Part shown: positions 1-34,425 of the stretch, one piece after another
How positions within the stretch are numbered: position 1 is the stretch's first letter
Layout: every line of letters begins with the position of its first letter
Virus record (IMG/VR): IMGVR_UViG_3300021091_000226
Span: 1-34,425 of that record
DNA: 34,425 nt
Direction: 5' to 3' (one strand)
Source: a virus
The notes under the pieces: model-generated
The model's database searches: none
The model's input: the letters and a program-made list of their open reading frames with translations, nothing else
Told to the model about the DNA's origin: nothing
Position numbers and translations under genes: made by a program

Positions 1-461
1 ATATTGGTCCCGTGGAGCGGTATTGCGATGACGAAGCCCCAGACACGGACTGGATTCAGTATAATGACAACACGACAGACAGGGTTTTGCAGGCGTCCAC
101 ATGCGGAAGCATAGATTGCGGTTCCGGCCGAGCATCAATACGATGCTATTATGGAAATTGCAGGGTTAGATTTTTTTCCGTCACAAGTATCCATATACCC
201 AAGACGGGACACTGGTATGACCCAGAAAAAGACGATGTTTATCCAGATATCGTCTTTTCAAGCACATACCCAACCGTTGGGTGGCAAACCCAATATATGA
301 CTCAGGGTAGTGGGGAGGGAGCATATCAAAAACACTCAACAAAGGTTACCATTACGGTGGACGGTGTCACAATCCCATCCGGAAGCAGCTGGGGCAGGCC
401 TTACTACGCAGGCGCTCTCGCCGTAACAGACACTTGGACCCTAAAGGAAAGAGACAAATAG
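1..461 (+). CDS. 3' part of an unknown gene, cut by the window edge
   Basis: The frame is open from the first complete codon (position 3) to TAA at 459-461, so the gene begins upstream of the window; the GTG at 12 is probably internal. The 152 or so visible residues contain five cysteines in the first half and many Tyr, Thr and Ser, with beta-type sequence (TKVTITVDGVTIPSG) near the end. I recognise no family. Its position just before the scaffold and capsid genes suggests a virion protein, but this is inference from order only. Confidence 0.6.
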   Translation, partial: IGPVERYCDDEAPDTDWIQYNDNTTDRVLQASTCGSIDCGSGRASIRCYYGNCRVRFFSVTSIHIPKTGHWYDPEKDDVYPDIVFSSTYPTVGWQTQYMTQGSGEGAYQKHSTKVTITVDGVTIPSGSSWGRPYYAGALAVTDTWTLKERDK

Positions 462-523
462 GATACGCGTCGCAAGCTCATAATGTTTTTGCGAGCTACG
501 CCATGTAGCCCAAAAGAATATGC

Positions 524-1576
524 ATGAGCGAAAACACTCCGGCGCAAGCCGAGACAAACACTCAGACGGGCGTTTCTAACGAAACGCAGAACAAGACTGT
601 GGATGTGGCGGCGCTTGATGAGCGCGCCTATCACGAGTTAATCCAGACCTTGGATCCCAAGGCCATCGAAGCCAAACAGGCAGAACCGGTTGCAAAGGAA
701 ACTTCGCAACCCGAAACCCCTGCCGAACAGCCTGCTGAAGCGGCGGAAGCCCCAGAGCCGGCAAAAGCTGAAGAGGCCGAAAAGACCGAGGAAAAGGAGC
801 AGGAGGAACCCAAGGCCGAGGAAATCGCCGAAACTGATCCGGAGGGTCTCCCGGAGAGGATCCGCATCGGAAGCTGGTCAGAGGTTGAGCGAAAGGCCCT
901 GCAAATCAGGGCCCGGAACCCAGACCTCTCTCTAGAACAGGCGATGGAAATGGCCAAAGGCAAGGATCAGGCAGAGCCGGCACAGCAATTGCCGAACCTG
1001 ACTGAGCTGGAAAACGAGCTTGATGCCAAGTCCGCAAAAAGGGCTGAGGCCATCAGAACCCTTGAGTTCGACAAGGCCGCCGACCTTGAGCTCGAAATCA
1101 GCAAACTGCAAAAGGAGCTTCGCAAAGCCGAAAAGCTTGCGGAGCGACAGGAGGAGGCCGAAAGGGTCACACGTCAGGAAACCCTGAATTCCGCCAAGCA
1201 AAAGGCGGTGGAATTCTACCCCGACACGGCCAGAAAGGACTCCGCCCTGACAAAGAAGATGTTCGAAATCTTCGATGTCTTGCAGGACACCCGAAACCCC
1301 CTCATCAGCGATCCCCAAATGCCGTTCAGGCTGGCCCAGATGGCCGCCAACGAACTTGGAATCGCCCCGAGGAACCCGAAGGCCCCCAAGGCCTCCCCTG
1401 CCCCGGCTCCAGCCAAGGTTGCCGCGCCCTCACCAAGCGCCGCCCGACGCAGTCCCACCATTCAACCCGCAAGCGGTAACGCTCGCACCAACACACCCCA
1501 ACAACTAACCGCCTCTGATGTTTTGTCCAAGATTGAGGACGTGGACCAATTCCGCGAACTCATGGCCAAGCTCTGA
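524..1576 (+). CDS. Scaffold-like protein with a UVR-like motif
   Basis: 350 residues, very rich in Glu, Ala, Lys and Pro and probably mostly helical. Residues 50-105 are a low-complexity Glu/Ala/Pro stretch, residues 160-220 a charged coiled coil, and residues 285-325 a Pro/Ala-rich linker before a short helical tail. It lies immediately before the major capsid gene, the usual place of a phage scaffolding protein, and has the matching composition. Residues 162-200 resemble the UVR helical hairpin of UvrB/UvrC (the LEFDKAADLELEI pattern). The start at 524 has only a weak purine-rich upstream sequence. The scaffold role is inferred from position and composition. Confidence 0.65.
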   Translation: MSENTPAQAETNTQTGVSNETQNKTVDVAALDERAYHELIQTLDPKAIEAKQAEPVAKETSQPETPAEQPAEAAEAPEPAKAEEAEKTEEKEQEEPKAEEIAETDPEGLPERIRIGSWSEVERKALQIRARNPDLSLEQAMEMAKGKDQAEPAQQLPNLTELENELDAKSAKRAEAIRTLEFDKAADLELEISKLQKELRKAEKLAERQEEAERVTRQETLNSAKQKAVEFYPDTARKDSALTKKMFEIFDVLQDTRNPLISDPQMPFRLAQMAANELGIAPRNPKAPKASPAPAPAKVAAPSPSAARRSPTIQPASGNARTNTPQQLTASDVLSKIEDVDQFRELMAKL

Positions 1577-1586
1577 GGCTAAATTG

Positions 1587-1594
1587 AAAGGAGG
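1587..1594 (+). promoter_or_regulatory. Strong Shine-Dalgarno site of the capsid gene
   Basis: AAAGGAGG lies 6 bases before the ATG at 1601. It is the strongest ribosome binding site I saw in the window, fits a gene needed in large amounts, and shows that the host ribosome uses anti-SD pairing. Confidence 0.85.
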
Positions 1595-1600
1595 CGATAC

Positions 1601-3124
1601 ATGAGCGTTGCTCTAAATATCCCTACCAACAATTCGACGACTGACTTTACCAGTCAAGCGTCCTCGTTTCTTCCCGAGCTCTGGAAGAAAGGGGTACAAC
1701 TCTCCGAAGCCGCTGAGAACTTCTTCAACCAGTTCGAAGGGCCGACTGAGGGCTACCCTGTTATGTCCATCCGCGACCTGAGTCGCGGCGCTGGATCCAA
1801 GATCACGTTCCGCACGATGGCCCAACTCTACGGAGAGGGCGTCACCGGCGACACGCTGGTCAACGACAACACGGAAGATTTCCGCGTTGGCGCGTACAAC
1901 CTGACCGTTGACTTCCTTCGGCATGCGGTTTCTTACAACCGCCGGCTTGAGGAAAAGACGGCTCTGGCCTCCGAGCTCAAGTCCAACGTCCCCGTGATGC
2001 TGGGCAACTGGCTTGGCCGCATCAAGACCGAGAAGCTGATGAAAATGTTCCTGCACAAAGGCGGGAGCAAGAATTACATCTACGCAAACAACAAATCGAG
2101 CGTTAGCGCCCTGCGTTCCGCCGACGTTGTCAGCTATGATGGCATCATCGCCGCCGGTCAACAGCTTCGCACTCGCGGAGCCCGTCCGGCCACGGTCGCC
2201 ACGATCAACAAGAACAAAATTAACCGCTACGTGGTGGTCTCCACCGGTGAAGGCTTGCTCTCGCTCAAAAGCGAGCCCAAGTACCTCGCCGCTGTTCAGG
2301 CCGCCGCCGCGTCCGAAGGCTACAATGGCGTTCAGTTCACCGGCGGATTCGTCGACCTCGATGGTCACGCGATTCGTCAGTTCAACCCGACCGACCACGA
2401 TGGCTTTGGCGCAATCGGCTCCCCGCTGAACGCAAAGGCCTCCTCTGGCAATGCGGTCAATACGGCCACCGGAACCTCGGCCATCACCCTTCAGGGTGGC
2501 GGCTCGGCCTCCGCCGCCGGCAAGGCTGCGTACTTCAAGCTCTTTTCGGGCTATGCCTATAAGTTCATTGAAGGCGATACCCTGTCGACCGGCGCTGGCT
2601 TCGGCTCCGAACAGGCTGATGGCTTCGTTCTGTTGATCAACCCGACCAATGGGAAATACAACATTTTCCACTACTCGGCCAACAACGGCACGACCCTCAC
2701 GCTGGATCGTACCCTGATCGCGAGCGGAAGCTCCGACACGACCGGTGCATTCCAGCGCAAAACTGCCGCCGATTGGAATACGGCAAACGGCAGCGCGGTG
2801 GCCTCCGCCGTTGCTGACGACCCGTTCCATTCCACCAAAATCACCAACGACTTCCCCGTTGGATCGCTCATTGTTGAGTGCAACTCCAGCGGAGTGGCGA
2901 TTGGCCGCTCTGTCGTTCTTGGTGCCTTGGCCGCCGTGCGCGGTTACGGCTCCCTCGACGGCGAGCGTTCCGAGGAAAATCACGACGGCGAATTCGTGCG
3001 TAAGACCTACATTACGTCGATCTTCGGCCAGAGCCCGTATGTCCGCCCCGATGGCGAACAGCCCAACTACTTGGTGCTGACCCACGCGGTGAACTACGCT
3101 GGTCTGACCCTGCCGACCATCTAA
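1601..3124 (+). CDS. Major capsid protein (DUF4043/N4-type-like)
   Basis: 507 residues. The N-terminal third (FLPELWKKGVQLSEAAENFF, the EGYPVMSIRDLSRGAGSK region, then GRIKTEKLMKMFL near 130-145) resembles the DUF4043/N4-type phage capsid family, as I recall it. The protein forms the icosahedral shell and probably has the HK97 fold. Residues 270-400 are Gly/Ser/Thr-rich and may be a surface insertion. It sits after the scaffold-like gene, has the best ribosome binding site in the window, and is followed by a strong hairpin. The exact family is recalled, not searched. Confidence 0.8.
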   Translation: MSVALNIPTNNSTTDFTSQASSFLPELWKKGVQLSEAAENFFNQFEGPTEGYPVMSIRDLSRGAGSKITFRTMAQLYGEGVTGDTLVNDNTEDFRVGAYNLTVDFLRHAVSYNRRLEEKTALASELKSNVPVMLGNWLGRIKTEKLMKMFLHKGGSKNYIYANNKSSVSALRSADVVSYDGIIAAGQQLRTRGARPATVATINKNKINRYVVVSTGEGLLSLKSEPKYLAAVQAAAASEGYNGVQFTGGFVDLDGHAIRQFNPTDHDGFGAIGSPLNAKASSGNAVNTATGTSAITLQGGGSASAAGKAAYFKLFSGYAYKFIEGDTLSTGAGFGSEQADGFVLLINPTNGKYNIFHYSANNGTTLTLDRTLIASGSSDTTGAFQRKTAADWNTANGSAVASAVADDPFHSTKITNDFPVGSLIVECNSSGVAIGRSVVLGALAAVRGYGSLDGERSEENHDGEFVRKTYITSIFGQSPYVRPDGEQPNYLVLTHAVNYAGLTLPTI

Positions 3125-3137
3125 ATGGTATTGGACT

Positions 3138-3168
3138 GGGTGGGGGAGCCTAAAAAACTCCCCCACCC
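3138..3168 (+). terminator. Strong hairpin after the capsid gene
   Basis: An 11-bp perfect stem (GGGTGGGGGAG with CTCCCCCACCC) closes a 9-base loop 14 bases after the capsid stop. The downstream tract TATCCTTTTC is only partly T-rich. It is probably a partial terminator or mRNA-stabilising hairpin that raises capsid over downstream expression. The next ATG is only 13 bases after the stem. Confidence 0.75.
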
Positions 3169-3180
3169 TATCCTTTTCTG

Positions 3181-3573
3181 ATGAGAGCCATTTGCATCAT
3201 TTTGGGAGGATCCGCACATCTCCCGTATCTGCGTATTCAGGACGCCAAGGGCGCCAACAGAACTTTCGTATACTCGCCCATTCATCGCGCCCACCTCTGG
3301 GATCGTGGCGAACTGGGCCCGGAAGACTCCGCCGACTTGGAGTCCATTCTTTCCGTTCCGAACAAAATTTACATTCCAATCGTAAGGCTAATGAAAGATC
3401 CGGTTTCCGAAACCGAGACGCTGGGATCCTCGCTCCCCGCCATTGAGGCCTATATGACCGCTGAGAAGGTGTTCTCTAGGGACCCGGCAGACTTCAAGGA
3501 CGAGAACCAAAACAGGATTGACGACAGGGTTGAGAAGCCCCGCAAGCGCGGACGCCCACGGAAAAACTCGTGA
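3181..3573 (+). CDS. Small protein downstream of the capsid, basic C-terminus
   Basis: 130 residues, no recognised family. The last dozen residues are strongly basic (KPRKRGRPRKN, AT-hook-like), which could bind packaged DNA or RNA. The ATG at 3181 directly follows the capsid hairpin with no upstream Shine-Dalgarno. A GGGAGGA lies inside the frame at about 3203, but no in-frame start follows it closely, so I kept 3181. The stop overlaps the next gene's GTG (GTGA), so the two are likely translationally coupled. A head or head-tail accessory role is inferred from position. Confidence 0.7.
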   Translation: MRAICIILGGSAHLPYLRIQDAKGANRTFVYSPIHRAHLWDRGELGPEDSADLESILSVPNKIYIPIVRLMKDPVSETETLGSSLPAIEAYMTAEKVFSRDPADFKDENQNRIDDRVEKPRKRGRPRKNS

Positions 3574-4238
3574 AGGTAAACGAAGCCATCGACTCAATGT
3601 ATGAGGTGTTCGGCATCCCGAACAATGCGGCCGCTCCGGACATTATGCGCCGAAGGATTTTCAACGATCTCAACTCAGCCATGCAGTTGCTTTGGACAAA
3701 GGGCCATCGCCTTCTTGACTACTACACCAGAAGCGAAGAGTCGGTAACCATTCCGCCCAATCAAAAGGAAACCCTCCTTAGTGAAAGCATCCAGTCCGTT
3801 CTCGGTCCTGTGCGTCGTGCAGACGGCATGTTGCTTCGCCCAATCAGGACAAGGGGGGAATATGACAACTATGCATCCATTTATGCGGGAAGCATCACGG
3901 CTCTTGCGGGGGCTCCCCCTCAGGCCTATTTCATCGACCAGAATCGCGGAACGGCGCCCGATGCAACTTCCCTCTCAATTCTCGTTGTTCCTGTCCCGAC
4001 TGTTAGCACGGTTCTTGCCCTTGAGGCCTCCCTACGGGCGCCGGCGTTCACAACTGCTGATTACACGGCTCAAACACAAATCCCCATACCCCACAATTAC
4101 GCCGAAACCCTTCTTCTCCCGATTGCTCGGTACCTTGTCTGCTCTTCTCTGTTCTTTGCCGATAAATCCAAGCAGAGGGAACCGCTCTTGAAGGCCGAGT
4201 ATGACAGGGCCATGCAAACCCTATCGGAGGCCGCATGA
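3570..4238 (+). CDS. Phage adaptor-like protein (head-tail connector)
   Basis: 222 residues from GTG at 3570, which overlaps the previous stop. The layout fits phage adaptor proteins of short-tailed phages: an N-terminal helical part (MKVNEAIDSMYEVFGI), a Pro-rich middle (IPIPHNYAETLLLPIARYLV near 170-190) and a final Lys/Arg/Tyr helix ending YDRAMQTL. Such proteins sit under the portal and bridge head and tail. The overlap with the next gene (ATGA) and the position after the capsid support this. Family assignment is from memory. Confidence 0.6.
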   Translation: MKVNEAIDSMYEVFGIPNNAAAPDIMRRRIFNDLNSAMQLLWTKGHRLLDYYTRSEESVTIPPNQKETLLSESIQSVLGPVRRADGMLLRPIRTRGEYDNYASIYAGSITALAGAPPQAYFIDQNRGTAPDATSLSILVVPVPTVSTVLALEASLRAPAFTTADYTAQTQIPIPHNYAETLLLPIARYLVCSSLFFADKSKQREPLLKAEYDRAMQTLSEAA

Positions 4239-5104
4239 CCACATTCCAGCTAGCCCAAAGGGTTCTCTCCTCGACCCCGCTACCGCAAGACCCATCCACC
4301 ATTCCGGCTGACTTGGCCTCAGTTATTGTCGGAGCGATGAACGCCGGCATGGCCCGGTATCATCTTAACGCTCCTAGCGGGAGAAAGGTAACTCCCGTGA
4401 CGGCCTACATAAAGCCGCCCAGAAATTATAGCTCAATATCCCTGACCCAAGGGTCGTATGATTTCACTGGGATTAACGATCTTTCCGCCGATGACATCGG
4501 TGACACGCTCCGCGTTGGGAATAGAAGCTGTCCGCTTGGGCTTGGATCCAAGCTTCGCGAGCCTTGGACCGGGCAAACTGGAACATATCAGGCAGTTCTC
4601 TTTGACGATGTTGTTCCAGTCTACTCGCCCATCCGCAGAATCGAGGGATCCGTAATTTATGACGAAAGATACAGGCTTTCTTACCTCTCCAGCCTTCCCC
4701 TTGAAGAGGATGAGGTTCTTATCCCGAGAAGGTCAAATGTTCCGCAGTATTACTCAATTGAGCATCTTGGAGACGCCATTGGGGGTCCAGTAAGGGCGTT
4801 TGTCAGGGTATATCCGTTCCCGAACGAGCCAGCCACAATAAGGTTTTCCGCAAGCCTAGAGCCCCAGCAATTTTCACTTCAGTCCATATCAACGCCAGCC
4901 GACGTTTATGTCGGGACATTCGATTTGGAGGCATTTGTGATACCCCTGATCCTTTCCGAGTTGGCACAGACAGCCGCTTGGAACCCCAGCCTTGACAGGG
5001 CACTGGCCATCGCGAGGGGGAAGGAAGTTGAGGGATACCTCAGGACCTACCATGAGCCAACCGGATCAAACATCAGCAAAGTGCTAACCCCTGCGGGATA
5101 CTAA
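4235..5104 (+). CDS. Virion structural protein, probable head completion or tail tube
   Basis: 289 residues with a mainly beta and loop sequence (many Pro, Tyr, Ser), no membrane segment and no catalytic motif. It starts with ATG overlapping the adaptor stop (ATGA). The C-terminal third contains a helical stretch (VIPLILSELAQTAAW and LDRALAIARGKEVEGYLRTY) like those seen in head-tail joining proteins. The specific function is unknown; the structural role follows from operon position. Confidence 0.55.
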   Translation: MTTFQLAQRVLSSTPLPQDPSTIPADLASVIVGAMNAGMARYHLNAPSGRKVTPVTAYIKPPRNYSSISLTQGSYDFTGINDLSADDIGDTLRVGNRSCPLGLGSKLREPWTGQTGTYQAVLFDDVVPVYSPIRRIEGSVIYDERYRLSYLSSLPLEEDEVLIPRRSNVPQYYSIEHLGDAIGGPVRAFVRVYPFPNEPATIRFSASLEPQQFSLQSISTPADVYVGTFDLEAFVIPLILSELAQTAAWNPSLDRALAIARGKEVEGYLRTYHEPTGSNISKVLTPAGY

Positions 5105-5105
5105 G

Positions 5106-5909
5106 ATGGCAGTAATATCCCCCATCCTACTAACCTCGGGGCTTGTCACCGATGTCTTGACCAAGATTCGGCGCGGGGTTGCCTTGGCGAGAATGGACAA
5201 TACTGCGGACTTTGCTGCCGGCGTGATGTGCGATCTTCCCGAGAGAATTGATTTTGAGTTAAATCTAGTATCGAAGCATCAGTTTCTAACGAGAGAAATG
5301 GGCATCACGCAAAGCGAAAACTCCATAGACAGCGATATCACGGCAGAAGCAGAGGTTTCCTTGCAAGGCGAGTCCAGTCTTAGCGCTGGAACAAAAAGGC
5401 GAGGAACAGGCTCCGCTACGGCGGAGCTGTCTAGCTCTGAGGTCGGATCGCTTGACGGCGAGGTTCAGCTGGATTCATCAAGCCAATCCAGTTCATCAAG
5501 CCAATCCGGAACACAAACGAGCAAGGATGGGGGCCTTGTTTCGGACCGAGACTCCGACGGGTCAATTCAGGGGCAGGGCGAATCAGAGACAGGGACATCT
5601 GGCGGAAGATCCGGATCATCTTCCGCTGGGAATGACGTTGAGTCCGAAAGCAACCAAGCAACCGGAACAGGCATTGAAACAGACTCCAATAGCGAAGGTG
5701 GAACCGGGACAGACCTTGAGACCACCAATGAAACGAGAAATGGCACCGGAACCACATCAAATACCCAATCAGACAACGAGAGCGATACTGGCACAAAATC
5801 GGACTCATCTCTGGAGTCAGAATGTTCCGACAAATGTCAGCACATGAGAATTAGCAGGAAATACTGGCGTCTTGATGAGGCGACGGGGGCCCTTAATCAG
5901 GCGTCATGA
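5106..5909 (+). CDS. Ser/Gly/Thr-rich protein A with conserved N-terminal domain
   Basis: 267 residues in three parts. Residues 1-65 form an alpha/beta domain (IRRGVALAR, then CDLPERIDFELNLV) shared with the gene at 6837. Residues 75-235 are low-complexity Ser, Gly, Thr, Glu and Asp. A short C-terminal tail (RKYWRLDEATGALNQ) resembles that of the 6837 gene. The N-terminal pattern recalls the Trypco2 (trypsin-co-occurring) domain; I give this low weight. The gene follows the structural block and sits where some short-tailed phages have fibre genes. No signal peptide is seen. Confidence 0.65.
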   Translation: MAVISPILLTSGLVTDVLTKIRRGVALARMDNTADFAAGVMCDLPERIDFELNLVSKHQFLTREMGITQSENSIDSDITAEAEVSLQGESSLSAGTKRRGTGSATAELSSSEVGSLDGEVQLDSSSQSSSSSQSGTQTSKDGGLVSDRDSDGSIQGQGESETGTSGGRSGSSSAGNDVESESNQATGTGIETDSNSEGGTGTDLETTNETRNGTGTTSNTQSDNESDTGTKSDSSLESECSDKCQHMRISRKYWRLDEATGALNQAS

Positions 5910-6568
5910 GTTACACCCTAGCAGACTATCTTAATCAGCAGACCGGAAATTCCGTAAACTCCGGCTCTGGAAGCTCGTCTAATTCCGGATCGACCTCAAG
6001 CTCTGGATCCACAAGCTCATCCACATCCGGATCCACATCCTCATCCAATTCGGGCTCCACCTCGCGAAGTTCAAGCACGTCAAATTCGTCCTCAAGGAGC
6101 GTTAGCTCAAGCACAAGCAACTCCTCCTCCACCTCAAGAAGCCTAAGCAAATCGAGTTCTTCGTCCGGGTCCTCGTCAACATCAAGGAGCGAATCCTCTT
6201 CTGGTAGCAGGTCGACAAGCACAAGCGGATTCAACTCCAAGTCGACAAGCACAAGCTCTTCTGGCTCTAGGTCGTCTAGCTCAAGCACCAGCTCTAGCTC
6301 AAGCACCAGCTCTAGCTCAAGCAAGTCTGGATCAGGCTCTGGGTCGACAAGCTCGAGCAATAGCTCAAGCACAAGCTCCTCCTCAAGTGGGTCTTCGTCC
6401 GGAAGTCGGTCTGGGTCAACAAGCTCTTCTTCGTCGCGCTCAACAAGCACCTCCAGATCAACAAGCGGATCAACCACCAGAACCGAAACAGAGAAGGATG
6501 ACGTGGGATGCGTTGTTAAGTTCAGCGTCCCAATCGTCGTCCAATTCCCCGGAGACGTTCTCCCGTGA
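5906..6568 (+). CDS. Extremely Ser-rich repeat protein
   Basis: 220 residues. Residues 14-192 are almost entirely Ser mixed with Gly, Thr, Asn and Arg, in SGSTSSS-type units. The 13 N-terminal residues (MSYTLADYLNQQT) and the last 30 (DVGCVVKFSVPIVVQF) are ordinary sequence. The Ser codons mix AGC, TCA, TCC, TCG and TCT, so the DNA is not a simple short tandem repeat and the amino-acid pattern appears selected. The gene overlaps both neighbours by 4 bases (ATGA, GTGA). Possible roles are a fibre stalk, a glycosylated display or an adhesive spacer; none is shown by the sequence. Confidence 0.65.
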   Translation: MSYTLADYLNQQTGNSVNSGSGSSSNSGSTSSSGSTSSSTSGSTSSSNSGSTSRSSSTSNSSSRSVSSSTSNSSSTSRSLSKSSSSSGSSSTSRSESSSGSRSTSTSGFNSKSTSTSSSGSRSSSSSTSSSSSTSSSSSKSGSGSGSTSSSNSSSTSSSSSGSSSGSRSGSTSSSSSRSTSTSRSTSGSTTRTETEKDDVGCVVKFSVPIVVQFPGDVLP

Positions 6569-6840
6569 ACATTGACATAGAGATATCGGACATAAGGGAC
6601 CGCCTTCAAACGCAGGGAGAGCGCCTTGCCCGAATGGAGCAAAGGCAGATTCAAATCCACGACTGGCTTCATGGCCACGTTCAAAAACTTGATGAATGTG
6701 AGATGAGGATTGCAGACTTGGAGCGGCAGTCCCACAGCCTGAAAACCAAGCTTTGGCTTGTCGGAGTTGTGGCAGGCGCCGTCGTTTCCGCCATCTGGCA
6801 AGTCCTCTCTGTTAAATTTCAAATGCTTTTCGGAAAATGA
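6565..6840 (+). CDS. Coiled-coil protein with C-terminal membrane anchor
   Basis: 91 residues from GTG at 6565 (GTGA overlap). Residues 5-58 form a charged coiled coil (IRDRLQTQGERLARMEQRQ) and residues 62-82 one transmembrane helix (KLWLVGVVAGAVVSAIW), with a short basic tail. This is the layout of XhlA/BhlA-like lysis accessory proteins. It lies two genes before the lysis cassette. A holin-accessory role is likely but unproven. Confidence 0.6.
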   Translation: MNIDIEISDIRDRLQTQGERLARMEQRQIQIHDWLHGHVQKLDECEMRIADLERQSHSLKTKLWLVGVVAGAVVSAIWQVLSVKFQMLFGK

Positions 6841-7676
6841 ACATAGTTCCACTTGCAGAAGTTGATGGGTTCATAAGGACGGCGCTTGCGGAGGTGCGAA
6901 AAGGCGTTGCCACGGCCAGAAACAACAATCAGGCGAACCCGCTTAACGGGATTATGGTGGACCTTCCGGAGAAAATTGATTTTGAGATGATGGTTGTAAC
7001 TGCGTACCAAACGCTCCTCAAGTCGTCCTCAACAACTGAAACTGTTGCCAGCGGGGATAGGATGTCTGTCGCGGCCGTGGATATTGGCGGTTCCGGGCTT
7101 TCCGAGACATCCGTAGACCTAGAATCAGATGTTGAAACATCTTCCAAGATAAGCGGGGAGCGTGAAGCGGAGACAAGCTCAAACCGCGAATCAACTCAAA
7201 GCTCGGGATTGGATAGCTCCGGAGGATTGGATAGCTCCGGAGAGGCAAATGGAGAAGTCGGGTCATCGTCAGGGGCCGGAACGTCCGGACAATCCTCCCT
7301 TGAGACAAATGCAAATTCAGGATCATCGGATCAATCAGATGTTGAATCAAAAAGAGAATCGGAAAACGGAAATGGTGCGGGAATAGATAGCGAGTCAAAG
7401 GGATCCCAAGGCAGCGGAAGTGAAGTCGACACATATCGCGCGTCTGGAACCGGAAACGTAAGCGGGTCTGAATCGTCCAACGAGCGGAAATCCGGAACAG
7501 GCACAAAAATATCGAATAGGTCCGAGCGAACAACCGGAACAAACCGAACCGCACAATCCGGTCGTGTTTTTGAGCAGAATTCTAGGTTTTCAAGGACATT
7601 CGACCAAGACACAGGAAGGTGGGGTACGCAGGCATTTTCAACCCCGAATGATCCATGCAGACTCAAATGCTCTTAA
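6837..7676 (+). CDS. Ser/Gly/Thr-rich protein B, paralogue of the 5106 gene
   Basis: 279 residues with the same design as the protein at 5106. The N-terminal domain (VRKGVATARNNN, then VDLPEKIDFEMMVV) aligns with its paralogue, residues 60-230 are low-complexity Ser/Gly/Glu/Asn/Thr, and the tail (FSRTFDQDTGRWGTQ) matches the other tail in the pattern aromatic-x-R, D, TG. Two conserved ends with a divergent disordered middle suggest duplication and then rapid change of the linker. The end overlaps the spanin-like gene by 22 bases. A structural or host-contact role is inferred from position; Trypco2-like similarity is tentative. Confidence 0.65.
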   Translation: MNIVPLAEVDGFIRTALAEVRKGVATARNNNQANPLNGIMVDLPEKIDFEMMVVTAYQTLLKSSSTTETVASGDRMSVAAVDIGGSGLSETSVDLESDVETSSKISGEREAETSSNRESTQSSGLDSSGGLDSSGEANGEVGSSSGAGTSGQSSLETNANSGSSDQSDVESKRESENGNGAGIDSESKGSQGSGSEVDTYRASGTGNVSGSESSNERKSGTGTKISNRSERTTGTNRTAQSGRVFEQNSRFSRTFDQDTGRWGTQAFSTPNDPCRLKCS

Positions 7677-8047
7677 TTCTAGCCCTAATCGGGCTTTCCG
7701 GATGCAGCTCGGTATCACACCGGTCTGCCCCTGACTTTAGCGTCGCCGAAACCCGCCTCGAGCAGGCCTACAAGACGGCTGACCCCGAAACAAGAAAACA
7801 CCTAGACGAGGCAAGAAAGCAAATAGCATCCGCCAAAGAACTTTGCCTTACTAATACCGAACAATTGGAACAGGCCGTTAAGGAGCGTAACGATGCGCTC
7901 TCCAAGGCCTCATATTGGAAAGAGAAGCAAAGGAAGGCCCTGAAGGAGCTATGGATTTGGCGCGGGGCCCTAATTGTGGCTGTTCTGTTCTCGCTTAGGG
8001 GCCCCCTGCTCTGGCTGGCCCGAAAATTTGTGGGGATACCTTGGTGA
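7655..8047 (+). CDS. Candidate unimolecular spanin (lipoprotein with C-terminal TM)
   Basis: 130 residues. The N-terminus is a lipoprotein signal with lipobox LSGC at 14-17, so Cys17 would be lipidated. Residues 30-95 are helical and charged (a periplasmic linker). Residues 98-124 hold a hydrophobic C-terminal segment that could anchor in the inner membrane. Outer-membrane lipid anchor plus inner-membrane helix in one chain is the plan of u-spanins such as phage T1 gp11, a protein of similar length. These proteins fuse the two membranes in the last step of Gram-negative lysis. It lies just before the holin-like and endolysin genes. Confidence 0.7.
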   Translation: MQTQMLLILALIGLSGCSSVSHRSAPDFSVAETRLEQAYKTADPETRKHLDEARKQIASAKELCLTNTEQLEQAVKERNDALSKASYWKEKQRKALKELWIWRGALIVAVLFSLRGPLLWLARKFVGIPW

Positions 8048-8391
8048 AACGATTTTTTTCAACGCTTCAGGGGTTTTGGGCTTTCCTAATAGCCGGCATG
8101 GTCTTTTGGTTTTCAGGGCCAATTTTCCAGCAGGTTGACCCAACGGCCGGCGTGTGGGACAGGGGATCAATTCATGGGCTTGCCATTGGGGCCGCAACAT
8201 ATTTCTTGGCTGTATGGCTTGCTTGGCTGGCATTTCAAATCGAGTGGCCCTCGCTGGACAACCACATCGACGAGAACCGCTGGACTCAGGACTGGCGGTC
8301 GGCAACGCCACAGGCGAGGCTTTGGTATTCAATCGCCGTGTGGTCGGTTCTTTTCTTGGGGGCAATTTCATGCCTTCTCTCATGGAGATAG
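8044..8391 (+). CDS. Holin-like membrane protein
   Basis: 115 residues from GTG at 8044, which overlaps the spanin-like stop (GTGA); a TTG one codon earlier is also possible. Three hydrophobic segments lie near residues 8-27, 45-65 and 93-113, with acidic and aromatic loops between. Size, topology and position between spanin and endolysin genes fit a class I-type holin, which would release the endolysin through the inner membrane. The family itself is not recognised. Confidence 0.65.
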   Translation: MKRFFSTLQGFWAFLIAGMVFWFSGPIFQQVDPTAGVWDRGSIHGLAIGAATYFLAVWLAWLAFQIEWPSLDNHIDENRWTQDWRSATPQARLWYSIAVWSVLFLGAISCLLSWR

Positions 8392-8395
8392 CCAA

Positions 8396-8908
8396 GTGCA
8401 TTATTGTGTTGCCTTGGCTGTTTTTGCGATGCCTTTTCTCTCGCTCGCAGGACCGCGAGATGACGTCGTCTGGGTCGCTTCAGCCCTACTGGAGACAAAA
8501 GAAGAAGGAGGCGCAAACACCGGGCCCGTGGTGGACAAGATCCTTGCTTCCGTGGGCCTTGCTCCCGGCCACCCTTGGTGTGCTGCCTTCAACTACTATG
8601 TCTTCAGAGAAGCCGGCCTTTCGGATCGAGTGCCGAGAACGGGTTGGTCTCCGGCATGGCTATCAGGAAAAAGAAAGCCAACCGAAAAGGCAGAGCGTGG
8701 TGACGTCTTCGGAATCTATTTTAGCAGTCTACGCAGAATCGGGCACACCGGGATCATAGAAGACCCGAAGCCAAGGTACTGCATAACCATAGAGGGGAAC
8801 ACCAATGGATCAGGATCAAGAGACGGAGACGGTGTCTACAGAAAGCGCCGCTCAAGCCAAACGATCGTCGTTAAAGACTGGATCGAAGCCGACTCTTCGG
8901 GAAATTAA
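8396..8908 (+). CDS. Endolysin, Cys/His (CHAP/NlpC-like) peptidase
   Basis: 170 residues from GTG at 8396, preceded by GGAGA at 8384-8388. The first 18 residues look like a signal peptide (hydrophobic, ending LSLA), so export may not depend only on the holin. Catalytic candidates are Cys62 (HPWCAAFNYYVF), His117 (RRIGHTGI) and Glu133/Asn135 (ITIEGNTNGS), the order of CHAP and TIGR02594-type peptidases that cut peptide bonds in peptidoglycan. The end (GSRDGDGVYRKRR) is typical of that family. The frame can be read from 8135, but that part shadows the holin gene. Its last 104 bases overlap the next gene in another frame. Confidence 0.8.
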   Translation: MHYCVALAVFAMPFLSLAGPRDDVVWVASALLETKEEGGANTGPVVDKILASVGLAPGHPWCAAFNYYVFREAGLSDRVPRTGWSPAWLSGKRKPTEKAERGDVFGIYFSSLRRIGHTGIIEDPKPRYCITIEGNTNGSGSRDGDGVYRKRRSSQTIVVKDWIEADSSGN

Positions 8909-9248
8909 GAAGGACATCAAGCCGGCCGAGTGGCTTGAAAAGGCCCTCTCCGAGCCGTCAATCCAGCAATCCATCGTAAGGGCAATTGCCGACTCCCTTT
9001 CGGCCGTGAAGCATCAGTGGGACGGGAAGAGACAGCAGGCAGATGAGGTTCCGGATTACGCGACGCGCATTAAGGCCGCCGAACTGGCTCTTTCCTATAT
9101 CGTTGGTAGACCGGTAGAAAGACAACAAATTATGGTTGCTCATCAAAAAATGGACGACCCTGTCCAGCTTGTTAAATCCAGCCCAGCCCTGCGGGTCGCA
9201 CTAAAGGAGCTTCTGGAGGAAGGTGGAGATGAAAAACGGGACAACTAA
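8805..9248 (+). CDS. Possible terminase small subunit
   Basis: 147 residues, mostly helical. Residues 30-75 are basic and helical, and residues 85-140 (DYATRIKAAELALSYIVGRP, then ALRVALKELLEE) recall the DNA-binding/oligomerising part of podovirus small terminases. AGAGGGG just upstream is a good ribosome binding site and supports this start despite the 104-base overlap with the endolysin. Placement after the lysis genes matches T7-type order (fibre, holin, small terminase). No large terminase is in the window. The assignment is tentative. Confidence 0.45.
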   Translation: MDQDQETETVSTESAAQAKRSSLKTGSKPTLREIKKDIKPAEWLEKALSEPSIQQSIVRAIADSLSAVKHQWDGKRQQADEVPDYATRIKAAELALSYIVGRPVERQQIMVAHQKMDDPVQLVKSSPALRVALKELLEEGGDEKRDN

Positions 9249-9549
9249 GGATTACGAGGCTGACGGACATTCCATCTGGTCCTGCGCCTATGTGGATGGC
9301 CGGAGGAAATATGAAAGCGGACATGAGGAGCATAAATCCAAGTTTTGGACGGCTGGGGCGCTTTGGTACGCAAATAACCTAAGAAGCGAGGCCTTGGATG
9401 CGGTGGCCTACTCTCACCATCTTATTATTTGCCTAAATAGAATCCTTAATACCGCCATGAAGCTTGAGGCTGGCGAAATAAACGGAATCGAGGGCGGCGC
9501 CAACATAAGAAACATTCTTGAGAATTTTCCGATAACGGAGGACTCGTGA
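9229..9549 (+). CDS. Small phage protein, possibly nucleotide-hydrolase-like
   Basis: 106 residues from ATG at 9229 (a GTG at 9223 is also in frame). The C-terminal half is helical with the pattern SEALDAVAYSHHLIICLNRI. This loosely resembles the E-x2-D helix of phage dATP/dGTP diphosphohydrolase-type proteins, but the rest of that metal-binding set is not obvious. It overlaps the previous gene by 20 bases and the next by 4 (GTGA). Function unknown. Confidence 0.5.
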   Translation: MKNGTTKDYEADGHSIWSCAYVDGRRKYESGHEEHKSKFWTAGALWYANNLRSEALDAVAYSHHLIICLNRILNTAMKLEAGEINGIEGGANIRNILENFPITEDS

Positions 9550-9878
9550 GCGAAGATAGGTTTAATGTCGACATAGCCGAGGAGATGTTTGGATCCCCGC
9601 CGGGAGGACCGGCCGAAATCCATACGCCCGGGGTCGTCAACGAGCAAATTGTCGGCACCCCTCCTCCAGCGATAGATATGGCAAGAAGCCTCTATCGCGA
9701 CACAATTGTTTGGGCAAAATCAGGTTTTGAGTTATCTGAAAAAGACGAAATAGACAAGCGTCTTGAAATCTGTCAGCAGTGCGAGTTTTTTAAGGACGGG
9801 CGTTGCACTATTTGTGGGTGCTTCATGGCGCTTAAGGCAAGGCTGGCAACCGGAAAATGTCCAAAGGGGAAATGGTAA
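9546..9878 (+). CDS. Zinc-ribbon protein
   Basis: 110 residues from GTG at 9546. The C-terminal 40 residues hold a four- to six-Cys cluster (CQQCEFFKDGRCTICGC, then GKCPKGKW), a typical treble-clef or ribbon zinc site seen in small phage proteins. The N-terminal 60 residues contain PPGGPAEIHTPG and a charged helix. It shares a TAATG overlap with the phosphoesterase gene, so the two are probably co-translated. The partner and exact role are unknown. Confidence 0.6.
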   Translation: MSEDRFNVDIAEEMFGSPPGGPAEIHTPGVVNEQIVGTPPPAIDMARSLYRDTIVWAKSGFELSEKDEIDKRLEICQQCEFFKDGRCTICGCFMALKARLATGKCPKGKW

Positions 9879-10624
9879 TGCCAAGCCCAATCAAGTTTGT
9901 TGCCGCAGGCGACGTCCATGGGGATGAACAGGACAAGTCATCCGTAAGGGCCCTCTTATCATTCATGTCTGACTACAAGCCCGACTTGGTTGTCATGATT
10001 GGAGACCTATGGGACTTTAAGGCTATCCGGAGGGGCGCTGGCGACGAGGATCAGGCCTCGTCCCTAGAAAAAGACTGGCAAGCCGGAGAGGAGTTTTTAA
10101 GGAAGTTCTTCTCTTTTGGAGACGAAAGGATTTTTTTAAGAGGAAATCATGACGAAAGAATTTATGACCTTGCCCAAAACTCAAGGTCAGGCGTTGCAAG
10201 GGACTATGCAAACGCTGGGATTGAAAACATCGAGGCCTTGGTAAAAGAACTACGTGGGAGGATGTTCCCCTACGACTCTGTTGGAGGCGTCTATGCCTGC
10301 GGAACTCTTAAATTTGTGCATGGCTACGGCCACGCCATCCACTCCGCTAAGCAGCATGCCGATGCCTACGGGAACGTGCTCTTTGGGCATACTCACGCAA
10401 TCGACTATTTTAAGTCTGTCTCAATCGACGCAAGGGAGGCTTGGAACATTGGATGTCTGTCCAATCTGGCCCCCGCCTACAACAGGAATCAGATGCGAAG
10501 AATGCGTTGGCAACACGGCTTTGCCTACGGCCTGATCCACCGCGAAGACAAAAGCCACGATGTTTTTCTTGCAAGACAAAGAGGCGGAAAATTTACAATT
10601 CCAACAGGAGTTAAATCATTCTAA
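9878..10624 (+). CDS. Calcineurin-like metallophosphoesterase
   Basis: 248 residues. The canonical metal-binding motifs are present in order: GDVHG at 11-15, GDLWD at 42-46, GNHDE at 89-93, a later His (KFVHGYGH) and GHTH. These coordinate two metal ions for hydrolysis of phosphate esters. Substrates in phage proteins of this type range from DNA ends to nucleotides or phosphoproteins and cannot be told from sequence. I chose the ATG at 9878, overlapping the previous TAA (TAATG), rather than the in-frame ATG at 9857 inside the zinc-ribbon gene. Confidence 0.85.
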   Translation: MPSPIKFVAAGDVHGDEQDKSSVRALLSFMSDYKPDLVVMIGDLWDFKAIRRGAGDEDQASSLEKDWQAGEEFLRKFFSFGDERIFLRGNHDERIYDLAQNSRSGVARDYANAGIENIEALVKELRGRMFPYDSVGGVYACGTLKFVHGYGHAIHSAKQHADAYGNVLFGHTHAIDYFKSVSIDAREAWNIGCLSNLAPAYNRNQMRRMRWQHGFAYGLIHREDKSHDVFLARQRGGKFTIPTGVKSF

Positions 10625-10917
10625 TGCTTCACAGGCTACCAAAAACAAAAAATGCTTGGACAAGGGTACTTTATTCAGCCCTTTCAAACGAGGCCGAAAA
10701 GGTTCCCAAGGACTGGCTTAACTCAGATCAGGTTGCCGAACAACTTGGCGTAAACAGGACTCAGGCGCTTAAGTTCCTTAAAAGGCTCAAATTAAAGAAC
10801 CTTGTTGAAATTGCATACTTCAAGGTTTGCATAAATGACGAATTTGGATTGGTAAGAAAGGTCCCGCACTACAGGCTTCCCAAGAAAACAAGGCTTACAA
10901 GAAATCCGCAAACCTAG
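10624..10917 (+). CDS. Winged-helix DNA-binding protein
   Basis: 97 residues. A helix-turn-helix spans about 32-62 (WLNSDQVAEQLGVNRTQALKFLKRL), followed by a basic wing-like part ending in KKTRLTRN. It is probably a small transcriptional regulator. It starts by TAATG overlap with the phosphoesterase and is the last gene of the plus-strand virion/lysis operon. Its end converges with and overlaps the minus-strand glycosyltransferase by 23 bases, with no obvious terminator between them. Confidence 0.65.
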   Translation: MLHRLPKTKNAWTRVLYSALSNEAEKVPKDWLNSDQVAEQLGVNRTQALKFLKRLKLKNLVEIAYFKVCINDEFGLVRKVPHYRLPKKTRLTRNPQT

Positions 10918-11947
10918 TCATCGCGGCCTGACCATTTCCAATGCCAAGCCTGAGCGACTCAAAAGCCCCCTGAACCAAGGATTCTCTCGCATCTGCATCA
11001 AACGCCAGCATTCCCAGCCGATGAATGACCTGCTCGTCATTGTCGCACAATAAGCCGTTCTCTCCGTCAGCGATAAACTCCGGCATCCCCCCGGTATTTG
11101 ACCCAACAACCACAGATCCGCTTGCCATCGACTCAAAGGCAACCCTCGGGGCATTTTCAAGCCAAGGATAGTACATCAGGGTGACATGGCTGGACGCCAG
11201 CATATCGGAAAGAAGCAGGGGCTCATAAACATGGCCCAAAATGGTCCCCTTGATTTTCCCATTGTATGGATGATCCTCGTTCCTGTAGTCGCCGAGCTTG
11301 GCCTCTCCATTGGGCCCCCAACCAACAACATGGAACCCCTTTATTTTGGGGGCGGCATGCCTATAGGCGATATCCCACATATTATCCGGATATTTTAGCG
11401 GATCATCACGACCTATCCGAATGACATCAAACCTTGACCTGTCCTTCTGGTTGAGCCTGAATCTGCTCCAAGGAGAATAAATATTAAAGTATGTCCCACA
11501 AATTCTTACCGTATTTTTTATTCCGTACCCGGACAATATCGGGACAAGCCTTGAATGCTGAAACCTCGACTGGCACAGAACAGCCGCATTCGGAACAAGC
11601 GACAGACCGACAAGCTCCTTCTCGGAAAGCGTATTCATGCATGGCCAGTACGCAAAAATGGCCGGCTTCTCATTGTTTGTCACAAGGTGGGGAAACACCT
11701 CGTCCTGACACCAGCACCAAAGTATTTTTCCCTCAAACATTCCGGGGCGGTACTCCTCGGTCTTTACCCCTATCCCGTCAAAATACTTCCGCCGTGGCTC
11801 TCCGGCGCTGAGGACGTCTGTCCCCGGCATCAGGACGCACGTTACCTCGTATTGGTTGAATCTAAGCAACTCTATGATGTGCCCGGCCTCGGGTCCGGCC
11901 CCTCCGCATTGATGTAAATAGCCCCAAACGTAAATATGCTTCGTCAT
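10895..11947 (-). CDS. GT-B glycosyltransferase (GT4-like)
   Basis: 350 residues. Residues 264-301 carry the retaining GT-B signature: ENAPRVAFESMASGSVVV, then GGMPEFIADGENGLL, where the first Glu of an E-x7-E-type motif contacts the nucleotide sugar. The N-terminal half has a Rossmann-like start (IYVWGYLHQCGGAGPEAGHI) with a Gly-rich loop. It would transfer a sugar from a nucleotide donor; acceptors could be phage DNA, virion protein or host surface. It is the last gene of the minus-strand operon, with an ATGA overlap to the HTH gene before it. Confidence 0.75.
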   Translation of the reverse strand: MTKHIYVWGYLHQCGGAGPEAGHIIELLRFNQYEVTCVLMPGTDVLSAGEPRRKYFDGIGVKTEEYRPGMFEGKILWCWCQDEVFPHLVTNNEKPAIFAYWPCMNTLSEKELVGLSLVPNAAVLCQSRFQHSRLVPILSGYGIKNTVRICGTYFNIYSPWSRFRLNQKDRSRFDVIRIGRDDPLKYPDNMWDIAYRHAAPKIKGFHVVGWGPNGEAKLGDYRNEDHPYNGKIKGTILGHVYEPLLLSDMLASSHVTLMYYPWLENAPRVAFESMASGSVVVGSNTGGMPEFIADGENGLLCDNDEQVIHRLGMLAFDADARESLVQGAFESLRLGIGNGQAAMTRFADFL

Positions 11948-12264
11948 ATCATCCTCTGTATCGACCGACAGCTTCTCCGCATGATTCTGGATATCTCGCG
12001 GACGGTCAGGCCACCCCTTACAAGAATTCTGGCAATTTGGTATCTGGCATCCTGAAGTTCCCCGGCTCTGTCGTGGCTAAGAATTTGCTTCTCGGAATAC
12101 CCCACTGAGCCGCAGGCTTTTTTGAAGTCGGTCTCCCCCTCAATGGCATCATCCGTATTGGACGGAGCCTGAACTCGCGCCTCAATGGCGTCCACGCGCT
12201 TCTCAAGGTCGCCTATTCTCAGGGAAAGCGCCTGAGCCACGGCCTTGTCTACGTCAACATACAT
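11944..12264 (-). CDS. Coiled-coil plus helix-turn-helix protein
   Basis: 106 residues from ATG at 12264 (a GTG at 12273 is in frame). The N-terminal 35 residues form a short coiled coil (LRIGDLEKRVDAIEARV). The C-terminal 40 (DARYQIARILVRGGLTVREI, then RSIQRMI) form a helix-turn-helix with a basic recognition helix, somewhat like sigma-region-4 or DnaA-type HTHs. Probably a DNA-binding oligomer. It overlaps the upstream gene by 11 bases and the glycosyltransferase by 4. Confidence 0.6.
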   Translation of the reverse strand: MYVDVDKAVAQALSLRIGDLEKRVDAIEARVQAPSNTDDAIEGETDFKKACGSVGYSEKQILSHDRAGELQDARYQIARILVRGGLTVREISRIMRRSCRSIQRMI

Positions 12265-12640
12265 TGGGAACACCTACCCTTCTACCGTACCTTTTCTCAA
12301 CATCGGCTATCAGCTCATCCGTTCGCCGCTTGAACTCCTCGCTGGACATGAGGAACATCTCCCTAGCCTTGTCGTACTGCTCTCCGTTGAGCATTCTCTT
12401 GAGCCAGCTCCATCCGTCCGCCGGAAGCCGGATACAAGCAAACCGAATTGAGTAGCATATCCCGTTGCTGGCGCAGAAGTTTTTAACCGGCTGACCAACC
12501 CCGACCCACTCCTCGTTGCCAAATCTTCCGGCCCGAGCCTCACCACCAAGCTCGCCAATGATCGATACGGCGTCAAGGTACCAATACTGGCTTTTGGCAT
12601 CCATGACCTGAGGCTGGTATGTCTGGGTCTCCAAATTCAC
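12254..12640 (-). CDS. Hypothetical phage protein
   Basis: 128 residues from GTG at 12640, which overlaps the stop of the initiator-like gene (GTGA). The N-terminal part is mixed alpha/beta with two cysteines (NFCASNGICYSIRF), and the C-terminal 50 residues are helical and charged (KAREMFLMSSEEFKRRTDEL). No membrane segment and no family recognised. Coupling to the upstream gene suggests it works with the replication or recombination functions of the operon. Confidence 0.55.
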   Translation of the reverse strand: MNLETQTYQPQVMDAKSQYWYLDAVSIIGELGGEARAGRFGNEEWVGVGQPVKNFCASNGICYSIRFACIRLPADGWSWLKRMLNGEQYDKAREMFLMSSEEFKRRTDELIADVEKRYGRRVGVPNVC

Positions 12641-13326
12641 GCCGGCACCCCCTCAAGCTCCCGCTTCCTTAGAATCAGATCCTCTTCAGAGGGTTTCCCT
12701 GCCGCCTCCCAAGCCTCTTTTGAGCCTAGTCCACACCAAGGACGGCTTGTGGGTGGGCTATAACAATGAAAATTATTAACCCTTTCCCTTCGCTTCGGCG
12801 GAAGCGTCGGCTTTGCCGTGTCCATCCATCTGACAACAAACTTGAGGCAATACCGCTTGTCGGGATGGGAAAGCAGATAGGCCTGCATTTTTTTCATTTC
12901 CATGGCCGTATCGATGCCCCTCTCGCGTGAAAGCTTTAGGACCTGCTCTATTTTCGCCGCCTCATCCTCCCCACGGGCCTCGTTGACCTCTTTTTCTATC
13001 TTTGCCTGCTCCCTGACCATTCTCCGCGAGTAAATGATGCCATCGGAGTTGCGGCTAAATATCCCCGAGTTCTCAAGTTCGTTGCATATCGAAATGGCGT
13101 GTTTCTTTTCTATCTTGAGCCGTCTTGCGATATCGCCGGCGTTAATAAACTTGCCATCCTCGCTGACCAAATAGCCCCGTCTTGGGGATATGTGCATAAG
13201 CAAAAGCATCTCAAGCCACAGGGCTTTCGCCTCTAGGGTCAGCTTCCCCGTGTCCCCCCACCAACTGGCGGGATTAAACCTTAGACACGACGATTTCGAT
13301 GCAGGGATCTTCGCCTGTAGCTCCAT
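12637..13326 (-). CDS. Replication-initiator-like protein (DUF1376-like N-terminus)
   Basis: 229 residues. Residues 17-50 (FNPASWWGDTGKLTLEAKAL, then WLEMLLLM) resemble the DUF1376 N-terminal domain found in phage and prophage replication proteins. Residues 60-105 form a winged-helix unit (INAGDIARRLKIEKKHAI). A charged helix and basic C-terminus follow. The likely role is origin binding or helicase loading. I used the ATG at 13326, which overlaps the RusA gene by 53 bases; the domain itself starts at about the RusA stop, where there is no usable start codon. Confidence 0.55.
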   Translation of the reverse strand: MELQAKIPASKSSCLRFNPASWWGDTGKLTLEAKALWLEMLLLMHISPRRGYLVSEDGKFINAGDIARRLKIEKKHAISICNELENSGIFSRNSDGIIYSRRMVREQAKIEKEVNEARGEDEAAKIEQVLKLSRERGIDTAMEMKKMQAYLLSHPDKRYCLKFVVRWMDTAKPTLPPKRRERVNNFHCYSPPTSRPWCGLGSKEAWEAAGKPSEEDLILRKRELEGVPA

Positions 13327-13690
13327 AAACCTTCGTGATATCTCCGGTGACGACCTGAGCGTCATCCAGCCACCATTCGCTGGATGTCAAAGCGTCCATT
13401 ACCGGCTTGATTAAATTGTCCCGATCCGGGCGCACGGGCGCATATTCCCGCTGACCCTTCTTTTTCCCTTTTGGCCTAGCCAACACGAAAGTCACATCAG
13501 CCTTGAGGGGTCCGTCCAGCGGACTGGCTGGCACAAACTTGTTGGCCGAGAACACAAGATCCCTCATGTAGAGCTTGTAGGCCGTGTTTCGAAACACCCT
13601 TACACCGCCCTTGGAAACAAATCTAAGGGTGCTTTGGATGCTCCGAGGGGCAACCGGCAGGGTGGCGGCTATCCTGTTAGAGCTCGCCAT
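13274..13690 (-). CDS. rusA: RusA-like Holliday junction resolvase
   Basis: 138 residues. The RusA signature is clear: RPDRDNLIKPVMDAL at 87-101 and WWLDDAQVV at 106-114, whose aspartates bind the catalytic metal. The basic loop at 72-82 (RPKGKKKGQRE) would contact DNA. RusA-family dimers cut four-way DNA junctions, clearing recombination intermediates and branched replicating DNA before packaging. It sits in the same operon as an annealing-like protein and a Cas4-like nuclease, completing a phage recombination set. Confidence 0.85.
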   Translation of the reverse strand: MASSNRIAATLPVAPRSIQSTLRFVSKGGVRVFRNTAYKLYMRDLVFSANKFVPASPLDGPLKADVTFVLARPKGKKKGQREYAPVRPDRDNLIKPVMDALTSSEWWLDDAQVVTGDITKVYGATGEDPCIEIVVSKV

Positions 13691-13917
13691 GCCCCAATTA
13701 GCCTCGTTTTAAGGCTCCTCCGCAGGCCCTCGACGCCAACGATTAGGCCCCCCTCGGTTTCCTGAATGTCTAAAACTGCCCTCAGTGGCGTTGCCTCAAC
13801 CGAAATCGGCCCGTACTTGGACACGCAAACGGCCGCGACATGCCTCCAAATGGCCTGTTGCTTGCGCTCCTCCCCCAGCATTTCGGAATAAACCGACTTT
13901 GATGGTCTATTTGGCAT
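13669..13917 (-). CDS. Small hypothetical phage protein
   Basis: 82 residues. The first 35 are helical and basic and the rest has a beta-rich centre (RAVLDIQETEGGLIVGVEGL) with an Arg-rich end (RRSLKTRLIGAWRAL). No family recognised. It overlaps the next gene by 22 bases and the previous by 11, so it belongs to the recombination operon. A nucleic-acid-binding role is possible from its charge but not shown. Confidence 0.5.
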   Translation of the reverse strand: MPNRPSKSVYSEMLGEERKQQAIWRHVAAVCVSKYGPISVEATPLRAVLDIQETEGGLIVGVEGLRRSLKTRLIGAWRALTG

Positions 13918-14170
13918 CTTCGTTTTTCTTTTTCTGGGCTATCCCCAGCCGTAGCCCTGCCTCCAGCTGCTCAAACGCCACAAAGAGGGCCCGAGCCCCC
14001 CTGTATTGCTGGAAACGAGTTTCCCTGACCTCCGGCGTCACGGCTGGGTCAAGGCATGAGTTCTCCATCCCAGACAGCACGGAAAGTTGCTTGGACAGAT
14101 ACCAGCCAAACGGCTCGTAATCCCGCAACCGCTCCACCATCTCAAGGGACTGCTGGGGGTCTTCGCTCAT
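13907..14170 (-). CDS. Small helical phage protein
   Basis: 87 residues, mainly amphipathic helix (MVERLRDYEPFGWYLSKQ; RFQQYRGARALFVAFEQLEA) with a Lys-rich tail (QKKKNEDAK). No family recognised. ATG at 14170 overlaps the upstream stop by 4 bases. Its length and helical design resemble small DNA-metabolism accessory proteins in phage recombination operons, but this is context only. Confidence 0.5.
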   Translation of the reverse strand: MSEDPQQSLEMVERLRDYEPFGWYLSKQLSVLSGMENSCLDPAVTPEVRETRFQQYRGARALFVAFEQLEAGLRLGIAQKKKNEDAK

Positions 14171-14424
14171 TTCTTCTTGGCTCTCTGAAGGCTTGCCGTG
14201 AAGGTAATTGCCTTTCTGACGACGTAATCAATGACCGCTTCTTTGTCTTTTTTTAGAAGCTCGATCCCGGCGTCAAACATGGCTTTCCCCGATTTGCCGT
14301 CATAATGGAATTCCCAGTTCACATATTTCGTCTTGTCGGGGAAGCACCTCCCAAACTGGATGACCCCAAGATGGGAGATTTTCTCCCCCTTCTTGGCCTT
14401 TCTGATGGCAAGGTCGCACTTCAT
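14167..14424 (-). CDS. Small hypothetical phage protein
   Basis: 85 residues, starting MKCDLAIRKAKKG. I chose ATG at 14424 because it overlaps the upstream stop (TGATG), matching the operon's habit; an in-frame upstream start adds four residues. It has a beta-rich centre with VIQFGRCF and VNWEFHYDGKSGK, then a helical, Lys-rich end. No family recognised. Confidence 0.5.
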   Translation of the reverse strand: MKCDLAIRKAKKGEKISHLGVIQFGRCFPDKTKYVNWEFHYDGKSGKAMFDAGIELLKKDKEAVIDYVVRKAITFTASLQRAKKK

Positions 14425-14696
14425 CAGCAATCCCACTTGCGAAGGCTCTTATTAATTCGGCTGTCGGGATCGCCGGCGGTCTTGGATGAGGTGTTCTTCC
14501 GCTTCATGCCCTCCATTCGGGCGCAGAATGACCTCCGCCGTCCCGCCGACTTGGGCGAGCGAGAGGCCTCTTCTTTGCTCACCGGAGCCTTGAGGTTCCC
14601 GCCTGTAGCCTTGTTGTAGCTACGGCGACCAGCCTCGTTGAGGCCGCCCTCGGGGTTCTTGCCCTCTTTTCTCTGCCAAGCTGGGCTACTCCCCAT
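14424..14696 (-). CDS. DUF6321-like small phage protein
   Basis: 90 residues, very basic. The order GGLNEAGRRSYNKATGGNLK, then a PV-K spacer, then RRRSFCARMEGMK is a pattern I recall from the DUF6321 family of small phage proteins. Two short basic modules suggest nucleic acid or acidic-partner binding. It overlaps the gene on each side and follows another recurrent small phage protein (14686-14856), a pair I associate with phage replication regions. Molecular function unknown. Confidence 0.65.
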   Translation of the reverse strand: MGSSPAWQRKEGKNPEGGLNEAGRRSYNKATGGNLKAPVSKEEASRSPKSAGRRRSFCARMEGMKRKNTSSKTAGDPDSRINKSLRKWDC

Positions 14697-14856
14697 ACAT
14701 GCTCCTTGTATTGATTTTCTTTGCCGTCTTTTTGGATTTGCGGAAGGCCTCGGAGGTCGGCGCCCCCTCAGATCCCGCTTTCCTCATCTTCTCGCCGGAA
14801 CCGGCCTTGATTCTGGCCCTCTTGCGGTGGATGTTTGCGTATAGTCCGTCTTTCAT
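14686..14856 (-). CDS. Small conserved phage protein (DGLYANIHRKR type)
   Basis: 56 residues from ATG at 14856. The sequence begins MKDGLYANIHRKRARIKAGS and continues with EKMRKAGSEGAPTSEAFRKS, a recurrent short protein in many tailed phages. It is highly basic and Gly/Lys-rich. A longer in-frame version from 15024 would run over the neighbouring gene in a different frame and is rejected. Function is not known to me. Its start overlaps the stop of the 47-residue gene (ATGA). Confidence 0.7.
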   Translation of the reverse strand: MKDGLYANIHRKRARIKAGSGEKMRKAGSEGAPTSEAFRKSKKTAKKINTRSMYGE

Positions 14857-14996
14857 TCTTGATACCCCTTTCTGATGTTTTTTTTGGTTGCTTTCTTTTT
14901 GGTGGGCTTTTTGACCAGCTTTGGCTCCATATCCTCGCGGATCTTGGGGCTGTTGGCCGTCATCTCGCCCTTGCTGACAAACGCCTGCTGGCTCAT
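14853..14996 (-). CDS. Short Lys-rich protein
   Basis: 47 residues, beginning MSQQAFVSKGEMTANSPK and ending in a Lys-rich stretch (KKPTKKKATKKNIRKGYQE). ATGA overlaps at both ends tie it to the DnaA-like gene upstream and the conserved small gene downstream, which supports a real gene despite its length. The basic tail suggests nucleic acid binding; no family recognised. Confidence 0.6.
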   Translation of the reverse strand: MSQQAFVSKGEMTANSPKIREDMEPKLVKKPTKKKATKKNIRKGYQE

Positions 14997-15574
14997 TCGC
15001 GTTCCTCCCAGTTAAAGGCCACAATCACCTTGTTGAGGTTTTCGGCGAACAGCCTGTCGACCTTGGCAATCCTCGGGACACGCTTGACCGCGTGGAGCAC
15101 GGTCCCGTGGTCTTTGTTGAAAATCTGCCCGATGTCCATCAAGGCCATCTCCAGCTTTTCCCGCATCACCCACATCGCCGCCATGCGCGGGAAGGCAATA
15201 TGGTTTGGACGCTCGGACCCAAGAAGCTTGTCGATGGGCACACCAAACGCGCTGGATGTGGCCATGATGATATGCTTCCCCTCGATGGCTCCCGGCCTGC
15301 TTAGAAGCCCCATCTTGTGAAGGGCCCCCACCTCCATCGCCAGACGCAGGGTCACCTCTTTGTAGGAGGCCACCTCCATCCTCATCGCCTGAACGTCGGA
15401 AACGGCCTTCCGCATCTGGGCGACAATCCCCTCCAATCGGGCGACCTCTGAATTGACCAGCGGGTCGATAATCCTACCGGCCCGTTTCTCCAAGAATTCG
15501 CCAAGGACAGGGTCGGAGTCAAAATTGACCGCCCTGAGCGAGTTCACATTCACATCAACTGCACCTGATTTCAT
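14993..15574 (-). CDS. DnaA domain IV-like origin-binding protein
   Basis: 193 residues. Residues 1-90 are a helical, coiled-coil-like region without P-loop or AAA+ motifs. Residues 100-178 match the DnaA C-terminal DNA-binding domain: SSAFGVPIDKLLGSER, then FPRMAAMWVMREKL, and the signature DHGTVLHA at 155-162, which in DnaA contacts the DnaA box. It would bind DNA sites but not unwind them by itself. It may recruit the host initiation machinery to a phage origin or block the host's. It has ATGA overlaps on both sides. Confidence 0.8.
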   Translation of the reverse strand: MKSGAVDVNVNSLRAVNFDSDPVLGEFLEKRAGRIIDPLVNSEVARLEGIVAQMRKAVSDVQAMRMEVASYKEVTLRLAMEVGALHKMGLLSRPGAIEGKHIIMATSSAFGVPIDKLLGSERPNHIAFPRMAAMWVMREKLEMALMDIGQIFNKDHGTVLHAVKRVPRIAKVDRLFAENLNKVIVAFNWEERE

Positions 15575-16068
15575 AGTATCTCCTTGTTGAGCCTTTCTTT
15601 TTTTCTGTGATCTAAGAGCGCCTCAAGGCTGTGAAACGGCCTTAGATCCTTATGCGGGACGAAGTAGCAGACCGGATCCTTGGAGTGTTTGAACTGCTCG
15701 GCCTTGCCTTCGTTTGCATAAATCCATCCCATGATCTCGTAGTCGGGACACTTGCCCGTCACCGAGACAATGATCCCCTTATCGTCAGGGCGTATCTTCA
15801 CGTCATTCCTGCTCGACCAGCGGACCTCGAAATCCGTGTTGGCGATGTCGGGGGAATGAAAGGTGTTCACCCCGTAGCCCCAGTAGATTCCAAGGGCCTT
15901 CGAAACGGCAAGTTCGGCATGAGCCGACTCGATATGGAAACCCCACAACTCGCCCGTCACCCGCTCCGGAAACCTCGGCTCCCGATGGCGATAGCTGGCC
16001 TCGGCATTACGACGCATGCCCACATAGCCGGCGACCAGCACCTCGTTGATGTTCAGCTTCACTTGCAT
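15571..16068 (-). CDS. Hypothetical phage protein, possibly PD-(D/E)XK-like
   Basis: 165 residues. The central part (HAELAVSKALGIYWGYGVNT, then DIANTDFEVRWSSRNDVKI) has the helix, acidic residue and E-x-R/K strand order of restriction-like folds, though the full catalytic set is not certain. It recurs in my memory as an unnamed phage protein near recombination genes. It lies between the Cas4-like nuclease (10-base overlap) and the DnaA-like gene (ATGA), so a role in DNA processing is plausible. Confidence 0.55.
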   Translation of the reverse strand: MQVKLNINEVLVAGYVGMRRNAEASYRHREPRFPERVTGELWGFHIESAHAELAVSKALGIYWGYGVNTFHSPDIANTDFEVRWSSRNDVKIRPDDKGIIVSVTGKCPDYEIMGWIYANEGKAEQFKHSKDPVCYFVPHKDLRPFHSLEALLDHRKKERLNKEIL

Positions 16069-17126
16069 CGCATCAGCCTTTCGAACTCGCGCTTCTCAAC
16101 GATCTCCCCAAGAAGCGCATCCACCCGCTTGACGGCCTCGGCCTTGGAGCAGTCGTGCTTCTTCTGGATGGCTTTTTCGGCCTCGGTCAGGGAAACGCTG
16201 GCCACCTTGAGGGCCCCATCCGTCCCAAGCTCCTCCGCAAGCCTCTGGAGGGCTTCGGCGTCATCAGACACCTGACGGCGTTTAACGGACTGAAGCTTCC
16301 ATCCCTTAACCTCTCCCCCGTCAGAGAGGATCTCCCTCGCCCTAGACCGGACGGCATCAATGACCGCCTCGGCCACAATGCATCCCTCCAAAAGCTTGGG
16401 TAAATCCTGAGGGTTGATAAGGTCCCTCGCCTCGGGCTTGATCTGGGCCAAGGCCATCGTCTGGCTGGCCGCCTCGGGGCAAATGCCCACCGCCCTACAA
16501 TACTGGCATTGGGGGCCGGCGACCCTTGTGTCGATCTGGCTTTCCAGCTTTTGAAGCTCGTTCCTGATCCGCTCTGACTCCATGCGAAGGGCTGACTCGG
16601 ACAGCTTCTCAATGACCACGGCTTTCCCCGGCTGTAGGATGGTCACATAAGCCGTCTTGACCTTGAATTCCTCAGCCGACAGCACCGCCAAGGCCCGAAG
16701 CTGGGGATTCTCGGTGGAGTCGACCTCGACATATCCGGTCTTGTAGTCAATGACCAGAATCGTCTCGTCATTGGAATAAACCACATCGGGCTTGCCCGTC
16801 ATCTTTACCTCTGAGCCCTCGGCAAACCCGAGCCTCTGCTCCTTGAGAACAAGCGGCTTGCCCTCGTAGCCGATGTCCTCCCTCCATTGGCGCAACGCCA
16901 ACTTCTCAAGCTCGGCCAGCTTCTCCGCTACCTCCAAGTCGTCGGGCGAGAGGCCCGACATGTCGCCACGATAAAGCGCATCATGGATTCGGTTGCCTTT
17001 CATCAGGGCTTCGGTGGGCTCCTGTTCGGGCGCAAGCCTTTCAAGGGCATGCGACCCCGGACATTTGCTCCACCGCTCCCGTTTCGAGGCAGAGGGCAAT
17101 CCCTTGCGATCATCAGCGACAATCAT
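16059..17126 (-). CDS. Cas4/RecB-like PD-(D/E)XK exonuclease (DUF2800 type)
   Basis: 355 residues. Motifs appear in order: RWSKCPGS at 19-25, GNRIH at 44-48, KPD at 112-114, VIDYKTG at 125-131, NPQLRAL at 140-146, then CQYC at 207-210 and C216. Together with Cys22 the cysteines could hold an iron-sulphur cluster as in Cas4/AddB-type nucleases. The acidic and Lys residues form the PD-(D/E)XK active site for DNA end resection. Next to the annealing-like gene at 17480 it forms the expected exonuclease/annealase pair of phage recombination. Confidence 0.8.
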   Translation of the reverse strand: MIVADDRKGLPSASKRERWSKCPGSHALERLAPEQEPTEALMKGNRIHDALYRGDMSGLSPDDLEVAEKLAELEKLALRQWREDIGYEGKPLVLKEQRLGFAEGSEVKMTGKPDVVYSNDETILVIDYKTGYVEVDSTENPQLRALAVLSAEEFKVKTAYVTILQPGKAVVIEKLSESALRMESERIRNELQKLESQIDTRVAGPQCQYCRAVGICPEAASQTMALAQIKPEARDLINPQDLPKLLEGCIVAEAVIDAVRSRAREILSDGGEVKGWKLQSVKRRQVSDDAEALQRLAEELGTDGALKVASVSLTEAEKAIQKKHDCSKAEAVKRVDALLGEIVEKREFERLMRCK

Positions 17127-17335
17127 TCGGCTTCCTCGGGCAAGGCCTTGGCCTTATCATAAATTTCGCTTATCTCTGCCGGCGTGGCCTTGGAGACCCA
17201 TTCGGCTGGAACACAAAAAATGCGCTCCATGTCGTCACCACACAGATGCACAAGGTCCCCCTCTTTCTCGGTCTTTCCGACCCAGACAAAGTGAAGACCC
17301 TCAGGCCCCTCCACGCTGACGGCATCAGGGTTCAC
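17123..17335 (-). CDS. Small hypothetical protein
   Basis: 70 residues from GTG at 17335; an upstream in-frame start lies inside the neighbouring membrane-protein gene. The sequence starts MNPDAVSVEGPEGLHFVWVG, has a beta-rich first half and a helical acidic end (PAEISEIYDKAKALPEEAE). It overlaps the next gene by ATGA and the previous by 11 bases. No family recognised; its place beside the nuclease suggests a recombination accessory. Confidence 0.5.
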   Translation of the reverse strand: MNPDAVSVEGPEGLHFVWVGKTEKEGDLVHLCGDDMERIFCVPAEWVSKATPAEISEIYDKAKALPEEAE

Positions 17336-17480
17336 GCATCTCCTTTCGGACGCGATCCCAGAGCCACAGCATGAAGCAGACGACAAACACCAGTCCGGTG
17401 ACCCCCGCCCCGACAAAAAGGGCGTAGCCCACCAGAACCATGGATGTTTCGGTCAGCATTTTAATGAACTCCCAAGCCAT
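17325..17480 (-). CDS. Small membrane protein
   Basis: 51 residues. One strong transmembrane segment covers residues 14-42 (MVLVGYALFVGAGVTGLVFV and onwards), followed by a basic cytoplasmic tail (WDRVRKEMREP). ATG at 17480 overlaps the stop of the annealing-like gene (TGATG). A membrane protein inside a recombination operon is unusual and may act at the host membrane early in infection. No family recognised. Confidence 0.6.
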   Translation of the reverse strand: MAWEFIKMLTETSMVLVGYALFVGAGVTGLVFVVCFMLWLWDRVRKEMREP

Positions 17481-18301
17481 CAGAACGGCACGTTGTCCAA
17501 CGTCTCCGGCGCCGTCTCAAGGAGCCGGCGGATGATCTTGTTTCTGGCGATGTCGTTGGGGAACGGCTTGCCGTTCTTGGCCAGCTTGAGTTCCTGACCC
17601 TCCAGCCAATGAAGGTATTTGCGACCCTCATCCTCTCTGGCGATCTGGCGAAGCGTCTGGCCCTTGTATTTGCCAAACGGAAGCACCATGTCCTCCACAG
17701 GGGCGTGGGAGTCGGCCTGCATGGCTTGGCGGTTCTTTTCGGCAACCTTCGTGCCCTCGGTCTCAATCAACGCTTGGCGGATTTCCTTCGCCTCCTGAGG
17801 GTCTGGCTGAACCTCGACAATGCGACCACGAGCCTCGTGATCCTTGAACCCGCCATCGGGGACTTCCTCCGCCGGCGTCGCGGAAAGATCGGAAACCCCC
17901 ATCAAGGGAACCACCGAGGCCAAGGCGGAGCGAACCACCTTAGACAAGGCTCTTGTCTGCGCCATCGACCGGATGGCATAGGCGGGAGCGTTCTTCCAGC
18001 GCGGCTCGTCACGTCCGCAGAATCCCTCTGCCTTCGCAACGACAATGCCGGTGTCGGCCTTCCGCAGTTCGGCAGTGGCCACATAGCCGTCCCCTTCGGG
18101 ACGAACCTCGGCCACCCCGGGGATGAAACCCGCCGCATTGGCGAGCATCCCCCAGCCCTCTACCTTGATATACCGCTTCCCCTGAATGGAGATCGTCTGG
18201 TCGAGGACGTTGTCTTTCACCACATGCGCCAAGGTCCGTAGCCCGTGGTGAAGGGCTGACGAATCTATGAGTTGGTTGTTGTTGTTGGTTTGTTGTGTCA
18301 T
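17480..18301 (-). CDS. Single-strand-annealing-like protein with FGKYKG domain
   Basis: 273 residues. Residues 36-135 hold a beta-rich core (GKRYIKVEGWGML; VATAELRKADTG) and the helix AYAIRSMAQTRALSKVVRSA at 107-126, a pattern shared by phage single-strand-annealing proteins, followed by TPAEEVP. Residues 207-236 form a second small domain (LPFGKYKGQTLRQIAREDEG, then YLHWLEGQ) like the DUF3820/Exo-X C-terminal type. It would anneal complementary single strands made by the adjacent Cas4-like nuclease. ATG at 18301 overlaps the upstream stop by 4 bases; longer starts lie inside that gene. Confidence 0.65.
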   Translation of the reverse strand: MTQQTNNNNQLIDSSALHHGLRTLAHVVKDNVLDQTISIQGKRYIKVEGWGMLANAAGFIPGVAEVRPEGDGYVATAELRKADTGIVVAKAEGFCGRDEPRWKNAPAYAIRSMAQTRALSKVVRSALASVVPLMGVSDLSATPAEEVPDGGFKDHEARGRIVEVQPDPQEAKEIRQALIETEGTKVAEKNRQAMQADSHAPVEDMVLPFGKYKGQTLRQIAREDEGRKYLHWLEGQELKLAKNGKPFPNDIARNKIIRRLLETAPETLDNVPF

Positions 18302-18573
18302 AAGCCGTTCCCGCTTTTGCATTCGAGTTCCAGCGGTGCGGAGCGATAACGCCCCCGAAAACGACAATTCAAAAAGTCGTCAAAATGACGAAGGGCACAC
18401 ATGATTTGGCGGAGATCGTTCCCGCCGAAATGAACGAAGTCGGTCTTGCGAAGACCGCGAATGAGGAAATGCCGTATCCAATCCCACTGGTAATCCTTGG
18501 GAAAGGGAACCGGCTTTGATTTCTTCCGAAGCCTAGCGTCGAGCTTCGATAAACCTTTTTGGCTGATTTTTAG
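18298..18573 (-). CDS. Probable gene with no ordinary start codon
   Basis: From the TAG at 18574-18576 to TGA at 18298-18300 the minus strand is open for 91 sense codons. The product looks protein-like, rich in aromatic, Arg and Asp (FPKDYQWDWIRHFLIRGLRK; GGNDLRQIMCALRHFDDFLN), and uses the codons of its neighbours. Its stop overlaps the next ATG as ATGA, exactly as elsewhere in the operon. But no ATG, GTG, TTG or CTG occurs before an ATG two thirds of the way along. A rare start (for example ATC near 18567), a frameshift or a decayed gene are the options. Confidence 0.45.
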   Translation of the reverse strand, partial: LKISQKGLSKLDARLRKKSKPVPFPKDYQWDWIRHFLIRGLRKTDFVHFGGNDLRQIMCALRHFDDFLNCRFRGRYRSAPLELECKSGNGL

Positions 18574-18623
18574 CTATGCGAAGCGATAATTTTTTGGTGT
18601 TCGAATATTTATTGTGCGACAAA
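18574..18623 (-). promoter_or_regulatory. AT-rich region upstream of the recombination operon
   Basis: About 50 bases with A/T runs (TAATTTTTTGG and AATATTTATT on the plus strand) separate the operon from the gene ending at 18624. A GCGATAA element occurs at about 18342 and 18582, with a related CTTCGATAAA at 18544. This is the likeliest promoter/operator of the minus-strand operon, but I cannot fix a -35/-10 pair. Confidence 0.35.
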
Positions 18624-19187
18624 CTAATCGCTTGGCACAACATCACCGGACACGCTTACAGCTTTACGCATCCTCCATCGTGTGAGTGCCGCAAGCCGAG
18701 CGGCGACACGTTTTTTCGGTGATGATTTTCTGCCCCCGAGACTCCCGAGGTATTGCATCCTTTTTCGCACAGCGGCTTCAACGTGAGTCACACTATTTTT
18801 GGTGCCTAGTTGTGTCAACACAAAATTTGTTATTCTCTTCTTTGCCGCATCACGGCGGGCGGTTTTGGGGTTTGGGGGCTTGGTATTGCAGGCTCGCTTG
18901 CATTCCCGGCAACAGGCCCGGCAACCCCGCCACCGCTCCTCATCGGCCAAGATGTTCTGAGGATCACACAGGTAGACGTTTTTGCCGTTGATCGACCTAA
19001 TCCTGACAAAAGTGGTCATATAGTCCGGCTGGGGCTCCCTAGGCTCAAATTCCTTGGCTAGGAGCAGTTGCCCGTCCGGATCCATGGGCCGGCTGTCCAC
19101 CGAGAGATTCCCCAGCACAACAACCGAAGCACCTATCCCCAAAGGGACATGTGGGAATCTCTGCTGTTTCGGGCAATAGGTTCTCAT
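18624..19187 (-). CDS. Cys-rich hypothetical protein with GG-Lys/Arg module
   Basis: 187 residues from ATG at 19187. Residues about 75-100 carry a Cys cluster (CDPQNILADEERWRGCRACC, then RECKRAC), possibly a metal site. The C-terminal part (RMQYLGSLGGRKSSPKKRVA, then ALTRW) matches the LG-x-LGG-Lys/Arg-x-RW module common in small phage proteins. A variant of the start motif (AGAACA, 7 bases, TAGTT) lies just upstream; 4 bases after TAGTT there is an out-of-frame ATG that would give a different 48-residue peptide, so the start is uncertain. Met34 is an alternative start. Confidence 0.5.
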   Translation of the reverse strand: MRTYCPKQQRFPHVPLGIGASVVVLGNLSVDSRPMDPDGQLLLAKEFEPREPQPDYMTTFVRIRSINGKNVYLCDPQNILADEERWRGCRACCRECKRACNTKPPNPKTARRDAAKKRITNFVLTQLGTKNSVTHVEAAVRKRMQYLGSLGGRKSSPKKRVAARLAALTRWRMRKAVSVSGDVVPSD

Positions 19188-19213
19188 CCATATACAACTA
19201 CCCACCGTGTTCT
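19188..19213 (-). promoter_or_regulatory. Start-associated motif, variant
   Basis: AGAACA, 7 bases, TAGTT, 8 bases, ATG at 19187. A degenerate minus-strand copy with T-A-G instead of T-A-A. Confidence 0.5.
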
Positions 19214-19222
19214 TGTTCAAGG

Positions 19223-19258
19223 ACGAGTGTCACGAGTGTCACGAGTGTCACGCTGTCA
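19223..19258. repeat. Four 9-bp tandem repeats (ACGAGTGTC family)
   Basis: ACGAGTGTC occurs three times head to tail at 19223, 19232 and 19241, followed by the degenerate ACGCTGTCA. It lies between two minus-strand genes. Possible iterons for an initiator or an operator array. Confidence 0.8.
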
Positions 19259-19304
19259 CAACACGTTTTTTGGCTCTTTTTACCCTGTGACACTTGTGAC
19301 ACTC
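19234..19304. repeat. 18-bp inverted repeat around a T-rich loop
   Basis: GAGTGTCACGAGTGTCAC at 19234-19251 pairs with GTGACACTTGTGACACTC at 19287-19304 with one mismatch, leaving a 35-base spacer with two runs of T. Each arm itself holds two copies of GTGTCAC, so this is a palindrome built from direct repeats. Confidence 0.8.
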
Positions 19305-19305
19305 G

Positions 19306-19373
19306 GTAGCGATCCTAGCATTCCTAGCATTCCTAGCGTGGCTAGCACCCCTAGCACCCCTAGCACCCCTATT
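19306..19373. repeat. 9-bp tandem repeats (CTAGC every 9 bases)
   Basis: CTAGC recurs at exactly 9-base steps at 19315, 19324, 19333, 19342, 19351 and 19360. A degenerate unit flanks each side (GTAGC at 19306, CTATT at 19369). Variable positions shift from ATT to ACC along the array. The array ends at the stop of the next minus-strand gene. Confidence 0.85.
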
Positions 19374-19374
19374 A

Positions 19375-19854
19375 TCAGTTCAGCCCGGGCTCAAGCATCT
19401 GATGGCGACGGGCGGTGTCCTTCAGGACCGAAAACTCCCTCGAAACGGCCATCTTCGCCAAAGAAATCTTCCCCCCGATACCCGTAAGCAACTCGTCCAA
19501 GGTATCGGCTGATCCCCTCAACTGCCATTCCAGCCCATGTCCGGGGGCATTCTTGAGCCTCTTAAACTCAAACCTCGGCCGCACCGAGAATCCCCAAGCC
19601 CTGTAAAGGTCGCTTGCCGGCTGGCATCGGCACCACAAATAGCCGTGGGCACAATACCCTCCCCCGCCCAAGGAGCCATTCCGGTAGAACCGAAGCAGGG
19701 CCACCCACTCCTGAGGATCCTCCCCTCCCCTCATGCTCACCCAGCACCCCATGAAGTCCGAGGCATCCAGCCCTTGAATCTGCTTGTAGGTGTGAGGATG
19801 GTTATTCTTCATCTTCCGGGCATCAAGTGACGTTTCAAAAAGGAACATACGCAT
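19375..19854 (-). CDS. Hypothetical protein, first gene of the divergent pair
   Basis: 159 residues from ATG at 19854, beginning MRMFLFETSLDARKMKNNHP. A longer frame exists, but this start is fixed by a perfect start-associated motif 5 bases before it. The middle is rich in Gly, Trp and Cys (GCWVSMRGGEDPQEWVALLR; GGGGYCAHGYLWCRC). No family recognised. The 9-bp repeat array begins right after its stop. It is divergent to the plus-strand gene at 19982. Confidence 0.55.
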   Translation of the reverse strand: MRMFLFETSLDARKMKNNHPHTYKQIQGLDASDFMGCWVSMRGGEDPQEWVALLRFYRNGSLGGGGYCAHGYLWCRCQPASDLYRAWGFSVRPRFEFKRLKNAPGHGLEWQLRGSADTLDELLTGIGGKISLAKMAVSREFSVLKDTARRHQMLEPGLN

Positions 19855-19877
19855 GATGCAATTACCCGCCGTGTTTT
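19855..19877 (-). promoter_or_regulatory. Start-associated motif, minus strand
   Basis: AAAACA, 7 bases (CGGCGGG), TAATT, 5 bases, ATG at 19854. Exact geometry on the minus strand, which shows the motif follows gene direction. Confidence 0.85.
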
Positions 19878-19958
19878 TAAACGCAAGCCTTTGTGTTGAG
19901 TTGTTAAAATAATCCTTGCCCACCCCACCGCCTCACGTAGCCGGATGAGGGTGAGCAA
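19878..19958. promoter_or_regulatory. Divergent intergenic region
   Basis: About 80 bases between two outward-facing start motifs. It is the natural place for divergent promoters. I see an A/T-rich stretch (GTTGTTAAAATAATC) but no convincing -35/-10 pair. Confidence 0.4.
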
Positions 19959-19981
19959 AAAACAAGCCGGGTAATTGGTTT
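19959..19981 (+). promoter_or_regulatory. Start-associated motif (gene 19982)
   Basis: AAAACA, 7 bases (AGCCGGG), TAATT, 5 bases, ATG. Exact geometry. Confidence 0.85.
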
Positions 19982-20350
19982 ATGAACAACCAAATTACCG
20001 AGACGGCATTTCAGTATATCCGCCAACGCATCGGGGATAAGAAGTCCCCCACCATCGAGTCTTTCATGCTCTTAAGCATGATGGATCGGGCCCTGACCAT
20101 CAGGAGAAAGAGCAAGGATCAGCCTGAAAAGAGTGCCTCCGTGGGGGTCACCCAGCTTCTCTTCTTCTTGGCCATCCTTGTTTCCGACCGGAAGGGGCTT
20201 TGCCGGTGGGGCAGCCTTCTCCCAAGCATAGCCATGTTGGACACCAAGCCCTTCCCCGATGAGCCGGAGTTCTTTTCCGACCTTCGTAAAAACGGGGCAG
20301 AGATGCGGGACGACTACTATGACCTCGTCAAAAGGGCCTCGGCGGGGTGA
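19982..20350 (+). CDS. Hypothetical protein, first gene of the plus-strand accessory run
   Basis: 122 residues. A helical N-terminus (FQYIRQRIGDKKSPTIESFM) leads into a hydrophobic middle (VGVTQLLFFLAILVSDRKGL), which could be a buried helix or a membrane segment, and a Tyr/Asp-rich end. No family recognised. It is headed by a perfect start motif and its stop overlaps the HNH gene's GTG (GTGA). Confidence 0.55.
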   Translation: MNNQITETAFQYIRQRIGDKKSPTIESFMLLSMMDRALTIRRKSKDQPEKSASVGVTQLLFFLAILVSDRKGLCRWGSLLPSIAMLDTKPFPDEPEFFSDLRKNGAEMRDDYYDLVKRASAG

Positions 20351-20631
20351 AGCGATGCTTTCTACGGCGCAAAACCCCGCTTCGTCCTTTTACGCAGAAG
20401 CGAAAGGGCCAGCTGGATACCTACAGAAAGTTAAGACTTTCCTATCTAAAAAAGTTCCGCTTCTGCCGGCTCTGCGGGAAGAAGGCCACACAGATTCACC
20501 ACAAACGGGGGCGTATCGGATGGCGTCTCTGCGCCGAGGAATTCTTCATGGCGATCTGCCAAGACTGTCACGCCGACATCCACGCCAATGGAAGATGGGC
20601 CCGAGAAAAGGGCTTCATCTTACCCGCCTAA
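20347..20631 (+). CDS. HNH endonuclease
   Basis: 94 residues from GTG at 20347. The zinc-knuckle and active-site layout is Cys40-x2-Cys43, His51-His52, Cys71-x2-Cys74-His75 and His79 (CRLCGKK; QIHHKRGR; CQDCHADIH). The N-terminus is very basic. HNH nucleases cut or nick DNA; in phages they serve packaging, homing or host DNA breakdown. The small size and lack of other domains fit a stand-alone phage HNH. Confidence 0.8.
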   Translation: MKRCFLRRKTPLRPFTQKRKGQLDTYRKLRLSYLKKFRFCRLCGKKATQIHHKRGRIGWRLCAEEFFMAICQDCHADIHANGRWAREKGFILPA

Positions 20632-20632
20632 A

Positions 20633-20911
20633 ATGATTGGACGAGTTGGATTGGTTGCCGCACACCGAGGCGCTTGGGCGTGGAGGCACAAAAGAATTGA
20701 GATCAAGAGACCCTACTCAAGAAGAAAAAAGGTCAAGGCAGACCGCCTTTGGCAAGGGCAGAATACGCCCGAGCTTAGTTTCGCCCTAGTGGACAAAGAC
20801 AGGAACATCATGAAGTTCTCCATGATGACCTACGGCGAGGCATTTAGACGCAACCGCACCACTAAGGCCTTTGGATTTGCTTGGGTCAGATGCGATAGGA
20901 GGAAAAAATGA
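20633..20911 (+). CDS. Small basic hypothetical protein
   Basis: 92 residues from ATG at 20633, one base after the HNH stop; a longer in-frame version would overlap the HNH gene. The N-terminal half is Arg/Lys-rich (HRGAWAWRHKRIEIKRPYSR) and the rest is mixed alpha/beta with a Phe/Thr-rich end. No family recognised. It overlaps the next gene by ATGA. Confidence 0.5.
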   Translation: MIGRVGLVAAHRGAWAWRHKRIEIKRPYSRRKKVKADRLWQGQNTPELSFALVDKDRNIMKFSMMTYGEAFRRNRTTKAFGFAWVRCDRRKK

Positions 20912-21261
20912 GCTACGAAATTGAAGAAGCACCGGATCCCATCCGTGCGCTAAACTGGATGCGGGACAACGCCGAGAAGCTGGCAAACGCCAAGGCCGAA
21001 AAGGCCTACATCGACCAGTTTCTTAAGAGCAAGAAGGCCGTCCTCATGCAGGAGCTTGCCAAGCAATACCCCAACATGCCCTTGGCCGCACAGGAACGGG
21101 ATGCCGTGGCCCACGAGGAATACCTTGCCCTGCTCAAGGCCCACAAAGAGGCCGTGTTTATCGAGGAGAAAATGAAAGCCCTCATGACGGCGGCACAAAA
21201 TCAGATCGAAATTTGGCGTACCCTCGAAAGCACCAAGAGGGCCGAGCTCAAGGCGTTTTAG
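20908..21261 (+). CDS. Helical phage protein of a recurrent type
   Basis: 117 residues, almost all helix. The pattern DQFLKSKKAVLMQELAKQYP, then HEEYLALLKAHKEA and QIEIWRTLESTKRAEL recalls a recurrent small phage protein often found near recombination genes. No catalytic motif. It overlaps neighbours by 4 bases and by 1 base, so it is cotranslated with the methyltransferase. Confidence 0.55.
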   Translation: MSYEIEEAPDPIRALNWMRDNAEKLANAKAEKAYIDQFLKSKKAVLMQELAKQYPNMPLAAQERDAVAHEEYLALLKAHKEAVFIEEKMKALMTAAQNQIEIWRTLESTKRAELKAF

Positions 21262-21809
21262 TGGACAAGGTCGACCTAGCCGTCACCGCCGGAGAACGGG
21301 GGCGTGAGGATACCCAATGGTTCACCCAAGGGCTTGCCGCAACACTCTGCTCTGCCCTGCCCATGCCCAACCGCCTATGGCTTGATGTGGGTGCTGGAAT
21401 GGGCAGGTCGCGGGAAAGAATCGAGCCGCACGGCTTTCGGGTTATCACCCAAGACCCCGCACCCGACCTTCCGGTGGACACCGACCAGCCCTTGGAAAAG
21501 ATTTACGGGGAGTTTGGGGTGGTGTCGGCCTTCGATGTGATCGAGCACGTCAAGGATGTGCCAGCCTTCACCAAGGAGCTTTCCAGACTTAGTTGCGGGT
21601 ACGTTGTCCTATCAGCCCCCCTTGATTCGGACAGCATATATCACTTCCAAGTCTTCACGCCGCAATATCTACTGCAACAAACCTCATGCATCGGGAGGCT
21701 TTTATTGGCCTACGAGCTTGGAGAGGGATGGGTAAGGCGCATGGATCAACGCATCAAAGAGGGCTTTGGCGCCCTGCTTGTATACAGCGTGGGTAATTGG
21801 GGGGTATGA
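21261..21809 (+). CDS. SAM-dependent methyltransferase (class I)
   Basis: 182 residues from GTG at 21261, which shares one base with the previous TAG. Motif I is LDVGAGMGRS (41-50), an acidic residue (ITQDPAP) ends strand 2, and FDVIEH (91-96) is the post-I motif seen in small-molecule or methionine/biotin-type methyltransferases. No DNA-methylase catalytic motif (DPPY or PCQ) is visible, so the substrate is probably not DNA bases directly. Its last codons carry a start-motif copy used by the small gene that follows. Confidence 0.7.
   Translation: MDKVDLAVTAGERGREDTQWFTQGLAATLCSALPMPNRLWLDVGAGMGRSRERIEPHGFRVITQDPAPDLPVDTDQPLEKIYGEFGVVSAFDVIEHVKDVPAFTKELSRLSCGYVVLSAPLDSDSIYHFQVFTPQYLLQQTSCIGRLLLAYELGEGWVRRMDQRIKEGFGALLVYSVGNWGV
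21781..21805 (+). promoter_or_regulatory. Start-associated motif, weak copy (gene 21806)
   Basis: TATACA, 7 bases, TAATT, then 7 instead of 5 bases before ATG. It lies inside the methyltransferase coding sequence. Confidence 0.5.
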
Positions 21810-21910
21810 AATACTTATTCTATCTGTTCTGGTTCAACCTCGGCCTCTGGCTGGGGCTGGCCCTCACCATCATCCCAATCCTGCTGATCCGGGCGATCTT
21901 CAAGATATGA
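21806..21910 (+). CDS. 34-residue membrane peptide
   Basis: Starts MKYLFYLFWFNLGLWLGLAL and ends RAIFKI: a single hydrophobic helix with a short basic end. ATGA overlaps at both ends and a start-motif copy upstream support a real gene. Possible membrane-disturbing or superinfection role; no family recognised. Confidence 0.6.
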   Translation: MKYLFYLFWFNLGLWLGLALTIIPILLIRAIFKI

Positions 21911-22080
21911 TCATCTCCCCTTCCCGACTCAAGCGGGTTGCCTTGGAGATTGCCTCCAAGCGACACCACAAATTCACGCGGATCTCGCGGGAGTTTATCG
22001 AGAAAGCCGACCGCCATCTTGTCTACTGGGTCGAGTCCCACATCGCCTCGCTTCCGTCCAAGGGAAAGACAATCAAATGA
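21907..22080 (+). CDS. Small basic protein, possible histone-fold-like type
   Basis: 57 residues from ATG at 21907. The pattern VALEIASKRHHKFTRISREF, then EKADRHLVYWVESHIA and KGKTIK resembles small phage proteins whose helix-strand-helix design and NGRKTI-like end recall archaeal histone folds. It is basic and could bind DNA. ATGA overlaps on both sides. The fold is inferred from recall of similar sequences. Confidence 0.5.
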   Translation: MIISPSRLKRVALEIASKRHHKFTRISREFIEKADRHLVYWVESHIASLPSKGKTIK

Positions 22081-22175
22081 GCGAACTGGACAAACAGGTC
22101 GAAACAACCGACCGGTTCTACATCGCCGGCATCATCATCGGCGCAATTACCGGATCGGGCTTTCTTTTCATGTGA
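22077..22175 (+). CDS. 32-residue membrane peptide
   Basis: Starts MSELDKQVETTDRFYIAGII; residues 15-32 form one hydrophobic helix (IAGIIIGAITGSGFLFM). ATGA and GTGA overlaps place it firmly between its neighbours. No family recognised. Confidence 0.55.
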   Translation: MSELDKQVETTDRFYIAGIIIGAITGSGFLFM

Positions 22176-22426
22176 AGCACTCCTACGACCTGAAAATCTA
22201 TAACGGGAGGATCAAGGTCTATGTGGACAGCCACGTTATGTTCTCGTTTAACCAGATAGATTTTAAGGGCTACTATGCCTACAAGGACGACACCAGCCTT
22301 TACGGAATCGATATTTATCTGATCGAAAGCAGTGGCGGGTCGGGGGGTTCGGCCACGATGGAGATTTACTTCAAAACGAAGGAGAACTGGCTCGGGGTCT
22401 TGGAGCTCATGGATAAGCACCTATGA
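22172..22426 (+). CDS. Small beta-rich hypothetical protein
   Basis: 84 residues from GTG at 22172 (GTGA overlap). Alternating hydrophobic strands (YDLKIYNGRIKVYVDSHVMF; YGIDIYLIE; TMEIYFKTKENW) suggest a small beta sheet with a C-terminal helix. No family recognised. It overlaps the next gene by ATGA. Confidence 0.5.
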   Translation: MKHSYDLKIYNGRIKVYVDSHVMFSFNQIDFKGYYAYKDDTSLYGIDIYLIESSGGSGGSATMEIYFKTKENWLGVLELMDKHL

Positions 22427-22713
22427 GAAAGGGCTCGAAGGTTGTCTGCGTCGATGATCGGTTCCCGCCGGAGCTTTTCATTTACTACACACAACTCCCC
22501 CTCAAGGACCGCACCTATACCGTCAGGGACATGGGCGTGGGAATTTCCCACAAGGGCGAGGTCGGGGAGGTCGTGGTCTATCTGGTGGAGCTAACCAACC
22601 CCGCATCCAGCAAGCCCCCTCACCCCGAGCGAGGCTTCGCACAATGGAGGTTTCGGGAGATTGAGCCGCCCGTCGAGTCCGAGGAGGTGGAGGTCTTGGA
22701 ACAAGTCGGGTAA
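22423..22713 (+). CDS. Recurrent small phage protein (KVVCVDD type)
   Basis: 96 residues. KVVCVDDRFP, LPLKDRTYTVRDMG, YLVELTNP and ERGFAQWRFREIEPP make a pattern I recall from many unnamed phage and prophage proteins; it is probably a small SH3-like barrel. Function unknown. The stop TAA at 22711-22713 is the first three bases of the TAATT of the next start motif. Confidence 0.65.
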   Translation: MRKGSKVVCVDDRFPPELFIYYTQLPLKDRTYTVRDMGVGISHKGEVGEVVVYLVELTNPASSKPPHPERGFAQWRFREIEPPVESEEVEVLEQVG

Positions 22714-22720
22714 TTGGGGC
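22698..22720 (+). promoter_or_regulatory. Start-associated motif (gene 22721)
   Basis: GGAACA, 7 bases, TAATT, 5 bases, ATG. First box degenerate; its TAA ends the upstream gene. Confidence 0.75.
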
Positions 22721-23044
22721 ATGGCACAACAATGGGATATAATTGGCAGACACAAACTAAAGGGGTTCAAAAACAGCCCATGGGTCATGGTCAAAAGAAG
22801 GGTCAAGATCCGGAAGGCAAAGAATCTATGGGACTGCTACTGGTTTAACACACAGACACGCATCTTCACAAAATACATGGCCGAGCCCAGCTACAAAAGG
22901 GCAATAGGCACAAAGGGGCAGGAATCAGCATCCTCCCTTCTTCTGGAACGGGATTCCGGTGATATATGGGCTTGCCCAAGGCGGTCCCTCCGCTTCTTCC
23001 GAGGGGTTGGGCAGATGGAGCTTTTCCAAAAACATCGGGGGTAA
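22721..23044 (+). CDS. Small basic hypothetical protein
   Basis: 107 residues from ATG at 22721, chosen because of the start motif. It is Lys/Arg-rich with many Trp (WVMVKRRVKIRKAKNLWDCY) and a C-terminal RSLRFFRGVGQMELF. No family recognised. The last codons read through the next start motif. Confidence 0.5.
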   Translation: MAQQWDIIGRHKLKGFKNSPWVMVKRRVKIRKAKNLWDCYWFNTQTRIFTKYMAEPSYKRAIGTKGQESASSLLLERDSGDIWACPRRSLRFFRGVGQMELFQKHRG

Positions 23045-23051
23045 TTGAGCC
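23029..23051 (+). promoter_or_regulatory. Start-associated motif (gene 23052)
   Basis: AAAACA, 7 bases (TCGGGGG), TAATT, 5 bases, ATG. Exact geometry. Confidence 0.85.
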
Positions 23052-23657
23052 ATGCCAAACTGGATTACAAACGAACTAACGATTGATACAAACGCAGTCT
23101 CGAAGTCCATCAAGGAAGAACTCAAGTTTTATGTTTCCAAGGATGACGACGGGAAGGAGGGGCTGGACTTCGACAGGGTCATTCGGATGCCCCCTTCCCT
23201 GCAAATCACCGCCGGCGGGTCGGTGGAGGAGGCCATGGCCGTCATCAAGGGCGATCTTAAGTTTTTCTCGGAAAGATTGAAGTGGTGGAAGGGCAAGGGT
23301 TCTTGGCTTGAAAAGGAGGGCATCAAGACCGCAAAGGCCTTAATGGAACACAGCCGAAAACGCCTTTCTGAAAAGGAACTGGGCGAAGGCAAGACGGCCA
23401 TCGAGAATTTAAGGAAATACGGCCACAAGGATTGGTATGACTGGTGTTGTGCTAACTGGGGGACGAAGTGGAACGCCTCCGACACGCATTGGAACGACAA
23501 CTCGGTCTCCTTCCTCACCGCTTGGGCTCCGCCCGATCCGGTCATCCAGAAGATGGCCGATGAGACAGGACACGCTATCCAGAATATGTGGTTCGATGAG
23601 GGCGATGTTGAGGATGTCCATTATACGACATTCTCTCCGAACAGCGGGGATAATTAG
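23052..23657 (+). CDS. Api92/YubB-like protein (ferredoxin-like domain)
   Basis: 201 residues. The N-terminus MPNWITNELTI, the block YGHKDWYDWCCANWGTKW at 123-140 and FLTAWAPPDPVI at 154-165 are hallmarks of the DUF1281/YubB/Api92 group of phage and plasmid proteins with a ferredoxin-like domain. Their function is not established; they are often found in anti-defence or early regions. The residue usually Cys at position 5 is Ile here. Confidence 0.75.
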   Translation: MPNWITNELTIDTNAVSKSIKEELKFYVSKDDDGKEGLDFDRVIRMPPSLQITAGGSVEEAMAVIKGDLKFFSERLKWWKGKGSWLEKEGIKTAKALMEHSRKRLSEKELGEGKTAIENLRKYGHKDWYDWCCANWGTKWNASDTHWNDNSVSFLTAWAPPDPVIQKMADETGHAIQNMWFDEGDVEDVHYTTFSPNSGDN

Positions 23658-23670
23658 GGAAAGGAACACG
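23638..23670 (+). promoter_or_regulatory. Start-associated motif, long-spaced (gene 23671)
   Basis: CGAACA, 7 bases, TAATT, then 15 bases to the ATG with an AGGGAAAGGA ribosome site between. It shows that the two boxes and the start codon can be uncoupled. Confidence 0.6.
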
Positions 23671-23916
23671 ATGAACACAGACATGACCGATATAACTAAA
23701 TCCAAGGCTCATTCTTTCAGGGTTAAGAAAGATATCCTAGCTAGGCTGGAGCAGATTAAAAAGAATAACTCAAATGCTTATGAGGTTTATTTGGACAAGA
23801 ACGATGGGGATTCTCAAGACGCAAAGGATTCTTTTTATATCACGCACTACTTGGCCTTTGACGAGATTCTCCATGCTGTTGAATGGTGCGTAAAAAAAAC
23901 AAGGACACCGGAATGA
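23671..23916 (+). CDS. Small hypothetical protein
   Basis: 81 residues from ATG at 23671 with AAAGGA upstream. It is charged and helical (HSFRVKKDILARLEQIKKNN), with a Tyr/Asp middle and a helical end (HYLAFDEILHAVEWCVKK). The first part resembles ribbon-helix-helix-like DNA binders only vaguely. More A/T-rich than its neighbours. ATGA overlap with the next gene. Confidence 0.5.
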   Translation: MNTDMTDITKSKAHSFRVKKDILARLEQIKKNNSNAYEVYLDKNDGDSQDAKDSFYITHYLAFDEILHAVEWCVKKTRTPE

Positions 23917-24071
23917 CCATTAGCGAAATTTTAGCACTGCCCAAGACTGACCCAAGGTGGCTTGAGTTTGAAAGGAAAGTAAATGCGGAAGCGGAATGCC
24001 CTTGCGTAAACTTTCGAGCCGAGGAGGGCAGCATAGAGGAGTTCAATCGCTACATAGCTGACGATAGATAA
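23913..24071 (+). CDS. Small acidic hypothetical protein
   Basis: 52 residues from ATG at 23913 (ATGA overlap), starting MTISEILALPKTDPRWLEFE. It has a CPC pair (AECPCVNF) and an acidic helical end. An upstream in-frame ATG lies inside the previous gene and is less likely. No family recognised. Confidence 0.5.
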   Translation: MTISEILALPKTDPRWLEFERKVNAEAECPCVNFRAEEGSIEEFNRYIADDR

Positions 24072-24097
24072 AAAAAACAATAGAAAGGAAACAAATC

Positions 24098-24508
24098 ATG
24101 ATTACAAAACAACTACTACAAAACATACGGAATCAAATTAACCCACAGCTGGAGGCCATAAACAAGAAGTCATCAGACTTTTCGCTCCGATTGGGCAACT
24201 GCACATACGACAGCGACATCGCCACCTTCAAGCTAGAGGTATGCTCGGTGGAAAAGGGTTCCGTTATCACCAAGGAGTTGTCCTCCCTGCGTCAAACGTA
24301 TTCCATTTACGGACTGACCGAGGCCGACCTTACGAAGGAGTTTGCGACCAGTCGGGGCAAGGCAAGGCTCTGCGGACTCAAGCCAAGGGCGGAAAAGTGC
24401 TTCATCTTCGAGATATTGGATGGGCAAAACAAGGGCAAGAAGTATGTCACCAAGCTGGAGGCAATCAAAACCTATCTTGGAAAAACAAAGGGGCTAATTA
24501 GCACATGA
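24098..24508 (+). CDS. Hypothetical protein with ribosome-site start
   Basis: 136 residues. Unlike most neighbours it lacks the TAATT box; an A-rich leader with AGAAAGGA precedes it. An amphipathic N-terminal helix is followed by beta-rich sequence (KLEVCSVEKGSVITKEL; CFIFEILDGQNKGKKYVTKL) that resembles a small DNA- or RNA-binding barrel in outline only. Its 3' end contains the start motif of the next gene. Confidence 0.55.
   Translation: MITKQLLQNIRNQINPQLEAINKKSSDFSLRLGNCTYDSDIATFKLEVCSVEKGSVITKELSSLRQTYSIYGLTEADLTKEFATSRGKARLCGLKPRAEKCFIFEILDGQNKGKKYVTKLEAIKTYLGKTKGLIST
24482..24504 (+). promoter_or_regulatory. Start-associated motif (gene 24505)
   Basis: AAAACA, 7 bases (AAGGGGC), TAATT, 5 bases, ATG. 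It lies within the previous gene's last codons. Confidence 0.8.
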
Positions 24509-24912
24509 CAGCAATAGAACTAATCAGATCGAAACAAAGCATGGACAAAGCGGCCAAGGATCACGCCGAAGCCGTCCAAAAACGGCAGGAACAGGAGGAT
24601 GCCGAAAGGTTTGCTCCTATAAAAAATATATACGAGGAGGTTCGCAACCTTCCCGCAAGGAAAAGGCACGGACACTCCAATTTCAGCACCGAAACAATCA
24701 AGGGCATGTGGGAGGCTGGCTTTGGGACGAGATCCCTTCGGTTTTGGGATGAATACTCCTCTGGCGATTGGAATCTTTATATTTCAAAGGGCACATTCTA
24801 CCTACGCACCAGCCTTTATGAAAACCCTGTCAAGACAGAGGATGTCGAGGAGGCCAAGAAATGGCTTATTGAGAAGCTGGCCAAAATAGTCCCCACGGAG
24901 GTGGTAAAATGA
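24505..24912 (+). CDS. Hypothetical protein
   Basis: 135 residues. The N-terminal 45 form a charged helix (DHAEAVQKRQEQEDAERFAP). The rest is mixed with aromatic strands (RSLRFWDEYSSGDWNLYISK) and a C-terminal Lys/Glu helix. No family recognised. ATGA overlaps at both ends couple it to both neighbours. Confidence 0.5.
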   Translation: MTAIELIRSKQSMDKAAKDHAEAVQKRQEQEDAERFAPIKNIYEEVRNLPARKRHGHSNFSTETIKGMWEAGFGTRSLRFWDEYSSGDWNLYISKGTFYLRTSLYENPVKTEDVEEAKKWLIEKLAKIVPTEVVK

Positions 24913-25232
24913 GCGTCCCTTGGTGTCAGGGAGGGCTAGGCTTTGGTGGTTTGCACGCATCACACATTGCTATGGGGCAATGGTATTGTGTGGATGCAAA
25001 CTATTGTGGCGATCCAGAGGAGCCAGTTGGCGTAGGGTGTTCGAGGAAGGAGGCTGTGGACAACTTCTTCGAACAAGCTATGCCCCCGCCCGAAACTGGC
25101 GTTTGCGAGACCTGCAACAAGCGTGATGGAACTCGCCGAAGGCCATATCTTGCCGACAAGCGGGAGGCTGAAAGGATGAGCTACATCTCCTGCGACCCCT
25201 GCTTTCAGTCGGTTTGGAAGGGGGAACTATGA
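24909..25232 (+). CDS. Cys-rich hypothetical protein
   Basis: 107 residues with seven cysteines. CETCNKRDGTRRRPYLADKR followed by SCDPCF forms a likely zinc-binding four-Cys unit at about 66-99. The N-terminal half is Gly/Trp/His-rich. No family recognised. Its stop overlaps a 17-codon ORF that in turn overlaps the next gene. Confidence 0.5.
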   Translation: MSVPWCQGGLGFGGLHASHIAMGQWYCVDANYCGDPEEPVGVGCSRKEAVDNFFEQAMPPPETGVCETCNKRDGTRRRPYLADKREAERMSYISCDPCFQSVWKGEL

Positions 25233-25282
25233 TCTTCGTGGTGCGGGAGGGGCTAAAAACACCGAGGGTAATTAAACCATGA
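25229..25282 (+). CDS. 17-residue coupling ORF (tentative)
   Basis: ATG at 25229 overlaps the previous stop and its TGA at 25280 overlaps the next ATG, giving MIFVVREGLKTPRVIKP. It reads straight through the start motif. It may only keep ribosomes moving between the two genes, or be chance. Confidence 0.25.
   Translation: MIFVVREGLKTPRVIKP
25256..25278 (+). promoter_or_regulatory. Start-associated motif (gene 25279)
   Basis: AAAACA, 7 bases (CCGAGGG), TAATT, 5 bases, ATG. Exact geometry. Confidence 0.85.
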
Positions 25283-25650
25283 AGAAAAAAGCCACTAAAA
25301 GCACAAGCCACCCACGCATTTGGGGAACCCTTTCCGACAAGGACTACCGCCTCATCGGGAAGATCGCAAAGAGGGCAATCGAGCGAGCCAAACTGGTGGA
25401 GGCTGGTGGGTCGATTCTGGTCAATCGGGGGCACCTTGACCTAGTGATGGATTTAGAGGTTTGCCACTCCAGACACTTCAAGCTTCGGTTGCGGGAGATG
25501 TTGGACACCAAGGACACCTTCAGCCTTATGCACGACATCTATATGATCGCTGGCTCGATCAATAAAGAGACATTGGGATGGGATGGGCTGGGTGTTCCCC
25601 GATTCACCAAGTCATTGGTAAAACACGCAAAGGCTGGGGTGGCAAATTGA
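25279..25650 (+). CDS. DUF6874-like phage protein
   Basis: 123 residues. The blocks YRLIGKIAKRAIERAK, LVMDLEVCHSRHFKLRLREM and FSLMHDIYMIAGSINKETLG, ending in a PRF-like element (GVPRF), recall the DUF6874 group of small phage proteins with a conserved HD pair. Function unknown. Its TGA overlaps the TTG start of the next gene. Confidence 0.55.
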   Translation: MKKKATKSTSHPRIWGTLSDKDYRLIGKIAKRAIERAKLVEAGGSILVNRGHLDLVMDLEVCHSRHFKLRLREMLDTKDTFSLMHDIYMIAGSINKETLGWDGLGVPRFTKSLVKHAKAGVAN

Positions 25651-25835
25651 AATACCTACACGCCTTTGATCTTGTATCTTGCGTGGAAAACGAACACGAA
25701 GACTTTTACAACACGCCCAAAGAGGAACTTATCAATGCGATGAGGGCAAGGCTATCCGGCCTAACGGACGAAGAGGTCTTTGATGCGTTTGGCCACATTG
25801 AAACTAATTGCATTGAAAACAAGGGGGGTAATTAG
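25647..25835 (+). CDS. Small acidic protein with TTG start
   Basis: 62 residues if translation starts at TTG 25647 (TTGA overlap); an upstream in-frame ATG at 25578 lies inside the previous gene. The sequence runs KYLHAFDLVSCVENEHEDFY and continues helical and acidic. It ends with Gly-Gly-Asn encoded by the next start motif (GGT AAT TAG). Confidence 0.5.
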   Translation: MKYLHAFDLVSCVENEHEDFYNTPKEELINAMRARLSGLTDEEVFDAFGHIETNCIENKGGN

Positions 25836-25838
25836 ATT
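25816..25838 (+). promoter_or_regulatory. Start-associated motif (gene 25839)
   Basis: AAAACA, 7 bases (AGGGGGG), TAATT, 5 bases, ATG. Its TAG (part of TTAG) ends the upstream gene. Confidence 0.85.
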
Positions 25839-26429
25839 ATGAAAACAATCAATCTGGACGGATTCACGGAGCATAAGCCATCCCGCAAGAAGGAACCCAA
25901 GCCCCTTCTGAATGTCGATGGCAAGCCGGTAACGACATTTGTGAAGGCCAAGCAAGCCTTTGACCACGCCGAGAGCGATCTACGCAAGGCCAAGGAAGAC
26001 CTGCTGGAGGCCGCCTCGCTTGAGTTTTGGCGTATGAACCACGCCCGAACCACCGCTGGCGATCTCCCCGCTTCCACCGCCGAGATGCAGGGAGATGACT
26101 GCACGGCAAAAATCACGATGGCCAGAATCTACCCTGCCGTCACAGGCGAGGAGGTGCTTTCGGTATTGCCCAAGCCAGTCTTCGACTCCGCTTTTCAGCA
26201 GAGCTTCGATTTCAAGATTGATGGGTCAAAGCTGAATCCCGCCACCGCTGGCGACTTTGTCTCGGAGCTTCGGATGCTGGTCGAAAAGCACCGCAGTTCA
26301 CAGGCAGTCACCATCAAGCGGGGATTCCAACCCACCGAGCAGTTCCATATTGAGCGTCACAAGATTCTTAAGCCAGAGCAGAACCTACAGCTTCAGTCGG
26401 TTTGCCCAGCGAGAATCTATGTCAGTTGA
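25839..26429 (+). CDS. Hypothetical protein
   Basis: 196 residues. The N-terminal 30 are Lys/Pro-rich, then a helical coiled region (FVKAKQAFDHAESDLRKAKE), followed by mixed sequence with conserved-looking PKPVFDSAFQQSFDFKIDGS. No enzyme motif. It overlaps the ligase-like gene by 11 bases, so the two may act together. No family recognised. Confidence 0.5.
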   Translation: MKTINLDGFTEHKPSRKKEPKPLLNVDGKPVTTFVKAKQAFDHAESDLRKAKEDLLEAASLEFWRMNHARTTAGDLPASTAEMQGDDCTAKITMARIYPAVTGEEVLSVLPKPVFDSAFQQSFDFKIDGSKLNPATAGDFVSELRMLVEKHRSSQAVTIKRGFQPTEQFHIERHKILKPEQNLQLQSVCPARIYVS

Positions 26430-27015
26430 GGTTGCCACAACTCTGCTCACGAAGTCGCCGAGGCTACCGCTTCGACCCTATTCGTGCGTCACGGCACTTC
26501 AGTTGGAGTCCTTTCGTGAGTGGAGTTTCGAGCCAAAGGTAAACGGCTGGCGATGTGTTGTGGATGCCGAGCGTGGAAGGGTGATTTCACGGCACGGCAC
26601 AACCTTCGCCGAGTCGGGACACATTCTGGACATTGTCGCAACCACGCCGAACCTTGCTGGCCTTGGCTTGCTTGACTGCGAGTTCCTTGGGAGGAGAACC
26701 AAGGCTGGCAAGGGATCGGTTGTGGTGATGGATGTGATGGACTCCACCCTCTCCTATCTGGAGAGACGCACCCTGCTGGACGGCTTGTGCGAAGTTCCGC
26801 TGGACGACATCCCCAAAAACGCAATCCTCCGCTTCCCCGCATACACACAAGAACAGGCAAGACTCATTCTGGAGGATATGCGGGAGGTGAATGAACGCCG
26901 TTGCGAGGTGATTTGGGAGGGATTTGTCGCCAAGCACAACGCCTCACCCTATCCCCGCCGATACGACCAAAACGAATGTCGGTTTTGGGCAAAGGCTCGA
27001 CTCCTCACCGCATAA
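26419..27015 (+). CDS. ATP-dependent DNA/RNA ligase-like adenylation domain
   Basis: 198 residues from ATG at 26419. Nucleotidyltransferase motifs appear in order: motif I EPKVNGWR with Lys40 as the expected adenylated lysine, motif III-like LLDCEFLG with Glu88, motif IV EGFVAK at 167-172 and motif V WAKAR at 190-194. Most DNA ligases have K-x-D-G at motif I; here it is K-V-N-G. The chain ends right after motif V, so the C-terminal OB domain is missing. It may be a minimal ligase, an RNA ligase-like enzyme or a domain that works with a partner. Confidence 0.7.
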   Translation: MSVEVATTLLTKSPRLPLRPYSCVTALQLESFREWSFEPKVNGWRCVVDAERGRVISRHGTTFAESGHILDIVATTPNLAGLGLLDCEFLGRRTKAGKGSVVVMDVMDSTLSYLERRTLLDGLCEVPLDDIPKNAILRFPAYTQEQARLILEDMREVNERRCEVIWEGFVAKHNASPYPRRYDQNECRFWAKARLLTA

Positions 27016-27036
27016 AACACGCAGGGTAATTGGAGC
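27014..27036 (+). promoter_or_regulatory. Start-associated motif (gene 27037)
   Basis: AAAACA, 7 bases (CGCAGGG), TAATT, 5 bases, GTG. The only copy that precedes a GTG start. Confidence 0.85.
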
Positions 27037-28245
27037 GTGAGGAAATTCACGCTCAAGAAATTCAAAAGAAAATACGGCATCGGGGGACTGGACGATGTCG
27101 ATTCGGACATCATACCGGCCTACCTACAAACACTTCGGGAATATGTCGATGACGGAGCCAATTACTCCGACTTCTCCGCTTTCTACGAAACCAACAAAAA
27201 CAACGGAGGTAATTCAAATATGAGAAAATCAAAGCAACTTCGTGACAGATGGTATGCCCGATGCCTCGACATCAGCATCGCCGAACTCGACAAGGAAAAA
27301 AAGCGGTGGGAAACCCGCAAGCAGAATTGGGGCAAACTTTCCTATATTCGTGGTGGCCTCAAGGTGAACCCTTACAAGCCGACCATTGAGGAAAAATACT
27401 TCGAGTCTTTTAAGGGCGACCTCTGCTCCGTTGAGCTTGAGTGCGTCTTTCAGCGTGAGTCCGACATCCCCAGCGTTCGAACCCTTGGCCGATACTTAAT
27501 CGAACATGAAGACGATGGCTCTCTCGAATACTATCCCGATAAAAACGAGGACAGGGACGAGTCGGAAGACAACTGCGAGGAGTCCGAAAATGAAGATTGG
27601 GGTGCGGCAGAATTCAAAGTCACCTTTCGACACGAACGCCCCCTTCGACTCCGATCTGTTGTCGATAAACTCAACCTTCACGGAGCCGAGGTAAACACCA
27701 CTTGCGGGATGCACGTTCATCTCGACCAGCGTGGAATCTCCTCTGCGATGGCATCCAAGCGAGCCAAGCGACTTATCAAATGCCTACCCGCATTGACGCA
27801 GATTGTCGCCCCCTCCCGCTTGGGGAACCACTACTGCTCGATGAATCGCCCGATCCGCAGGGGGACGAACTATCGCCACCAGACTGACCGCTACTTGGCG
27901 ATCAATCATTCCTCTGCCTACTGCGAGCATACCACCACGGAGAACAGGCTACACGGAGGGACGCTGGACTTCTGGAAGATTATGGGATGGGTCGATCTCA
28001 ATAAATGGATTATGCGTTCCGCCGAGGTCGATGCGAAGGCAGACGAAAACTCGCTTCGAGCCACCAATGGCGAGGTGAGTGTCACCTTGGAGGATATGAT
28101 TCGATTCAAGACCCTCCCCGAAACCATCCGCCAATATATGTGGAGACGATTTCGGCAGTTTCATCCGACCAAAGCTATTGAGCTTCGGGAGAAACTGATT
28201 CACGACGATCTTCACCGCCTAACCGATGGCTATGCGGTCAGCTAA
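27037..28245 (+). CDS. Amidoligase-like (GS-fold COOH-NH2 ligase), with N-terminal extension
   Basis: 402 residues from GTG at 27037. From about residue 130 the pattern fits Amidoligase_2: VELEC at 132-136, CGMHVHLD at 223-230, a helical middle with HYCSMN, and ENRLHGGTLDFWKIMGW at 302-318. Enzymes of this glutamine-synthetase-like fold use ATP to join a carboxyl to an amine. Residues 1-61 are a separate charged segment. A perfect start motif sits in frame inside the gene, with ATG at 27220 (Met62), so a shorter 341-residue product is likely too. A glutamine amidotransferase follows 21 bases downstream. Confidence 0.75.
   Translation: MRKFTLKKFKRKYGIGGLDDVDSDIIPAYLQTLREYVDDGANYSDFSAFYETNKNNGGNSNMRKSKQLRDRWYARCLDISIAELDKEKKRWETRKQNWGKLSYIRGGLKVNPYKPTIEEKYFESFKGDLCSVELECVFQRESDIPSVRTLGRYLIEHEDDGSLEYYPDKNEDRDESEDNCEESENEDWGAAEFKVTFRHERPLRLRSVVDKLNLHGAEVNTTCGMHVHLDQRGISSAMASKRAKRLIKCLPALTQIVAPSRLGNHYCSMNRPIRRGTNYRHQTDRYLAINHSSAYCEHTTTENRLHGGTLDFWKIMGWVDLNKWIMRSAEVDAKADENSLRATNGEVSVTLEDMIRFKTLPETIRQYMWRRFRQFHPTKAIELREKLIHDDLHRLTDGYAVS
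27197..27219 (+). promoter_or_regulatory. Start-associated motif inside the amidoligase frame
   Basis: AAAACA, 7 bases (ACGGAGG), TAATT, 5 bases, ATG at 27220, in frame with the GTG-started gene. It reads as NNGGNSNM in protein. Confidence 0.85.
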
Positions 28246-28266
28246 AACAGAAAGGATAATTAAGCT
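28244..28266 (+). promoter_or_regulatory. Start-associated motif (gene 28267)
   Basis: AAAACA, 7 bases (GAAAGGA), TAATT, 5 bases, ATG. Exact geometry. Confidence 0.85.
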
Positions 28267-29343
28267 ATGTGCAGACTAATTGGATTCTCAACCGATAAAC
28301 CCCTTGAGCAGGACAAACTCGACAAGATGGTTTCAACTTGCCGAGACTTGCTGAAGGATCAGAAGGACGGATTCGGATATGCCCTTTCGGGCGGGGAGAT
28401 TGATGGCATCACCCATCTACGCCTAGTGACAGGCAGTCTTCTCGGATACGGCTACGACCCCCTTGGCGAGTGGGAATCCGTTGCCAAGCCTACCTACGAC
28501 CAGCAGGGCGATGTCAAACCCTGCACGGCTGGACTATTCCACGGACGGACTTCGACCAACGATGTCGGTATTAAAAATACCCATCCCTTCGTGAACGAGG
28601 AGCTTGCCTTGGCACATAACGGCATTGTCGATTATTCGGGACCTCATCGCAAAAAGATCGGGACTTGTGACAGCGAAGACCTTTTCAACACCTTCACCAA
28701 GGGCAAGGGCTGGAAGGAGCTTGCTAAATACTACGAGGGATATGCCGCCCTTCTGATTTTACGCAAGGATGGGCATCTCACCCTCTATCGGGATGAAACC
28801 CCTTCCCTCTATGTGATTCGCTTCACCACGGACACGGCAAGCGGGTTTGTGGTGGCAACATCAGCCTATGACGGCACGGAGGCAGTCAAACAAGTCTTCG
28901 GTTGCGTTCCCAACGCACCGATTCAGGTGAAGGCAAACCATGTAGTTTCGACCAAGCACGGAGCCATCCTCGACAAGAAGCGGGTCAAACCCATCGCTAG
29001 GAAAAGCTACGCCAAAGACCAGTTGTCCCTTGGCTACGGCACCAGCTACTACCCAAAGAAAGAGGACAAGTCGGCGACAGGGACTTGGGTCGCAGATGGC
29101 GACAAGGAGGACACAGGAGTTGGCGACTACCAAGGCCAAGGCACGGACACTGATTTTCAAACAGGGTATGACGAGGGGTATCAAGATTCATACAACGACA
29201 CAGGCTATTATCCAGACAACACGCAATCCAAGAAATTCCAAGACGGCTACGAAAAGGGATATTTGGGGGGAGAAAAAGAAAAGGCCAAGATCGGGGAAGT
29301 CGATTTTGAAGAGGATTCGGAGCTGGAGGTAGCACCCTTCTGA
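28267..29343 (+). CDS. Class II glutamine amidotransferase
   Basis: 358 residues. The N-terminus MCRLIGF puts the catalytic Cys at position 2 (exposed after Met removal), as in Ntn-type GATase II. HGRTST (92-97), THPF (105-108), AHNG (116-119), a DSED loop (135-138) and GYAAL (159-163) match the glutaminase site. It would release ammonia from glutamine for a partner. Residues after about 240 are a Gly/Tyr/Asp-rich tail with two related repeats (FQTGYDEGYQDS and FQDGYEKGYLGG). The partner is probably the adjacent amidoligase; no synthase domain is fused. Confidence 0.85.
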   Translation: MCRLIGFSTDKPLEQDKLDKMVSTCRDLLKDQKDGFGYALSGGEIDGITHLRLVTGSLLGYGYDPLGEWESVAKPTYDQQGDVKPCTAGLFHGRTSTNDVGIKNTHPFVNEELALAHNGIVDYSGPHRKKIGTCDSEDLFNTFTKGKGWKELAKYYEGYAALLILRKDGHLTLYRDETPSLYVIRFTTDTASGFVVATSAYDGTEAVKQVFGCVPNAPIQVKANHVVSTKHGAILDKKRVKPIARKSYAKDQLSLGYGTSYYPKKEDKSATGTWVADGDKEDTGVGDYQGQGTDTDFQTGYDEGYQDSYNDTGYYPDNTQSKKFQDGYEKGYLGGEKEKAKIGEVDFEEDSELEVAPF

Positions 29344-29365
29344 AAACATTCGGGGTAATTCCAGT
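29343..29365 (+). promoter_or_regulatory. Start-associated motif (gene 29366)
   Basis: AAAACA, 7 bases (TTCGGGG), TAATT, 5 bases, ATG. Starts on the last base of the previous stop. Confidence 0.85.
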
Positions 29366-29629
29366 ATGACAAACTCCAATAATCTACAAACCATTCGGAA
29401 GAAACTTGTCGATGCAGTCGTGGAGGTCGGTAGCTGGAACGAGGCGATGATAACACTCGCCCACAAGCCGAGGGACGGCAGGGACACCGAAATCGTGGAT
29501 ATGATCGACCACGCCCATGCCATTCACGACTACGCCGAGCAGTTGCTAACCCTCCTTCGTGGATACAACCAAATTACCGAGGAGAAGGAGCAAGCAACTC
29601 AAGCGATGGTGAGAGGGCTGAACGCATGA
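29366..29629 (+). CDS. Small helical hypothetical protein
   Basis: 87 residues, mostly helix (LQTIRKKLVDAVVEVGSWNE; HAHAIHDYAEQLLTLLRGYN) with several His and Asp. No family recognised. ATGA overlap with the next small gene. It follows the amidoligase/amidotransferase pair and could be an accessory or a target, though nothing shows that. Confidence 0.5.
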   Translation: MTNSNNLQTIRKKLVDAVVEVGSWNEAMITLAHKPRDGRDTEIVDMIDHAHAIHDYAEQLLTLLRGYNQITEEKEQATQAMVRGLNA

Positions 29630-29733
29630 AGAAACGCAAGCAATTCAAACCCAACTGGAAAGAAATAAGGAAACGACCAGAGATTAAGCTACTCAAACTA
29701 AAACTTCTGAAAGTTGGATGGGTATTGAAATAA
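29626..29733 (+). CDS. 35-residue basic peptide
   Basis: Begins MKKRKQFKPNWKEIRKRPEI and ends LLKLKLLKVGWVLK. It is very basic and leucine-rich and could be an amphipathic helix. ATGA overlap with the previous gene supports it. The stop overlaps the next start motif. Nothing else can be said. Confidence 0.45.
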   Translation: MKKRKQFKPNWKEIRKRPEIKLLKLKLLKVGWVLK

Positions 29734-29753
29734 ACAAACAGGGTAATTCAAAT
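29731..29753 (+). promoter_or_regulatory. Start-associated motif (gene 29754)
   Basis: TAAACA, 7 bases (AACAGGG), TAATT, 5 bases, ATG. The N5 (CAAAT) is identical to the copy at 27197. Confidence 0.8.
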
Positions 29754-30089
29754 ATGAGCGATCTAACAGACGATACAAAACTAAATTGTGCAGGTGAGTT
29801 TATTACGGCCTGCGAAAATCCCCACCAATTAAGCCAAGCAGTTGAGCTTCTGTCTCTATTGCTAAATGGAGAAAGAAGCCACGCCGAGGCTTGTTTCGCC
29901 AGCTTGGAGTATGTCGAAAATATCTCCGATGCCTTGGCATACTCGATTGAACAGGCAAAGGATCACTACAGGGACATAGACGACGAACAAAGCAGAACAA
30001 CACTACAGGAGGAAGTCTTGACTCAAATTCTTGAGTTTTCCCACGCCTACCTAGCCAAGGCCTACGAAAAGAAAGTCGGGAGGGCATAA
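29754..30089 (+). CDS. Small helical acidic protein
   Basis: 111 residues from ATG at 29754 fixed by the start motif. Helices (HQLSQAVELLSLLLNGERSH; DALAYSIEQAKDHYRDIDDE) suggest a small all-alpha bundle. No family recognised. The next start motif begins at its last stop base. Confidence 0.5.
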   Translation: MSDLTDDTKLNCAGEFITACENPHQLSQAVELLSLLLNGERSHAEACFASLEYVENISDALAYSIEQAKDHYRDIDDEQSRTTLQEEVLTQILEFSHAYLAKAYEKKVGRA

Positions 30090-30111
30090 AAACATTATGA
30101 GTAATTACTTT
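30089..30111 (+). promoter_or_regulatory. Start-associated motif (gene 30112)
   Basis: AAAACA, 7 bases (TTATGAG), TAATT, 5 bases, ATG. No G-run in the spacer, yet both boxes are kept. Confidence 0.8.
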
Positions 30112-30267
30112 ATGCAAATCAAAGAAACCAAGGAACAACTAACGGACGGAAGGCTAAAAGTCGTCCGAACAATCAGAAAACCAAACTTATCGCTTGTCGA
30201 TATTGTGACTTACGAAAAGCCGTTAGCTATGTCCGAAATCTACTGGAACAAAGGGGGAAGAAAATGA
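30112..30267 (+). CDS. 51-residue hypothetical protein
   Basis: Begins MQIKETKEQLTDGRLKVVRT and continues RKPNLSLVDIVTYEKPLA. It is basic and looks like a small beta structure. Start motif upstream and ATGA overlap downstream support it. No family recognised. Confidence 0.5.
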   Translation: MQIKETKEQLTDGRLKVVRTIRKPNLSLVDIVTYEKPLAMSEIYWNKGGRK

Positions 30268-30647
30268 GCAAGAAAACAAAGGCAAAGCAGACCGCAGACC
30301 TCAGCGACAGACTTCTGGCATTCGTATCGGGATGCCTTGGGCTATCCAGTTCGCTCCCCGATGACAGGGTCGGGACGGAATTGGCGGAAGCAATCCTAAA
30401 ACCCGCAGTCGCATCCTATTTTCGCCACGGAGAGGCAGAGGGGTGTGCCACGGCAAAGGAGTTCACCCAAAAGTTTCGGGAAACATTGGGCGAGTTGCGG
30501 ATTGCACGGAGAGCCTTGATTCTTATCAAAACCAACGGAAAAGCCGAGGCGGGGCGACAAGCCGAACGGCTCCACGAGGCTTGTGATGAGCTTGTGAGGG
30601 CTTTCTTCCAGTCGGTAAGAGTCCTCGAAAACAAGGCGGGTAATTAA
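30264..30647 (+). CDS. Helical protein, four-helix-bundle-like
   Basis: 127 residues. Helical segments (DLSDRLLAFVSGCLGL; TAKEFTQKFRETLGELRIAR; AERLHEACDELVRAFFQSVR) and the SLGELR-like turn recall the S23/IVP four-helix bundle proteins. Function of these in phages is unknown. The final residues AGN are encoded by the next start motif, whose TTAA ends the gene. Confidence 0.5.
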   Translation: MSKKTKAKQTADLSDRLLAFVSGCLGLSSSLPDDRVGTELAEAILKPAVASYFRHGEAEGCATAKEFTQKFRETLGELRIARRALILIKTNGKAEAGRQAERLHEACDELVRAFFQSVRVLENKAGN

Positions 30648-30650
30648 GGC
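30628..30650 (+). promoter_or_regulatory. Start-associated motif (gene 30651)
   Basis: AAAACA, 7 bases (AGGCGGG), TAATT, 5 bases, ATG. It also supplies the upstream gene's stop (TAA within ATTAAG). Confidence 0.85.
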
Positions 30651-30911
30651 ATGAAACAAAAAACCAACCGACAAGTCTTCAAACAGGCGATTCAAAACTT
30701 GGATGACATCACCTTGGCGATTCTTCGTGAGAGGATTCTCTCGATCACCGAGGCCACGCTTCGGGACAAGGAGGAGGTCAAGAAACAGATGACTGGCTCC
30801 TTCTTCAATCCCGAAAGCTGGATTGGGTTCATCGAGAAAATTCACGATCAATTCAAATTCGAGAATAGCGGGAAGTTCTTTTTCAACACGCCAACCACAA
30901 AGGTCGGATGA
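30651..30911 (+). CDS. Small hypothetical protein
   Basis: 86 residues, basic N-terminus (MKQKTNRQVFKQAIQNLDDI), helical centre with an LRERILSIT core, and a Phe/Asn-rich end (FKFENSGKFFFNTP). No family recognised. ATGA overlap with the next gene. Confidence 0.5.
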   Translation: MKQKTNRQVFKQAIQNLDDITLAILRERILSITEATLRDKEEVKKQMTGSFFNPESWIGFIEKIHDQFKFENSGKFFFNTPTTKVG

Positions 30912-31243
30912 GCGATAGGTTTATGAACACAACTGAAATAGATTACTACGGCGAAACCGACAACTACATCCACCTCAAATTCGGGGATTGTAGAAAGGCT
31001 TACAATTTCACAAAGGAGTTCAAAAAAGCACATCCAGATTTCGTAAAGAAATATAAGCGATATTGGGACAGGGAGGACGGAGATTTTGACGACTTTAAAA
31101 GCCCCTTTCAAGTGGTGGCCTATGCCTTCAAGAAAAACATTCCAGTTCACTTTTATTACAACTACACGGACGAACCTGCAAAGGGGTATGAGGACATCAT
31201 CGACTACTTGGTGCGAGAAAACACCTTCGTTCCAGAGAAATGA
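30908..31243 (+). CDS. Small aromatic-rich hypothetical protein
   Basis: 111 residues, rich in Tyr, Phe, Asp and Lys (YYGETDNYIHLKFGDCRKAY; FKKAHPDFVKKYKRYWDRED). Mixed alpha/beta. An internal ATG at 30923 is possible, but the ATGA overlap favours 30908. It may be a small globular anti-host protein; no family recognised. Confidence 0.5.
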   Translation: MSDRFMNTTEIDYYGETDNYIHLKFGDCRKAYNFTKEFKKAHPDFVKKYKRYWDREDGDFDDFKSPFQVVAYAFKKNIPVHFYYNYTDEPAKGYEDIIDYLVRENTFVPEK

Positions 31244-31383
31244 AAGACTTGCCCAAGGGACTGACATACTTCGTCCGCACGGAGTCACTCGCAGTTCCCG
31301 CACAACCGAGGACGCATTATGCGGTAAAGTCGGTTTCACCCGCTGGCTTGGCGGGGGCGATAAATCCAAGCCAAAAACTTTAA
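31240..31383 (+). CDS. 47-residue hypothetical protein
   Basis: Starts MKDLPKGLTYFVRTESLAVP and ends PAGLAGAINPSQKL. ATGA overlap with the previous gene; its TAA lies inside the next start motif's 7-base spacer. No family recognised. Confidence 0.5.
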   Translation: MKDLPKGLTYFVRTESLAVPAQPRTHYAVKSVSPAGLAGAINPSQKL

Positions 31384-31396
31384 GGGTAATTAAGGT
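31374..31396 (+). promoter_or_regulatory. Start-associated motif (gene 31397)
   Basis: AAAACT, 7 bases (TTAAGGG), TAATT, 5 bases, ATG. One base off in the first box. Confidence 0.8.
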
Positions 31397-31675
31397 ATGA
31401 ACCCCAAAATCAAGGAAGCGATCAAGAAAGAATTAGACCCTATTGATGTTGAGCAACGCTATCGGGACTTGCTCGATGAAGTTTATCCAGAGGTGAAAAT
31501 AGGCTATGCAACCTATTCCCCTTCCCAAATCGTGGAAGAGCTTTCTCCCACGGACTTTAGGGTCGGGGTGGCCGACTACACAGGAACCGAGGAAAACCTC
31601 ACCGAGGTTGATGGCGAGTATTACGACACAAGCGAGGTGGATGAAATCACGGAACGAATCGGGGACGACACCTAA
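31397..31675 (+). CDS. Small phage protein (SPSQIVEELSPTDFRVG type)
   Basis: 92 residues. YSPSQIVEELSPTDFRVGVA followed by DYTG matches a short element I recall in many small phage proteins (a DP-x-aromatic-R-x-G turn before an acidic residue). The N-terminus is a charged helix and the C-terminus is very acidic. Function unknown. Confidence 0.6.
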   Translation: MNPKIKEAIKKELDPIDVEQRYRDLLDEVYPEVKIGYATYSPSQIVEELSPTDFRVGVADYTGTEENLTEVDGEYYDTSEVDEITERIGDDT

Positions 31676-31682
31676 ACGCCAG

Positions 31683-31705
31683 AAAACAAACAGACTAATT
31701 AGAGC
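31683..31705 (+). promoter_or_regulatory. Start-associated motif (gene 31706)
   Basis: AAAACA, 7 bases (AACAGAC), TAATT, 5 bases, ATG. No G-run, so pairing to rRNA is weak here. Confidence 0.85.
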
Positions 31706-31849
31706 ATGAACAACACAACCATCACAGACGGCGAAAAGGAGCAGAACGAAAGAATCAAATCCAACTTGGCAGAGGTCGATTGGGGAAACACCTCCCTCGA
31801 AGAACTGGAGGATATTTTCGAGGACAGAGACCCCTTGGAATTCCTTTGA
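31706..31849 (+). CDS. 47-residue acidic protein
   Basis: Starts MNNTTITDGEKEQNERIKSN and ends EELEDIFEDRDPLEFL. Strongly acidic, like small phage DNA mimics in charge, though very short. It has its own start motif and a 45-base gap before the next gene. No family recognised. Confidence 0.5.
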   Translation: MNNTTITDGEKEQNERIKSNLAEVDWGNTSLEELEDIFEDRDPLEFL

Positions 31850-31871
31850 TCGGGGAAACCAAAGAACCCCA

Positions 31872-31894
31872 AAAACATCCAAACTAATTAGAGT
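31872..31894 (+). promoter_or_regulatory. Start-associated motif (gene 31895)
   Basis: AAAACA, 7 bases (TCCAAAC), TAATT, 5 bases, ATG. Exact geometry. Confidence 0.85.
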
Positions 31895-32314
31895 ATGAAC
31901 GAAACCAACCAGCAGATCGTGAATGTAGCCAAGGAAGCGATTGAGAAAATCTTAACGCTTACCGAGGCGACCCAAAACCCAAGCACGGAAACCCCCAACC
32001 GAGACGCTGAAGAGCGTCATTTTGGCGAGTCGGTAATCGACAGGGCAGTCGATAAAATTCTGGACGATAAGAGCCAGATACAGGACGACATTGTTGATCG
32101 AGTTGCCGACACAATCGACAACTCTGACATCAGCGACTTGGTATATGATCGCCTTGAGATTGACGACATTGTCAGTTCAGTTGCGGAGCGAATTGATGAC
32201 GATGAAATTGCCGACAAGCTGGCCGACAATATTGTCGAGAGCGATGACTTCTATAAAAGGCTAGTCGAGGCACTTATCCAGAAGATTGCGAAAACCGAGG
32301 AGGCGAAGGCCTAG
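31895..32314 (+). CDS. Acidic amphipathic-repeat protein
   Basis: 139 residues, strongly acidic. Residues 50-130 are built from short helices of similar plan (VIDRAVDKILDD, IVDRVADTIDNS, LVYDRLEIDDIV, VAERIDDDEIADKLADNI), each with Ile/Val on one face and Asp/Glu on the other. Such repeats can form an elongated bundle or mimic DNA charge. No family recognised. Confidence 0.6.
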   Translation: MNETNQQIVNVAKEAIEKILTLTEATQNPSTETPNRDAEERHFGESVIDRAVDKILDDKSQIQDDIVDRVADTIDNSDISDLVYDRLEIDDIVSSVAERIDDDEIADKLADNIVESDDFYKRLVEALIQKIAKTEEAKA

Positions 32315-32352
32315 ATTGGGGATCGGGGTGGGAGGTGACTAACCACGCCCGA

Positions 32353-32375
32353 AAAACAGCCGAAGTAATTAAAGT
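32353..32375 (+). promoter_or_regulatory. Start-associated motif (gene 32376)
   Basis: AAAACA, 7 bases (GCCGAAG), TAATT, 5 bases, ATG. Exact geometry. Confidence 0.85.
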
Positions 32376-32540
32376 ATGAACAACTTAAACCTCACCGAAA
32401 TCTACTGGATGCTTGAAAACTGCACGGATGAAATCAACCGAGTTGATGCCTTTGATCGTCTTCTGACCGAGCTAGACACGCCGACACGAATCCACCGCAC
32501 AATCGGACGGATGGAGGAGCTTGCCATCGGGGTCGAATAA
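32376..32540 (+). CDS. 54-residue hypothetical protein
   Basis: Starts MNNLNLTEIYWMLENCTDEI and ends RMEELAIGVE; two charged helices. It has its own start motif. A small CCCCC/GGGGG hairpin (32541-32554) follows its stop directly. No family recognised. Confidence 0.5.
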   Translation: MNNLNLTEIYWMLENCTDEINRVDAFDRLLTELDTPTRIHRTIGRMEELAIGVE

Positions 32541-32554
32541 CCCCCAAGCGGGGG
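32541..32554. terminator. Short GC hairpin after a small gene
   Basis: CCCCC, loop AAGC, GGGGG right after the stop. It is followed by A rather than T on the plus strand, so it is a poor terminator there; it may protect an mRNA end. Confidence 0.3.
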
Positions 32555-32569
32555 AAAACGAGGAACCCA

Positions 32570-32592
32570 AAAACATCCAAGCTAATTAAGGT
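32570..32592 (+). promoter_or_regulatory. Start-associated motif (gene 32593)
   Basis: AAAACA, 7 bases (TCCAAGC), TAATT, 5 bases, ATG. Exact geometry. Confidence 0.85.
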
Positions 32593-32808
32593 ATGAGCAA
32601 AAAACACTTCGAAAAACTGGCGGTTATGGTCGCCAGCATCAAAGACCAAACAGACAAGCAAACAATGACGGAAAGGATGATCGAATTCTGTAGGGATATG
32701 AATCCCAACTTCTCCGCTTCCCGCTTCACGGAAGCGATAAGCGAACTCTCCCAAGGCCTCCGCCCTTGCGGATTCTCAAAAGCAACCTTCGAAGGTATTC
32801 GCAAATGA
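32593..32808 (+). CDS. Small phage protein (NPNFSASRF type)
   Basis: 71 residues. HFEKLAVMVASIKDQTDKQT, then MNPNFSASRFTEAI, matches a recurring small phage protein with a final N-P-x-F-x-x-x-R-F turn. The function of that group is unknown. ATGA overlap with the next gene. Confidence 0.6.
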   Translation: MSKKHFEKLAVMVASIKDQTDKQTMTERMIEFCRDMNPNFSASRFTEAISELSQGLRPCGFSKATFEGIRK

Positions 32809-33032
32809 GTTGCCCCGACTGGACTTGTGACGAGCGAGGGAATACAATCGTTCGAACCCCCCAAGTTGAACCCCCTTGGAAATGGGGAGTTTATACAGGG
32901 AAGGGAGTCGCCGAACCTCGGAACCCTCGCCCGCACGAGGGGGGGAGCGTTCTGGATTCGATAGAGAAACTAGGGGAACTACTGAAGGAATTTCCAGAAG
33001 GGAACCCTTCAGAAAACAGGCGGGGTAATTGA
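32805..33032 (+). CDS. Small hypothetical protein
   Basis: 75 residues from ATG at 32805 (ATGA overlap). Starts MSCPDWTCDERGNTIVRTPQ; Trp/Pro/Gly-rich first half, then a helical acidic end. The last residues RRGN come from the next start motif (GGT AAT TGA). No family recognised. Confidence 0.5.
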   Translation: MSCPDWTCDERGNTIVRTPQVEPPWKWGVYTGKGVAEPRNPRPHEGGSVLDSIEKLGELLKEFPEGNPSENRRGN

Positions 33033-33035
33033 GTT
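33013..33035 (+). promoter_or_regulatory. Start-associated motif (gene 33036), last copy
   Basis: AAAACA, 7 bases (GGCGGGG), TAATT, 5 bases, ATG. Its TGA ends the upstream gene. Confidence 0.85.
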
Positions 33036-33275
33036 ATGCAAACATTCATCAAAACAGCATCGAAAAAAGCAGTTGGCGAGTTTGTGAAAGAAGCCAAGCG
33101 GGTAGGCTACCCAGTAAAGGGCAGTATCAAAGAGGCAAAGATCGAAGTCTTTACCGATGATACCTTGCCCCAAGAACTGGTTTTTAAGGCTATCGCCCCT
33201 TGCCCCAGTTCCAACTTCTGGCTGATGACATTCAACGCCGACTACTGGAAAGAGGGAGCCACGGCGACAGCCTAA
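33036..33275 (+). CDS. Small hypothetical protein
   Basis: 79 residues, basic helical start (FIKTASKKAVGEFVKEAKRV), a beta-rich centre and a Trp-containing end (SSNFWLMTFNADYWKEG). No family recognised. It is the last gene with the start motif; the two genes after the next gap lack it. Confidence 0.5.
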   Translation: MQTFIKTASKKAVGEFVKEAKRVGYPVKGSIKEAKIEVFTDDTLPQELVFKAIAPCPSSNFWLMTFNADYWKEGATATA

Positions 33276-33483
33276 GCCACCCCGACCCACCCCCGAAATC
33301 GGGCTCTGGGTCACTAGCGGGTAGCGAAATAAAAAAAGTATGGGACCCACCCCTCCCCCACCAAATTATTTTACAGGGTCATGGGGCCCCCTTGCCTACC
33401 CCCCAATATCTTTAAGGTCACAATTTGTGACCACCCCCCGCATTAATTTGCGTATCCCCCGCCCGGGGGTATGGAATTTTTTT
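33276..33483. promoter_or_regulatory. 208-base gap with palindrome and GC hairpin
   Basis: No gene is seen here. The gap holds C-rich tracts, a perfect 17-bp palindrome (33416-33432), and a CCCCC-GCCC-GGGGG hairpin at about 33456-33469 followed by a run of seven T ending just before the ATG at 33484. It separates the motif-bearing genes from two that lack the motif, and probably holds a terminator and a new promoter with an operator. Confidence 0.5.
33416..33432. promoter_or_regulatory. 17-bp perfect palindrome (candidate operator)
   Basis: GGTCACAA-T-TTGTGACC: perfect 8-bp arms around one central base. Typical shape of a dimeric repressor site. Confidence 0.65.
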
Positions 33484-33858
33484 ATGAGGGCATTAGTGAT
33501 AGATCCGTGTGGGCAGCCTCAGATTTATGAGGAGACGATGACTGGCTCGACCCGTGGGATTGTGGAAATCCTGCGTGGGGCAGCCGAGCCTGTCCGGATC
33601 AACGACACCGAGGTCATGTACGTCAATGAGGAGGCCCTGATGGACAGCGATTGTTTGGGCGGGTTTATTGTGATGGAAAAGGGCGAGGACGACATTTTGG
33701 TCATGAAGCGGTTCCTTGGCAGGGCGGTGATTCTGGGCAGGGGCACCACTGGGCGAACCAAGTCGACATCGATGGAGCTACTGGATTTAAGCCGGCGGGT
33801 GTGTGTGTTGCCGGGGAAGCGGGTTGGGCCGAAGCCTTCCTTGAAGGGGTTGCCTTGA
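33484..33858 (+). CDS. DUF3846-like phage protein
   Basis: 124 residues from ATG at 33484. RALVIDPCGQPQIYEE, VEILRGAAEPVRINDTEV, MYVNEEAL and the final RFLGRAVILG match the DUF3846 pattern (a small protein with a conserved N-E pair and a final G-x-V-I/V turn). Function unknown; common in phage and plasmid accessory regions. Unlike the genes before it, it is preceded by a T-run and no start motif. TTGA overlap with the next gene. Confidence 0.6.
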   Translation: MRALVIDPCGQPQIYEETMTGSTRGIVEILRGAAEPVRINDTEVMYVNEEALMDSDCLGGFIVMEKGEDDILVMKRFLGRAVILGRGTTGRTKSTSMELLDLSRRVCVLPGKRVGPKPSLKGLP

Positions 33859-34049
33859 AGTCCGTACTCTCAAACATGCACATTGTTTGCAGGCTTGGCC
33901 TTTCTTGGATCCTTTACTTTGCCGGCGACATCGTTTCCAAGACGATATTGCGTCTCGGTATCGGCTACGGAACCTACAGCCGGCTCATGAGGCTTTCGGT
34001 GGATCTGGACGACAACTGCCATATATGGAAGCCGGTTGCCAAACCCTAA
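33855..34049 (+). CDS. Small phage membrane protein
   Basis: 64 residues if started at TTG 33855 (TTGA overlap); ATG at 33876 gives 57. CRLGLSWILYFAGDIVSKTI then YSRLMRLSVDL and IWKP match a recurring small phage protein with one hydrophobic segment and a final W. Function unknown. Confidence 0.6.
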   Translation: MKSVLSNMHIVCRLGLSWILYFAGDIVSKTILRLGIGYGTYSRLMRLSVDLDDNCHIWKPVAKP

Positions 34050-34425
34050 TGCCCTTTCCTGCGCCGTAAAAATGCCTTAAAATTCGTTTCTACACCAAAT
34101 AGGGTCAGGACAGCACCCCTACCCACAATCCCCCTCTATGGGCCATTATAAAGCCTAATACACGCCCCAAGCTGAATTAATACTTGTGGGCAGCTGGGTT
34201 GAATAAGCTTGACCACTGGACCATGTCCCCTCCCCTACACCCCTCCCCGCGTTAGCGGTTACTAAATTCAAAACCATAGCGTATTGATGAAACCAAATCC
34301 CCCATCCAACGAAGACTCCTATGTCGACAACAAGTGTCGTCAAATTGTAATAGTCCTAAAGTCTAGGAGCTACTGGCCAAAAGCTAAAAGCAAAGTCAGG
34401 GATGGGGGTTCCAAGGGGGAAGGGA
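34050..34425. other. 376-base region without a convincing gene
   Basis: Stops are frequent in all frames and composition changes to A/T-rich with C-runs. I see two possible structured elements: CCAAGCTG with CAGCTGGG at about 34167-34198, and CTCCTA...TAGGAG at about 34316-34368 enclosing a CGACA-ACAAG-TGTCG hairpin. No tRNA T-loop is seen. It may be a regulatory or packaging-linked segment, or the start of a non-coding RNA. Confidence 0.4.

Follow-up and report, generated by a model that had tools for sequence, protein, structure and literature searches.

Two-box motif at early gene starts

The stretch of DNA analysed here (the window, 34,425 nt) corresponds to about half of the genome (about 65 kb) of an uncultured podovirus with an SU10-type portal, and nearly every early gene carries a two-box motif whose spacing to the start codon is fixed. 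The motif, AAAACA-N7-TAATT-N5-ATG, is non-palindromic, occurs in sense orientation only, and belongs to non-structural genes that nearly always start with ATG, mostly within closely packed same-strand genes. Regular copies on the plus strand lie at 19959..19976 (start 19982), 22698..22715 (22721; box 1 GGAACA), 23029..23046 (23052), 24482..24499 (24505), 25256..25273 (25279), 25816..25833 (25839), 27014..27031 (GTG at 27037), 27197..27214 (27220, an in-frame internal start of the same ORF as 27037), 28244..28261 (28267), 29343..29360 (29366), 29731..29748 (29754; box 1 TAAACA), 30089..30106 (30112), 30628..30645 (30651), 31374..31391 (31397; box 1 AAAACT), 31683..31700 (31706), 31872..31889 (31895), 32353..32370 (32376), 32570..32587 (32593), and 33013..33030 (33036). 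The copies at 27037 and 27220 are both kept in G001 and G003. On the minus strand, a copy at 19860..19877 serves start 19854, divergent from 19982, and the interval between these divergent genes contains a conserved block (19905-19932) that could hold promoters.

The first-pass annotation had read all of its 23 listed starts as carrying the motif. Twenty of them (19 on plus, together with 19854 on minus) fit the box-N7-box-N5-start arrangement, and three deviate in box 1 and in start distance. These are TATACAGCGTGGGTAATT (TATACA-N7-TAATT; 21781..21798, plus), 7 bases before the ATG at 21806; CGAACAGCGGGGATAATT (CGAACA-N7-TAATT; 23638..23655, plus), separated from the ATG at 23671 by 15 bases that include AAAGGA; and AGAACACGGTGGGTAGTT (AGAACA-N7-TAGTT; 19196..19213, minus), which also differs in box 2 and stands 8 bases before the ATG at 19187, at the head of the leftward block. 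The 7-base gap is kept even in these three copies, consistent with the earlier claim that it is constant.

That the motif is real and tied to starts is borne out by the statistics. The window contains the motif in exact form 16 times and the reversed control pattern not once; with up to 3 mismatches the full pattern matches 25 times, as compared with 2.47 expected, and none of 100 dinucleotide shuffles reached 25. When the gap was swept from 0 to 20 (at most 1 mismatch), gap 7 gave 19 matches, all 19 of them followed by RTG at N5, and every other gap gave 0-2, so that the density is not equalled away from starts or in shuffled sequence. The motif had also been described as absent from the virion and recombination blocks: virion genes do lack it, but the leftward recombination block does so only in part, as its two head genes (19854 and 19187, both minus) carry the motif, which is missing from the tightly packed genes that follow.

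Sequence context of the motif

The logo shows GGG at -13..-11 in 15-17 of 21 copies and purines at -5..-3; position -1 is a pyrimidine in 21 of 21. In three sets of motif sites, a pyrimidine occupies -1 at 83/84, 34/38, and 44/46 sites, as compared with 10/25, 10/18, and 27/37 in the matching sets of non-motif starts. No third conserved element, and no -35, was found up to -60 upstream of motif sites.

The copies at 31706, 31895, and 32593 were confirmed to lack the G-run, from which it had been argued that plain Shine-Dalgarno (SD) pairing does not explain the motif. This holds in the related clade S, where pairing of motif genes to the 16S tail is not above background (-2.4 versus -2.25 for random sequence) and coupled non-motif genes do exceed random. 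Within clade W, to which the window belongs, motif genes reach the scores of SD genes (median -5.4 versus -2.6 random), and since both the GGG of the W motif and the AGGA of the clade D motif are SD-like, SD pairing may contribute in these two clades.

Overlap with the upstream gene is seen for 2 of 20 motif genes, as compared with 9 of 12 non-motif early genes. The deviating copy at 23638 has a counterpart in G004, a relative 95% identical to the window, in which it abuts, at N5, the gene that here lies at 24098. In the window, an inserted gene parts the copy from this old gene, and AAAGGA is found at both genes.

Related clades and the giant protein

Related clades are labelled S, D, and C. 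Two motif pattern scans of contigs were made, from which single-hit contigs, possibly chance matches, were left out. The clade S motif is CGGAC-N7-GTTTAA-N4-ATG, that of clade D is GCAACA-N4-(A/C)GGACTC-N6-ATG, and clade C has a window-like motif. The only enriched box gap is 7 in clades W and S and 4 in clade D, and in all clade motifs box 1 lies around -23..-18 and position -1 is preferentially a pyrimidine. Three letter sets thus occupy one fixed geometry across related clades. This switch of letters within the same slot in sister clades argues against a plain SD and against promoters of the host, and in favour of a phage factor that co-evolves with the motif; it suggests a virus-specific start signal read by a virus-made factor, which is possibly carried inside the virus particle.

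No cultured or isolate relatives were found by megablast, and the best identity in an INPHARED terminase comparison did not exceed 29%. As clues to the host, neither prophage relatives (84,980 species genomes scanned with a terminase profile) nor tRNAs were found.

Between terminase and portal, these phages encode a giant protein of 4,400-5,800 aa, which is presumed from this gene order to be packaged in the virion. A sigma-like module within it is firm in clade D, supported in clade S, and weak in clade W. It comprises about 230 aa in clade D (L213:302-991) and lies at L069:16862-17659 in clade S. The sigma profile matches all score below the curated thresholds (42.9 bits for TIGR02937). Those to TIGR02937 have E values of 4.6e-7 to 1.5e-6 (significant) in clade D, where Sigma70_r4_2 matches as well, and of 1.6e-4 to 1.3e-3 in clade S; the W clade has a weak match (4.3e-3) in G001 only. 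These matches start at profile position 42-50, and Pfam Sigma70_r2 (region 2) has no match in the modules. The Foldseek matches of a clade S module model are almost all sigma factors, among them the SigE N-terminal domain (rmsd 3.2), and the AlphaFold model of the W-clade module (pLDDT 53) is too low in confidence to interpret. A sequence search of the modules against PDB gave nothing useful, and profile comparison gave no significant alignment of the D module with the S and W modules. Motif class and module class agree among the clades, but this agreement follows the phage tree and is not independent evidence. Motif and profile searches recognised no other sigma factor or RNA polymerase; a T7-, N4-, or crAss-type polymerase within the giant protein was considered and rejected, as there is neither a DxDGD-type motif nor a Pfam or PDB profile match.

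Proposed mechanism and alternatives

The explanation that we favour as a whole, at a probability of roughly 55%, is that the copies are start-codon promoters read by a phage-encoded specificity factor together with host RNA polymerase. That the motif is a compact early promoter, with transcripts that begin on the start codon or immediately beside it, is in itself probable on the sequence evidence. Each copy would be the phage-specific promoter of one early, non-virion gene or of a few such genes grouped together, with transcription starting at the initial base of the start codon or a few bases off, so that the mRNA would have no leader or hardly any. Box 2, TAATT, the last base of which lies 6 bp before +1, would serve as a -10-like element, and box 1 (-23..-18) as a second recognition element. 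The reader would be encoded by the phage because related phages keep the geometry and change the letters, and it would partner host RNA polymerase. The leading candidate is the sigma-like module of the giant protein; that this module, delivered with the virion, reads the motif is a tentative proposal, to which we give somewhat less than an even chance. If the giant protein enters with the DNA, early genes could start before any phage gene expression. The full scenario, in which a podovirus lineage injects the sigma domain of a giant virion polyprotein to bring host RNA polymerase to start-codon two-box promoters, with at least three co-evolved specificities, is about as doubtful or slightly more so. 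It should be noted that the boxes, being 7 or 4 bp apart, depart from canonical sigma70/ECF spacing (-35/-10, 15-18 bp), and that a normally placed sigma region 4 therefore could not read box 1. A canonical sigma70 -10 role for TAATT, at -12..-7, was rejected, since it would move +1 into the ATG and no -35 is present.

The first-pass annotation had named both a translational site and a promoter giving leaderless mRNA, and the evidence now favours the latter. A translation-initiation element, in which boxes in long shared mRNAs recruit or exclude ribosomes through a phage RNA-binding protein (comparable to T4 RegA, a repressor of early mRNAs) or a specialised ribosome-binding site, is unlikely. 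It would account for the fixed start-codon distance and for the position of most copies among tightly packed same-strand genes, and the SD-like GGG and AGGA, together with the SD-like scores of W motif genes, speak for it and against a promoter. However, SD spacing is normally tolerant, yet at 79 sites of the W clade box 2 and the start are exactly 5 bases apart; moreover, clade S motif genes show no SD signal, C occurs as well as U at -1, and overlapping, translationally coupled genes tend to be without the motif. The copy kept 15 bases from a start with its own SD also tells against this element. The promoter is favoured for several reasons: from clade to clade the letters change but the position does not, pyrimidines are enriched at -1, SD pairing of clade S motif genes does not rise above random, motif genes seldom overlap a preceding gene, and in the window the inserted gene split a copy from its gene, with both genes then SD-like.

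The letter switch by clade would be expected of a DNA-binding protein, and many near-identical sites, all non-virion, could be operators through which a phage repressor or activator controls many genes from ordinary promoters elsewhere. Small HTH proteins are indeed encoded at 10624-10917 and 11944-12273 of the window, and the block between the divergent genes may carry promoters, but an operator needs no base-exact start distance, sense-only orientation, or pyrimidine at -1, and the absence of a further conserved promoter element upstream of the sites also weighs against this reading, which we consider improbable. Least probable of all is a host-recognised signal, either a host sigma factor promoter or an extended host SD: TAATT is AT-rich and -10-like and GGG resembles part of an SD, but letters read by the host should not switch among related phages at a kept position, there is no -35 element upstream, and W copies without the G-run and clade S without SD do not fit.

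Comparison with known systems

The preferred reading, that of start-codon promoters with a phage-encoded factor, can be set beside several known systems. The start-associated sequences (SAS/ESAS) of cluster K mycobacteriophages are repeated asymmetric motifs directly 5' of non-structural starts, mostly ATG, in one main orientation; each SAS is a single block of 13 bp, GGGATAGGAGCCC, that contains an SD core (AGGAG) and typically lies 3-7 bp from the start, and some have 17-bp inverted repeats (PMC3203893). The earlier comparison with them in concept is sustained, as both are non-palindromic motifs a few bases from mostly ATG starts of non-structural genes, and so is the statement that the sequence differs: the logo here is AAAACA-N4-GGG-TAATT, without an AGGAG core, and does not match the GGGATAGGAGCCC consensus. 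Unlike the SAS, the motif has two separate boxes at a near-constant 5-base distance, no inverted repeat, and no SD core common to the clades.

In phiEco32-like phages, a phage sigma (phi32_gp36, 7-11 gp47) diverts the RNA polymerase of the host to promoters that consist of a single element, with transcription beginning 6-8 bp downstream; the promoter letters differ among related phages. This sigma is a separate middle-gene product for middle and late genes, and early genes use host sigma70 (PMC8948821). These are likewise podoviruses with promoter letters, putative in our case, that vary among relatives, but here the sigma candidate sits as one domain within a giant protein, presumed to belong to the virion, and the motif is found at the start codons of non-virion genes. 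In N4 and Thermus phage P23-45, a giant injected protein, the virion RNA polymerase, drives early transcription with a conserved motif, and P23-45 relatives without the fused polymerase also lack the motif (PMC4496689, PMC10770324). The giant protein here has no polymerase signature and would instead bring a specificity factor. As known from its sequence, it qualifies as a polyvalent protein, a class of giant, multidomain phage proteins (PMC5512222), in that it combines ddrB-ParB, a Strawberry-notch helicase C domain, HATPase, and HExxH motifs; the main text of that survey makes no mention of 'sigma'. Leaderless genes with a promoter element directly beside the start codon are described for Deinococcus-Thermus, although these are host promoters with an ordinary -10 (PMC12340547), unlike the phage-specific two boxes with letters that vary by clade.

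Perspective

If the mechanism is true, it would constitute a further route to the first phage transcripts, by way of a carried specificity factor and not of host promoters or a carried polymerase. With one geometry and three naturally occurring letter sets, the clades would then supply orthogonal factor/promoter pairs ready for use, and co-evolution of promoter and factor could be tested on them. Overall, it would give a concrete account of phage start-associated motifs, which have so far been described but poorly explained.

A two-box motif fixed to gene starts

The first-pass annotation described a two-box motif, AAAACA-N7-TAATT-N5-ATG/GTG, at 23 starts, and rereading all of them confirmed it: 20 of the 23 fit this layout, the deviating starts being 21806 (7 bases to the ATG), 19187 on the minus strand (TAGTT, 8 bases), and 23671 (15 bases). 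With up to three mismatches, the full pattern has 25 matches in the window against 2.47 expected, and in a scan for chance density, by which the annotation had said its claim could fail, 0 of 100 shuffles reached 25. Exact copies number 16, and those of a reversed control pattern 0. The constant 7-base gap is likewise borne out, as enrichment in a sweep of gaps from 0 to 20 occurs only at 7, with 19 window matches, all at starts. The consensus reads AAAACA (-23 to -18), N4, GGG (-13 to -11; 15-17 of 21 window sites), TAATT (-10 to -6), RRR, N, a pyrimidine at -1 (21 of 21), and ATG. The supposed absence from the recombination block holds only in part; this leftward block (~8 kb) has the motif, at its first two genes only.

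Between two divergent motif genes, the block TAAAATAATCCTTGCCCACCCCACCGCC (19905-19932), a possible promoter, operator or origin, is kept even in the relative G001 (76% identical). An inverted repeat, AGAAGGGAACCCTTC (about 32995-33012), is directly 5' of the motif at 33013, and the gene concerned has a similar sequence before it in G001 too. The palindrome-like GGTCACAATTTGTGACC (about 33416-33432) has CRP/FNR-type half sites, and a similar sequence is inserted between divergent genes of G001 (sequence L025, near 7050-7090).

The virus and its relatives

The window, a 34.4 kb IMG/VR contig, covers roughly half the genome of a podovirus of ~65 kb, for which database searches found neither a cultured relative nor a host. 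G023 and G004, both contigs of a single other metagenome sample, are 94-95% identical to its first 25 kb, and the long relatives G003 and G001 (81 and 76% identity) each hold about 25 motif copies, nearly all N5 from a start. Recognised G003 genes encode an SU10 family portal, terminase, serine resolvase, a DnaA DNA-binding domain protein, amidoligase and nuclease; neither an RNA nor a DNA polymerase could be recognised. The protein with the DnaA domain is small (14993-15574; Pfam Bac_DnaA_C in the G003 copy), and the phage that encodes it has no recognisable DNA polymerase. The virion block contains extremely serine-rich, low-complexity proteins (5106-7676), and a 517-aa frame antisense to the presumed capsid gene (507 aa; 1613-3166, minus strand), likewise open in G003, G001 and G023, is probably a by-product of composition.

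The letters of the motif change between clades. The window's motif was not found in clade S (G013-G018 and G020; terminase about 71% identical), where CGGAC-N7-GTT(T/G/A)AA-N4-ATG stands at the same kind of genes, with enrichment at gap 7 only. Clade D (G027-G031; portal about 73% identical) has GCAACA (-23 to -18), N4, (A/C)GGACT (-13 to -8) and C before the ATG, at 46 distinct sites, and clade C (G025; portal 80% identical) has the window-like GAAACA-N7-TAAAT-N5-ATG and CAAACA-N7-TAATT-N5-ATG. Box 1 stays near -23 to -18 in all four clades. Because the letters switch while the position stays, we infer from sequence that the reader would be a phage-encoded factor rather than the ribosome or a host sigma factor.

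Promoter or translation signal

The annotation had left open a promoter giving leaderless mRNA or a translational site. We favor a phage-specific, start-linked promoter (probability about 0.7), and five results lean towards a transcript beginning at the start codon, although the GGG of the window's motif and the AGGA of clade D, both Shine-Dalgarno-like, speak against this. Bacterial RNA polymerase usually prefers a pyrimidine at -1 and a purine at +1. A pyrimidine occupies -1 at 83/84 motif sites versus 10/25 non-motif starts in the window's clade (p 5e-11), 34/38 versus 10/18 in clade S (p 0.011), and 44/46 versus 27/37 in clade D (p 0.005), p values that are optimistic because sites of one clade are partly orthologous. 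By hand tally, 2/20 motif genes overlap the preceding gene versus 9/12 non-motif early genes (p 3e-4). In the window, an additional gene bearing an AAAGGA comes after the motif at 23638, and the gene that it displaced, at 24098, now carries AAAGGA as well; the counterpart of that gene in G004 (95% identical) adjoins the motif at N5. The ORF at 27037-28245, whose G003 copy is amidoligase-like, can start in frame at GTG 27037 or ATG 27220; each start has its own motif and both are kept in G001 and G003, which suggests two protein forms.

That the motif is instead a translational site seems unlikely to us. Motif genes of the window's clade do have Shine-Dalgarno scores like those of Shine-Dalgarno genes, but, as the fifth of the results that favor a promoter, pairing at clade S motif genes is no higher than at random positions (p 0.87), and at coupled non-motif genes of that clade it is above random. 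Plain Shine-Dalgarno pairing, which the annotation held not to explain the motif, is rejected for clade S and may contribute in the window's clade and in clade D.

A sigma-like module as candidate reader

Between terminase and portal, outside the window and present in its near-twin G023, lies a gene for a giant protein (4,400-5,800 aa) that resembles a polyvalent protein, with ddrB-ParB, HATPase or Strawberry-notch helicase domains and HExxH motifs. Its sigma-like stretch was first spotted by eye and then tested with profiles and models, all sigma profile scores lying below curated cut-offs. The module is probable in clades D and S. In D, TIGR02937 (sigma70-ECF; E 4.6e-7 to 1.5e-6, next-ranked models all sigma) and Pfam Sigma70_r4_2 (E 1.5e-5 to 3e-5 per genome) match in 5/5 genomes; in S, TIGR02937 gives E 1.6e-4 to 1.3e-3, and an AlphaFold model (helices, disordered linker, helices; pLDDT 59) matches almost exclusively sigma factors in Foldseek (best E 0.028). 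For the window's clade the assignment is tentative: TIGR02937 matches in G001 only (E 4.3e-3), a helix-turn-helix is common to its modules and those of S (E 1.7e-5), and the predicted structure is not interpretable. The clade C module is of the window type (E 8e-38). Pfam found no sigma region 2 in the modules. In the G001 giant protein (L027, aa about 1467-1533) the helix-turn-helix is duplicated (second copy, hmmsearch E 8e-19).

The annotation's comparison with the start-associated sequences of cluster K mycobacteriophages holds in concept only, since sequence, spacing and architecture all differ (PMC3203893). A survey of polyvalent proteins does not contain "sigma" in its main text (PMC5512222), and a full-text literature search for a sigma factor in a phage virion protein serving early transcription, which covered few subscription papers, gave no match, weak support for novelty. 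The nearest mechanistic precedents include the virion polymerases of N4 and P23-45 (PMC4496689; PMC10770324) and phiEco32-like phage sigmas, whose promoters likewise vary among relatives (PMC8948821).

No transcription-initiation domain other than the predicted module was found. The module classes match the motif classes across clades, but both follow the phage tree. This link is circumstantial, and we put the module's being the reader at somewhat below an even chance. The gap of 7 or 4 bases between the boxes does not fit this reading, as sigma promoters have 15-18. If box 2 served as a -10 element, its last base would lie 6 bp before +1, and phi32_gp36 promoters start 6-8 bp downstream of their element (PMC8948821); box 1 would then be contacted not by a region 4 in its normal place but by something else. 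Alternatively, the module may serve promoters other than the motif.
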